Below are positions 1-43,038 of a DNA stretch of 43,038 nucleotides, piece after piece. Location of the stretch: positions 1 through 43,038 of the forward strand of contig JANBQS010000059.1 in NCBI GenBank assembly GCA_027577415.1, read 5' to 3'. Each line of letters starts with the position of its first letter. The stretch's first letter is position 1. A program made the position numbers and the translations under genes. The notes below the pieces were generated by a model. The model worked only from the letters and a program-made list of their open reading frames with translations. It had not been told where the DNA came from and ran no database searches. Source of the stretch: Coemansia sp. RSA 922 (taxonomy: Eukaryota > Kickxellomycota > Kickxellomycetes > Kickxellales > Kickxellaceae).

Positions 1-1118
1 CTCCTACTATGGTTGAGCCACTAGCAGTTACTCCGCCTATGGTTAGCGATACTGATGATGACTCGGGTATTGCCGCAGCAGTGACTCGTCTAGTTGCTAA
101 ACCCGTTGACGAACCTATTGACGAGCTCGTGGCGGATGAGTCTACTGCTACTGAATCCACTAACCATCTATCGCCACGTCTGTCTCTGAGATTGTCGGTC
201 GACGGTACTAGTCTATTCTCTGGTCCCACGGCTCTAGGACTCTCAGCGTTTGTCACTCCGTTAGCTCCCAGTCTTGAAGAAGAAGAAGAGGAAGAGCCTG
301 CTGCTAACCCGACTGATAGTGATGACGACCCGGTACGTGCGCGTCTTCGGTCGCTAAGGTCTCGTCGTCTGGCTAACCCCGATACCGATACGAGTCGTAG
401 GTTCCGTGCTACGCAGAGCGCTAACAGGGGAGCTAAAACGGCGGGGAAACCATTGGCTAAAATGGGTAACTTGCAGTTGGACCGACTCACCAAACTAAAT
501 ACTCGAAGGAATTCGACCTACATGGCTTGTCGCATAGAGAGGTTCACTGTAATACGCGAGGGCGATCGACCGCCGTCTCCATCGTCGGCTATGTTGACGC
601 GTGCGAGAGAGCGGAAGAAAACTGAGGATAACATGTCCGTGGATTATAGCTCTGACGACTGTCTCGTTGATAATCGACCTATTACGCCACCGTCAGAGTC
701 TGAAGAAATCGCCGACGTTAAACGCAAGTCCATTGATTTGACCGATAATTCCTCTACAGATGTGGGTGCTGAGAAAAAGAAACATTGTCGTAGGTCCCGC
801 GTGCAGTGGGGCTCGAGATCTGTGTTGCGCGCTACTTTGCTTAAATCTAATATCGAATTGGTTGGACGTGAACCGGTTAAATCTATATTGGTTAATAGGC
901 TGGAGTCTGTAGAACCAAAGACTACGGCAGAAGGATCTGATTTGTGTATTGTCCGTGTGGCGTGTATCGAGTATCCTGCTCATGTCTCTAGTACTGACGA
1001 ATCTGACGACGAAGAGGAAGAAGAAGAATTCGTAGATGCCCAAGAGGAGGAGGAGGAAGAGGAGTATATGCCGCGTAGATCAGCGAGATCGAAGGGTAGA
1101 CGTAAAAAAGTTGTATAA
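1..1118 (+). CDS. Acidic nuclear-type protein, 5' end cut by window edge
   Basis: The reading frame is open to the left edge, so the gene probably starts outside the window; the first visible ATG is at 9 and gives 369 residues. The protein is low in complexity: acidic runs near residues 90-96 and 335-352, basic Arg-rich stretches (about 108-132, 198-204), Ser/Pro clusters (SPSS near 190, TPPSESEE near 226) and a basic tail RRSARSKGRRKKVV that looks like a nuclear localisation signal. A better conserved-looking block at about 261-297 contains RVQW, which fits the [RK]Vx[FW] docking motif of protein phosphatase 1, followed by VKSILVNR. I do not recognise the family. A nuclear, phospho-regulated scaffold or chromatin protein is a guess. 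It converges on the small ORF at 1133-1324 with a 14-bp gap. Confidence 0.7.
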   Translation, partial: PTMVEPLAVTPPMVSDTDDDSGIAAAVTRLVAKPVDEPIDELVADESTATESTNHLSPRLSLRLSVDGTSLFSGPTALGLSAFVTPLAPSLEEEEEEEPAANPTDSDDDPVRARLRSLRSRRLANPDTDTSRRFRATQSANRGAKTAGKPLAKMGNLQLDRLTKLNTRRNSTYMACRIERFTVIREGDRPPSPSSAMLTRARERKKTEDNMSVDYSSDDCLVDNRPITPPSESEEIADVKRKSIDLTDNSSTDVGAEKKKHCRRSRVQWGSRSVLRATLLKSNIELVGREPVKSILVNRLESVEPKTTAEGSDLCIVRVACIEYPAHVSSTDESDDEEEEEEFVDAQEEEEEEEYMPRRSARSKGRRKKVV

Positions 1119-1132
1119 CGTTTCTATTATTA

Positions 1133-1324
1133 TTATTTTAATTCTATTTGTTGCTCTAGAATCTCATCAATACGCGCACGTGCGTCTATTACTTGTCCTG
1201 TCATTGCGCGGATCGTGCGTACAGTGTTGACTAGTTTAAGGGCTGCTTGAAGCTCCGGCTCAGACATCGGTGTCGATGGCTGTTGGTCGAGGTCCTTGAT
1301 TATTTGCTGTAGTGTTAGAGACAT
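1133..1324 (-). CDS. Small coiled-coil-like protein (63 aa)
   Basis: A complete ATG-to-stop ORF of 63 residues, predicted largely helical from about residue 23 (PELQAALKLVNTVRTIRAMT...IDEILEQQIELK) with heptad-like hydrophobic spacing and no Cys, signal peptide or membrane segment. It lies between two convincing genes, ends 14 bp from the stop of the convergent upstream gene, and its start is followed upstream by an AT-rich segment suited to a promoter. The size and helical character recall small subunits of kinetochore (DASH) or vesicle (BLOC-like) complexes, but I see no diagnostic motif and make no assignment. It could also be a chance ORF in the 3' UTR of the neighbour. Confidence 0.5.
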   Translation of the reverse strand: MSLTLQQIIKDLDQQPSTPMSEPELQAALKLVNTVRTIRAMTGQVIDARARIDEILEQQIELK

Positions 1325-1451
1325 AATAAATTCGATAATGTAAAAAAAGGGAGTGATTATTCGTTAAAAATTCTCGTAATAATAATGGATATTACAAAGT
1401 GAGTCAGTTATTGGATTTCTTAGAAAATAATTATATATTAGAATACACATG

Positions 1452-1865
1452 TCATATCTCATAGTTGCGGAATTTCGCATATATATCTTTACTCTGGACT
1501 TGCGACTCTGAACATCTCCAGCCACTAGTAGTCATTTCAATTGCTCTTTTCTGATAATCAAAACTCCAATGCACTGCGTGAGCATGAGATGATTTTAGCC
1601 ACTGCTCAAAGGATACTGGCAGTCTAGATGCACGCCACCTATCGTATTGCGCACGTCTCTGTGGGTCACCTAGTACCTCGTATGCTTCGCGAATAAGGTT
1701 CCAGTTGTCGATTTTGGTTGGTTGCTTTTTGTCTGGATGGAACTGTAGTGCTAGGTGTCGGTACTCCGCGTGTATCTGGTCATGGGTCGAGTGAGGTCCA
1801 CAACCGAGAACATCGTAGTACTCGGTTAGTTGACAGGTCGGGAGGAGCGCTTCGTTCAGGTTCAT
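1452..1865 (-). CDS. DNAJC12-like J-domain co-chaperone
   Basis: This 137-residue protein has a J domain at about residues 15-77 with the HPD motif at 43-45 (QFHPDKK), the part that stimulates Hsp70 ATPase. The rest is unusual for a fungal J protein: YDRWRASRLPVSFEQW (74-89) and the extreme C-terminus KFRNYEI match the layout of animal DNAJC12, whose conserved tail has the same KFRNYEI ending and which is known as a co-chaperone of aromatic amino-acid hydroxylases. The protein is shorter than human DNAJC12 (198 aa) because the variable linker is reduced. The ATG at 1865 is the natural start, just before the J domain. It is divergent from the membrane-protein gene at 2172. Assignment to the DNAJC12 group rests on the tail plus the YDxWR segment; the client in this organism is unknown. 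Confidence 0.85.
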   Translation of the reverse strand: MNLNEALLPTCQLTEYYDVLGCGPHSTHDQIHAEYRHLALQFHPDKKQPTKIDNWNLIREAYEVLGDPQRRAQYDRWRASRLPVSFEQWLKSSHAHAVHWSFDYQKRAIEMTTSGWRCSESQVQSKDIYAKFRNYEI

Positions 1866-2171
1866 TTTGGGGAAAATAAAAAAATAGAGGGGGAAATAAA
1901 GATGAAGGAAAGAGGGGGGGGAATACTAATGCGGCATTTCTTAAAGCGGCATTATCAGTTTTGATGCATTGTCACAACCTATTTCCCACGAGGGTTACAC
2001 GTGATTGACTCTAGTTGATTTGGTTCAGTCGATCAAACCAAAGAGTGTTTAGAATATTCGGCATTGTGTGACAACGCTTGGCATAAACTTTTCGTTCCAT
2101 TTTTATTTTTACATTATCCCTACTCTTTCTTTATTCCTCCTCCTTGTATCATATATTTTATACTCTAGAAT
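1866..2171. promoter_or_regulatory. Divergent intergenic promoter region
   Basis: 306 bp between two divergently transcribed genes, with no ORF. It holds a G-run (about 1915-1921) near the J-protein start and a TATA-like ATATATTTTATA (about 2150-2161) just before the plus-strand membrane-protein gene. Confidence 0.5.
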
Positions 2172-2510
2172 ATGATTAGTAACGGTCCAGCGTACGTTTC
2201 GTTTATAGTTGTGATTGTATTTCTTGTTTGCTTGGGGGCATGGTTACGACGTCGACGTATTCAGGCAGCTATGATGCAGAGAGATCAGATGGAACTAGAG
2301 TCACGGCTTAATACAGGTCGCAATAACACTACGTGGGAGGATAGTAATGGACCACTACAGCCTGCACACGCGCACTTGCGGCAACATAGATACTCAGTGG
2401 ACACTAAACCAGACGAATACCTACCACCATACTCACAACCTAGGACTAGTCAACCACCGCCCTACGCATCAACTTCTATGACGAACTCGCCGACACACTT
2501 ACGTACTTAG
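2172..2510 (+). CDS. Small single-pass membrane protein with PPxY motifs
   Basis: 112 residues. A short N-terminal segment is followed by one membrane helix (about residues 8-25), then an Arg cluster (RRRR, 26-29), which predicts a short outside N-terminus and a cytosolic tail. The tail is polar, Pro/Ser-rich and carries LPPY and PPPY near the C-terminus, matching the LPxY and PPxY ligands of WW domains. Small membrane proteins of this layout act in yeast as adaptors that recruit Rsp5/Nedd4-type ubiquitin ligases; that role here is inference. No family-level homologue is recognised. Start chosen at the only ATG before the membrane helix. It converges on the next gene (2531-2779, minus) with a 20-bp gap. 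Confidence 0.7.
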   Translation: MISNGPAYVSFIVVIVFLVCLGAWLRRRRIQAAMMQRDQMELESRLNTGRNNTTWEDSNGPLQPAHAHLRQHRYSVDTKPDEYLPPYSQPRTSQPPPYASTSMTNSPTHLRT

Positions 2511-2530
2511 ACTTTATTTTGTGTATAATG

Positions 2531-2779
2531 TTAGACTATAGGAAGGAATTTCTTTTCTTCTTCAGATTCTACTACTTGTTGTTCCTTTTGTTGTCGCTCG
2601 TAGCGTATTGTTAATGCGATTATGACCACTATTAGCCAGATAGCGCTCACCCAAACTAGCGTGCACGGGTACTTGTGTCTTGCTAGCTGATGCGACGAGT
2701 GCCATGTTACCGGGTGTATGTCGATGGCCGCGGCTGAGACACTTGAGCCTAGTGCGAAGAGAGTAAGAAAAGTATACAT
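2531..2779 (-). CDS. Small membrane protein with signal peptide
   Basis: 82 residues: a hydrophobic N-terminus (1-17) that looks like a cleavable signal peptide with a possible cut after SVSA, a short exterior segment with one Cys, a membrane helix at about 42-59, then a charged cytosolic tail (RYERQQKEQQ...EEEKK). Predicted type I single-pass protein. I do not recognise a family. It shares the general plan of a short outside part, one helix and a polar tail with the neighbouring genes at 2172 and 4151. Confidence 0.6.
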   Translation of the reverse strand: MYTFLTLFALGSSVSAAAIDIHPVTWHSSHQLARHKYPCTLVWVSAIWLIVVIIALTIRYERQQKEQQVVESEEEKKFLPIV

Positions 2780-3217
2780 AATGAAAGAGATAAAAAATAA
2801 TGAAATGACAAGAAAAAATAATAGGGAAGAGAGATGGACATGAAGGGCCCTAGGCTTTTTATGAGGTTGGAGGATTTCACTTATTTTCTTTCTTCTTTCT
2901 GGTTTCTGTATAGACCATCGGTCTTGCCTTGTTTTCTCTTTGTATATAAGCCGCAGTAAAACAAGCCTTTGTAAAAAAAAAGAGACGATTGTTCTATAAA
3001 CCCCAAAAAAGAAACAAAGACTATCGCGCCACTATTCCTATTAGATTAAGCCACTATTTTTTTAATGGCAATGTCCAAAAAAAATAAAATAATCAGCCAC
3101 CAAGAGCCCACAATCAAAAAAAGATCATAAAGAGGCTGATATACTCTAGATACAAGGAGGGGCTGATGAAAAAGAAATTAATCACCGCCATTCTTTCACT
3201 ATTTAATTTTTTTTGAC
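2780..3217. promoter_or_regulatory. Divergent intergenic region upstream of NSE1
   Basis: 438 bp between the minus-strand membrane-protein gene and NSE1, without a credible ORF. It is AT-rich with several A and T runs and contains TGTATATAAG (2940-2949) and ATATACTCTAG (about 3139), either of which could be a TATA element for NSE1. Confidence 0.4.
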
Positions 3218-4114
3218 ATGCCTATGGCTATGGACGATACAGAACATGAGCAGCAGATGCTCGTACAGTGGTGCATGGCAGCCCAGGTATTCACCGAATC
3301 GGAGTTTCGACAAGTAATACAGCGCACATATAACACCGAAGAAGAGGAAATGGAGGAAATCCAGCCAGTGGTAGAACAGATAAACAGCAGCATGGGAGCG
3401 TTTTCGTTAGAGCTGCGCAGTTGTATGGACCAGACCACTGGCACACGCAAATGGGCATTGGTAAACACCAACGCCGACGCTATTTCCACTGGAGCCACGC
3501 CGTATTCGGCGAGTGAGCTGGTCACACTAAAGACACTGGTGGTGGGCGTGTTCACTGAAAAAATGGGCAACTACTCCTTGTCATTACACGATGCCCTGCG
3601 TATAGCCACTAAGCGTAATGGCACAGTGGCTGGTACTCTGACAAGGGCAGAGACTGAATCTCTGATCCGCAAGTTTTGTGCAGACGGGTGGCTAGCTACA
3701 GATTCTGACAACGGATACGTGGTATTGGGCGATAGATCCATTATCGAGTTGCAGTCGTTTTTCAACGTGGGATTCGCCGACTATATTCGGTTATGCTCTT
3801 TGTGTAAGGAAATGGCTACTTTGGGTATCGTCTGTATGGAGTGTATGGAGGCTGTGCACCCGTATTGCGCTAACCGTCTGATGTCGGCTAGTGCGGGTCA
3901 GCTCTCGTGTCCGGCGTGTAATAAACATATTCCGCAGCTGAACAAGTTTGGACCTGGCGAACGCGGTGTTCCCCATGCACTGGAGAGTGTTGCGGGGTCT
4001 GTCAGAGGGGAGAGTGTTGCGGCATCTGTCAGAGGAGAAAGTGTTGGTGTGGAGGAGCCGGCTACCCAGTCTATTAAAAAGCTTCGTATTGAAGATAGTT
4101 CTGATGAGGAGTAA
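3218..4114 (+). CDS. NSE1: SMC5-SMC6 complex subunit Nse1
   Basis: 298 residues with the Nse1 architecture: an N-terminal winged-helix region (from LVQWCMAAQVFTE), a second winged-helix region (about 100-185, including LTRAETESLIRKF and DGWLA), then a variant RING. The zinc ligands are visible as C193-x2-C196, C206-x2-C209, H214, C217 and C231-x2-C234, the C4HC3 pattern of Nse1. In the family the protein pairs with Nse3 and Nse4 and the RING contributes to ubiquitin-ligase activity of the SMC5/6 DNA-repair complex. After the RING is a Ser/Glu-rich tail with an imperfect internal repeat (SVRGESVAASVRGESV, about 261-276), the last part of which exists as a decayed second copy at 5.03-5.18 kb. 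No introns are visible. It converges on the gene at 4151. Confidence 0.88.
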   Translation: MPMAMDDTEHEQQMLVQWCMAAQVFTESEFRQVIQRTYNTEEEEMEEIQPVVEQINSSMGAFSLELRSCMDQTTGTRKWALVNTNADAISTGATPYSASELVTLKTLVVGVFTEKMGNYSLSLHDALRIATKRNGTVAGTLTRAETESLIRKFCADGWLATDSDNGYVVLGDRSIIELQSFFNVGFADYIRLCSLCKEMATLGIVCMECMEAVHPYCANRLMSASAGQLSCPACNKHIPQLNKFGPGERGVPHALESVAGSVRGESVAASVRGESVGVEEPATQSIKKLRIEDSSDEE

Positions 4115-4150
4115 CATGTTATATTTAGTGTTTCGTTATATTATCTATAT

Positions 4151-4705
4151 CTATGGAGTAACCACAGTGCTCCGAGGTTGGTCTGCTAGAGTGATCTCAT
4201 GCTGGACAGCTGGAGTACTCCGAGGCTGGTCAGCTGGAGTGATCTCTGGTTGGTCAGCTGGACTGGTCTGAGGCTGGCCAGTCACAATAGTGCGAGGTTG
4301 TTCAGTTGGAATGACCCAAGGCTGTCCAGCTACAGCGGTCCATGGCTGGCCGACTGGAACGGGCCATGGCTGGCCGACTGGAGCAATCCCAGGCTGTCCT
4401 GCTACTGCGGTCCAAGGCTGTCCGGCTACAGCGGTCTGAGGTTGTCCAAAGGGAAGGTTAGGAGGCGGCATGACTATCCAGGTGTTGCCGTAAACGGGCT
4501 TGGGTCCACGTCTCCGGTGGTGTATCTTCCGAATAACGCACCATATAGTGGTGCACAAGAGTAGAAAGCCAATGATGCTTGCTACGCTAATGATAACGAT
4601 GAACAATGTAGTTATATGTGCGTTGCTATCGTAGTAGTTGTCGTAGTAGTCATCATGCCGTGTGGGTGGCGATATGTAATCAGAGAAAAAACGTGAAACA
4701 TTCAT
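4151..4705 (-). CDS. Single-pass membrane protein with octapeptide repeats
   Basis: 184 residues: an acidic Tyr/Asp-rich N-terminus, one membrane helix (about 32-57), a basic stop-transfer segment (RKIHHRRRGPKP), then about twelve 8-residue repeats of the form GQPWTAVA, degenerating to DQPxxTPA toward the C-terminus. The repeats come from a 24-bp minisatellite on the DNA. The likely topology is N-outside with the repeats in the cytosol. No enzyme motif is seen. A decayed paralogue lies at 5260-5484 as part of a local segmental duplication. Convergent with NSE1, 36 bp apart. Confidence 0.7.
   Translation of the reverse strand: MNVSRFFSDYISPPTRHDDYYDNYYDSNAHITTLFIVIISVASIIGFLLLCTTIWCVIRKIHHRRRGPKPVYGNTWIVMPPPNLPFGQPQTAVAGQPWTAVAGQPGIAPVGQPWPVPVGQPWTAVAGQPWVIPTEQPRTIVTGQPQTSPADQPEITPADQPRSTPAVQHEITLADQPRSTVVTP
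4158..4446. repeat. 24-bp coding minisatellite
   Basis: About twelve imperfect 24-bp units, visible on the plus strand as recurring GGCTGGTCAGCTGGAGT-like blocks. They keep the reading frame of the membrane-protein gene and encode the octapeptide repeats. The duplicated copy near 5.2 kb retains only about two units. Confidence 0.85.
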
Positions 4706-5027
4706 TATTGAAAATAAAAAAATAGTGATATATAGAAAAGAGTGGGGGAAAAAAAAGAGAGCGAAGAAAGAGTTTGCTCTCTCTTTTTTTTTGTTTCCTT
4801 TCTAAACTTTGTGCTGCGGTCTGTTTTTTTTTATTGTGGAATTCTGGTTATCAAAAAGGATTCGCCAGATATTTTTTTTTACAGAAAGAACGATGGTCTT
4901 TTTGCGTCGATTCATTAGGAAATCACCCAAACAAAGATTTTCTGTTACTCTTCTTGATCTCTACTAGTTGATAGACGGTTTGATTATGTACATATCGCCT
5001 AGTCAAGTCAATAGTGAAATGTAAAGA
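4706..5027. other. Intergenic region, left copy of duplicated flank
   Basis: No gene seen. From about 4706 to 4990 it is the promoter side of the membrane-protein gene. It is matched by 5485-5770: both copies share an unusual run including GTGCTGCGGTCTG-like sequence, an AAAAGGATTC block, GAAATCACC and CTTGATCTCTA. Confidence 0.6.
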
Positions 5028-5030
5028 GGT

Positions 5031-5178
5031 TGGACCTTGTGAGCGTGGTACTCCTCTTGTAGTGTTATCAGTTGCAGGGCCTGTGAGAAGGGAGAGTGTT
5101 GGTTTGGAAGAGCCGGATACTCAGTCTATTAAAAGACTTTGCATGTAAGATAGTTCTGGTGATGGGTAGCACATTCTA
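5031..5178 (+). pseudogene. Decayed copy of the NSE1 C-terminal tail
   Basis: In frame this reads like the last ~45 residues of NSE1: ERGTP..., VAGPVRRESVGLEEPDTQS, IKRLCM, a stop, then DSSGDG and a second stop at the position of the normal end. The aligned NSE1 tail is ERGVP...SVGVEEPATQSIKKLRIEDSSDEE. An early TAA and the absence of any RING or upstream exon show that this is a non-functional tail fragment carried by the segmental duplication. Confidence 0.85.
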
Positions 5179-5259
5179 TTCGGCGTTTAGTTATATTATC
5201 TACATCTATGGAGTAGCCGCAGTGGTCCGAGGCTGGTCAGTTGCTATGGCACAAGACTG

Positions 5260-5484
5260 CTAAGCTGGAGTGACACTAGGTTGTCCGATTGGAGTAACTA
5301 TGCAAGTATTGTTGTAAGCTGGCGTAGGTCCTTTTCTACGACGGAGTATTTTTCTAATGATATACCACGAAGCGATGCTAGAGAATATGAAGCCAATGAC
5401 ACTCAACGTGCTAATGACAATGGCGAACAAAGCTGGTACATGATCGTTGCTGTCGTAGGTTCCCTCACTCCTCATAAGTGGCAT
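5260..5484 (-). pseudogene. Truncated paralogue of the octapeptide-repeat membrane protein
   Basis: From the ATG at 5484 this encodes 74 residues with the same order as the gene at 4151: YDSNDHVPALFAIVIS membrane helix, RKILRRRKGPTPAYNNTCIV juxtamembrane segment, then GQPSVTPA and a stop. Past that stop the frame continues as QSCAIATDQPRTTAATP, which matches the true C-terminus of the intact paralogue (DQPRSTVVTP), so the stop is a nonsense change in an already contracted repeat tract. A truncated membrane protein could still be made; I call it a probable pseudogene. Confidence 0.7.
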
Positions 5485-5770
5485 TTGTAAATAAAAAAGA
5501 GCAAGTGATATTGGGAGAGGAGCAAAGAAGAGATACAAACTTGCACTTGCTAATCACTATCCCTCCTTTTTTTCCTCTTCTTTCTGTAATCTGCTGCGGC
5601 TTTGGTTTGTAGAATTTTTTTATTAGTCCTAAAAGGATTCTCAGATATTACCTTTTTTAGAAAAGGGATATTATTGCGTTGATTTGTTTTGAAATCACCT
5701 ACACGCATGGACCACAAACAAAGGATACCTTTACTTGATCTCTATTAATTGATAGGCATTTGATTTGGCC

Positions 5771-6020
5771 ATATTAGGAAGTATTTACACCGGGAGTAGG
5801 GGAAGGCTTAGAATGGCGACATGCATAGGATGTAATCACATGCATGATCAATGGGATCCAACAGGAAAAGTCCACCGCCTCGCAATTTTTTCTTCGCCCT
5901 TTTCTCAATAGAGCCACAAAATAGGGAAAAGGGGGAAAGTGATTCAGGGCTCTCTTTTTTCTCTTTATTTCGTATTTACCGAGTTTTTATTTTTTTTTAC
6001 TTTTTGAAAATCTACTTTGA
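5771..6020 (+). promoter_or_regulatory. Promoter region of the acyltransferase gene
   Basis: Upstream of the acyltransferase ATG. It holds two ACATGCAT-type blocks around 5820-5846, including TAATCACATG (5833-5842), one to two bases from the fungal inositol/choline response element (TTCACATG core) that controls lipid genes in yeast. It ends in T-rich runs before the start. The regulatory reading is inference. Confidence 0.35.
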
Positions 6021-8389
6021 ATGGCTGGCGAAACTATGCAGAGTGAGCGGCAAGGAACGAATTTGGACGAAGAAACGTTCTTTATCTACGACTTGTTCCG
6101 TATGTTTTGGACACGAGTGGTTGGACTGTTCTTCCGCGAAATTGCCGAGAGGAATGCACACCTAATTCCACGGACCGGGCCAGTAATCTTTGTTGTAGCG
6201 CCTCACCACAACCAAGTAAGCACCATATATTACTACTGTCGTTTTTTTTACCCCTTCAAGTAGGTGTTTCGTGACTAAGCACTGTTACTTCTATTTAGTT
6301 TGTCGACCCCGTAATCTTGCTTATGCACGCAGTGCGGCGAGTGTACTTTTTAGTGGCAGCAGCGTCGATGCGGCGCAGGTTTATCGGGTTCTACGGGCGC
6401 TGCATGCGAGGGATTTCAGTCGAAAGGCAGCAGGATCTGGCCAAGACCGGGACGGGTCGGATCCGCGTAGACGATCGGTACGGCGAGCCGACGCTGATAA
6501 CGGGTCTGGGCACGCGGTTCTTGGCAGAGATCAAGGCTGGCATGAAGGTGGCGCTGCCCAAGGGCGTGGGCGAGGCGAAGGTAGTCGAGGTCCTATCTGA
6601 CTCGCAGCTGGTGGTGGCAAAGGAGATGAAGGAGCTGGCGGCGATGGAGCTTTTGACTCGCGCTGACGGCACGTCGTTCAAGGTGGTGCCGCATGTGGAC
6701 CAGGACGAAATGTTCCACTCCGTGTACCAGCGCCTGAACAACGGCGAGTGCGTGGGCATTTTCCCCGAGGGCGGGTCGCACGACCGCACGGAGATGCTGC
6801 CGCTCAAGGCGGGCGCCACTATTATGGCGCTCGGCGCTACTGCGGCCAACCCCGAGCTGGGGCTGAAGATCGTGCCGACGGGGCTCAACTACTTCCACCC
6901 GAGCAAGTTCCGGTCGCGCGCCGTCATTGACTTTGGCCAGCCCATTGACATCCCGCCCGAGCTCGTCGAGCAGTACCGCAAGGGCGGCGCCGCCAAGCGC
7001 GAGGCGTGCGATGAGCTGCTGCGCGTCGTGTCGGAGGGCCTCAAGCAAGTGACGCTGAACACGCCGGACTACGAGACGCTGAAAATGGTGCAGGCTGGGC
7101 GCCGCCTGTACCAGCCCACGCAGCACTCGCTGACGATGGCGCAGCAGGTCGAGCTCACCCGCCGCTTTATCAAGGGATACAGCGTCTACCGCGATCTGCC
7201 CGAGGTCAAGGAGCTGCGCGACCGGATCGAGGACTACAACCTGCAGCTGAGGTACTATGGTATCCGCGACCACCAGGTCGAGACCATGCGGATTGGCCGT
7301 GCCGAGGCTGGTGCCCTGTTCGTGTGGCGCCTCTTGTGGCTGCTGATTATGGGCCTGGTTGCTCTGCCCGGCACTGTGCTCAACCTGCCTGTGTTTATCG
7401 TCACTGGCGTCGTCAGCAAAAAGAAGGCTCGCGCTGCGCTCGCCGCCTCCACTGTCAAAGTGCGCGCCCGCGATGTGATTGCGACATGGAAGATTCTGAT
7501 CGCCCTGGGTCTCGTCCCCTTGCTCTATACGACGTACTCGGTTCTGGCCGTACTCTTTGTGCGAAGAGCTCCACTGTGGGCTGCTGATCTGGTCGCTGGC
7601 ATTGCTGACTGGTCCAGCTCGCGTATCTACTTGTGGTCGTGGATGCTTGCTGCCTTTATGAGCTACACGGCGCTGGTCTTTGGCGAGCAGGCTGTGGATA
7701 TAGTCAAATCAGTGCGCCCCTTGTTTTTGACCCTGATTCTCGGCGAAGAGCATACCGAGTTACTGGCACGTCAGCGCGAAGAGCTGTCTGACGATATCAC
7801 CGAGTTGGTTAATGAGCTGGGTCCCAAGATCTACCCAGAATTCTCCAACACTCGCGTCCCTGTCGATGTGCTCTTGGGCGATGGCAAAAAGACTCACGAC
7901 AATATTATCAATGGGTCGGCGGACGCCTTTCACCGTAAAATGCGCGAGGGCGAGCAGGCGCTCAGACAAAGGATGGGCGGAGGCGGAAGCAGCAGCAATT
8001 TACGACAGGACGCTGAGGATGCCAGTAGTACCTCGGGGTTGCGCCAGAGGAGACCATCAAAGTATAGCTTTAGCCCGCCTACTCCTCGGACTATGGCTAC
8101 ACTGAACAGTATTTCTCCTTTGGAGTTCCTTACTTCTGTTGCTCCACCACAAACTGCCCAACACCCGCCGCCACACCATTCGATGGGTGATAGTCCTGAC
8201 TGCGACGAGGTGGAGACGATGGAATTGCCTGCAGACCCTCCTAATACTAAAACTGCGCAGGTTGCTCCATCGGCTGTTTCGAGAACTTCTGCTGCTGCCT
8301 CTCAGCAACAACAGTATCAAGGCGGAACTCCGGCTACGACTGGTCCATCGACACCAGAACCTCAAAACGGAATGTTTGATTTCTCATGA
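6021..8389 (+). CDS. Glycerol-3-phosphate/DHAP acyltransferase (Sct1/Gpt2 type), one intron
   Basis: Joined exons 6021-6215 and 6299-8389 encode about 761 residues, the usual length of the Sct1/Gpt2 family, which makes lysophosphatidic acid at the ER as the first step of glycerolipid synthesis. The 83-bp intron starts GTAAG, ends TTTAG, is phase 0, and splices exactly through the catalytic motif: APHHNQ in exon 1 joins FVDPVILL in exon 2, giving the H-x4-D acyltransferase motif (H63, D68). Also seen are FPEGGSHDR (about 220-228) and IVPTGLNYF (about 256-264), then membrane helices at about 405-437, 463-486 and 509-527, and a Ser/Pro/Gln-rich disordered C-terminal tail from about 630. Exon 2 is markedly GC-rich compared with the following array. 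The first ATG of exon 1 is used; no better upstream start is present. Confidence 0.93.
6216..6298 (+). other. Spliceosomal intron (83 bp)
   Basis: GTAAGC donor, TTTAG acceptor, with GACTAAGC about 25 bases before the acceptor as a branch-point candidate. Removal restores the HHNQFVDP acyltransferase motif. Confidence 0.9.
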
Positions 8390-8647
8390 ATACTTTCTTT
8401 CTTCATTGTCATGCGAAACTGGAAAAAAAATAAAGAATAACGAATAACGTGATCACTTTTTTCTGCTTCCAATCAAGCACTCTTGTTGACTGGAGAGGTT
8501 GTTTGACTGGAGAAGCGGTGACGATGGTTGCCAACCTAGCTTTTTTTTTTAAGAACAGAGTTCCCCCCTCCCTCTCTTCTCTTCTCTTCTCTTTTATTTC
8601 TACTACCTTTATTTTACTTTAGCCAACACTATTATTTCAAGCTATCA
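8390..8647 (+). promoter_or_regulatory. Promoter of first array gene (A1)
   Basis: Contains AATCAAGCAC (8470-8479), GTTGACTGG (8485-8493) and TTTGACTGG (8502-8510), i.e. two copies of the TTGACTG element that recurs before many array genes, then a TCTTC microsatellite (about 8573-8592). No clear TATA box. Confidence 0.5.
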
Positions 8648-9001
8648 ATGTCTTCATCTGAATCGATTAGTGTTACAATCGAAAGTACTGGTAAAGTTTT
8701 AAGTTTTGACGAATCCATTTACAAAACACATGTCCGAACTGTATTCGAATCAGCATGCAATAATGCAGGTTTACCTATAGATGAATACGAAATAGGTGTG
8801 CACGTTAATGGACAGTTTAAGACATTTGAGCTTGATACCTATCTCGATATGGAGCTTGAGAGATTGGCAGGTTACATTAAAGAGCTGGGTGACGAGGATA
8901 ATACTGAAGAAACTATGAGCTTTATTCGCCATAAAAATCTCATCGTGCGTATGCTTAATGGTATTTTGGGCATCCAAGTTAAAACTGTCGTCGACCAATA
9001 A
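8648..9001 (+). CDS. Array protein A1, family A
   Basis: 117 residues, no recognised family. It opens with a short strand-like segment (SISVTIES), a second strand and then an amphipathic helix (HVRTVFESACNNAG), followed by DEYEIGVHVNGQFKTFELDTYLD. That core aligns with A2 and A3 through VxIE...helix...IGxxV. The C-terminal part (MELERLAGYIKELGDED...) is longer and more acidic than in its relatives. No signal peptide or membrane helix, so probably cytosolic or nuclear. It is the first of a run of plus-strand genes of the same size class after the GC-rich acyltransferase, and the shift to AT-rich codons is abrupt. Confidence 0.75.
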   Translation: MSSSESISVTIESTGKVLSFDESIYKTHVRTVFESACNNAGLPIDEYEIGVHVNGQFKTFELDTYLDMELERLAGYIKELGDEDNTEETMSFIRHKNLIVRMLNGILGIQVKTVVDQ

Positions 9002-9297
9002 ATAAATGTTGCTAGGATATAGTCAATTAGATTCTTTAATATATTTTTTTTTGCTGAATTGTCACACTTTTTTTTTCCAACGTGAGGTAAAAAAAATCAC
9101 GGCTTGTTTGAAAAGGTGCTTGACTGCTGTGCTCCAGTCAACGGCCACCCTTGGTTTGGAGACATCATGTGACTTGGCAAAGGAGAAAATAAAAAGAAGA
9201 AAAAAAGTGACATAGCCCGTTCACATTTTTCCGCTTATTCAACTCGCATATCTCATCAATATATATTTTTTTATATTTATTCATTTTCCGGTCTACT
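9002..9297 (+). promoter_or_regulatory. Intergenic/promoter of A2
   Basis: Carries CTTGACTGC (9119-9127) and CCAGTCAACGG (9134-9144), and an AT-rich ATATATATTTTTTTATAT run (about 9258-9275) close to the start codon. Confidence 0.5.
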
Positions 9298-9591
9298 ATG
9301 TGTTCAACATCCTATACTGTCCGTGTCACCATTGAGCATAACGAAGAGGTCAAGGACATGCCAGTTGCTTCACCACATGTGACCAAAGTAGCGAGCGTGA
9401 AAGAGGACGTGTGCGCATTATACGGAATAGATAAATCGATATGTAAGATTGGCATGTTTATAGGTAATTGCTATTATCCCTGCGACGAAGACCACTCTGT
9501 GGATTTCGAGCAAAACCAATTATTGAATTACTGGAATGCCGACAAATGGGGAGTGTTTCGCCTAGTCTTGCATATTAGCCCAATAGAATAG
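9298..9591 (+). CDS. Array protein A2, family A
   Basis: 97 residues, family unknown. Features shared with A3: an N-terminal strand (YTVRVTIEH), a helix starting at VTKVASVKEDVCALYG, then IGMFIGNCYYPCDEDHSVD, where the YPCxED signature is identical in A3 (FYPCSEDAIAD). It has four Cys residues in the middle but no zinc-finger spacing. No signal peptide. The ATG at 9298 is the first in frame and sits directly after an AT-rich leader. Confidence 0.75.
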   Translation: MCSTSYTVRVTIEHNEEVKDMPVASPHVTKVASVKEDVCALYGIDKSICKIGMFIGNCYYPCDEDHSVDFEQNQLLNYWNADKWGVFRLVLHISPIE

Positions 9592-10067
9592 ATCTGTGGT
9601 TTATTTTTATTAATAGAATTTATAATACAACTTGTCGATTAGAGAATAAGGAGGAAAAGCAGTGACGGTACAACTTGTCAAAAAAAATAATCCAAGTGCA
9701 GGGAGGGAAGATGATGTCGCTTGGCTTGATTGCTGATGCACTTGTGACAACAGGCACACAGGGAGGTATCACACGCTCAGTGCAAATGCTTTTCTTACAC
9801 CTTGTGCCCCCCATTTTTCATTGTTTGGCACATGTCTATGACTTGCGCCAAACAATTCTTACAAAATCCACATGCTTATGTTGACTGAAAAAAGGAACGG
9901 ATGGATAGGCATGCATTGTTTCTCCCACCCATTGCCTGGCTATAAAAATAGGGGGACAACTGCCCCACCCTCCTTTTTTTCTCTCCTCGTCTTTTTTTCT
10001 CCCATTGCTATTTATTTTTTCTCTACCACACTCCATAGTATTACTTTTTTTCCATCTCCAAACAGTT
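9592..10067 (+). promoter_or_regulatory. Promoter region of A3
   Basis: Shows GTTGACTGA (9880-9888), then TATAAAAATA (9941-9950) about 120 bp before the A3 ATG, followed by a C/T-rich leader. ORFs here are short, low in complexity and not credible. Confidence 0.55.
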
Positions 10068-10376
10068 ATGATAGTAGAGCAACCTGTAATTCATGTTCGG
10101 GTAGAAGGATTCAAGGGATTTATTAATATGAAGGATCTAGATATTAAAGTCGTATTTTTAGAGACAATTAAGAAAGATGCCTGTAAAGTAGTATCCAGGA
10201 AATCTGCTGACCATGATATTGGGGTAATAGTAGATGATGTATTTTATCCTTGCTCTGAAGATGCCATTGCAGATGGTGTGCGCAGAGTGGTAGCTGATTT
10301 ACCAGGACAAAATGACGTCCTTGCCAAGGAAATATTTGTGTTTGACATACGTCGCAAATCCACACCAAGTGCTTAA
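10068..10376 (+). CDS. Array protein A3, family A
   Basis: 102 residues from the ATG at 10068, chosen because the upstream in-frame extension is a T-rich leader and because it puts PVIHVRVEG at the same place as the first strand of A2. It keeps the family A pattern: strand, strand (FINMKDLDIKVV), helix (FLETIKKDACKVV), then DIGVIVDDVFYPCSEDA with the YPCxED signature, and a final strand (KEIFVFDIRRKS). No membrane or secretion signal; function unknown. Confidence 0.75.
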   Translation: MIVEQPVIHVRVEGFKGFINMKDLDIKVVFLETIKKDACKVVSRKSADHDIGVIVDDVFYPCSEDAIADGVRRVVADLPGQNDVLAKEIFVFDIRRKSTPSA

Positions 10377-11248
10377 GGAACTATACAAGTATCTGTTATA
10401 GGAGTCGTTTCCTTGTTGCTAGTCTCAATTCGTAAAAAAATAAATTGATTTCAAATTTGCACCTCTTGCATATACATTGTTTGCATTTACTTATTTTAAT
10501 AGTCATCCAACCTACTGTGAAACTTTCTAATTCGCATTGGCATGTATGTTGTAGAACAGAGCAAAAAAACAGATCAATGGCGCCAAGTATACGTGTTTAG
10601 TATAGCCTATGAACGGGCTTACGCTTGGCTGCTGCACATACCTTTATTGTTGCCTTTCTCCTCAGCCACAATCATGTGGCACCAAAAGTGCTGACATATT
10701 CTTGCCTTGATACTGTGCTTGTTTAAAAGTGCAGAAACATGATACTAATTTGAGTTAAACATAAAGTGGAGACAAGAAGCAAGGTCGCCAGCATTTTCTG
10801 CTCACTTCTGAACCCCTTGTAAATGTGCTTTCCTTTCTCCTTTTAGAGGGATGCTCTTTGTTTCTTTCACCACGCTCTGCTTTGAATGTTTCCTTTGACA
10901 GGCAGCTTGCAAGACATGAAAATAAATTGGTTGGATGCACCTATGACGTCATTGGCTTCTTTGAAATTTTCTTTACAGCCTTTTTTAGCTGCCTTTTTTT
11001 TCCTTTTTGCACTTTCCTTTGTTTGGTGGGGGGTGCAATTATTTTCTTGGAGAAGCACTATAGTGCTTGACTGCATGCTTGGTGCTCAATTCCTTGCTCA
11101 TTTTTTTGCTTGCCATCTCGTCTCTTACTGTTCAGCACATATAAAAGGAGCACTAGTTGCCCAGGCCCTTTTTTCTTTTCTCTCCATTATTTTACACCAT
11201 CACATATTCTGGCTCTTTCTTTTTGTCCAATTTACCACAATACCAAGG
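10377..11248 (+). promoter_or_regulatory. B1 upstream region with family B repeat and TATA box
   Basis: 872 bp. The first part (10377-10760) holds nothing recognised. 10764-10985 is a copy of the family B upstream repeat. Then come GCTTGACTGCATGCTTGG (11065-11082) and TTCAGCACATATAAAAGGAG (11131-11150) with the TATA box at 11140-11146, 103 bp before the B1 ATG. The TATA block is nearly identical to the one of B7 on the other strand at 41.52 kb. Confidence 0.65.
10764..10985 (+). repeat. Family B upstream repeat, copy 1
   Basis: About 220 bp, similar to copies upstream of B2 to B7. Landmarks in order on this strand: GTGGAGACAAGAAGCAAGG, a CTGAACCCCTTG block, TTTAGAGGGATGCTCTTTG, TTGACAGGCAGCTTGCAAG. 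Always in the same orientation relative to the downstream B gene. Confidence 0.75.
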
Positions 11249-11653
11249 ATGGGAGAAATTAAAGTTGCCGTACCTCAGGAAAATGCTATCTCATATTATT
11301 CTGCCAAATATCACACTCACCCAACTTGTCATGGAGAGTATTTTTGCATGGCTATTCACGAATACAGCAAATCTAATTTGACAGAAGAAATACAATATCA
11401 GTATAACAAGAGTATGTCCAATGGTAAAGGACCTATCAGGGACGATACTTTAATGGATTTGCAAGAACAATACTCTGTTTATATTTTATATTCTGAGGAC
11501 TTTATCAGCAGCTCCTATGTGAAGGTCGAGCTAACAGATACTGCTCTACTGGATGATGACAATCTGGTATGCGTCATTGTGGGCCTGAAAACTATTGATG
11601 AACGTATTGAAACCCATTGTCAGAATATACTTCAGCATGCCAATCCACAATGA
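11249..11653 (+). CDS. Array protein B1, family B
   Basis: 134 residues from the ATG at 11249. Family B signatures: an early HGEYFCMAIHEY (a helix in other members), SNGKGPIRDD, LQEQYSVYILY, and VCVIVGLK before a C-terminal helix. These recur in B2-B8 as [CH]GE.[FY]C.A...Y, [SG]NGK, YSVY.[LV] and V.VGLK. No signal peptide, no membrane helix, no catalytic motif. The longer upstream reading frame runs through the TATA box and is not coding. Function unknown. Confidence 0.8.
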   Translation: MGEIKVAVPQENAISYYSAKYHTHPTCHGEYFCMAIHEYSKSNLTEEIQYQYNKSMSNGKGPIRDDTLMDLQEQYSVYILYSEDFISSSYVKVELTDTALLDDDNLVCVIVGLKTIDERIETHCQNILQHANPQ

Positions 11654-12593
11654 GATAATATAAATTTAGAGTAAGGTTTGACTATTCATACTTCTAACAC
11701 TGGCGCCAGAGGGGTAGTGAGCAATCCAGTGAATCTCTGCACTCGCATATTGATTTTTTTGATAACATAGGTTAGCTGGACGCTAACAAGCAGTGGGTGC
11801 CCACCCACCAATCCTGCAAGCGGTCAGAGCTATGGTCAAGTTTAGCAAAGGGTAAGGAAAGAGGGGCGGTGCCCTGTTTTATTTATAATTCTTATTAACC
11901 TAAATGGATTTACTGGCCTGAAAATGGCATAACCCACTGCTCATTAGCGTCTAGCCAACTCATCAAAACTCAATAGCTAATGTTGTACTGAATCATTCCT
12001 CTCCAGCAAAATCTTGAAAAAAGCCTGGCCTCTTGCTGGAAGCTAATGTGTTTCTAGAAGCATGGAGATATAACTGCTACATTGCATGAATATGCAATGG
12101 GCATGGAGTAAAGGTAAGAAGCAAGAAGTCTCACTTTTTTGTGTACTCTCAGACCCTCTGGTGAGTGTGCTCTCCACCTCTTTTTGGAAGGGGCATAGTG
12201 TTTTTCTTCTTGCTTTTTTGGGGGGTTCTCTCTTGTCCTTTTCCTTTGTCGCATACATTTAAAGCCTTGGAAAAGGAATAATTGGATACACTTTTCCGCC
12301 TTCTGGTTTCTTTGAATTTTCTTTGCATTCAGCTTTGGCCACATCCATTTGTAAGCACTCTTTTTCCGAACATGGGATAGAAACAGCTGTTATTTTAGCT
12401 TGAGAAGCACTATTTTACTAGACAGTATGCTTGGCGCACTATTTTTATTGTTCTTTACTGGTGTCTTTTTGTATCTGGCTGCCCAACACAAATAAAAGCA
12501 GTGCTCGCAAGCCTGGTTTCCTTCCTTTCCTTTCCTCACATCATTACTTGTTCTGTTCATTTTGTTTGATTTTCTTCAATACCAGCTTTAAAC
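11654..12593 (+). promoter_or_regulatory. B2 upstream region
   Basis: 940 bp with no credible gene. 11690-11900 is locally GC-richer and unlike its surroundings. 12104-12335 is copy 2 of the family B repeat. ACAGTATGCTTGGCGC (12422-12437) corresponds to the TGCATGCTTGG element of B1, and GGCTGCCCAACACAAATAAAAG (about 12477-12498) is the core promoter, with AATAAAAG 96 bp before the B2 ATG. Confidence 0.6.
12104..12335 (+). repeat. Family B upstream repeat, copy 2
   Basis: Same order of blocks as copy 1 (GTAAGAAGCAAGAAG, CAGACCCTCTGGTGAG, GAAGGGGCATAGTG, then TTTCTTTGAATTTTCTTTGC at the end). Confidence 0.7.
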
Positions 12594-13025
12594 ATGACCG
12601 TTGTTGCATTCTACGCACTTGGTGAGTACCAGTTTACAACCACAACTCTAGACATCAAGGAAGGGTCAAAGGGGCGTGCAGTGTATAAAGGGGTAGAATT
12701 ATACCGAGAGAAGGTATGTAGTATACACGAAGTTCTTGAGTACTCCGCAAGCACCCACTATAATGCCGATGCTGTTATGATTAATAGTGCAGAGAGTGTC
12801 GTAAACAGCTACTCTGTATATTTTGTTTATGAGAATACTGTTGATGGTAAATACTGTCACCAAATCGAGCCAGCTGACTCTAATGTAGGACACGAGTCCA
12901 TTTTTGTTTTGGTTGGCCTGAAAATATACGGGGTTGATGAGCATGTTAGTGAACTTGGGGAGGGGCTACGTGAGCAACTCATTAATGCTTATGCAAAATG
13001 GGAACAAGGAAATTGTATCAGCTGA
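12594..13025 (+). CDS. Array protein B2, family B
   Basis: 143 residues. Family B layout: N-terminal strands, a helix region (GVELYREKV...), then NSYSVYFVYEN and ESIFVLVGLK, followed by a C-terminal helix (VSELGEGLREQLINAYAKW). The C-terminal half is clearly homologous to B1 and B5; the N-terminal half is divergent and lacks the SNGK segment, having INSAESVV at that place. ATG at 12594 follows a short leader after the TATA-like box. Function unknown. Confidence 0.78.
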   Translation: MTVVAFYALGEYQFTTTTLDIKEGSKGRAVYKGVELYREKVCSIHEVLEYSASTHYNADAVMINSAESVVNSYSVYFVYENTVDGKYCHQIEPADSNVGHESIFVLVGLKIYGVDEHVSELGEGLREQLINAYAKWEQGNCIS

Positions 13026-13725
13026 TAGAAATTCGGGGTTCAAGTTGCAAATTATGTAAGGAGCTGTAAGAAACATATTAAAGAACCTGGTAACTTGAAC
13101 ACGCAATGACTAGTGCTGTGTTACATAGTAGTCCTTTTCAACTATGGAGTTTTAAGCAGCTTAGCTTTAGTTCTTTTTTTCAATATATTATAACAAAACC
13201 CATCACATACACCCCATGTAGTCAATAGGGGTTAGCCATAAAGTATGCCTAGGAGCTGAGAGTCAACATTATGACTGGGGAATGAGGAAGGAAAAGAGGC
13301 AGACCCATTTGAGGGCGGGGCTATGGCTATTGACAGGTATTTCTTTGTCCACCAGTCCGCCAACACTTTGGGATGGTCACCCTCACCCTACACTGGGTTG
13401 CATTGCCGATATTTCATAATGTGCCCAATTTGGTGTGTTATTGAATTCAACTGCTCCTCTGAGCTGTGGAATGCAGACACCATGGCTCATATCTTTTGCT
13501 CAATGGTGATAAACTTGCAAAAGAAAGTTGGTAAAAAAAAAGAAAAGGGAGCTGGCAACCAAAGCCTTTTGCTTCTTTAAGACTGCAATTTCAAAGAAAA
13601 CAAGAACAAAGAAAAAAAGCAGCTGACAAAGAAAACGGCAACCACTGTCTCTCATATTCTTGCACCACTACTTTTCTGTTCACTCGCTCATAATATTTTT
13701 GCACTTATACTACTTGTATCCTAAA
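13026..13725 (+). other. Intergenic region before the family C block
   Basis: 700 bp without a supported gene. An ORF at 13323-13580 is not convincing; its WNADTMAHIFCSM stretch faintly recalls the zinc-binding tail of LINE reverse transcriptases. Near the end is GCAGCTGACAAAG, similar to GTCAGCTGA upstream of C7 and C8. No clear TATA box. Confidence 0.4.
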
Positions 13726-14070
13726 ATGAACATGGTCGCCATCTACGTCTACACACATGTAGCTTCAGAGAAAGTAAAAATTGGAGAGTTCAACCCCCAA
13801 ACAACGACAATGGGCATGTTAAAGAACACTATTGCTAAAAACATGGTTTGGCGGCGTGAGTGGTTCAGACTAAGTTATTTTGATGACGACAAAATGTACT
13901 ACTATCCTGCTGAAGCCTTTCTCTCGCACATCAAAGTAAGCCCAAGCACTTCACTTTTGGGCAAGAACACGGCGCCAAGTGAGATGGAGTTTGCCGTGAC
14001 CTTGGAAAGCCTCAGCTTGCTGGCTGGCTGGAAGAACGCTATGCTTCGTCCTATGCAACGTCACCTGTGA
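13726..14070 (+). CDS. Array protein C1, family C
   Basis: 114 residues from the ATG at 13726; the in-frame sequence upstream has no earlier ATG and reads as leader. Family C plan: strand (MVAIYVYTHV), second strand (KVKIGEFNP), helix (TMGMLKNTIAKNMVWR), strand (FRLSYFDDDKMYYYP), then a Pro/Ser segment and SEMEFAVTLE as the last strand. The Cys-x-Arg of the family signature ([DEG]C[STN]RxM) is lost here (APSEM), so it is a divergent member. No secretion or membrane signal. Confidence 0.75.
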   Translation: MNMVAIYVYTHVASEKVKIGEFNPQTTTMGMLKNTIAKNMVWRREWFRLSYFDDDKMYYYPAEAFLSHIKVSPSTSLLGKNTAPSEMEFAVTLESLSLLAGWKNAMLRPMQRHL

Positions 14071-14344
14071 CATGAATAGAATGAATTAGTGCATATCACT
14101 GTTCTGCTATTGCTATTATTCTCACATTTTTGGAAAGCGGAAGCATGTGAAATGCCGCCACCATAGATTTCCACTGACTGGAGCTACTTCCTGTGAGCTG
14201 CTTGCAAAGAAAATCAAACTGACTGGAAGTAAAAAGAGGTACATTGACGTCGTTTTTTTATAGTAATAACTGTAGAGAAAGTGTGCCAACTGAACACATT
14301 CCCACTATTATTATTGTTTTGAAGGTATTTTTTATTAATGGAGT
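14071..14344 (+). promoter_or_regulatory. Upstream region of truncated C2
   Basis: Shares GGAAGCATGTGA, GAGCTGC and AAAATCAA-CTGACTGG blocks with the C3 promoter (14.63-14.72 kb), so the promoter of C2 is still recognisable although the gene has lost its N-terminal half. Confidence 0.55.
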
Positions 14345-14536
14345 ATGGACTATTTCTTATTTTGCTACATGTTTAATGGTGAACCTATCTTTACAAACTT
14401 GGATAATAAGGATCTCATAACACTATACATTAGAGCAGTTTGGGGTACAACTTTGGTAGCTAATAATTGCCCAGAGAAAATGTACTTTATGGTCGCTATT
14501 GGTAATCCAGACAAGCTAGAGGCGTTGCAGGAGTAA
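14345..14536 (+). pseudogene. C2: family C remnant lacking the N-terminal half
   Basis: A 63-residue ORF that aligns with the second half of C3: FCYMFNGEPIFTNLDNKD with the third-strand region FTICVMGDEEKLYVYDSN, and NNCPEKMYFMVAI with DDCSRKMEIIVAI. The first strands and the helix are missing. The promoter side is conserved with C3, so an internal deletion at the 5' end is the simplest explanation. It may be transcribed, but the domain is incomplete. Confidence 0.65.
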
Positions 14537-14895
14537 TATTTTTACATATGCGTATTAAGAAAAGCCTATAAATTTGCTTATACTTGTTTACAATCATATC
14601 GAAAGGGCATCCTCGTGTTGGTGAGTAGTGGAAGCATGTGACTTGTAGCTCCCTGTCAACTGACACTGAATGGGGCTGTATCCCATGTGCTGCCTGTAGC
14701 GAAAATCAACCTGACTGGGTGAAGACAAAAGAGGCCTTAGACAACATCTGCTATGATTTTGGTAGTATAAAAGGAGTTTGAGAGAAAGCTAGGACATGAG
14801 CTCTCTATTCACTTTTTTTTCTTCTATTATCCTCAATTGTAAAAACCACCTAGATTTTCACTACACTTCAAAGCAACCTCCTCTACAGTACAATA
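14537..14895 (+). promoter_or_regulatory. C3 promoter
   Basis: GGAAGCATGTGA, GTCAACTGAC (14655-14664), CCTGACTGG (about 14710-14718), and TATAAAAG (14766-14773), 123 bp before the C3 ATG. Confidence 0.65.
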
Positions 14896-15210
14896 ATGAG
14901 CTTGGTCACAGTGCATATTAGAACACCTCCTTTTCCAGAGAAGAAGGAGATTGGCCAGTTTGACATGGTACATACAACATGGTTGGATCTTAAGCTAGCA
15001 ATAGCTGAGAAGATGGAATGGACAGTACCAGCATTTACAATATGTGTCATGGGTGATGAAGAAAAGCTGTACGTTTATGACTCAAACTTTATGATCTCTG
15101 GTGTAAGAGGTGCTCCGCCAGTCGACCCTACATTGAGCGCAGATGATTGTTCCAGAAAAATGGAGATAATCGTTGCAATCGACCACCTTCCGTTAATCCA
15201 TAGGCTGTAG
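14896..15210 (+). CDS. Array protein C3, family C
   Basis: 104 residues and the clearest example of family C. Order: strand VTVHIRTPPFP, strand KKEIGQFDMV, helix TWLDLKLAIAEKMEW, strand FTICVMGDEEKLYVYD, a proline-containing loop GAPPVDPTL, signature DDCSRKMEIIVAI, short hydrophobic tail. The strand-strand-helix-strand-strand arrangement is that of small beta-grasp (ubiquitin-like) domains; this is inferred from pattern only. It is about 60% similar by eye to C4, its neighbour, implying a recent tandem duplication. Function unknown. Confidence 0.82.
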   Translation: MSLVTVHIRTPPFPEKKEIGQFDMVHTTWLDLKLAIAEKMEWTVPAFTICVMGDEEKLYVYDSNFMISGVRGAPPVDPTLSADDCSRKMEIIVAIDHLPLIHRL

Positions 15211-15736
15211 GCTGCTTAACACCAAGTGTACAGGGAACTGGAAAGGCAGCTTTCCTCCTTAGTTAGTTCTGTTAGCTATTTGAGCTACCCACTTATAGAA
15301 GCTTGTACTTTATACTCTTTTGGATTAGTGTGCTTGTGCGTGGGCGCTGTTTGAAATTTTAGTATCACAATATATACCTATAGGTTTCCATTTGATTGAT
15401 TGGGATATGGCAAGGGGGAAGAATACTGCGTGTTATTTAATGCAATCAGCATTGAATCACCATGTCTTCATGGTGGAGGTCATGCCTTGATTTATTACAT
15501 AGGATAATGACTGTTGCTGGGTCTCGTGAGCTAGCATGTTCCTTGGGATTGACTGGGCATGGAGACATGTGATTTGAAATAAAACACCAGTTTATAGCAA
15601 AATAAAACCTCAGTGAATCAGCGACAAAGAGAAAAAAGTGTACACACACTCGCTTTGCTCTTTAACCTATTTTCTGTCCCTATTTACACCTCTAAGCACA
15701 TTTATATAGCAAAGCTATTCCATATTGCCAACACCA
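15211..15736 (+). promoter_or_regulatory. C4 upstream region
   Basis: 526 bp; includes ATTGACTGG (15548-15556) and TTTATATAGC (about 15700-15709) shortly before the C4 start. No gene seen. Confidence 0.5.
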
Positions 15737-16048
15737 ATGAGCAAAGTTACTGTTTATATTCGTACTCTTCCGTTTCCTGAAAAGATTGTGATAGGGCAAT
15801 TTGACATGTTGACAACAACTTGGTCACAGCTACATACAGCAATTGCAGAGAAAATGAATTGGACTGAAGTTGCATTTACTATATATGTTACAGAGAATGA
15901 ACGCTTTTATAAGTTTGAACCTGATGTTTTGCTTGCTCAGGTTAGAACAGCTCCGCCAGTAGACAATACATTGCCATTTGGTGGCTGCACTAGATTAATG
16001 GAGATAATTGTCAATGTCAACTACCTCTCAATACTTTTTAAAGAATAA
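15737..16048 (+). CDS. Array protein C4, family C
   Basis: 103 residues from the ATG at 15737 (MSKVTVYIR), which lines up with the start of C3. Same order as C3: strand, strand (IVIGQFDML), helix (TWSQLHTAIAEKMNW), strand (FTIYVTENERFYKF), TAPPVDNTL loop and GGCTRLMEIIVNV signature. Closest relative C3, then the pseudogene C5 downstream. No targeting signals. Confidence 0.82.
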   Translation: MSKVTVYIRTLPFPEKIVIGQFDMLTTTWSQLHTAIAEKMNWTEVAFTIYVTENERFYKFEPDVLLAQVRTAPPVDNTLPFGGCTRLMEIIVNVNYLSILFKE

Positions 16049-16450
16049 GGCAATAGGTAGGGTTGGTGAAACGTTTAGCCAAGTAGAACAACAATGGTGC
16101 TAGGGGGCCATGGGCGTAGGCAAATGGCGAATCCTTTTTGTATTTTTTTCCTAATTGCAACCCCCAAACTAGTCGTGAAAGAATAATGTCAAAGCAGTTG
16201 GTTGGCAGTCATTGTCTGGTTGATTGCAAGAACATTTGGCCAGGAAACAGGAGAGACAGCAGTGACTGTGACAGAAAAATAGGGGAGAGGTTCTTGTGGA
16301 AAGAGAATGCCAGCTACCTTTTGAGTGCAAGAGACTCCCCTCAGAAATCTGCAGATACCAGCACTTCTCTCTCTTTTCCTTTTTATTTTTTTCCTGGCCA
16401 ATCAATACAAGTACTTGCCTATATAGCTATGAATTACTCATATTTTTGTA
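16049..16450 (+). promoter_or_regulatory. Region upstream of pseudogene C5
   Basis: 402 bp; ORFs here are spurious. Just before the pseudogene is CCTATATAGCTATGAATTAC (16419-16438), resembling the TATATAGCAAAGCTATTC segment before C4, so this is a leftover promoter. Confidence 0.5.
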
Positions 16451-16738
16451 GTCATTAACATAAGACCTTGTGTTGAACACCTAGTCATAGGTCAGTTTGA
16501 GTTTACAACAATGTGGTCAGAACTCAAGCCGGCAATAGCAAGGGAAATAATGTGAAACGAAAAGGCGTTGACTATGGTCTACAGGCACGCCGATAACCCT
16601 AGCTTGGCATCAGTCAATTTTCCACTGTCACAACTAGGATGTGATACAGAGCTCGATTACAGGCTAGCTACAGAAGAGTGTAAGAGAATGCTGGCAGTTA
16701 CTATTCGTGTAGATTCCAATGAATCGCTTGCTTTATAA
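16451..16738 (+). pseudogene. C5: inactivated family C gene
   Basis: One frame retains the family order: VIGQFEFTTMWSELKPAIAREIM, a TGA at 16553-16555, then NEKALTMVYRHADNPSL and finally EECKRMLAVTIRVD, ending in TAA at 16736-16738. The segments align with IGQFDMLTTTWSQLHTAIAEKMNW and the GGCTRLMEIIVNV signature of C4. The only nearby ATG (16429) is out of frame by one, so there is both a lost or shifted start and an in-frame nonsense codon. No intron boundary of credible size removes the TGA. Confidence 0.8.
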
Positions 16739-17078
16739 GTATAGATGGTGGTGCGTTTATCAAATGTAGTTATTAGAATGAGGGGTTATTTTTCGTATTC
16801 ACAGCAAGAAGTAAAACAAGACATGTTAGAGAGGCACTACCTGCTATTTCACAATCACCTGATATTCTTCCAGTCAACGGAAAGTACAAAGCGTGACTGA
16901 CAGGGTGTTTCTTTTTGCGTTGACTGTGGACATAGCTTGAATAGAGGCGATAAGGCCTTAAAAGAAGAGCCCTTGCTTTTTCTCTTTCTCATAGTCGCCT
17001 TTTTTCACCTCTATTATTTTTTATTATTCCTAACACTATATACAATACTCCAGTTTAGTAATCAATAGAGTGCCTATT
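16739..17078 (+). promoter_or_regulatory. C6 promoter
   Basis: CCAGTCAACGG (16870-16880), GTTGACTGTGG (16919-16929) and TTAAAAG (16958-16964) as a weak TATA box about 115 bp before the ATG. Confidence 0.55.
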
Positions 17079-17498
17079 ATGTCCAATAAGAATATGATAC
17101 AAGTGTTTATCCATGTAAAACCATGCCCAGACATGGCTGATATGGTTATTGAAGCGTTTGCCATAGGAAAAGAAGTATGTAGTGTTCCTGGCTATAGTAG
17201 AGTATACAATATAGGGAGATTTTGCAAGAAGGCAAAGTGTATAGATGTCAAGCTATGGTTTGGACAAGAATGGCACTGGGATATAAAGGCGTTCAAATTG
17301 TGGCTCAGAATTGGTGCAGAGGCACAGGAGTGTAACAATGAGACTAACATATCTGACCTTGCTCACAATATACCAAGTGACTCTGATTACTTGAAAGAGG
17401 ATTGTACAAGAATGGTTGTGTTTGAAGTTATGATAACAAACGCCATGAAGCTTGATTTGAATAGAGACTACGAAACTGATACTGATTCTGATTACTGA
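17079..17498 (+). CDS. Array protein C6, family C, enlarged
   Basis: 139 residues from the ATG at 17079. Family C hallmarks are IQVFIHVKPCPD at the start and EDCTRMVVFEVMI near the end, but the middle is longer and Trp/Cys-rich (KCIDVKLWFGQEWHWDIKAF, WLRIGAEAQEC), and there is an acidic tail ending in DTDSDY. The helix after the second strand is not obvious. A divergent, perhaps fast-evolving member. No signal peptide or membrane helix. Confidence 0.75.
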   Translation: MSNKNMIQVFIHVKPCPDMADMVIEAFAIGKEVCSVPGYSRVYNIGRFCKKAKCIDVKLWFGQEWHWDIKAFKLWLRIGAEAQECNNETNISDLAHNIPSDSDYLKEDCTRMVVFEVMITNAMKLDLNRDYETDTDSDY

Positions 17499-17867
17499 GC
17501 GTTGGTTCAAAGTTTATTGACATGTTCTCTTTAGCGGCTTTAGTTGTTGAGTGAACAAAACCTGGAATGTGCTTATTTTGAAAGTAGAGAGTACTGTATG
17601 TGACTAAAATAGCTAGCAATCATCCTATTTTCTTCTTCTTACAGTCAATGGCAAGGGCAGAAAAGGCGAGGTTTTAGAGAGGTTTCTGTTTTAAAAAAAG
17701 AAACATGTCAGCTGATTTCCGAATAAACGACAGAGGCGTTGATTGAAAGAGTAAGGAGGAAGGAGAAAAGACCTTGAGAAGGAGGGGTTTCTCCAATTAT
17801 TCTCTCTCTTTCTCTCTCTCTTTTTCTTGTCCACATTTTTTATTCATATATTTTTTATTAACACAAC
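17499..17867 (+). promoter_or_regulatory. C7 upstream region
   Basis: TAGCTAGCAATCAT (about 17610-17623), CAGTCAATGGC (17642-17652), GTCAGCTGATTTCC and GCGTTGATTG blocks, and a CT microsatellite (about 17800-17824). The same blocks recur upstream of C8. Confidence 0.55.
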
Positions 17868-18194
17868 ATGTCGCATAGTAATACTCCTGCACAGGTGGAT
17901 AAAGTAATGGTATATGCTCGTGTTGATGGAGGAGAATTGACTAGAATTGGAGCGTTTCTCCTAACAAACAAATGGTCGCATCTCACTAGTGAACTCCCAC
18001 TTACAACAACCTGTGATGGAGAGGTGTTCACTCCAATGTACGTGCATAAAAGAATGTGGCTCACGGCTAATCCTGATGACCCACTATCAAGTCTTGAGTT
18101 TGACTCACCAGCAGAAGGCACTTTTAATGCTGAGGGATGTAGTAGAACTATGATAGTTTATATTCGCGATAATGTTCCTCATATAGACTTTTAA
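17868..18194 (+). CDS. Array protein C7, family C
   Basis: 108 residues. After a short polar N-terminus comes strand KVMVYARVDGG, strand LTRIGAFLLT, helix KWSHLTSELPL, a variable loop, LEFDSPAEGTFN and the signature EGCSRTMIVYIRD. It pairs with C8: VMVYARV, the KWS helix and FDxP...NAEGC are shared. Intracellular by lack of signals; function unknown. Confidence 0.8.
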   Translation: MSHSNTPAQVDKVMVYARVDGGELTRIGAFLLTNKWSHLTSELPLTTTCDGEVFTPMYVHKRMWLTANPDDPLSSLEFDSPAEGTFNAEGCSRTMIVYIRDNVPHIDF

Positions 18195-18887
18195 CAAATT
18201 ATTATATAGAGTTGTTTATATAGTTCCCAAGTATCTAATATATTCTCACCTACATAGACAATACAGGGGGTTATTTTAGCAATATTCTTAGTGTAGGGTT
18301 CTACAAGAATGGTCCCTGTTTTGAAATTGAGTTAAAAAAATGCTAGGATTCATTTTCTTTATTATTGAACAACATATTGTGATACGCAATTATCGAGGTG
18401 TGGTTCAAGTTCTATTCTTTTAATCTCCTTTATGATACTACTTGTGAAGAGTGAACTATTGGGGGTGGATATGTTGGCTGGATTAGGAGAAAATAATTGG
18501 GATTAAATTAGCTAGCAATCATTCACTCTTTTCTTCCAATAAATGGAAACAAATAAGAAACACTTTAGCGAGTGTATTAAAAAAAAGCAAAGCTGGTATC
18601 TGGAATAATGATCTGGAACAAGTGGATTTTCTTTGCTTTCTTTCAATCAATGGCAACAATAATAAGAAACAATTTAAAAAGTATATTAAAAAAGGAATGT
18701 CAGCTGAGTTTCCTAATAGAACAGAGTAGATTAAAAAATCGTTGATTGGAAGAGATTTATTTGCACTATAAAAAGCTCCATTTTTTGGAGGAGAAATGTA
18801 GGGTTCGTTTATCCATCTACATTATTACCAATTTAGCAGCACCCTACACAAGAAACTAATGATAATAACTGTGTGTGAGAGAGAGTA
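18195..18887 (+). repeat. C8 upstream region with repeated promoter blocks
   Basis: Two imperfect direct copies (about 18500-18590 and 18630-18750) of the C7 upstream block, with TAGCTAGCAATCATTC, TCAATGGCAACAATAATAAG, GTCAGCTGAGTTTCC and CGTTGATTGG. TATAAAAAG (18767-18775) lies 121 bp before the C8 ATG. No gene seen. Confidence 0.6.
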
Positions 18888-19154
18888 ATGGTATATGCTC
18901 GTGTTAGTGATGGAGTGTATCGCAAAATTAAAGCATTTGACCTGTCCGCAAAATGGTCAACTGTCCTGGCAGCACTCGCAACTGAGAATACTTGGAAAGC
19001 TCTTACACATCCACCACGTTACCATTACAAAGGCAGATGGGACACGTCAGATGGTGATGCACTCCTATCAGACATGAAATTTGATGAGCCAGAGGGCAGT
19101 GTTTTAAATGCAGAGGGATGTAACAGAGTAATGGTTATTCGAGTTTTATGGTAG
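18888..19154 (+). CDS. Array protein C8, family C, short N-terminus
   Basis: 88 residues starting directly at the first strand, MVYARVSDG, which corresponds to an internal VMVYARV in C7; a TGA four codons upstream rules out a longer frame, so the N-terminal extension of C7 was lost. Then follow IKAFDLS, the helix KWSTVLAALATEN, MKFDEPEGSVLN and the signature EGCNRVMVIRVLW. A nine-codon ORF (MIITVCERE, from 18859) precedes the start and might act as an upstream ORF. It ends 29 bp from the convergent PEX8-like gene. Confidence 0.72.
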   Translation: MVYARVSDGVYRKIKAFDLSAKWSTVLAALATENTWKALTHPPRYHYKGRWDTSDGDALLSDMKFDEPEGSVLNAEGCNRVMVIRVLW

Positions 19155-19183
19155 TCCATTATTTTTAACATTTAACGAGTAGT

Positions 19184-20806
19184 TTACAGTTTAGAAGTAT
19201 CAAATATATCTGCACGTAGCTGCCATATCCACATAGACAATGCAGGTTTCCTAGCTACATCAGCTCGCACAAGAACCAAGTCCTGACAATGATCAACGAC
19301 AGCCCGCTTGATACTCCATTTCTCTTCGACTAAGCGAGACCTCAGTTCAAACATGAGCTGGGGCAAGAGTTCCGCCGGCACAGCAGTCAGCAACTCGGCA
19401 GCGACCAACAGCAGCTCACGTCTTCTCACCGCGTAAATCTCCCCTCGCACACCACCACCACCGGTATAATGGTCGGCTCTACGAAGCAAAACGAGAGCTC
19501 GGTCCCAGGCCGCATGGCCAGGTATAGCGCGTACAGCAGCAGTATATGAGATACGTAGGAGGTCAGCGGAGATACCCTGGTCCGGATACATATCCAAGAC
19601 GAGGTCTGAGTACCATGGCGCAATCTCCACAGCGATATGGCGGATGTCTGATTCGAGAACAGCCAGAATCAATGCGTGCGCGGACTCGAACCACATGGGA
19701 CCTGGGTACACCAACACATCACTACCCACGTACCTCGCAGCCAGTGCCGCTAACCGGGATAGCAAAGGGGCAGAGAGTTTTGGTACCAAGTGTTCGAAGA
19801 AGTCAAGGTAGAACAAGACTACACCCGCCCTTACCATGCCCACATCACTCGGCGCGGATAACAGGCATGGCTGACAAGCAAACAACGCGTCCACATGCGA
19901 CCCGTCAGTGTAGCTGATAGCCAAGGAGCACGCAGAGCGGAATGGGTCGGGCGGCGAGTCACGTCCAAACTCGCGCAGTATGGAAGGATACAAGACAGCT
20001 AGCGAGTCAGTGACTACAGGCCACAGGTCGTCGAGCGAAGGGTCGCGGCTCCCTGAGAAGTACCGCTGGAGTATGCTCTCGAGGACACGCAGCATAGCCA
20101 GCGTACCCACAAAGCAATTGCCCAGCAGCAGCTGTGAGATTGCCCTGGCATGGACCACATAGACTACACGCCGAGCATCAGCAAAGGTTGTCGTCCGCGC
20201 GTGAATAATCTCAGTGAGCAGACCACAAGCCTTTTCGAGATCCAATACACCCGGCTCCCCAAACACAGCGCCAGCTAGTGCATTCAGTACTGCGCCGTCC
20301 CGCCCAGCCAGCAGCTCAGCGATTTTTCCGTATCCGAGCTGAGCTGCCACCTCGACACACACGCCAACCGCCTCGGGCGTTGTAGTGCAGGCCTTATGTG
20401 CCAGGTCGGCAAAGACTGGAACAGCGCGAGACGACACATTATTCAGCGCTACAGCCAAGCCGCCGACAAACGCCAAGGCAGGGACACATGCTTGGCCCCG
20501 AGTATCTTCTGCTGCGCGTAGCATCGCCTGCACTGCCAGAGTGTCTGACGCCGAGCTCGGCATGAGCCGGGTCGCTGCGCACTGGGCAGCGCTGTCAACG
20601 GTATTGCGCGGGATAAGCGCGTCCTGCTGCTGTGCGGCCAGCGCCCGTCGTACTCGCGTAGTACCAATGTACTGGCCTAAATGCATTACGGCATAAAGGG
20701 ACTCTGACGGCTGCCACTGCTCAAAAAGATCTCTGGCGACCTCGGCTACAATGTTGACAGCAGTGCCTGTGGCCAAGATGCGCGCACTAGCTCTGTACTC
20801 ATTCAT
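19184..20806 (-). CDS. PEX8: Pex8-like peroxisomal importomer protein
   Basis: 540 residues, helical and Ala/Leu-rich throughout, with no membrane segment, consistent with an ARM/HEAT-like repeat protein. The segment PGPMWFESAHALILAVLES...WYSDLVLDMYPDQGISADLLRISYTAAVRAI resembles my recollection of the C-terminal region of fungal Pex8. The protein ends in SKL (538-540), a canonical PTS1; a PTS1 on a repeat protein of this kind is characteristic of Pex8, the intraperoxisomal peroxin that links the docking and RING complexes of the import machinery. Codon use is GC-rich, unlike the flanking array genes. The CorA-type gene lies upstream on the same strand, 82 bp away. Alternative: another PTS1-bearing helical-repeat protein. 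Confidence 0.68.
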   Translation of the reverse strand: MNEYRASARILATGTAVNIVAEVARDLFEQWQPSESLYAVMHLGQYIGTTRVRRALAAQQQDALIPRNTVDSAAQCAATRLMPSSASDTLAVQAMLRAAEDTRGQACVPALAFVGGLAVALNNVSSRAVPVFADLAHKACTTTPEAVGVCVEVAAQLGYGKIAELLAGRDGAVLNALAGAVFGEPGVLDLEKACGLLTEIIHARTTTFADARRVVYVVHARAISQLLLGNCFVGTLAMLRVLESILQRYFSGSRDPSLDDLWPVVTDSLAVLYPSILREFGRDSPPDPFRSACSLAISYTDGSHVDALFACQPCLLSAPSDVGMVRAGVVLFYLDFFEHLVPKLSAPLLSRLAALAARYVGSDVLVYPGPMWFESAHALILAVLESDIRHIAVEIAPWYSDLVLDMYPDQGISADLLRISYTAAVRAIPGHAAWDRALVLLRRADHYTGGGGVRGEIYAVRRRELLLVAAELLTAVPAELLPQLMFELRSRLVEEKWSIKRAVVDHCQDLVLVRADVARKPALSMWIWQLRADIFDTSKL

Positions 20807-20888
20807 CAGCTAATAATACAAATATAAAATATAAAAGTTTGGAATTTACAAGAGAGAAGAAAGATAACAAAAATGCATGTGACAAGAA

Positions 20889-21971
20889 TCACACAAGCCG
20901 CTTGATGCGCGCATACACGACAGCCAAGAGAAAGGCGGCGACCAGGCAGCCCATGATGCCGAGCCAAGCGGTGTTAGTTTCGTTAATTCTTTTCTCCTTG
21001 TCGTGCTTCCAAGGCACGCCGATGTTCATTCCGAACAGCCCCGCCGCGTACTGCATTGGCAGCAGCACGGCCGCCAGCAGCAGCCAGCGGCTCGACACAG
21101 CCGCCAGCCGCTCCGACGCCCGGCTCTGCCCCACGGCCAACTGAGCCGCGTAGTGCGCATGGGCCCTGGCCAGCGCCGCCTCGCAGTGCGCACACGACGA
21201 CAGCAGGCCCTTGAGCCGCGAGCCGCCGCCCATCGCCTTTCTCTGCTGCAGCTCCCGCCACGCGCACAGCACCGAGCGGCGGGCGCTGCCAATGCGGCTC
21301 AGCATGGCGGCTCCCCCGCCCGTGTACGCGCCCAGCGACTGCTGCTCAATCGCCGACACCTCCGCCTCCACCGCCCGCAGCGCCTGCGCAGCCGCCTCCG
21401 TCGCAGAGTCGACCAGCGCCCAGATGACGTCGGCAATGCGCGAGTCGGACGTCAGCCGCCGCACCACGCCCGTCGCCACAGCGCCCATTGCGTAGTCGAC
21501 AGAGACAAGCGTCTGCCCGCTCATCACCGCTCTTACTCGCGCATACGTCAGCACTACACGCCCACGCTGATCCTCCAGCCCATCGCCCCCAGCGTCCTCG
21601 CAGAGTACCTCCACGGGCACCCTTACTGCTGCTGCCAGCTCCGAAACCTCCTCCGCTGTGGGGTCCGCTATGTGGACCCAGATCCAATCGCTCTTGGCAG
21701 TCAGTGCGTCTTGCACGCTGTCAGCACCTCGTAGTCCGGTGGGCGGCGAATAGGCCGTCAGTCGTCCCCAGTCAATGTTTTCGGAAATGTCAACTGACGC
21801 CAAAGCTCCAGTCAGCGAAACCTCTTCGAGCGCACTGCGGTCCCAGTCAACGCACTTACTGGGTTGACTGCCTACTAGCATGTTTGCTAATAGCTTTGCT
21901 ATAGCTTCATCATTTGTTAATGCCTTTCCAATAATTCTCTCTAAATAACTGACCAACGTTTGCTCTTCCAT
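20889..21971 (-). CDS. CorA-type divalent metal ion transporter
   Basis: 360 residues with the CorA plan: a cytosolic domain starting with WIWVHIADPTAEEVSEL (about 96-112) and VEVLCEDAGGDGLEDQRGR, a long helical stretch (about 180-295), then two membrane helices near the C-terminus (about 296-313 and 335-353) joined by a loop that begins FGMNIGVPW. The GMN triplet (314-316), at the end of the first helix, is the selectivity signature of this family, which carries Mg2+ (some members Zn2+ or Ni2+) as pentamers. The length fits; a mitochondrial (Mrs2/Lpe10) assignment is not supported because no targeting peptide is seen. GC-rich. Confidence 0.88.
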   Translation of the reverse strand: MEEQTLVSYLERIIGKALTNDEAIAKLLANMLVGSQPSKCVDWDRSALEEVSLTGALASVDISENIDWGRLTAYSPPTGLRGADSVQDALTAKSDWIWVHIADPTAEEVSELAAAVRVPVEVLCEDAGGDGLEDQRGRVVLTYARVRAVMSGQTLVSVDYAMGAVATGVVRRLTSDSRIADVIWALVDSATEAAAQALRAVEAEVSAIEQQSLGAYTGGGAAMLSRIGSARRSVLCAWRELQQRKAMGGGSRLKGLLSSCAHCEAALARAHAHYAAQLAVGQSRASERLAAVSSRWLLLAAVLLPMQYAAGLFGMNIGVPWKHDKEKRINETNTAWLGIMGCLVAAFLLAVVYARIKRLV

Positions 21972-22270
21972 TCAAACTGTAGCGTTGAATTTCTTTATAA
22001 AAAGACAAAAAAAAAGTGTGAATTTATGTTGAATTCATGATACAATAAAAGACGGAAGTGAGAGAAAAAAGACGTGGTGATTGCCTCATGTGATGAAAGG
22101 AAATGGGGTAGGCCACATGTCCACATCTTTCTTTTTTTCTTCTTCTTGGCATGTGCTTGTTATCCTTCAGTTTCGTTCATATAAAACGCAAGCGCCCTTG
22201 CTCGCTCGCTTCCCAAATAATTTCTATTCCAAATCCTCTTACATTTTATTTTGTTTTTCCATTTATTCTA
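21972..22270. promoter_or_regulatory. Divergent promoter: CorA-type gene / D1
   Basis: 299 bp. On the plus strand a TATAAAAC box (22180-22187) is 84 bp before the D1 ATG. No CAGTCAA element is found here, unlike most array promoters. Confidence 0.5.
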
Positions 22271-22654
22271 ATGTCTTCTTTTGGCAGTGGTGCCGAAGCG
22301 TATATAGTCATTAATGACTATAAGAATAAAGGCACAAAACTAGCCAGGGCAAAATGCACACTACCAACTAACATATTTGTACTCAAGCAAATGGCTGAAA
22401 AGCTCCATATCCCATGCACTTTTTATGTCGCCGATAAGGAGTTGTTGGAAGTAGGAACTGATGGCGAAATAAATCTTAACCGATATAATCTAGTCAATAG
22501 TGAGGAATATCTACTATATGTTGATATTGGTACTGGTAATAATCTAGAGCCACCAGCTGGCTCCGAGATAGTTATGTTGGGCAGTACTGCTCTGAGGTTA
22601 ATAAAATCTCATGATTTGCGTCCTCATGTTATAAAATCTCTTTGGAAGTCTTAA
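22271..22654 (+). CDS. Array protein D1 (singleton)
   Basis: 127 residues from the ATG at 22271, which directly precedes a strand-like start (AEAYIVINDYK). Order: strand, basic strand (TKLARAKCTL), helix (FVLKQMAEKLHI), strand (CTFYVADKELLEV), acidic/Asn loop, strand (EYLLYVDIG), then a tail with PPAGSEIVMLG and a basic C-terminus. It has the size, position and apparent fold order of families A, C and E but no shared sequence signature, so I keep it as a separate member. No secretion or membrane signals. Confidence 0.72.
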   Translation: MSSFGSGAEAYIVINDYKNKGTKLARAKCTLPTNIFVLKQMAEKLHIPCTFYVADKELLEVGTDGEINLNRYNLVNSEEYLLYVDIGTGNNLEPPAGSEIVMLGSTALRLIKSHDLRPHVIKSLWKS

Positions 22655-23389
22655 ACCCCAACCACTACAGATAAATATTATTAGACAATTTTTTATTTTA
22701 TATTTACACCAATACACCCATTTTTATTTTGTCAACTTTAGGCTACAAGAGAAAGGTGAACCTATATCAAACGCTGCTAGTAGGTTGTACCAGAGCCATC
22801 TTTCCAGACTAATACATTATTAGTATTGTATTTTTGGGGAAGAAATAACAAGTGGAGAAGAACCAGGTCATTGCTTGAACGTAGCCACTGACAATAAAAA
22901 TATTGGAACAACAGTACTACATATAATTTTCTAATAGTATTACCATTTACGTGTAATCACCTTGATTTAATCTTATCAAACCACACTATCTTTAGCTAAA
23001 TAAACCCACACTCTGAGAATAATGCCATTAGTACAATTTGTAAATGTGCTCTTATCGATGAGTGATTTAATCCCCCTTATGTGATCCTACGACAATATTG
23101 CAAAATGCTTGCAATCATAGGAAAATTGTCATTTCTTTTTATCAAAGAGAATCACGAGTACAAACAAAAGAAAAAACCATACACCTGATTGACAAAAACC
23201 ACATGCATCCGTTGACTGCAGCCAAAGCCATGTGTCCGCAGTTTTTTTTCTCACTTCAGTCAAGCACATCTATCACAGCTATAAAAGTGTGTGGAAAAAG
23301 ACACTAGTCCTTCCACACCACTTTCTTCCACATCACACACACTCTTATTCAAATCTGTTTGTTTTCTTCTTTTTTAAACCAAGCCAAAT
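22655..23389 (+). promoter_or_regulatory. D2 upstream region
   Basis: 735 bp. No gene seen in the first 500 bp. Then GTTGACTGCA (23211-23220), CAGTCAAGCAC (23257-23267) and TATAAAAG (23280-23287), 103 bp before the D2 ATG, in the standard array-promoter order. Confidence 0.6.
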
Positions 23390-23722
23390 ATGAGTCTATC
23401 CACCACCGAGCAAAAGAACAAGGGCAAGCTCCGTATTCGCATCTACTCTGTTGATAATCATCTCTGGGACGAATTTAACCTCCATATTGAAGGTAGACCA
23501 AGTGTAGAAACTATACAAAAGATTGCTGAAACTCAGTTTGAAGAAAAAATGGGAACACCTTTCTATATTGACCTCATGCATAATTCCTTCGACCTACCTA
23601 CTAATAAGAAGTTGACTAATGCCCATCTGGATTCAGCTTCATGGTGGGAGGAATCATGGAATAACAATATTTCCTTGTACACTGTGTATGGAAGACTGAG
23701 ACCTATCAAGAGTCAACTATAA
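23390..23722 (+). CDS. Array protein D2 (singleton)
   Basis: 110 residues. KGKLRIRIYSV and LWDEFNLHIEG look like the paired first strands, SVETIQKIAETQFEEKM the helix, FYIDLMHNSFDLP the next strand, then a Trp-rich segment (SASWWEESWN) and a last strand (NISLYTVYGRLR). The size, fold order and promoter type match the array, but there is no family signature. Function unknown. Confidence 0.74.
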   Translation: MSLSTTEQKNKGKLRIRIYSVDNHLWDEFNLHIEGRPSVETIQKIAETQFEEKMGTPFYIDLMHNSFDLPTNKKLTNAHLDSASWWEESWNNNISLYTVYGRLRPIKSQL

Positions 23723-24614
23723 GTACCACGAGTACTGTTTCCGTTTATTTTATTTATTGTCCGTATTTACCATCGATGCTTTTATTTATTCGAAACCACA
23801 CACAAGAACGCGTTCAAGCAAATAGGCGTTATTCTTATGATTTCTTTTTTATTTACTTGAATAGTTTTTCTTACTAGGTTTGTTTCCTTGTTTAATGCAA
23901 TCTCAATTTATCAACCTATCAAGTTGGACAAGTGGGCTTTAACGAGTCGCTCCTTTTTGGCATTCTTTATTCACAATTCCAAAAAAAAGGAAATCTAAAG
24001 AAAAGCAAGAAAGAACCATGCTGGATTTTTTTTGACAGAAATGGTAAAGTTTGCCTCTCCCCCCTTTTTTTCGACAAACTGGAAAAAGGAAAACTTGTGA
24101 ATGCTATTTGTTAGCACCAAAAAGCAGAAAAATCTATTTTTGTACTTTTTTTCTCCCCAACCGAAAGCGTACAAAGCACACGTGCAGTTTTTCAAAGAAA
24201 GTCGACGAACATGGATGTGAAACAGAGCTCGAGCGCGCCTTTTCTGCTTCAACAAAGGCAAGCACTTCCTTTGGGACGCTCTTTTCCAAAAGAAAATTGT
24301 ACAATGTATGACGTGGTTTTGCTCATTGTGAGACAACCAAAGGGGAAAAAATCCGTTTGTACGTCATTTTTTACTATTTTCTGACGTATTTGACATGTAT
24401 TCTTCCCCAACCAAAAAATGCTAGCTCGCAGTCAACGGGTTGAGACTGTATTTTTGTATGCTAGAGCTTGAAAATAATTCCTTCAGTCAGCGGGGCTGCC
24501 CGACTATAAAAATACGAGCCCACCGGAAGCGAGAATATTTTTTTTTCTCTATCTCATTCCCAATAACATATTTTGCTTTCATAATATATTTCACAGCATA
24601 TCTAAACACCACTC
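23723..24614 (+). repeat. E1 upstream region, duplicated before E5
   Basis: The part from about 23930 to 24545 matches 30083-30120 plus 30293-30890 almost block for block, e.g. GGAAATCTAAAGAAAAGCAA, TTTTTGTACTTTTT, CAGAGCTCGAG, CTTCCTTTGGG, ATTGTACAATG and TTTGTACGTCATTT. It ends in CAGTCAACGGG (24429-24439) and the core promoter CAGTCAGCGGGGCTGCCCG (24484-24502) followed by TATAAAAA (24505-24512), 103 bp before the E1 ATG. Confidence 0.75.
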
Positions 24615-24926
24615 ATGACTGAAATAGCACACGAGATTCAGGTTGTTATTGTTGACAAAAAGAGAAGAGAGAGGCGAAACAGTTACGTCTTTGTTAGCCC
24701 AAAAGAATGCACAGCAAAGGATTTGACTGAAACAGTTAATAAGGTGATTAAAACCTGCAAATGGAATGTTACAAGCCTTGTGGACAAGGTTCACTATGAT
24801 AAGGAGAAGTGTATAAAAGGGGAGGACCCAATTGCGACAGCCTTTGAGAAAGACGAGGCACAGCTAGTCCAGGGCTCTAAGACAAGACGTATATTATATG
24901 GCCTGGTGGAAGAAATTAAAGACTAG
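24615..24926 (+). CDS. Array protein E1, family E
   Basis: 103 residues. Strand HEIQVVIVDKK, strand SYVFVSPKE, helix DLTETVNKVIKTCKWN, strand DKVHYDKEKC, the family E signature CIKGEDPIATAF (C-[ILV]-x4-[PA]-I in all five members), and a last strand RRILYGLVEE. E1 is closest to E5, which also has FV/WVSPK and CISKNNPI, and its promoter is closest to that of E5. Basic and intracellular. Function unknown. Confidence 0.8.
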   Translation: MTEIAHEIQVVIVDKKRRERRNSYVFVSPKECTAKDLTETVNKVIKTCKWNVTSLVDKVHYDKEKCIKGEDPIATAFEKDEAQLVQGSKTRRILYGLVEEIKD

Positions 24927-25969
24927 TAGATTCACTCAAGAACCTATCTTACTGTGTGAAAACGACTACAATTAGCATTGCAAGAGTGCCTATCATCAGT
25001 TATCATACTGGTCGACTACGCATGCCAGAGACATTTATACTGGCCACTATTTTTTATAGTTAACTGAAACCAGAACCTGTCACATTTCTTGTCCCCCATG
25101 TTCTCATAAAGTATCTGTTCTATATTACCTTAATTTATTTTGACTAGATTAATTTGAATTAGTAGTCTTATAAGGATAAAATAGAGCACATGTTGACAGC
25201 CACATCTTAGTTAAGCCGTGAAAGAGTAAACAAGCACCGGCTGGTTGGCAAATAGAAAAGGGTCAGTCAACATTAGCACATGCACTAACTAATACCCCAT
25301 CCCTCGCAATGTGCACCTTTTCTCTACCCTAGCTTATTGTTTAACACGGGCGAATGTTCTCTTTGTGCATACCCACGTTTGCTTAAGAGTGGTAAGAAGT
25401 GAAAGGTGTTTCCAGAAATAGACCAAGTTGATTCATCAGCTATAGCTGATTACCAGCAGCTAGTCGGCATGATTGTACCATGCCAAACACGTGGGCTTTC
25501 CACCATGCTCTTTTGCTTTTGCCCTTTTCAACTAGCATTGGGGTGCTCAAAAGAAATAGAAAGCGCAAGTTGGATTTGGAAAGAGTAAAGTCTGCCTCTT
25601 TTTGTTTTTTTTTTCTTGGCCCACGTGTAGGAAAATGCACTAAAAATAAATGTCTGACACAATTATTTGCCTTTAAAAGAAGCCTGTAAAAAGGACCTTC
25701 TGGTTCTGAACATCTCAGATTTTCAGGTTATATATTCAGAAATTGATTTGGTCAGCCAACCAACCAATCAATGTCGGGCTAGCTCTCAGTCAACGGGTGG
25801 AGACTTTATTTTTGCAGGCAAGAACAAGACGGAAACCCCCTCAGTCAACAGAAGCTGCCCGAGTATAAAATGTCAACGAGCAGGAGGAATAGACAATCGT
25901 TACTCTATCCCATCTCAACTACTCATTTGTCTCATATAGCAAGCTTGACAACCTACCCAACAACTACCA
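24927..25969 (+). promoter_or_regulatory. E2 upstream region
   Basis: 1043 bp without a credible gene. Blocks shared with the E3 upstream region: TTTGTGCATACCCAC, GCTAGTCGGCATG, CCAAACACGTGGGCTTTCCA. Promoter: CAGTCAACGGG (25787-25797), CAGTCAACAGAAGCTGCCC from 25842, TATAAAA (25864-25870), 100 bp before the E2 ATG. Confidence 0.65.
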
Positions 25970-26290
25970 ATGACTGCGACTAACGAAAGAGTGTTTGGTG
26001 TAAAGTATGACGTTCCGGTTACATACCACCTTGTTAGCAGGTCGCTAAATAGAAGGCTAAAGAGCGTAGAATATGTCTCAGATAATGGTGAAACTGTCGC
26101 AATATTAACGGAAAAAATTGCGCATACAAGTGAAAAGTGTGCCTGGAATTTGTTTAAATACGTAAAGAGCGCTCATTACACAGAAGCTAGCTGTCTAACA
26201 GGTACCGAAGCTATTGAAGATACAATCGACCTAGAAAAGACTGAAATTGGCCCTGATAATAGACATGTTATATATTTGACGATTGAGTAG
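25970..26290 (+). CDS. Array protein E2, family E
   Basis: 106 residues. Shares with E3 and E4: an N-terminal RV-GV-Y motif (RVFGVKYDV), KSVEYVSDNGETVAILTEKI, SEKCAWNLFKYVKSAHYT and SCLTGTEAIEDTI, the last being the family signature with Ala in place of Pro. The GETVA segment begins the predicted helix and WNLF lies before the next strand. Ends in VIYLTIE, a final strand. Intracellular; function unknown. Confidence 0.82.
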   Translation: MTATNERVFGVKYDVPVTYHLVSRSLNRRLKSVEYVSDNGETVAILTEKIAHTSEKCAWNLFKYVKSAHYTEASCLTGTEAIEDTIDLEKTEIGPDNRHVIYLTIE

Positions 26291-27447
26291 TATCAACACC
26301 CTATCCAGAGAACACAATTGCAATAGCTGCATCATTACCAATAAAACAGAAAAAGTGTTAAATAAGCCGACTCTCCGGCTAAACATAACATGTAAGATGT
26401 CATGGTTGCAGTCGCAAGTGGATTCAAGAATAATTTCCATGGCTGGGTGTTCTCAACTGTAGCCATACTATAGCTCTTCACTCTAATTGACTAGATTTAT
26501 TAGAGTTAGTAGTTTTAGTATGATACAATAAAACACACGTTGACAGCCACAATTTTTATTAAGCCATGAAGTACAGACGCATGCTGGCTGGTTGACCTAT
26601 AGAAAATGACATGTCTACGCTGAACGAGTCACTGGTTATGGCCCTACCCTTGGCAGTGTTTGTCACTCATCCAGTATTTCTTACTCTGGACAGAGTATTT
26701 GAATAGTCACTTTGTGCATACCCACACTTGCAAATGTTGGTGAGCAAAAAAGGTTTCCAGAAATAACACCACACTGGTTCTCAGCCATAGCAGATTTCGG
26801 CGGCTAGTCGGCATGGTTGTGTCAAGCCAAACACGTGGGCTTTCCACGATGCTCTTTTGAGTCCATTTCGCCTTATTCCAACTACCAATAAAGGGTGCGA
26901 AAAACAACGGAAAGCACATGTTGAATTTGACAAAAAGCTAGGCTAGCCCCTTTTACATGCCATCTGAAAAGACCAAAGAAAATGCAAAATCCATTTGTCA
27001 GCAAAAAGTGCTGAAGAACAACAATAAAAGGAATACCTATTTTTGTACTCTTTCTCCCCAACGAAAAATGTAGAAAGCACAATTTTCAAAGCAAGTCGAC
27101 GAGCAAGGAAAAGGTAGGGCTCAAGCGAGCATTTCGGATTCAACAGCCAAGGCTAGCACTTTTCTTTGGGGACCATGTTCAAAAGACAATTGTACAATGT
27201 CAGATGCAATTATTCGCCTTTGAAAGTGGCCTTTAAAAAGGAGCTTCCGTTTCTGAACATGCCTCCATCTATTTTTCTGCAGAAATTGGTGTGGTCCACC
27301 AACAAACCAACGAATTGTTTGCTAGCTCTCAGTCAATGGGGACAACCGGGCTATAAAAAGGCAGCGAGTAGGAGGAATGGACAATCGCTACTCTATCTCA
27401 TCCCAACTATTCTTTTTTGGCTAGCATAGAACCCTTGAAAACTTACC
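26291..27447 (+). promoter_or_regulatory. E3 upstream region
   Basis: 1157 bp. Repeats the E2 upstream blocks (TTTGTGCATACCCAC at about 26711, CCAAACACGTGGGCTTTCCA at about 26826) and, from about 26940 to 27190, part of the E1/E5 upstream sequence (TTTTTGTACT..., ATTGTACAATG). Promoter: CAGTCAATGGGG (27330-27341) and CTATAAAAAG (27351-27360), 88 bp before the ATG. Confidence 0.65.
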
Positions 27448-27795
27448 ATGTCATTGCCTTTACCACCAATAGAAGACAGAGTCCCTGGTGTAAAATACCA
27501 CATAAAGGTTGAATACCGCGTTGTGACACCATCTCACGAAAATCGACATACAAGCATAGAATACGTCCGTGAGGGTGGAGAAACTGTTGCAGTTTTTGTG
27601 AAAAGAGTTCAAAATACCAGTGAAAGGTGTGCATGGAATATATTCTCAAAAGTAACAAGTGCCCACTTAACCCATGCAGATTGTCTTTCAGGAGCTAATC
27701 CTATTGAAAATACTTTTGACGCAGAGCAGGCTGTAGAGAATAATGGGGGTGTACCTGTTGTTTATTTGAGGAGTGAGTGGCGTAAAGAGGAGTAA
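27448..27795 (+). CDS. Array protein E3, family E
   Basis: 115 residues: RVPGVKYHIKVEYRVV, TSIEYVREGGETVAVFVKRV, SERCAWNIFSKVTSAHLTHADC and LSGANPIENTF, then VPVVYLRSEW and a charged tail (RKEE). Closest to E2 and E4. The CAWN(I/L)F and AHLTxADC stretches are the best conserved parts of the family and may be structurally important. No targeting signal. Confidence 0.82.
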   Translation: MSLPLPPIEDRVPGVKYHIKVEYRVVTPSHENRHTSIEYVREGGETVAVFVKRVQNTSERCAWNIFSKVTSAHLTHADCLSGANPIENTFDAEQAVENNGGVPVVYLRSEWRKEE

Positions 27796-28919
27796 TGATT
27801 AATCATAAATATTTTGCAACCATAGCTGGTAGCATGAGATATGATGCTGCAAAAGTACTGCATCGTATGACGCCCCTGAAATATGTCACACATATAACAT
27901 CCATCTGCTTTTGGTCTTGCATCACCTGCTATAGTCGCACAGGGGCTTTAGACGTGGTTCTCTTGGCTCGTTGTTATCAAAAGTAGCCGCTCTATAGCCC
28001 ACTACTCTGTTAGACTAGGTATTTTGGCATTAGCAGTTTGAAATAGACACAATATAGAACACGTTTACATCAACAACCTCCATTAATCCGTGAAAGTAAA
28101 AGTAAAAGCTGCTAATCAGATCGTAAAGGACTAGTACATGCTAATTCATAATTAACTTGAATTATGTCCAACTGTCTACTTGCACTCTACGCTCCCTCCT
28201 TTTAAGCATCTTTTCCTTGCACTGCCCCAAAATAGAGAGTGGAGACTTCAACACTTGTTCTATTATTAGCTAGGGTAGGATTTCAGCACTGCCCAGTGGG
28301 AGAGAAAAGCACAGCATGTCTCGATTTGGACAAAATCGAAGCCAAAAGTGAGCACTTGCGCCTTTTAGTTGTTTTCCTTTTAAGAAAGGCAGTCAACGGC
28401 GCATGGGCGTAAAATCAGATGGATTTGGCAAGAGAGTGCAAGAGAATCCATTGAAAGCATAGAATTCGTGACTTGCGTCCTTTGAATGTCTTCTTTAAAA
28501 TTTGCAGCAAAAGAATATGTTCTTAGGAGTGCTCCAGCAAATCAGCAAGATGCTCAGCTTTTAGTCCTTTTTGGCACTACTTTTCAAAGAACACGTGGCC
28601 AAAGAAGACTGCAATCTTTATTGCTGTTCAGTTGATTGCACGCTTGTTTCCCATTTTTTGGCCCAGTTTTTCGAAAATTTGCCCTCTAGATGAAGACATT
28701 GTTGTGCTCTCCACCAATCGCCAAGGCTCGTGTTGCTCACAGTCAACAGCTGATGACTTTATGTTTATAAGTGAAAACATGAAGGAGTCCTCCAGTCAAC
28801 GGGAGCTGCCCGACTATAAAATAAGAGCCCACCAGAGGCAGGAATAATTTTTCTCCATCTCATTCCAACTATTCACTTGTCTTACATAGTATTCTTGACA
28901 ATTTACCAATTTGCTAACG
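27796..28919 (+). promoter_or_regulatory. E4 upstream region
   Basis: 1124 bp without a supported gene. Includes the CCATTAATCCGTGAAAG block also seen, diverged, before E2, E3 and E5, then CAGTCAACAGC (28740-28750), CAGTCAACGGGAGCTGCCC from 28793 and TATAAAA (28815-28821), 99 bp before the ATG. Confidence 0.65.
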
Positions 28920-29240
28920 ATGACCGCGACTAAAGACAGAGTTCCTGGTGTGGCTTACAATGTCAAGGTTAGATGCCGCTTTGTTAGTGGCTCGGAGAGG
29001 AGGAAAATTGAGGGCATAGAATATGTCCAAGAGGGTGGTGAAACTGTCGCTAAGTTCATAGGAAAAGCTGTGAACAGAAGTGAAAATTGTTCGTGGAATT
29101 TGTTTGATACAGTTAAAAGCGTTCACTTAACAAAGGCTGATTGTGTTAAGGGATATAATCCCATCACAGGAAATATCATCCCTGATCAGGCCACGGAGAA
29201 AGATGGAGATGTACCTATTCTTTACTTGCTGGTTAATTAG
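28920..29240 (+). CDS. Array protein E4, family E
   Basis: 106 residues from the ATG at 28920, aligned with the E2 start (MTATNERVFGV against MTATKDRVPGV). EGIEYVQEGGETVAKFIGKA, SENCSWNLFDTVKSVHLTKADC and VKGYNPITGNI carry the family marks; the last strand is VPILYLLVN. The near-identical first residues and promoter show that E2 and E4 derive from recent duplication. Function unknown. Confidence 0.82.
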   Translation: MTATKDRVPGVAYNVKVRCRFVSGSERRKIEGIEYVQEGGETVAKFIGKAVNRSENCSWNLFDTVKSVHLTKADCVKGYNPITGNIIPDQATEKDGDVPILYLLVN

Positions 29241-29714
29241 CAAGTTTAGCCTCAATGATCAAACCAGGGTGTTGTACTGCCATAGCTGGCTGCAGTTGCA
29301 CAAGTGATTCAAACTAGTTTCTCTGCCCTCATGCTCTTGAAAGCAGCAGCTCTATTGCTTCATATTATATTAATTTAGGGTTTATTTATTAGAATTCGTA
29401 GTATGAAGCATTCATAATATAGCACAGGTTAGTAGCATATATCTTTATTTAACCATGAAAGAACAAGCACAAGCTGGTAGGCTGGCTGAAAGAAAAATAA
29501 TTTCTACATATCAGTCCAAGGCTGCATCCCCTCAGTAGCGTTTGTCTCTTCTTCTCCCAGGAATATTGCTCAAAGTAAAAAAGGAAAACTCGTGAGAAAA
29601 GAATAGTTCTTTTTAGATGCAACTGTTCAAAGCACAATTGGGCACAAAAAGAAAAATAAAGACACCCTTTTCCGCTCCCCCCCCCCCCACATGCTTTTCC
29701 AACTAGCCAATTTC

Positions 29715-30062
29715 TGTTACTTTGTGAGCGTAGCAAGCTTAGAGCGTATTATATATAAGAGATAATAGCGTAGGGAGAAGCAAGAACAAGAATCTAACTC
29801 TGGATGCAAACGGGCTAATGTTTATATAGCCTTTTTCATGGCCCTTTTCCATAGACGGATATACACCCTTCCCGCTACCATTGGTGTCGCTGAGTCGAGC
29901 CTCTTTGGAGGCGGGCGATCATCTATCAGTGGCGGGTCATTTGGGTGTTGGAAGTCCGGGACATCCGGCAAGCGTGTAGTGTCGTTATGTGGACTATTAG
30001 ACTGGTCATGTGGGTCGCTGCGCTGTCCTTTGATGTGTGTAGCATTAGTGTCTAGCTAACCA
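29715..30062. mobile_element. Probable degenerate LTR or retroelement fragment
   Basis: A 348-bp stretch with a composition unlike its flanks (GC-rich centre) and no counterpart in the homologous E1 promoter. It starts TGTTAC and ends TAACCA. Read on the minus strand it has a TATATAA box, followed by a run containing CTATTATCTC and TATATAATACGCTC that resembles the 3' part of the neighbouring solo LTR. No clean target-site duplication, so the ends are uncertain. Confidence 0.4.
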
Positions 30063-30121
30063 ATCAAATCAAGTTAAATACATGGGCTTTAAAAAGTCGA
30101 CCCTTTTTGGTATTTTTTATT

Positions 30122-30292
30122 TGTTAGTGAATAGATATATGAGCGAATATAAGAGTAAAATATATAAGCGTATGTGAGTAATAGCGAACTAAGGAACCTC
30201 GATACCCATCTTGTGGAGGAGAGGGCCATATTTACTGGCCCACTCAGTGATTGCCGCGGCCAGCCTTGGCTGCCGTCCGTCACGTCCCAACA
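30122..30292. mobile_element. Solo LTR inserted in the E5 promoter
   Basis: 171 bp starting TGTTAG and ending CCAACA, an imperfect inverted terminal repeat of the kind found on LTR retrotransposons. It is flanked by TATT on both sides (30118-30121 and 30293-30296). The uninterrupted paralogous promoter before E1 reads TTTATTCACAATTCC where this locus reads TTTATT / element / TATTCCCAATTTT, which defines the insertion point. No internal retroelement genes are present. Confidence 0.7.
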
Positions 30293-30930
30293 TATTCCCA
30301 ATTTTAAAAAGGAAATCTAAAGAAAAGCAAGAAAGCATCATGTTGTATTTCTTCATTTAAAAAAACTGGTAAAGGTTGCCTCCCTCGTCCTTTTTTCCCC
30401 AGTAAACTGGAAAAAAAAAGAACAAACTGAGAATGCTATTTGTCAGCACCAAAAAGCGGAAGAATTTATTTTTGTACTTTTTTTTTTCTACCCAACCGAA
30501 AGCATACAAAGCACTCATGCAGTTTTTTCAAAGAAAGTCGGCGAACACGGATGCGAAACAGAGCTCGAGTGCGCCTTTTCTTCTCCAACAAAGGCAAGCA
30601 CTTCCTTTGGGGCGCTCTTCTCCAAAAGGAAATTGTACAATGAATGACGTGATTGTGCTTATTGTGAAACAACCAAAGGAAACAAACATCATTTGTACGT
30701 CATTTTCTACTACTTTATGACATATTTGACACGTATTCTTTTCCCTACAAAAAAGATAGGCTAGCTCTCAGTCAACGGGTTAAGATTGTTTTTTTTTTTT
30801 CGTAAGCAGGAGCTTGAAAATAATTCCTTCAGTCGATAGGGAAGCCCAACTATAAAAATAAGAATGCACTGGAGGCAGGAATAATTTGTTTCTTCATTTC
30901 ATTCCAAAATATTCTTGACAATTTAACAAT

Positions 30931-31245
30931 ATGCTAGCAACGAATACAGTGACGGCAGTTCAAGTTTCATTCTGTGTTGTTGACAAGCAAAGACAGAGAA
31001 CAATATCTACCTGCATATCTTGGGTTTCTCCGAAGGGAAATGTAGGTCAAAATTTAAAAGAAGCGTTAGAAAAAGAAAGAGAGACATACAAGTTCACAAT
31101 TGACAAGGAGACAAAATTGTTCTATTGTGAGGATGATTGTATTAGCAAGAACAACCCTATAGGTGCAGAATTCGATCTCTCCAAACCCAAGGACCCAGAA
31201 CTAGGTAGATATATTATATATGCTGAGGGAGAAATAGCTGACTGA
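30931..31245 (+). CDS. Array protein E5, family E
   Basis: 104 residues: strand VQVSFCVVDK, strand ISTCISWVSPK, helix NLKEALEKERETYKF, strand ETKLFYCEDDC, signature CISKNNPIGAEF, final strand RYIIYAEGEI. Sister of E1 in both protein (VSPK, PIxxxF) and promoter. The last plus-strand gene of the array, converging on the multicopper oxidase. Its promoter carries an LTR insertion, so its expression may differ from E1. Confidence 0.8.
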   Translation: MLATNTVTAVQVSFCVVDKQRQRTISTCISWVSPKGNVGQNLKEALEKERETYKFTIDKETKLFYCEDDCISKNNPIGAEFDLSKPKDPELGRYIIYAEGEIAD

Positions 31246-31409
31246 GATGCAGAAAGGCATACTCGTGTTCTCTGCAAAGCTAACTAATGATTGGCTATAT
31301 TTCATTAACTAGACATGTAATGCATGTAATTCAAGACAAGTAATGATTCTGCATGTTTGCTTATAGTTTATTACTTTAAATCAAATTTATCAATAAATAG
31401 ATATTTCTC

Positions 31410-33044
31410 CTAGTTTGGTACAGGAGGTAATCCAGTAAGGTTGAATCCCAAGTTTCCGGCGCCATTCCCCGATGTAACAATCCCCTGTCTCTGGCACATA
31501 TCGATAAGCGCTTGTGGAATAGCCTGTTCCCTTTGCAGGACATCGGGAGCCTCCACAAACAAGACGGCCAAGCCCATGGCAAAATGTACATCCATATGAC
31601 AATGGAACATCCACACACCGGGATTATCGGCACAGAAACGGACCTTTGCATAATGAAACGCAGGGACAACAAATGTATCACGACGCATCGGCCACTCTGA
31701 AAAAGTTCTTACTGGAATAGGTGGTGCTTCAGGATCGGCCGGAATTCCAGAGGGTCCGTACTCGATAACCTGGAATGCATGGCCATGTAGGTGCATAGCG
31801 TGATCGAGAATAGTCGGGTTATGTACGATAATTTCAACTACTTCGCCGAGTCGCAATACGTGCGCGCGTGTCTGCGGACCGTATACCGTACTGTTTAGTG
31901 CGAGGTCTCCCATAGTAAACGCCGAGAAGAGCGGAGGAACTAGTGGCGGCTGGAACGGAATATCGTCGAGAATAGCCAACGTTATGTTGTTGGAATATTT
32001 CTTGCTACTAATCGTCCATTCAAACGTCCTGTCCACCGACAGTACTGGTTCCCTGTCCAATGCCTTAAGTATTATGTCGTCGGACCATACGAATAGGCGG
32101 TCGTCGGTCTGCGCAAATGTCTTTACGGGTGCACCTGCCTTGTACTCGATAAGGCCTTGGTAGTAACGCGGATTCATACCGGGAATGAACGGCACAAAAT
32201 TGGCATACAGCGTGGCATTATACTGGTAATTGTACAGGTCAGTGTCCCGTGCTGTGACTACCGCCGAGTAACGCTGCCCTGGACCCAAATCCAAACCGTC
32301 GACGCTATGTGGCACCGAGTCTATGCCGTCCGCCTCGATGATCTGGAGCTGGTGACCGGGCAGACTGAACTTGAACCACTCGGTAGACGACATATTGATC
32401 ACACGCAAACGGTACTTTTTCCCCGGTACAAACGTAATCGGCGTAGTTTCGTTACCATTAATTCCGTTAATCAGACCATAGGGAAAGGAGGGCGGCGGTG
32501 GGAAGGGGACAAGCGGGTTGAGTACTTCCTCCATGCGAACTTTAAACTCGTTCACGTACCACTCCTCTAGCGAAATAAGCATATCTTCATCGTAGTCCAG
32601 GACTGCTGGCTCTGTATCGTAAACAACTAGTGGCGTGCGCAGACCGTCGACATTCTGGTGATTGTAGTGGCCGTGAATCCAAAACGTGCCTGCTTGGTCC
32701 GCGTTAATTTCGTATGTGAAATTATCGCCTGGTGGTATCCCGCATTGCGTGATTAGGCCTGCACCGTCCATGTAGCTAGTGCCCTTCTGGAATAACCCGT
32801 GAGCGTGAATCGATGTCGGCACATCTAGCGAATTGTGTACGTTGATAACTAGTATGTCGCCTTTGGTCGCGTATACTGGTGGGAATGGCAATTGACCGTT
32901 GACGCCTATTGCGCGACGAGTTGTGTATCCGTCGCGATTGACATTCAAATATCCAATGTCCCAGTCATGAACTACACGCGCCGCTTGGCCAAGTAGCAAG
33001 GTGGCAGCGGCTACTAAAGTAAAGCCCAGCAGTGCTCGATACAT
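31410..33044 (-). CDS. Secreted multicopper oxidase (Fet3/laccase-like)
   Basis: 544 residues from the ATG at 33044, which opens a signal peptide (1-22, ending LLLGQAA). Upstream in-frame Met codons lie beyond the TATA box and are rejected. Three cupredoxin domains; all four copper motifs are present: HAHG (80-83), HGHYNHQ (124-130), HLHGHAFQ (418-425) and HCHMDVH (481-487). The type 1 axial position looks like Leu491 or thereabouts (HFAMGL). PMRRDTFVVP (452-461) and EEWY (160-163, near the acidic residue used for iron in Fet3) point to the Fet3/ascomycete MCO side rather than basidiomycete laccase, but there is no C-terminal membrane helix, so it would be a soluble secreted ferroxidase or phenol oxidase. 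Several N-x-S/T glycosylation sites. Confidence 0.88.
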   Translation of the reverse strand: MYRALLGFTLVAAATLLLGQAARVVHDWDIGYLNVNRDGYTTRRAIGVNGQLPFPPVYATKGDILVINVHNSLDVPTSIHAHGLFQKGTSYMDGAGLITQCGIPPGDNFTYEINADQAGTFWIHGHYNHQNVDGLRTPLVVYDTEPAVLDYDEDMLISLEEWYVNEFKVRMEEVLNPLVPFPPPPSFPYGLINGINGNETTPITFVPGKKYRLRVINMSSTEWFKFSLPGHQLQIIEADGIDSVPHSVDGLDLGPGQRYSAVVTARDTDLYNYQYNATLYANFVPFIPGMNPRYYQGLIEYKAGAPVKTFAQTDDRLFVWSDDIILKALDREPVLSVDRTFEWTISSKKYSNNITLAILDDIPFQPPLVPPLFSAFTMGDLALNSTVYGPQTRAHVLRLGEVVEIIVHNPTILDHAMHLHGHAFQVIEYGPSGIPADPEAPPIPVRTFSEWPMRRDTFVVPAFHYAKVRFCADNPGVWMFHCHMDVHFAMGLAVLFVEAPDVLQREQAIPQALIDMCQRQGIVTSGNGAGNLGFNLTGLPPVPN

Positions 33045-33552
33045 TATAGAGCGACGAATGAAGAGATGTGATAAAGTAATGGCGACTTGTATGGAATATT
33101 TTATGAGAGATGATGAACGGGGTTTCAGGCATTTGTATTTATATAGGGAGGAATGCCTCCCCGACCCGTCGTACCCAAGAGTAAATACATTCTTGGCTTT
33201 AGATAACATCTTGGTATGTCACAAGGCGTCGTCTGAGCGATAGAAGAAAAAGAAGAAAAACAAAGACAATTGTCAAAAAATCATGGCTTGCAGGGAGCTA
33301 TTTTTTTTCTCTCACTACGCTCGCAAGACAACTACTATATATAAAAAAGAGAACACATGCAAAATACATCTTGGCATTGTCCGCCACACTTGGTCACAAT
33401 GTATTTCTTGGCTCTTTAAAAAGTTGATTTATTCGACTAAATTCCCCACAAGCATAATTCAACCTTGTAATAATAGACTAGTGTTCAATAGAACAGAATA
33501 CCTTTTTGGTTGCTTACTTTATAATCTATTTATGTACTTGATATTTTTCCTT
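33045..33552 (-). promoter_or_regulatory. Multicopper oxidase promoter and catalase 3' flank
   Basis: 508 bp. On the minus strand a TATATAAA box (33138-33145) lies about 95 bp before the oxidase ATG. The rest, up to the catalase stop, is AT-rich with no gene seen. Confidence 0.6.
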
Positions 33553-35073
33553 TTATAGTCCAGATTTGTGCTCTTTCAAGAACGTCTCTACACGAGACCC
33601 AAACTCACTGTCGATACGCTTGAGATGTGGCAAGATATTACGCTGGAAAGCGGGCTTTGCCTGAGCGATACTTCCAGCTATATTGTCGACCAGGTCTTGC
33701 TGCTCCTTGGCATCAAGCAAACGATACAAGGCGCGCGGCTGATCAAAGTCCTCGTCAGTCAGCTTGTAGCTGTGACGACCAATAATACCCTCAACCGATG
33801 ACTTTGTATCGATCTCACGCGTTTCATGTGCCTCTTGTGGTCCGCCAAACGAATTGGGCTCGTAGTTGGGCAGACGTCCGCCATTAGTGCCGAAACACAT
33901 GGGTCCGTCGCGCTGCTGGTTCCTCACACTGTCCTGGGGACTGTTAATAGGCAGCTGGAGATAGTTGGCGCCCAGACGGTGGCGGTGAGTATCAGGGTAG
34001 CTGAACAGCCGGCCCTGAAGCATGCGGTCAGGAGAGGGCGCAATACCTGGAACCATGTGGGAGGGCGAAAACGCGGCTTGCTCGACCTCGGCAAAGTAGT
34101 TCTCGGGGTTGCGATCCAATACCATACGGCCGACCTCGTGTAGCGGGAAGTCCTTCTGGCTGACGACCTTGGTGACATCAAACGGATTGTACTTGAACTT
34201 CATCGCATCCTCCTCGGTAAAGATCTGGATAGAAACGGTCCATGATGGGTGGTCGCCACGCTCGATCGCCTCGAATAGGTCCTGGGTTGCATAGTCGGGA
34301 TTGGTGCCAGTTAACTCGGCGGCCTTCTGCGCAGTCAAATTCTTGATCCCTTGGTCAGTGCGGAAGTGCCACTTGACGTAGTGGAAGGACCCGTCTGCCT
34401 TGACTAGCTTTAGCGTGTGGCTCGAGTACCCGTGCATGTGGCGGAACCCGTCGGGCGTACCGCGATTGGAGAACAGAATCATGACCTGATGCAGGGCCTC
34501 GGGCACATGCGACCAAAAATCCCACTGCATATCGGGGTTCTTCAAATGAGTCCTAGGGTCGCGCTTCTGAGTATGAATAAAGTCGGGGAACTTGAGTGGG
34601 TCGCGGATAAAGAATATAGGCGTGTTATTGCCGACCATATCCCAGTTGCCCTCCTCAGTATAAAACTTGATAGCAAAGCCGCGCGGGTCGCGTGCAGTGT
34701 CTGGCGACCCCGATTCGCCGCCAACAGTAGAAAAGCGCGCGAAAATGGGCGTGCGCTTACCGACCTCGCTTAGGAATTTGGCGCAAGTAAGGTGGCTAAT
34801 GTCCTTGGTTACCTCAAAGTATCCGTGTGCGCCGGCACCCTTGGCATGGACTACGCGTTCAGGGATACGCTCGCGGTCGAAGCGTGCTAGTTTGTCAATA
34901 TGATGAAAATCTTGCACCAATACGGGTCCATAGTACCCGGCTGTCTGCGACGTCTGGTTACTCGGCACGGGGTTGCCAGAGCCGGTCGTCAATGTGCCCA
35001 AGTTGCCGTTGAGTGGTAGGTCAGTCGACGTGGCGGCCGTGGGGTTGGCCTTGTTGGTGGTAGGCGGAATCAT
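33553..35073 (-). CDS. Monofunctional haem catalase
   Basis: 506 residues from the ATG at 35073, a typical small-subunit catalase (2 H2O2 to O2 and water). Visible are the active-site His in [15 protein letters not shown] (about 76), the Asn in [11 protein letters not shown] (about 149), the proximal haem Tyr in [14 protein letters not shown] (about 359), and the [13 protein letters not shown] and [10 protein letters not shown] segments. An N-terminal extension of about 45 Ser/Thr/Asn/Pro-rich residues precedes the core and is not a convincing mitochondrial presequence. The C-terminus is HKSGL: SGL lacks the basic residue of a canonical PTS1, so peroxisomal targeting is possible but weak. GC-rich core-gene codon use. 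Same strand as the multicopper oxidase, 508 bp upstream of it. Confidence 0.95.
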
Positions 35074-35838
35074 AATCAAAAAGGAAAAAAAAAATATTTC
35101 AATAAAGTCAGAGAAAGTTATGTTAGAGATGAACGGAGAGATTGATGGGAAAATACGAGGTTGGTTATTTATACTGGCGACTTTTTTCGCCCAAAGATTA
35201 GATGAGTAAGTAGGACTAGGGTTTGGGTGGAAAAGCTTGACTGCTCATGCAAAACAAATGTAGAGTGACGAATAGTCCAGACCCCGTGTCTCCGTCAAGA
35301 CCCAGACAATAAACATTTCATGCATGCGTGGATTTCGCTCTGGCCATTACTATAAATTCAAGGTAATTTAGGCGCTCTTCTTGTGATTGGCAAAAAAAAG
35401 GCATACACGATAACATTCCCCCTTCTTGGACATAAATGCTTATGTCTGCGTTTGGTACGGAGCCGGTGAGCCAAATCACACAGCCACTCACGCAGAAAAT
35501 TGGAAACGAAGAAAGGCCTGTCAACAATATGTACTACTTTTTTCTTTCTTCACTCAAGCTCTTTTCCATTTTGTTTTCTCGCCTTCTAGACATACAGTAT
35601 CCCTGTTGACCAGGGGTTTGTTGGCTATTTATACGTTGATATATTGTATATGTAGACACTAAGATGTGACACCTGAGCGACAAGTAACTTTAAACTATAA
35701 ACTTGGAGTAAACTACCATTCAATATCTAACTCGCAAAATACCCTCAGAACGTATTATTGCTCACTATACGCCAAGTCGCCAGCTGCCGTGATGTGTTGC
35801 ACGTGGATCTACCAATTAATGGGGACTTGAAATCTTAA
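35074..35838. promoter_or_regulatory. Catalase upstream region / end of minus-strand B block
   Basis: 765 bp. The first 100 bp upstream of the catalase ATG hold A/T runs; GGTTATTTATACTGG (about 35161-35175) may contain its TATA element (minus strand TATAAAT). GCTTGACTGCTCATGC (35235-35250) resembles the array element. No gene seen in the rest. Confidence 0.4.
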
Positions 35839-36240
35839 CTACTGGAATCTGATACCTTCGCTTTTCATGAGAGCAAGGACTTTCCTGCAGTATGCTTTAG
35901 GATCATTTTTATATTCTTTCTCGATATCGTTTCTCAAGCCCACAATGACACACAGAGGGTTAAAACCCACAGGATCACTGCGTAGACTCATAATCTCACC
36001 AGTAAGCTCACCAGACCCATTGTAAACACAAATAACAATATATTCCTTTACAAGTTCCCCAGCCCTATCCATCTTTGTAGAGACATATGAAAGGGGCACC
36101 TTCTTATTTTCTATGTCCTCCCTGTATTTGTTTACAGCCTGGAAGACACAATCAGTCATGGAATTATGACAAGGAGAATCATGATCTTGTGAAAACTGGT
36201 AACCGTCGTTCTTAAACATAGCAATTGTAGTCGTGGACAT
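35839..36240 (-). CDS. Array protein B3, family B
   Basis: 133 residues from the ATG at 36240. Divergent member: the C-terminal core EYIVICVYNGSGEL...FNPLCVIVGLRN keeps the family strands (VxVY, C-V-I-V-G-L) and the C-terminal helix (KAYCRKVLALMKSEG), but SNGK is replaced by STKMDRAGE and YSVY by YIVI. A helix region VFQAVNKYREDI occupies the place of YFCxAIxxY. Intracellular; function unknown. Confidence 0.77.
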   Translation of the reverse strand: MSTTTIAMFKNDGYQFSQDHDSPCHNSMTDCVFQAVNKYREDIENKKVPLSYVSTKMDRAGELVKEYIVICVYNGSGELTGEIMSLRSDPVGFNPLCVIVGLRNDIEKEYKNDPKAYCRKVLALMKSEGIRFQ

Positions 36241-37161
36241 CGTTGGTATTAAACTATTTCTGAGAAAATCAAATTGGGTCAGAGTATGTAAAAGTGGTAT
36301 GGAATGAAGAGAGAGGAAAAATAAAAAATTGGCCAGCAAAAAACACTTCTTTTATATGTGCGGTTGGAGGGGCTGTAGACATGACTGTAGCAATGGTTTA
36401 CAAAAAAGTTTTATTAGCCTCCAGGCTTACAATCAAGTACTTCAGTGCTCCACCTCCAAGTCAAGGCAACAGCTGATATACTCGCAATTAACAGAAAAAT
36501 TATGTTTGGCTGAAACGCAGCTACTAAAAATAAGACCTGTCAAAGGAAACATTCAAAGAAAGCAATAGTAGCGCCCCAATCAAGCGCATCCATTCTGTGC
36601 GTATTCAAGCCTTGCAAGTTGTCTGTCAAAGGAATCTTTAAAAGAAAGCAGCAGAAGCAACCCAATCAAGCGCATCCACTCAGTGCATGTTCAAGTCTCG
36701 CAAGTTGCATGTCAAAGGAAGCATTCAAAGAACATTTTGGTACTAAGAAACAAAGAACATCCCCAAAAATAAGAGGATGGAAAGAGCATCTGTGAGGGGT
36801 CTGAAAGAGAGCAGAAAATATCTCAACCCCTACTTCTTGTCTCCACTTAATGTTCGACCCAATTATCTGACCTGTCACTGATTCTTTTACTTGCTTCTGC
36901 GTGGTCGACTAAGAAGAATGCTCAGAATTTGTCAGTACAAGCTCTTTATTTTCAACTAGAAAAAGCTCGAATAAGTGAGTTAAAAGATACAACTAGTCAA
37001 CTGTACTAACTATGCGGCTTAAAAAACGAGAACCCTTATATATCCCAAAATGCTTGGTAGCATTGATAGGCCATGTAATAATTTTGCGAATGCAGAGTTT
37101 CGCTGGACTTCTCACTATTCCCCCTAGCACCAGTGTTAGAAGGGTGAACTATGACACCACA
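36241..37161 (-). promoter_or_regulatory. B3 upstream region
   Basis: Minus-strand TATA box (TATAAAA complement at 36350-36356) about 110 bp before the B3 ATG, preceded by CGCACATATAAAAG as in B1 and B7. 36540-36850 holds the family B repeat. The remainder, 36860-37161, holds no gene. Confidence 0.6.
36540..36850 (-). repeat. Family B upstream repeat, copy 3, with internal tandem duplication
   Basis: Blocks as in copy 1 but reverse complemented: CTTCTTGTCTCCACTTA at one end, GAACATCCCCAAAAATAAG in the middle. An inner part of about 85 bp (GTCAAAGGAA...CCCAATCAAGCGCATCCA...TTGCAAGTTG) occurs twice in tandem (about 36538-36620 and 36621-36705), with a third start of the block after it. Confidence 0.75.
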
Positions 37162-37578
37162 TTACTCCTCAACTCCATGCTCTTCTATTTCCATAAACCT
37201 TGCAATTGTCTTTTCCTTATACATATCAATTTTTTCATTGACCTCTTTCAAGCCCACCATGACACATGTTGGATTGCCATCCACACTATCATTAGTAATC
37301 CCTATATACTGATGAGTGTTGGTACCGGCATTATCATATAATAGAAAAACAGAGTATTTCTCTTCCAGCTCTTCAATATCATATTCCCTGGCTGGTTCTT
37401 TACCATTGGAGCTACCCCGTTCATACTGAAGTTCTCTGATAGTATTCAAAAAATGGTTGTCGTACAGAGAGACTGCTTTGCAAAAATACTCTCCTTGACA
37501 AACCAGGGGAGTGCCAACATTGACAGTTATCATTTTTGCATCCTCATTTTTAAGTGCGGAGACATAAATACGTCCCAT
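37162..37578 (-). CDS. Array protein B4, family B
   Basis: 138 residues. All signatures present: CQGEYFCKAVSLY, SSNGKEPARE, LEEKYSVFLLYD, PTCVMVGLKEVNE, then a C-terminal helix (YKEKTIARFMEIEEHG). Most similar to B1 at 11.2 kb, which lies on the other strand 26 kb away: GEYFC, SNGK and YSV blocks are nearly superimposable. This ties the two ends of the array together. Intracellular; function unknown. Confidence 0.82.
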   Translation of the reverse strand: MGRIYVSALKNEDAKMITVNVGTPLVCQGEYFCKAVSLYDNHFLNTIRELQYERGSSNGKEPAREYDIEELEEKYSVFLLYDNAGTNTHQYIGITNDSVDGNPTCVMVGLKEVNEKIDMYKEKTIARFMEIEEHGVEE

Positions 37579-38541
37579 TTTTGGTATCGTAATAAATCAG
37601 ACAAAAATATAGTAGAAGTAAATAGTTGTGTAAAAGAATAGAGAGGGAAGAAAAAAAGCCTGGCCAACCACAACAACTTTTATAGGAGCTGGGCAGCTGG
37701 CGACGAGGAGACTGCAGCAAAAAGAATGCTTCTCCAAGAAAATGGCTGTTTCTGTTTCCCAACCAAAGGCGAGCGCTAAAAGAGGGGAAAGCAGAAAAGG
37801 GTTTACAAAAAAATATTTTCAAAGAAACCCGCCAAAACATCCCAATCAAGCACATGCACTGAGTGCATGTTAAAGTCTCGCAAGTTGTCTGTCAAAGAAA
37901 GAAAAAGAAGAACATGGTGAAAGAAACAAAGAACCTCTCCAAAAAAAAGAGGATGGAGAGAACATTTTCAAGGGGTCTGAAAGTGACAGGAATTGTCTGC
38001 ACCCTTCGCTTCTTGTCTCCACTTTATGCTGACTGGTTGGTTGACAGAGAAAGACCTGCATACATTAGCCTATAATTTGCTTATGACTTCTTCCACTGCA
38101 TGGTGAAAGGTACCTCTCCATCCTTATACTCTTTGTCTCAATGTTTGGATCCACTTTGTAAGAGAACTGAGCTATCCTTTTATTGTGAGCTGGAAGTGGA
38201 ATATTTTCTCACTTTTTTACCTAGACAATACTAAAAAGTTGGAGACATCAGTAGGGGCTAATACATGTAAGGTCGCCATGATACTATTCTATTACAATAA
38301 AACGCTATATAATTAAAGGTGTCGTTTATTTATTCACCATTTGTCATATTGGTAGAGCTTAGATACTATATGGAAACTGAATGCTATGTATTAACTGGAA
38401 ATCTGAGGAATATAATTGACAAGTGCCGTCACATACCCCGAGTCGCTCTACTGAATCGTGAAATATCAAAGCAATGTACAAGTGCAGATATATATATCTG
38501 CTGCTCACAATTTACTATAGCCATCGCTTTTGTTGCTCGTG
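37579..38541 (-). promoter_or_regulatory. B4 upstream region
   Basis: Minus-strand TATA box at 37678-37684 (CTCCTATAAAAG), 100 bp before the ATG, with GCTGCCCAGC just upstream of it; family B repeat at 37801-38030; 38050-38541 holds nothing recognised. Confidence 0.6.
37801..38030 (-). repeat. Family B upstream repeat, copy 4
   Basis: Contains CCCAATCAAGCACATGCACT, CTCGCAAGTTGTCTGTCAAA, AGAACCTCTCC, AGAGGATGGAGAGAACAT and the terminal CTTCTTGTCTCCACTTTATG. Confidence 0.75.
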
Positions 38542-38967
38542 TCAATTATTAGCATTTCCATTGAGATCTGCAAATACCTTTGCGCAATAAGCATCAATAG
38601 ATGTGTTGTCATCTTTCAAGCCCACAAATACAAACGTAGGCTCTTGCCCTTGCTTAACAAGTGTGTCGGATGGTGTAATTTCTACAGGAACAAGTATGTT
38701 GTTTTCTTGGTTTACAAAATATACAGAGTATAGTTCTTGTAATCCCTTCACAACAGTGTCATCCCTAGCGGACTCTTTGCCTTTGCTGGTACCCGTGACA
38801 AACTGAGGTGATATTCTCCCTTTCAACGTGCTGCTGGTGTTGTATTTTTCAACGGCTAGATAAATATACTCTCCATAATTTACTGGTATGGTGTACACAG
38901 CGGCATTAACGTATTCAAAGTCGTCCTCGTCAAATGCAACAATAGTGATATCTACTTTCTCTGACAT
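38542..38967 (-). CDS. Array protein B5, family B
   Basis: 141 residues: strands KVDITIVAFDED and FEYVNAAVYTI, helix NYGEYIYLAVEKYN, the TSKGKESARDD segment (in place of SNGK), LQELYSVYFVNQEN, PTFVFVGLKDD and a final helix (IDAYCAKVFADLNG). A canonical family B protein; its YSVYFV..FVxVGLK half is closest to B2. The strand-strand-helix-strands order supports the same general fold proposed for the other families. Function unknown. Confidence 0.82.
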   Translation of the reverse strand: MSEKVDITIVAFDEDDFEYVNAAVYTIPVNYGEYIYLAVEKYNTSSTLKGRISPQFVTGTSKGKESARDDTVVKGLQELYSVYFVNQENNILVPVEITPSDTLVKQGQEPTFVFVGLKDDNTSIDAYCAKVFADLNGNANN

Positions 38968-39941
38968 TTGTATAAATCAGACTAAAAATATAGTAGGAGA
39001 AAATAGTAGTGTGAAAGAATAGAGAAGAAGGAATAATTGACCAATTTGCAACCTACTTTTGTGCTATAAAGCTGTAGACTGGAAGGCCGCAGTAAAACAA
39101 TTGAGCAGCTTTTTGCACGCCAAGCATGCAGTCAAGCAATGACGTAATCCCCCAACCAAGGCATTTGGCAGCTTTCTTACACGCAAAGAAACCCACACAA
39201 ACAGCGAAAGAGCAGCCGATTAAAAGGCTTTAAAAAAAATCCCAAAGAAACCAACATCGTCATGGGTTCACTCAGTGTTATTTAAGATCTCTCACTTTGC
39301 CTGTTGAAAAGAATCACACAAAGAACAAGGTGAAAGAAGAAGAAAAAAAACATCCCCAAAATTAGAGAATAAAGAGAACATTTGCAAGGGGGTCCAGGAG
39401 CTAGCAAAAATGTCAATCATTTTTGCTTCTTGCTTCCACTCTATTGCTCATTGCTTATTCATGACATGTCGCGGTTATATCTCTGTTCGTCTCAAAGTGT
39501 GCATGAAAAAGACGTCGAAGCTCTAACTAGTTAACTGACTACATTACCTCCTCGAACCCTATGGCACTCTTGTTCCAAAATGAACTCGATTCACACAATC
39601 AACAATCATTGGTGCATGCCAACCAACAGCATTAGTGCTAGATATTCCTGCTCTAAATTATCTATTGACGTATATTTGCAATAACTATTAAGAAAACTAT
39701 AAATAAGATACCAGCTGAGCGCACTCTAATAGTGTGTACCTGGTGACAACAGAAAATTGGTGTGCCAACCTTCAAGAGTAAAGGGTGGACCAATAATTAA
39801 TGCGGTCAAAGGATCAGTCACTTTAATCACTTAACAGTAGTTGTTCAGTATATATGGCTGGTCAATATCATGCGCAATCTGGCTGCTGATCTCAGAAGGA
39901 GTTCTTATTAACTATTGCCAAAGGTCAAATAGGCGCATTCC
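38968..39941 (-). promoter_or_regulatory. B5 upstream region
   Basis: Only a weak TATA-like sequence (TTTATAG on the minus strand, about 39064-39071). The element CACGCCAAGCATGCAGTCAA (39116-39135) is the reverse complement of TTGACTGCATGCTTGGCGTG and matches B1. The family B repeat spans 39222-39445. 39450-39941 holds no gene. Confidence 0.6.
39222..39445 (-). repeat. Family B upstream repeat, copy 5
   Basis: Diverged copy with ATCCCAAAGAAACC, AGAACAAGGTGAAAGAAG, ACATCCCCAAAATTAGAG, GCAAGGGGGTCC and TGCTTCTTGCTTCCACTCTA in the expected order. Confidence 0.7.
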
Positions 39942-40337
39942 TCATTTTCTATTGGGTAAAGTGAGCCTATCATAGACACTTTCTTCACCAGCTTTAACAT
40001 ATTTCTGAACCTCTTCCTTCAAGCCCACCAGGACATAGCATGGACCCTCCACTATAGGTGTTTCAGTTAGCTTGACTTCTTCACAAGTGATATCAAAATC
40101 CCTAATGAGATAAACCGAGTATTTATTTTCATACTCTTCTAAATCACAATTCATATTTCTACCTTTACCATTACCAGAGCTACGGTTGAATTGAAGTTGA
40201 GTCATATTTGTCTCAAATCTTTCCCTATATATGTTGATTGCATCACAAAAAGCCTCTCCATGCACTAATCTCTCATATTCAATTTCCTTACGCACGTATG
40301 TAACTTTCTTATCCTTGTAGCAAGCAGCTAGAATCAT
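39942..40337 (-). CDS. Array protein B6, family B
   Basis: 131 residues from the ATG at 40337; the longer open frame upstream runs through promoter sequence. Signatures: VHGEAFCDAINIYRERF, SSGNGKGRN, YENKYSVYLIRD, GPCYVLVGLKEEVQ. Near the start is KVTYVRKEIEYE (strand). Closest to B1 and B4 by the GE.FC.A and [SG]NGK blocks. No signal peptide or membrane helix. Confidence 0.8.
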   Translation of the reverse strand: MILAACYKDKKVTYVRKEIEYERLVHGEAFCDAINIYRERFETNMTQLQFNRSSGNGKGRNMNCDLEEYENKYSVYLIRDFDITCEEVKLTETPIVEGPCYVLVGLKEEVQKYVKAGEESVYDRLTLPNRK

Positions 40338-40569
40338 TGTCAACGTTGGTATAAAAGTAAAACAGACAATAAAATAGGCAAAGGTGTAGGGAATAAGAAG
40401 AAAAAAAAGAAAATAGCCTGACCAGCCAGCACGCCTTTCGTATTCGCATCCTCTGGCCTTAGAAACGATGACTGCAGAAAAAAAGCCAGCAAGGAATTGA
40501 GCATCATGCTTGCAGTCAAGCGAAAAAGTGCTGCCTCCCTGGGGCAGCTGGTTTTTTCTTCCTACCAAT

Positions 40570-40738
40570 GATGAGCGCCAAAAGGCAGAATGGCAAAAAG
40601 AAATTCAATGGCAAAAGAAATACAAAGAGCATCCCCAAAAAATGAGAGGAGAGGGGGGAAGAAAGAACAATTGCGAAAAGTGGTCCAAGAGTGAGCAAAA
40701 ATGGTTGGCACCCTTGCTTCTTTTTCTCGTTTATTTAC
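40570..40738 (-). repeat. Family B upstream repeat, copy 6
   Basis: Shorter copy: AGAGCATCCCCAAAAAATGA, GTGGTCCAAGAGTGAGC, TTGCTTCTTTTTCTCGTTTA. The CAATCAAG/TTGCAAG part is missing. Confidence 0.6.
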
Positions 40739-40965
40739 AGAGGATGGCCTGTCAACACTAGAACCAGAACTGGCATACACACATCCCTTTCTTGACAGTG
40801 TCCGCCTCTTTCCTCCTCTCATGTCTCTTGTCAAGACAATGTCTCTAAGCTCCAGGTTATATATTGTTAAACTATGTCAGCAACTTGATGCAGTACCAAA
40901 ACTCCAGAACAGCCAGAAACTCTATTGTTGAAATAAACTACTATGCAACTCTAAATCATGGACTA

Positions 40966-41072
40966 TCGTGAGAATGTGTCTGCACCACAATGTTTGAGCC
41001 TCCTTGTGAGGTAATGTTCTACTTACGGCCATATGTAACGAATGGCAACTGGGAAACTACGATACTACCAGT
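40966..41072. repeat. 3' flank of B7, direct repeat of the B8 3' flank (42343-42450)
   Basis: The two flanks share ACCACAATGTTT, CCATATGTAAC-AATGGCAACT and AAACTACGATACTACCAGTT with few differences, defining a tandem duplication unit of about 1.38 kb that contains one gene and its promoter. Confidence 0.85.
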
Positions 41073-41435
41073 TTAAAACGGTATGTCACCATTCATTTGT
41101 TGAACATCTATAAGGCGGTCGCATAAATTGACATTATGAGTGGCGACATATCCATCAACAATATTCTTCGGTCCCACCAAGACATACACAGGGTCACGAT
41201 CTACATTAGTGGCATTTAGAGAAATTTTCTCATAACGAGTGTTATATACAAAATAAACAGAGTATGCAATATTAGGGATCACGCTGCCAGCAGGATATTT
41301 TGCCTTTTCGTATATATCCACTGCTAAGTTATAAATAGGTACCATATCGTGTAGCCTCAAGTTAAAGGTCTGTAGATTAAATAGAACCTTATCCCCCATG
41401 TGCGGAACAATTGTGGCTTCGTCCTTCGATGGCAT
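41073..41435 (-). CDS. Array protein B7, family B
   Basis: 120 residues. The N-terminal half is divergent (KVLFNLQTFNLRLHDMVPIYN), and the SNGK segment is absent; the C-terminal half has IAYSVYFVYNTRYEKI, DPVYVLVGPKNIVDGYVATHN and a final helix (NLCDRLIDVQQM). VGPK replaces the usual VGLK. It is the sister of B8: VDGYVATHNVNLC against VDEYVATHKDNLC, and the 3' flanks of the two genes are nearly identical. Confidence 0.8.
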   Translation of the reverse strand: MPSKDEATIVPHMGDKVLFNLQTFNLRLHDMVPIYNLAVDIYEKAKYPAGSVIPNIAYSVYFVYNTRYEKISLNATNVDRDPVYVLVGPKNIVDGYVATHNVNLCDRLIDVQQMNGDIPF

Positions 41436-42450
41436 TTGGAGTAAATCTTGGCTAATGAGAATGGTAGTATAGAATGGTGTGGAGAAATGGAGTGAGAAAA
41501 ATTCTGGCTGCTCAACACTCCTTTTATATGTGCTGAGCAGTTAGGAACAAGATATTTCAGGGAAGGGAGGCAAGAAAGAAAATGTGTGCCAAGCACGCAT
41601 TCTAGCAGAAATGTGCTCCTCACAGTCAAGCCAACAAACAGGCGTTTCTTTTTTCTTTTTCACATTCAACAGTGTGCCAATAAATGGATATGTATATCAA
41701 GACATCTTACTAAAAAGAAGAAATTCAATAAAAGAAATGACATTAGTAAATCCGAATATTGTATTTTCTATCATTCAGTACATTCTGTCAAAGAATCGGA
41801 AAAGAACTAAACCAGAAGGCACACAAACATGTGTTTCTTATTAGTTTTTTTTGTTTAAGCCTTTCAATTTTCTTGTCGACAAAAAGAAAGAAAAGGAAAG
41901 AAAGCCAGACAGAAAAATAAGTAAAGGCAAAGGAAACAAAAGAGCTTCCCCAAAAAATAAGAGGATGCTAGAGAGCATTTGTGGAAAGGGGTTCAGACAA
42001 AAGCAAGAAAAGCAAGCATCCATGCTTCTTGCTTCTTGTTTTCATTCTTTTGGTGGGTAGGCAACAGGGGAAAGCCTGTCCATATTAGCATCAGCACAGG
42101 CAAATTCCACACCCTTGACAATGTTTGCTTTTTTTCCTCCTTTGCAAATTGTTTAAGCCTTGTTTCTCAGCTCCTAGGTGAAGTTTAAAGCTAATTCCTA
42201 TTTGACTATAATCATGTTAGCTAATGGTATAAATATATATTATAAAAACCCAAGTGGTCAACTTGAAGCAGCGCCAATGCAGCAAACAGCCAAAAAACAA
42301 TATAGTTAAAGCGAACTGACAAGTGGTACGATAGCTTTGAATATCATGAGAACATGTCCATACCACAATGTTTACGTCGCCTTGTGTAGCAATGTGCTAC
42401 TTACAGCCATATGTAACAAATGGCAACTAGAAAACTACGATACTACCAGT
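41436..42450 (-). promoter_or_regulatory. B7 upstream region
   Basis: Core promoter GCTCAGCACATATAAAAGGAG on the minus strand (TATA complement 41522-41528, 87 bp before the ATG), GTGCCAAGCACGCATTC (41586-41602) and CAGTCAAG (41623-41630). Family B repeat at 41851-42050. 42340-42450 is the duplicated 3' flank of B8. Confidence 0.65.
41851..42050 (-). repeat. Family B upstream repeat, copy 7
   Basis: GCTTCCCCAAAAAATAAGAG, GGATGCTAGAGAGCATTTG, GGGGTTCAGACAAAAGCAAG and GCTTCTTGTTTTCATTC in the expected order. Confidence 0.7.
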
Positions 42451-42861
42451 TTAAAACCACATGTTATTAGCTCTTTGTTTAACTTTTATAAGGTGGTTGC
42501 ATAAATTGTCTTTATGAGTAGCGACATATTCATCAACAATATCCTTCAAGCCAAACAATAAATACACAGTGTTACTATCTACCACAGAGACACTAGGTAC
42601 CTCAGTGTCATCAGCTACCACAGTGCCACTAGTACCCTTAGTGTCACCAGCTACCACCTTGTAATTAGCTATCATAGTGGCATTTGGCAAAAATACCTTG
42701 ACTTTATCGGCATATACAAAAAAAAGAGAGTATGCATCCGCTTCTTTCTTGTAATCTACCAACATATTTTTCAATAATGCGTCCATAGTATAATTCTCCA
42801 AATCAACTGTATGATATGCAATCATTTTTCCTATGTGATATGCAATTGTGGGGTATCCCAT
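42451..42861 (-). CDS. Array protein B8, family B, with in-frame repeat insertion
   Basis: 136 residues. Sister of B7: ADAYSLFFVYADKV, TVYLLFGLKDIVDEYVATHKDNLCNHLIKVKQ. Between these blocks it has an insertion of about 25-30 residues built from two 12-residue repeats (VVAGDTKGTSGT and VVADDTEVPSVS), coded by a 36-bp tandem duplication. YSVY becomes YSLF and VGLK becomes FGLK. Promoter: CAACACTTCTTTTATG (minus-strand CATAAAAG, about 42959-42966) with GCTGCCC at 42944-42950. Its upstream repeat would lie outside the window. Confidence 0.78.
   Translation of the reverse strand: MGYPTIAYHIGKMIAYHTVDLENYTMDALLKNMLVDYKKEADAYSLFFVYADKVKVFLPNATMIANYKVVAGDTKGTSGTVVADDTEVPSVSVVDSNTVYLLFGLKDIVDEYVATHKDNLCNHLIKVKQRANNMWF
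42581..42652. repeat. 36-bp in-frame tandem duplication in B8
   Basis: Two units, 42581-42616 and 42617-42652, each starting ACCACAG and ending TCA(T/C)CAGCT. A third partial match (ACCACCTTG...) follows. The length is a multiple of three, so the frame is kept. Confidence 0.85.
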
Positions 42862-43038
42862 TTGGAGTAAATCAAATCAAATTGAGAATAGTAGTATAGA
42901 ATGGTGTGGATGAATGGAGTGAGGAAAAAATATATATATTCAGGCTGCCCAACACTTCTTTTATGAGGGTCAAGCACATCTGTGCAAATGTCCAAATATC
43001 TAAAGAGTATCCAGAAATTTCATAGTAGTGAGAGAATT
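42862..43038 (-). promoter_or_regulatory. B8 promoter, cut by window end
   Basis: Contains TATATATATT (42930-42939), the GCTGCCCAACAC block (42944-42955), a CATAAAAG box on the minus strand and GTCAAGCACATC (42969-42980), the same order as in other B promoters. Confidence 0.6.

Follow-up and report, generated by a model that had tools for sequence, protein, structure and literature searches.

We analysed a window of 43,038 nucleotides, the whole of contig JANBQS010000059.1 of Coemansia sp. RSA 922, in which positions 8648..42861 hold a cluster of 24 small intact genes under coding constraint and with hypervariable haplotypes. Our preferred reading, which we hold tentatively, is that they may encode unconjugated ubiquitin-fold binding proteins, diversified as cassettes and used for recognition in intracellular conflict.

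The ORF listing placed the 24 intact reading frames, of 88–143 codons, around four core genes. The first-pass annotation had counted 24 small intact genes and two broken copies, and this count held, with all ORFs at or very near where they had been placed. The genes are divided into families A (three genes), B (eight), C (six) and E (five), plus the singletons D1 and D2. The loose family A lies on the forward strand (A1, 8648..9001, 117 aa; A2, 9298..9591, 97 aa; A3, 10068..10376, 102 aa), followed on the same strand by B1 (11249..11653, 134 aa) and B2 (12594..13025, 143 aa). The other six B genes are on the reverse strand at the right end: B3 (35839..36240, 133 aa), B4 (37162..37578, 138 aa), B5 (38542..38967, 141 aa), B6 (39942..40337, 131 aa), B7 (41073..41435, 120 aa) and the divergent B8 (42451..42861, 136 aa). 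Family C is on the forward strand, comprising C1 (13726..14070, 114 aa), C2 (14896..15210, 104 aa), C3 (15737..16048, 103 aa), C4, which has an insertion (17079..17498, 139 aa), C5 (17868..18194, 108 aa) and C6 (18888..19154, 88 aa). Both broken copies in the window belong to family C and are on the forward strand: a remnant of the C-terminal part at 14339..14533 (profile E 0.0016) and a copy with one in-frame stop at 16433..16735, which is intact in the second haplotype. D1 (22271..22654, 127 aa), D2 (23390..23722, 110 aa) and family E are also on the forward strand, the latter as E1 (24615..24926, 103 aa), E2 (25970..26290, 106 aa), E3 (27448..27795, 115 aa), E4 (28920..29240, 106 aa) and E5 (30931..31245, 104 aa). 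B1 and D1 are shorter than the longest ORF if the internal ATG that matches their relatives is taken as the start (11249 and 22271, respectively). The core genes, all on the reverse strand, were used for comparison: a 540-aa gene conserved in Coemansia (19184..20806), a CorA-like Mg2+ transporter (20889..21971), a multicopper oxidase (31410..33209) and a catalase (33553..35073).

Family membership was estimated by leave-one-out searches, in which each member and its copy on the second-haplotype contig C157 (where known) were removed from its own profile. The database searched comprised a few hundred sequences, and for C1 a name match removed all C157 rows and left five sequences in the profile. 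All members were recovered in B (8/8, E <= 9.5e-10, the value for B8), C (6/6, E <= 6.9e-10, the value for C4), E (5/5, E <= 3.7e-12) and A (3/3, E from 3e-4 for A1 to 1.5e-7). Membership in the four families is thus beyond what chance can account for, and the grouping proposed earlier was borne out. Among the contigs compared, D1 and D2 matched their own C157 copies only, and A2 found only itself in the genome at E 0.05. The proposed signatures were partly recovered: C[ILV]x4[PA]I was present in 5/5 E genes and YPCxED in two of three A genes, with YSVY-like and VGLK-like signatures each in 7/8 B genes; WN[LI]F (3/5 E genes) and the C motif (4/6) were less complete. Joining the families into one by profile comparison was rejected as not significant: for A and C, 13 of 1000 shuffles did as well, the first 60 having given a flattering picture (0/60), and scores above 130 turned up as outliers in a few of the shuffles.

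No protein of the 24 scored above a curated Pfam cut-off; the lowest E-value was 0.0096, for PF21278 against B1 (16.4 bits, cut-off 27). Word-based searches of 5.8 billion proteins, a collection that includes Coemansia proteins, were made with the B and E profiles. None of 249 word-sharing candidates reached E 0.01 with B, and none of 337 reached E 1 with E. PDB sequences gave nothing convincing, with mostly thermonuclease rows for E (E 0.06 or worse), a best E of 0.16 for B and none for C. The best values were 0.13 for C against NCBIfam and 0.12 for B against a viral fold library, the latter without a convincing match. Among the literature matches listed, with subscription papers mostly outside the scope, no title or abstract opening describes these genes. 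The earlier statement that no known family could be recognised therefore stands by sequence (Pfam and PDB sequences), but not by fold.

One protein was modelled for each of two families, and both the C3 model (family C) and the B4 model (family B, with additional helices) were ubiquitin-like/beta-grasp: a beta-hairpin and a helix are followed by further strands, which form a single sheet against the helix. This fold is predicted for families C and B, which make up 14 of the 24 genes, and could extend to E, A, D1 and D2. The nearest structural matches of family B were DIX, RA/RBD, PB1 and UBL domains and the staphylococcal Eap/SSL beta-grasp domains. Sequence identity to ubiquitin, SUMO, ISG15 and ubiquitin-like domains in the structural match rows was only 6–15%. 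Unlike these, the Coemansia genes are tandem and hypervariable, and their products are without a Pfam match above cut-off and without the terminal diglycine, present directly or exposed by processing, that would be expected of a conjugated modifier (no GG within the last eight residues in 24/24). Because there is no conjugation tail, non-covalent binding would be the most likely mode of action. The first-pass annotation had also seen no membrane helix, and a crude hydropathy scan is in line with this (highest mean over 19 residues, 1.22).

Contig C157 carries a second haplotype of the cluster, in which alleles are hypervariable and some genes are present or absent. The C157 allele of B1 is only 61.7% identical, and the values are 56% for C6 (whose N-terminus is shorter than in the 103-aa C157 copy), 77% for D1, 79% for B3 and 90% for D2. 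B2 and E2 are missing on C157, and E1 has two copies there; C2 and C3 are conserved between the haplotypes, with a dN/dS of 0.05 for C2. Seventeen gene pairs were comparable: in 15 both alleles are intact, and in the other two one side has a stop. It is less likely that C157 is a segmental duplication, because the left flank matches contig C245 at 93% and because C9/C115 and C109/C15 form further contig pairs. The acyltransferase gene is single copy in the assembly, and the second haplotype is therefore incompletely assembled. A diploid, a mixed culture and unlike nuclei cannot be told apart as the source of the two haplotypes.

It is conceivable, though unlikely, that constraint is relaxed and that a lineage-specific family is drifting and dying, its frames having stayed open through recent duplication and gene conversion. 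The pooled codon-position pattern is nearly flat, and besides the two broken copies in the window there are a stop in the C157 allele of C5 and a broken B copy on contig C206. However, indels are suppressed within the coding sequences, and the reading frame is retained while amino acids change. When the 15 intact pairs, which had been selected as intact, were simulated under neutrality, 12.0 stops were expected, with 7.3 of the 15 genes broken (1% point, three genes), against the 15 of 17 pairs observed without a stop on either side. For E paralogue pairs with dS > 0.75, ratios were 0.37–0.61, which shows purifying selection over longer times. The family C profile also remains recognisable when its members have 19–53% identity to C3.

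Another improbable explanation is that the proteins are related to the ubiquitin-like header of Crinkler (CRN) proteins, or resemble it, but stand alone, and that they leave the cell without a classical signal and act on other organisms. The genes are small, diversifying and clustered, and excerpts of one report (PMC5289972) describe CRN headers as predicted ubiquitin-like, without true signal peptides and with conflict-type diversification. The Coemansia proteins differ in being single-domain and without CRN motifs: the pattern L[FY]LAK or HVLV[VI]VP was found in 0/24, although atypical headers without an LxLFLAK-type motif are mentioned in the same excerpts (PMC5289972). Pfam detected no C-terminal toxin or NTPase domain in the 24 proteins, and a length of 88–143 aa leaves no room for a C-terminal toxin domain. 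No Crinkler row appeared for any of the 24 among the Pfam matches listed to E 5, weak matches being mostly filtered out. A genome search with PF20147 gave no matches, but its controls matched nowhere either, so this result does not show absence. Kickxellales are described as mostly saprotrophic (PMC10386755).

The E loci are mosaics in which coding cassettes have been exchanged between sites. An upstream block common to the E genes (24026..24560, forward strand) occurs in at least 13 places in the genome, its own included, and each place found is upstream of E-family genes; the second long copy in the window (30356..30905, forward strand) precedes E5. A dispersed repeat is not supported, because all 13 places found precede E genes. 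The cassette type of E3 recurs on contig C9 and that of E4 on contig C115. At the C9/C115 site the flanks are about 91% identical and the coding sequences are of different paralogue types (dS 0.90). Strongly divergent alternatives at one site, as looked for in het genes, are thus present there, two haplotypes being available.

This site would also suit toxin–antidote, killer or allele-specific incompatibility pairs with idiomorph-like alternatives at one site, a reading that we consider quite unlikely. Pseudo-allelic incompatibility genes at one locus are described for Podospora het-B (PMC10890737). The likeness of the Coemansia cluster would lie in the genes, and the protein folds differ. No toxin domain was found, strict gene pairing is missing and only two haplotypes were seen. 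It is very unlikely that the proteins are ordinary scaffolds or modifiers of signalling that act in development or stress and whose expansion served dosage or niche, with no conflict involved. Beta-grasp is common in scaffolds (PB1, DIX, RA and FERM are among the structural matches), and C2 and C3 differ little from one haplotype to the other, but in our judgement it would be unusual for such genes to be present in one haplotype and absent from the other, or to exchange cassettes.

The interpretation in the first-pass annotation is partly supported. Its view that the genes expanded within a lineage, with conflict or niche as the selective force, is strengthened by the hypervariable alleles, the presence/absence, the kept frame with amino-acid change and the cassette exchange in E. 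Under our preferred reading of ubiquitin-fold binding proteins, the cluster would be a repertoire of small single-domain proteins, apparently cytosolic. They would most likely act as non-covalent binding modules, either decoys or recognition partners, comparable to ubiquitin-like, PB1, RA and DIX domains. Diversity would arise by tandem duplication, loss and amino-acid change with the frame kept and, in E, by swapping of coding cassettes between sites having shared upstream regions. Recognition in an intracellular conflict would be their most likely role, whether to tell self from nonself among fused cells or nuclei or to counter bacteria, viruses or mobile elements. The sea urchin Sp185/333 genes (PMC3091723, PMC5103432) are likewise a clustered, diverse small-gene family with recombination-type diversification, but the proteins are unrelated and serve animal immunity. 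That function cannot be read from sequence, as first remarked, is largely still true.

A bolder version, which we regard as rather unlikely, is that this is an undescribed recognition system of one early-diverging fungus, in which interchangeable cassettes for ubiquitin-fold proteins recombine between sites with a common upstream region and provide each nucleus with its own repertoire for distinguishing self from nonself or for trapping parasites. To our knowledge, hypervariable recognition gene families in fungi are little known outside Dikarya. Gene catalogues may miss such families, because the B and E searches scored no relative despite the Coemansia proteins in the collection. If our reading is true, the ubiquitin fold would underlie a cassette-exchanging repertoire, and the cluster would make nonself recognition or defence against parasites in Kickxellomycota accessible to testing.

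Contig C59 makes up the entire window, in a genome that totals 20.4 Mb on 960 contigs. The top database relative of its 540-aa core protein came from Coemansia sp. S17 (93%), followed by other Coemansia species, Linderina and Martensiomyces, which identifies the organism as a Coemansia (Kickxellales). Window positions 10.3-39.9 kb recur on contig C157, where most of the sequence is 92-93% identical (89-95% across the main blocks) and the order of the four core genes is preserved. For the left flank, a copy of 93% identity lies on contig C245. Contigs C9/C115 and C109/C15 behave in the same way as C59/C157, and we took these matching contigs to represent two haplotypes; the same pattern would arise from a mixed culture or from unlike nuclei. 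Because the acyltransferase gene at 6323-8386 has only a single copy in the genome, the second haplotype is incompletely assembled. At one allelic site the copy number differs, with two E genes (one E1-like and another) on C109 at 30.7-32.6 kb vs one on C15 at 53.4 kb.

All 24 intact small ORFs of the first-pass annotation were present, together with its two broken copies, which both proved to belong to family C (14339-14533 and 16433-16735). Its grouping into families A, B, C and E was recovered for 22/22 members by profiles with the member left out (E 3e-4 or better). The proteins were said to belong to no recognised family and to lack membrane helices; 0/24 passed a Pfam cut-off, and hydropathy gave no helix. 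GG was found in the last 8 residues of 0/24 proteins, which makes ubiquitin-type conjugation improbable. Elsewhere in the genome, family B occurs on contigs C206 and C120 and family E on C9, C15, C109 and C115. Searches with genes C3 and C5 placed family C on C59 and C157 alone, and the sole match to gene A2 was A2 itself.

Several other features were observed. The frame stays open through T/C-rich leaders upstream of likely starts (10886-11248, and before B6, B3 and D1); an upstream ATG of B1 would add a hydrophobic N-terminal stretch, and the leaders are probably untranslated. A repeat-rich ORF at 4151-5240 has GQPW-type tandem units, with a second array of these units at 5081-5238, and a weak RCR match below cut-off. 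On contig C206, a broken B copy at 9201-9773 (L041 2201-2773), two same-frame pieces split by a stop, adjoins two intact B genes. A 964-aa gene on C206 at 2392-5286 (L047) has a 90% partner on contig C281 and a second pair (87-88%) on C100 and C381, so it seems to be an older duplication next to a B locus. Contigs of E/B loci also carry small single-exon ORFs at L044:2485-2850 (-), L043:8127-8447 (+) and L049:1352-1834 (-), which had no Pfam match and may be additional D-type singletons.

The E genes have a common upstream block of about 535 bp. It was found at 13 genome places including itself, every one upstream of E genes, and seven further long copies share 81-92% identity with the copy before E1. 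By contrast, identity of the E proteins to E3 falls to 19-25%. We compared the C9/C115 site in 100-bp bins and found identities of 87-95% upstream, 68-78% in the CDS and 88-97% downstream, with a CDS dS of 0.90. The CDS on C9 resembles E3 (85% identity at the protein level; dS 0.12-0.17 against the two E3 alleles), and that on C115 resembles E4 (86% and 80%; dS 0.10-0.12). An informative-site block test placed the E3-like block of C9 at -47 to +472 (inside 30:135, outside 207:19 and 150:13) and the E4-like block of C115 at -60 to +360 (inside 17:131, outside 255:18 and 183:14). In the other three of five trios, the block reached, or its edge blurred near, the end of the compared stretch. For E, the one family tested, 0/2000 permutations were as extreme in 5/5 trios under an assumption of independent sites. 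These patterns are best explained by exchange, through ectopic gene conversion or another route, of a coding cassette about 0.4-0.5 kb long.

Between the haplotypes, 15 of the 24 genes pair with an uninterrupted C157 copy (C6 being the shorter of its pair). C157 lacks B2 and E2 and carries a stop in C5, and A1-A3 and B6-B8 fall outside its span or on its margin. In the 15 pairs, the aligned CDS (5265 bases) held 8 indel events, 6 of which fell in C6, vs 121 in 8648 bases of flank (p 1.6e-16), and we counted 387 (7.4%) CDS vs 602 (7.0%) flank substitutions. Neutral simulation with the same substitutions gave 12.0 expected stops, with 7.3/15 genes hit, for pairs that were picked for being intact, two more pairs having a stop on one side. 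Thus, the reading frame is preserved, yet the protein evolves at almost the rate of non-coding DNA.

Pooled differences at codon positions 1, 2 and 3 were 134, 122 and 142, while third positions dominate in the core genes (20/10/54, 5/6/20, 23/6/50, 12/10/54). The dN/dS values, single-gene figures from small counts without an individual test against 1, were 1.12, 1.17, 0.40 and 0.36 for B1, B3, B4 and B5; 0.05, 0.11, 0.35 and 1.07 for C2, C3, C4 and C6; 0.70 and 0.62 for D1 and D2; and 1.83 (0.49 against its duplicate), 0.24, 1.04 and 1.32 for E1, E3, E4 and E5. C1 had 3 nonsynonymous and 0 synonymous changes, and the core genes gave 0.11-0.28. Pooled counts, hand sums of the per-gene counts, were about 290:108 for the cluster vs 95:175 for the core (odds ratio 4.9, p 3e-22). 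Diversifying selection on the cluster is the natural reading. Relaxed constraint or drift may also explain the fast protein change, and we keep it as a rival reading of the cluster.

Against 5.8 billion proteins, no relatives were scored among 249 word-sharing candidates for the B profile or 337 for the E profile. The same collection held at least 24 core-protein relatives, and those listed were all named Coemansia, Linderina or Martensiomyces. Either the ORFs are unannotated in related genomes, or the families are lineage-restricted, or their relatives have too few words in common with them. No description of these genes was found in the titles or opening abstract lines of the papers listed by literature searches.

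Effector, toxin-antidote and ordinary-scaffold readings of the cluster are likewise kept as rivals. Self/nonself recognition and anti-parasite defence are merged here into one reading because sequence cannot separate them. Tailless, small, soluble proteins of predicted ubiquitin fold, with hypervariable alleles, presence/absence differences and apparent cassette exchange, fit a binding repertoire, and the cluster may serve as such a repertoire in intracellular conflict.
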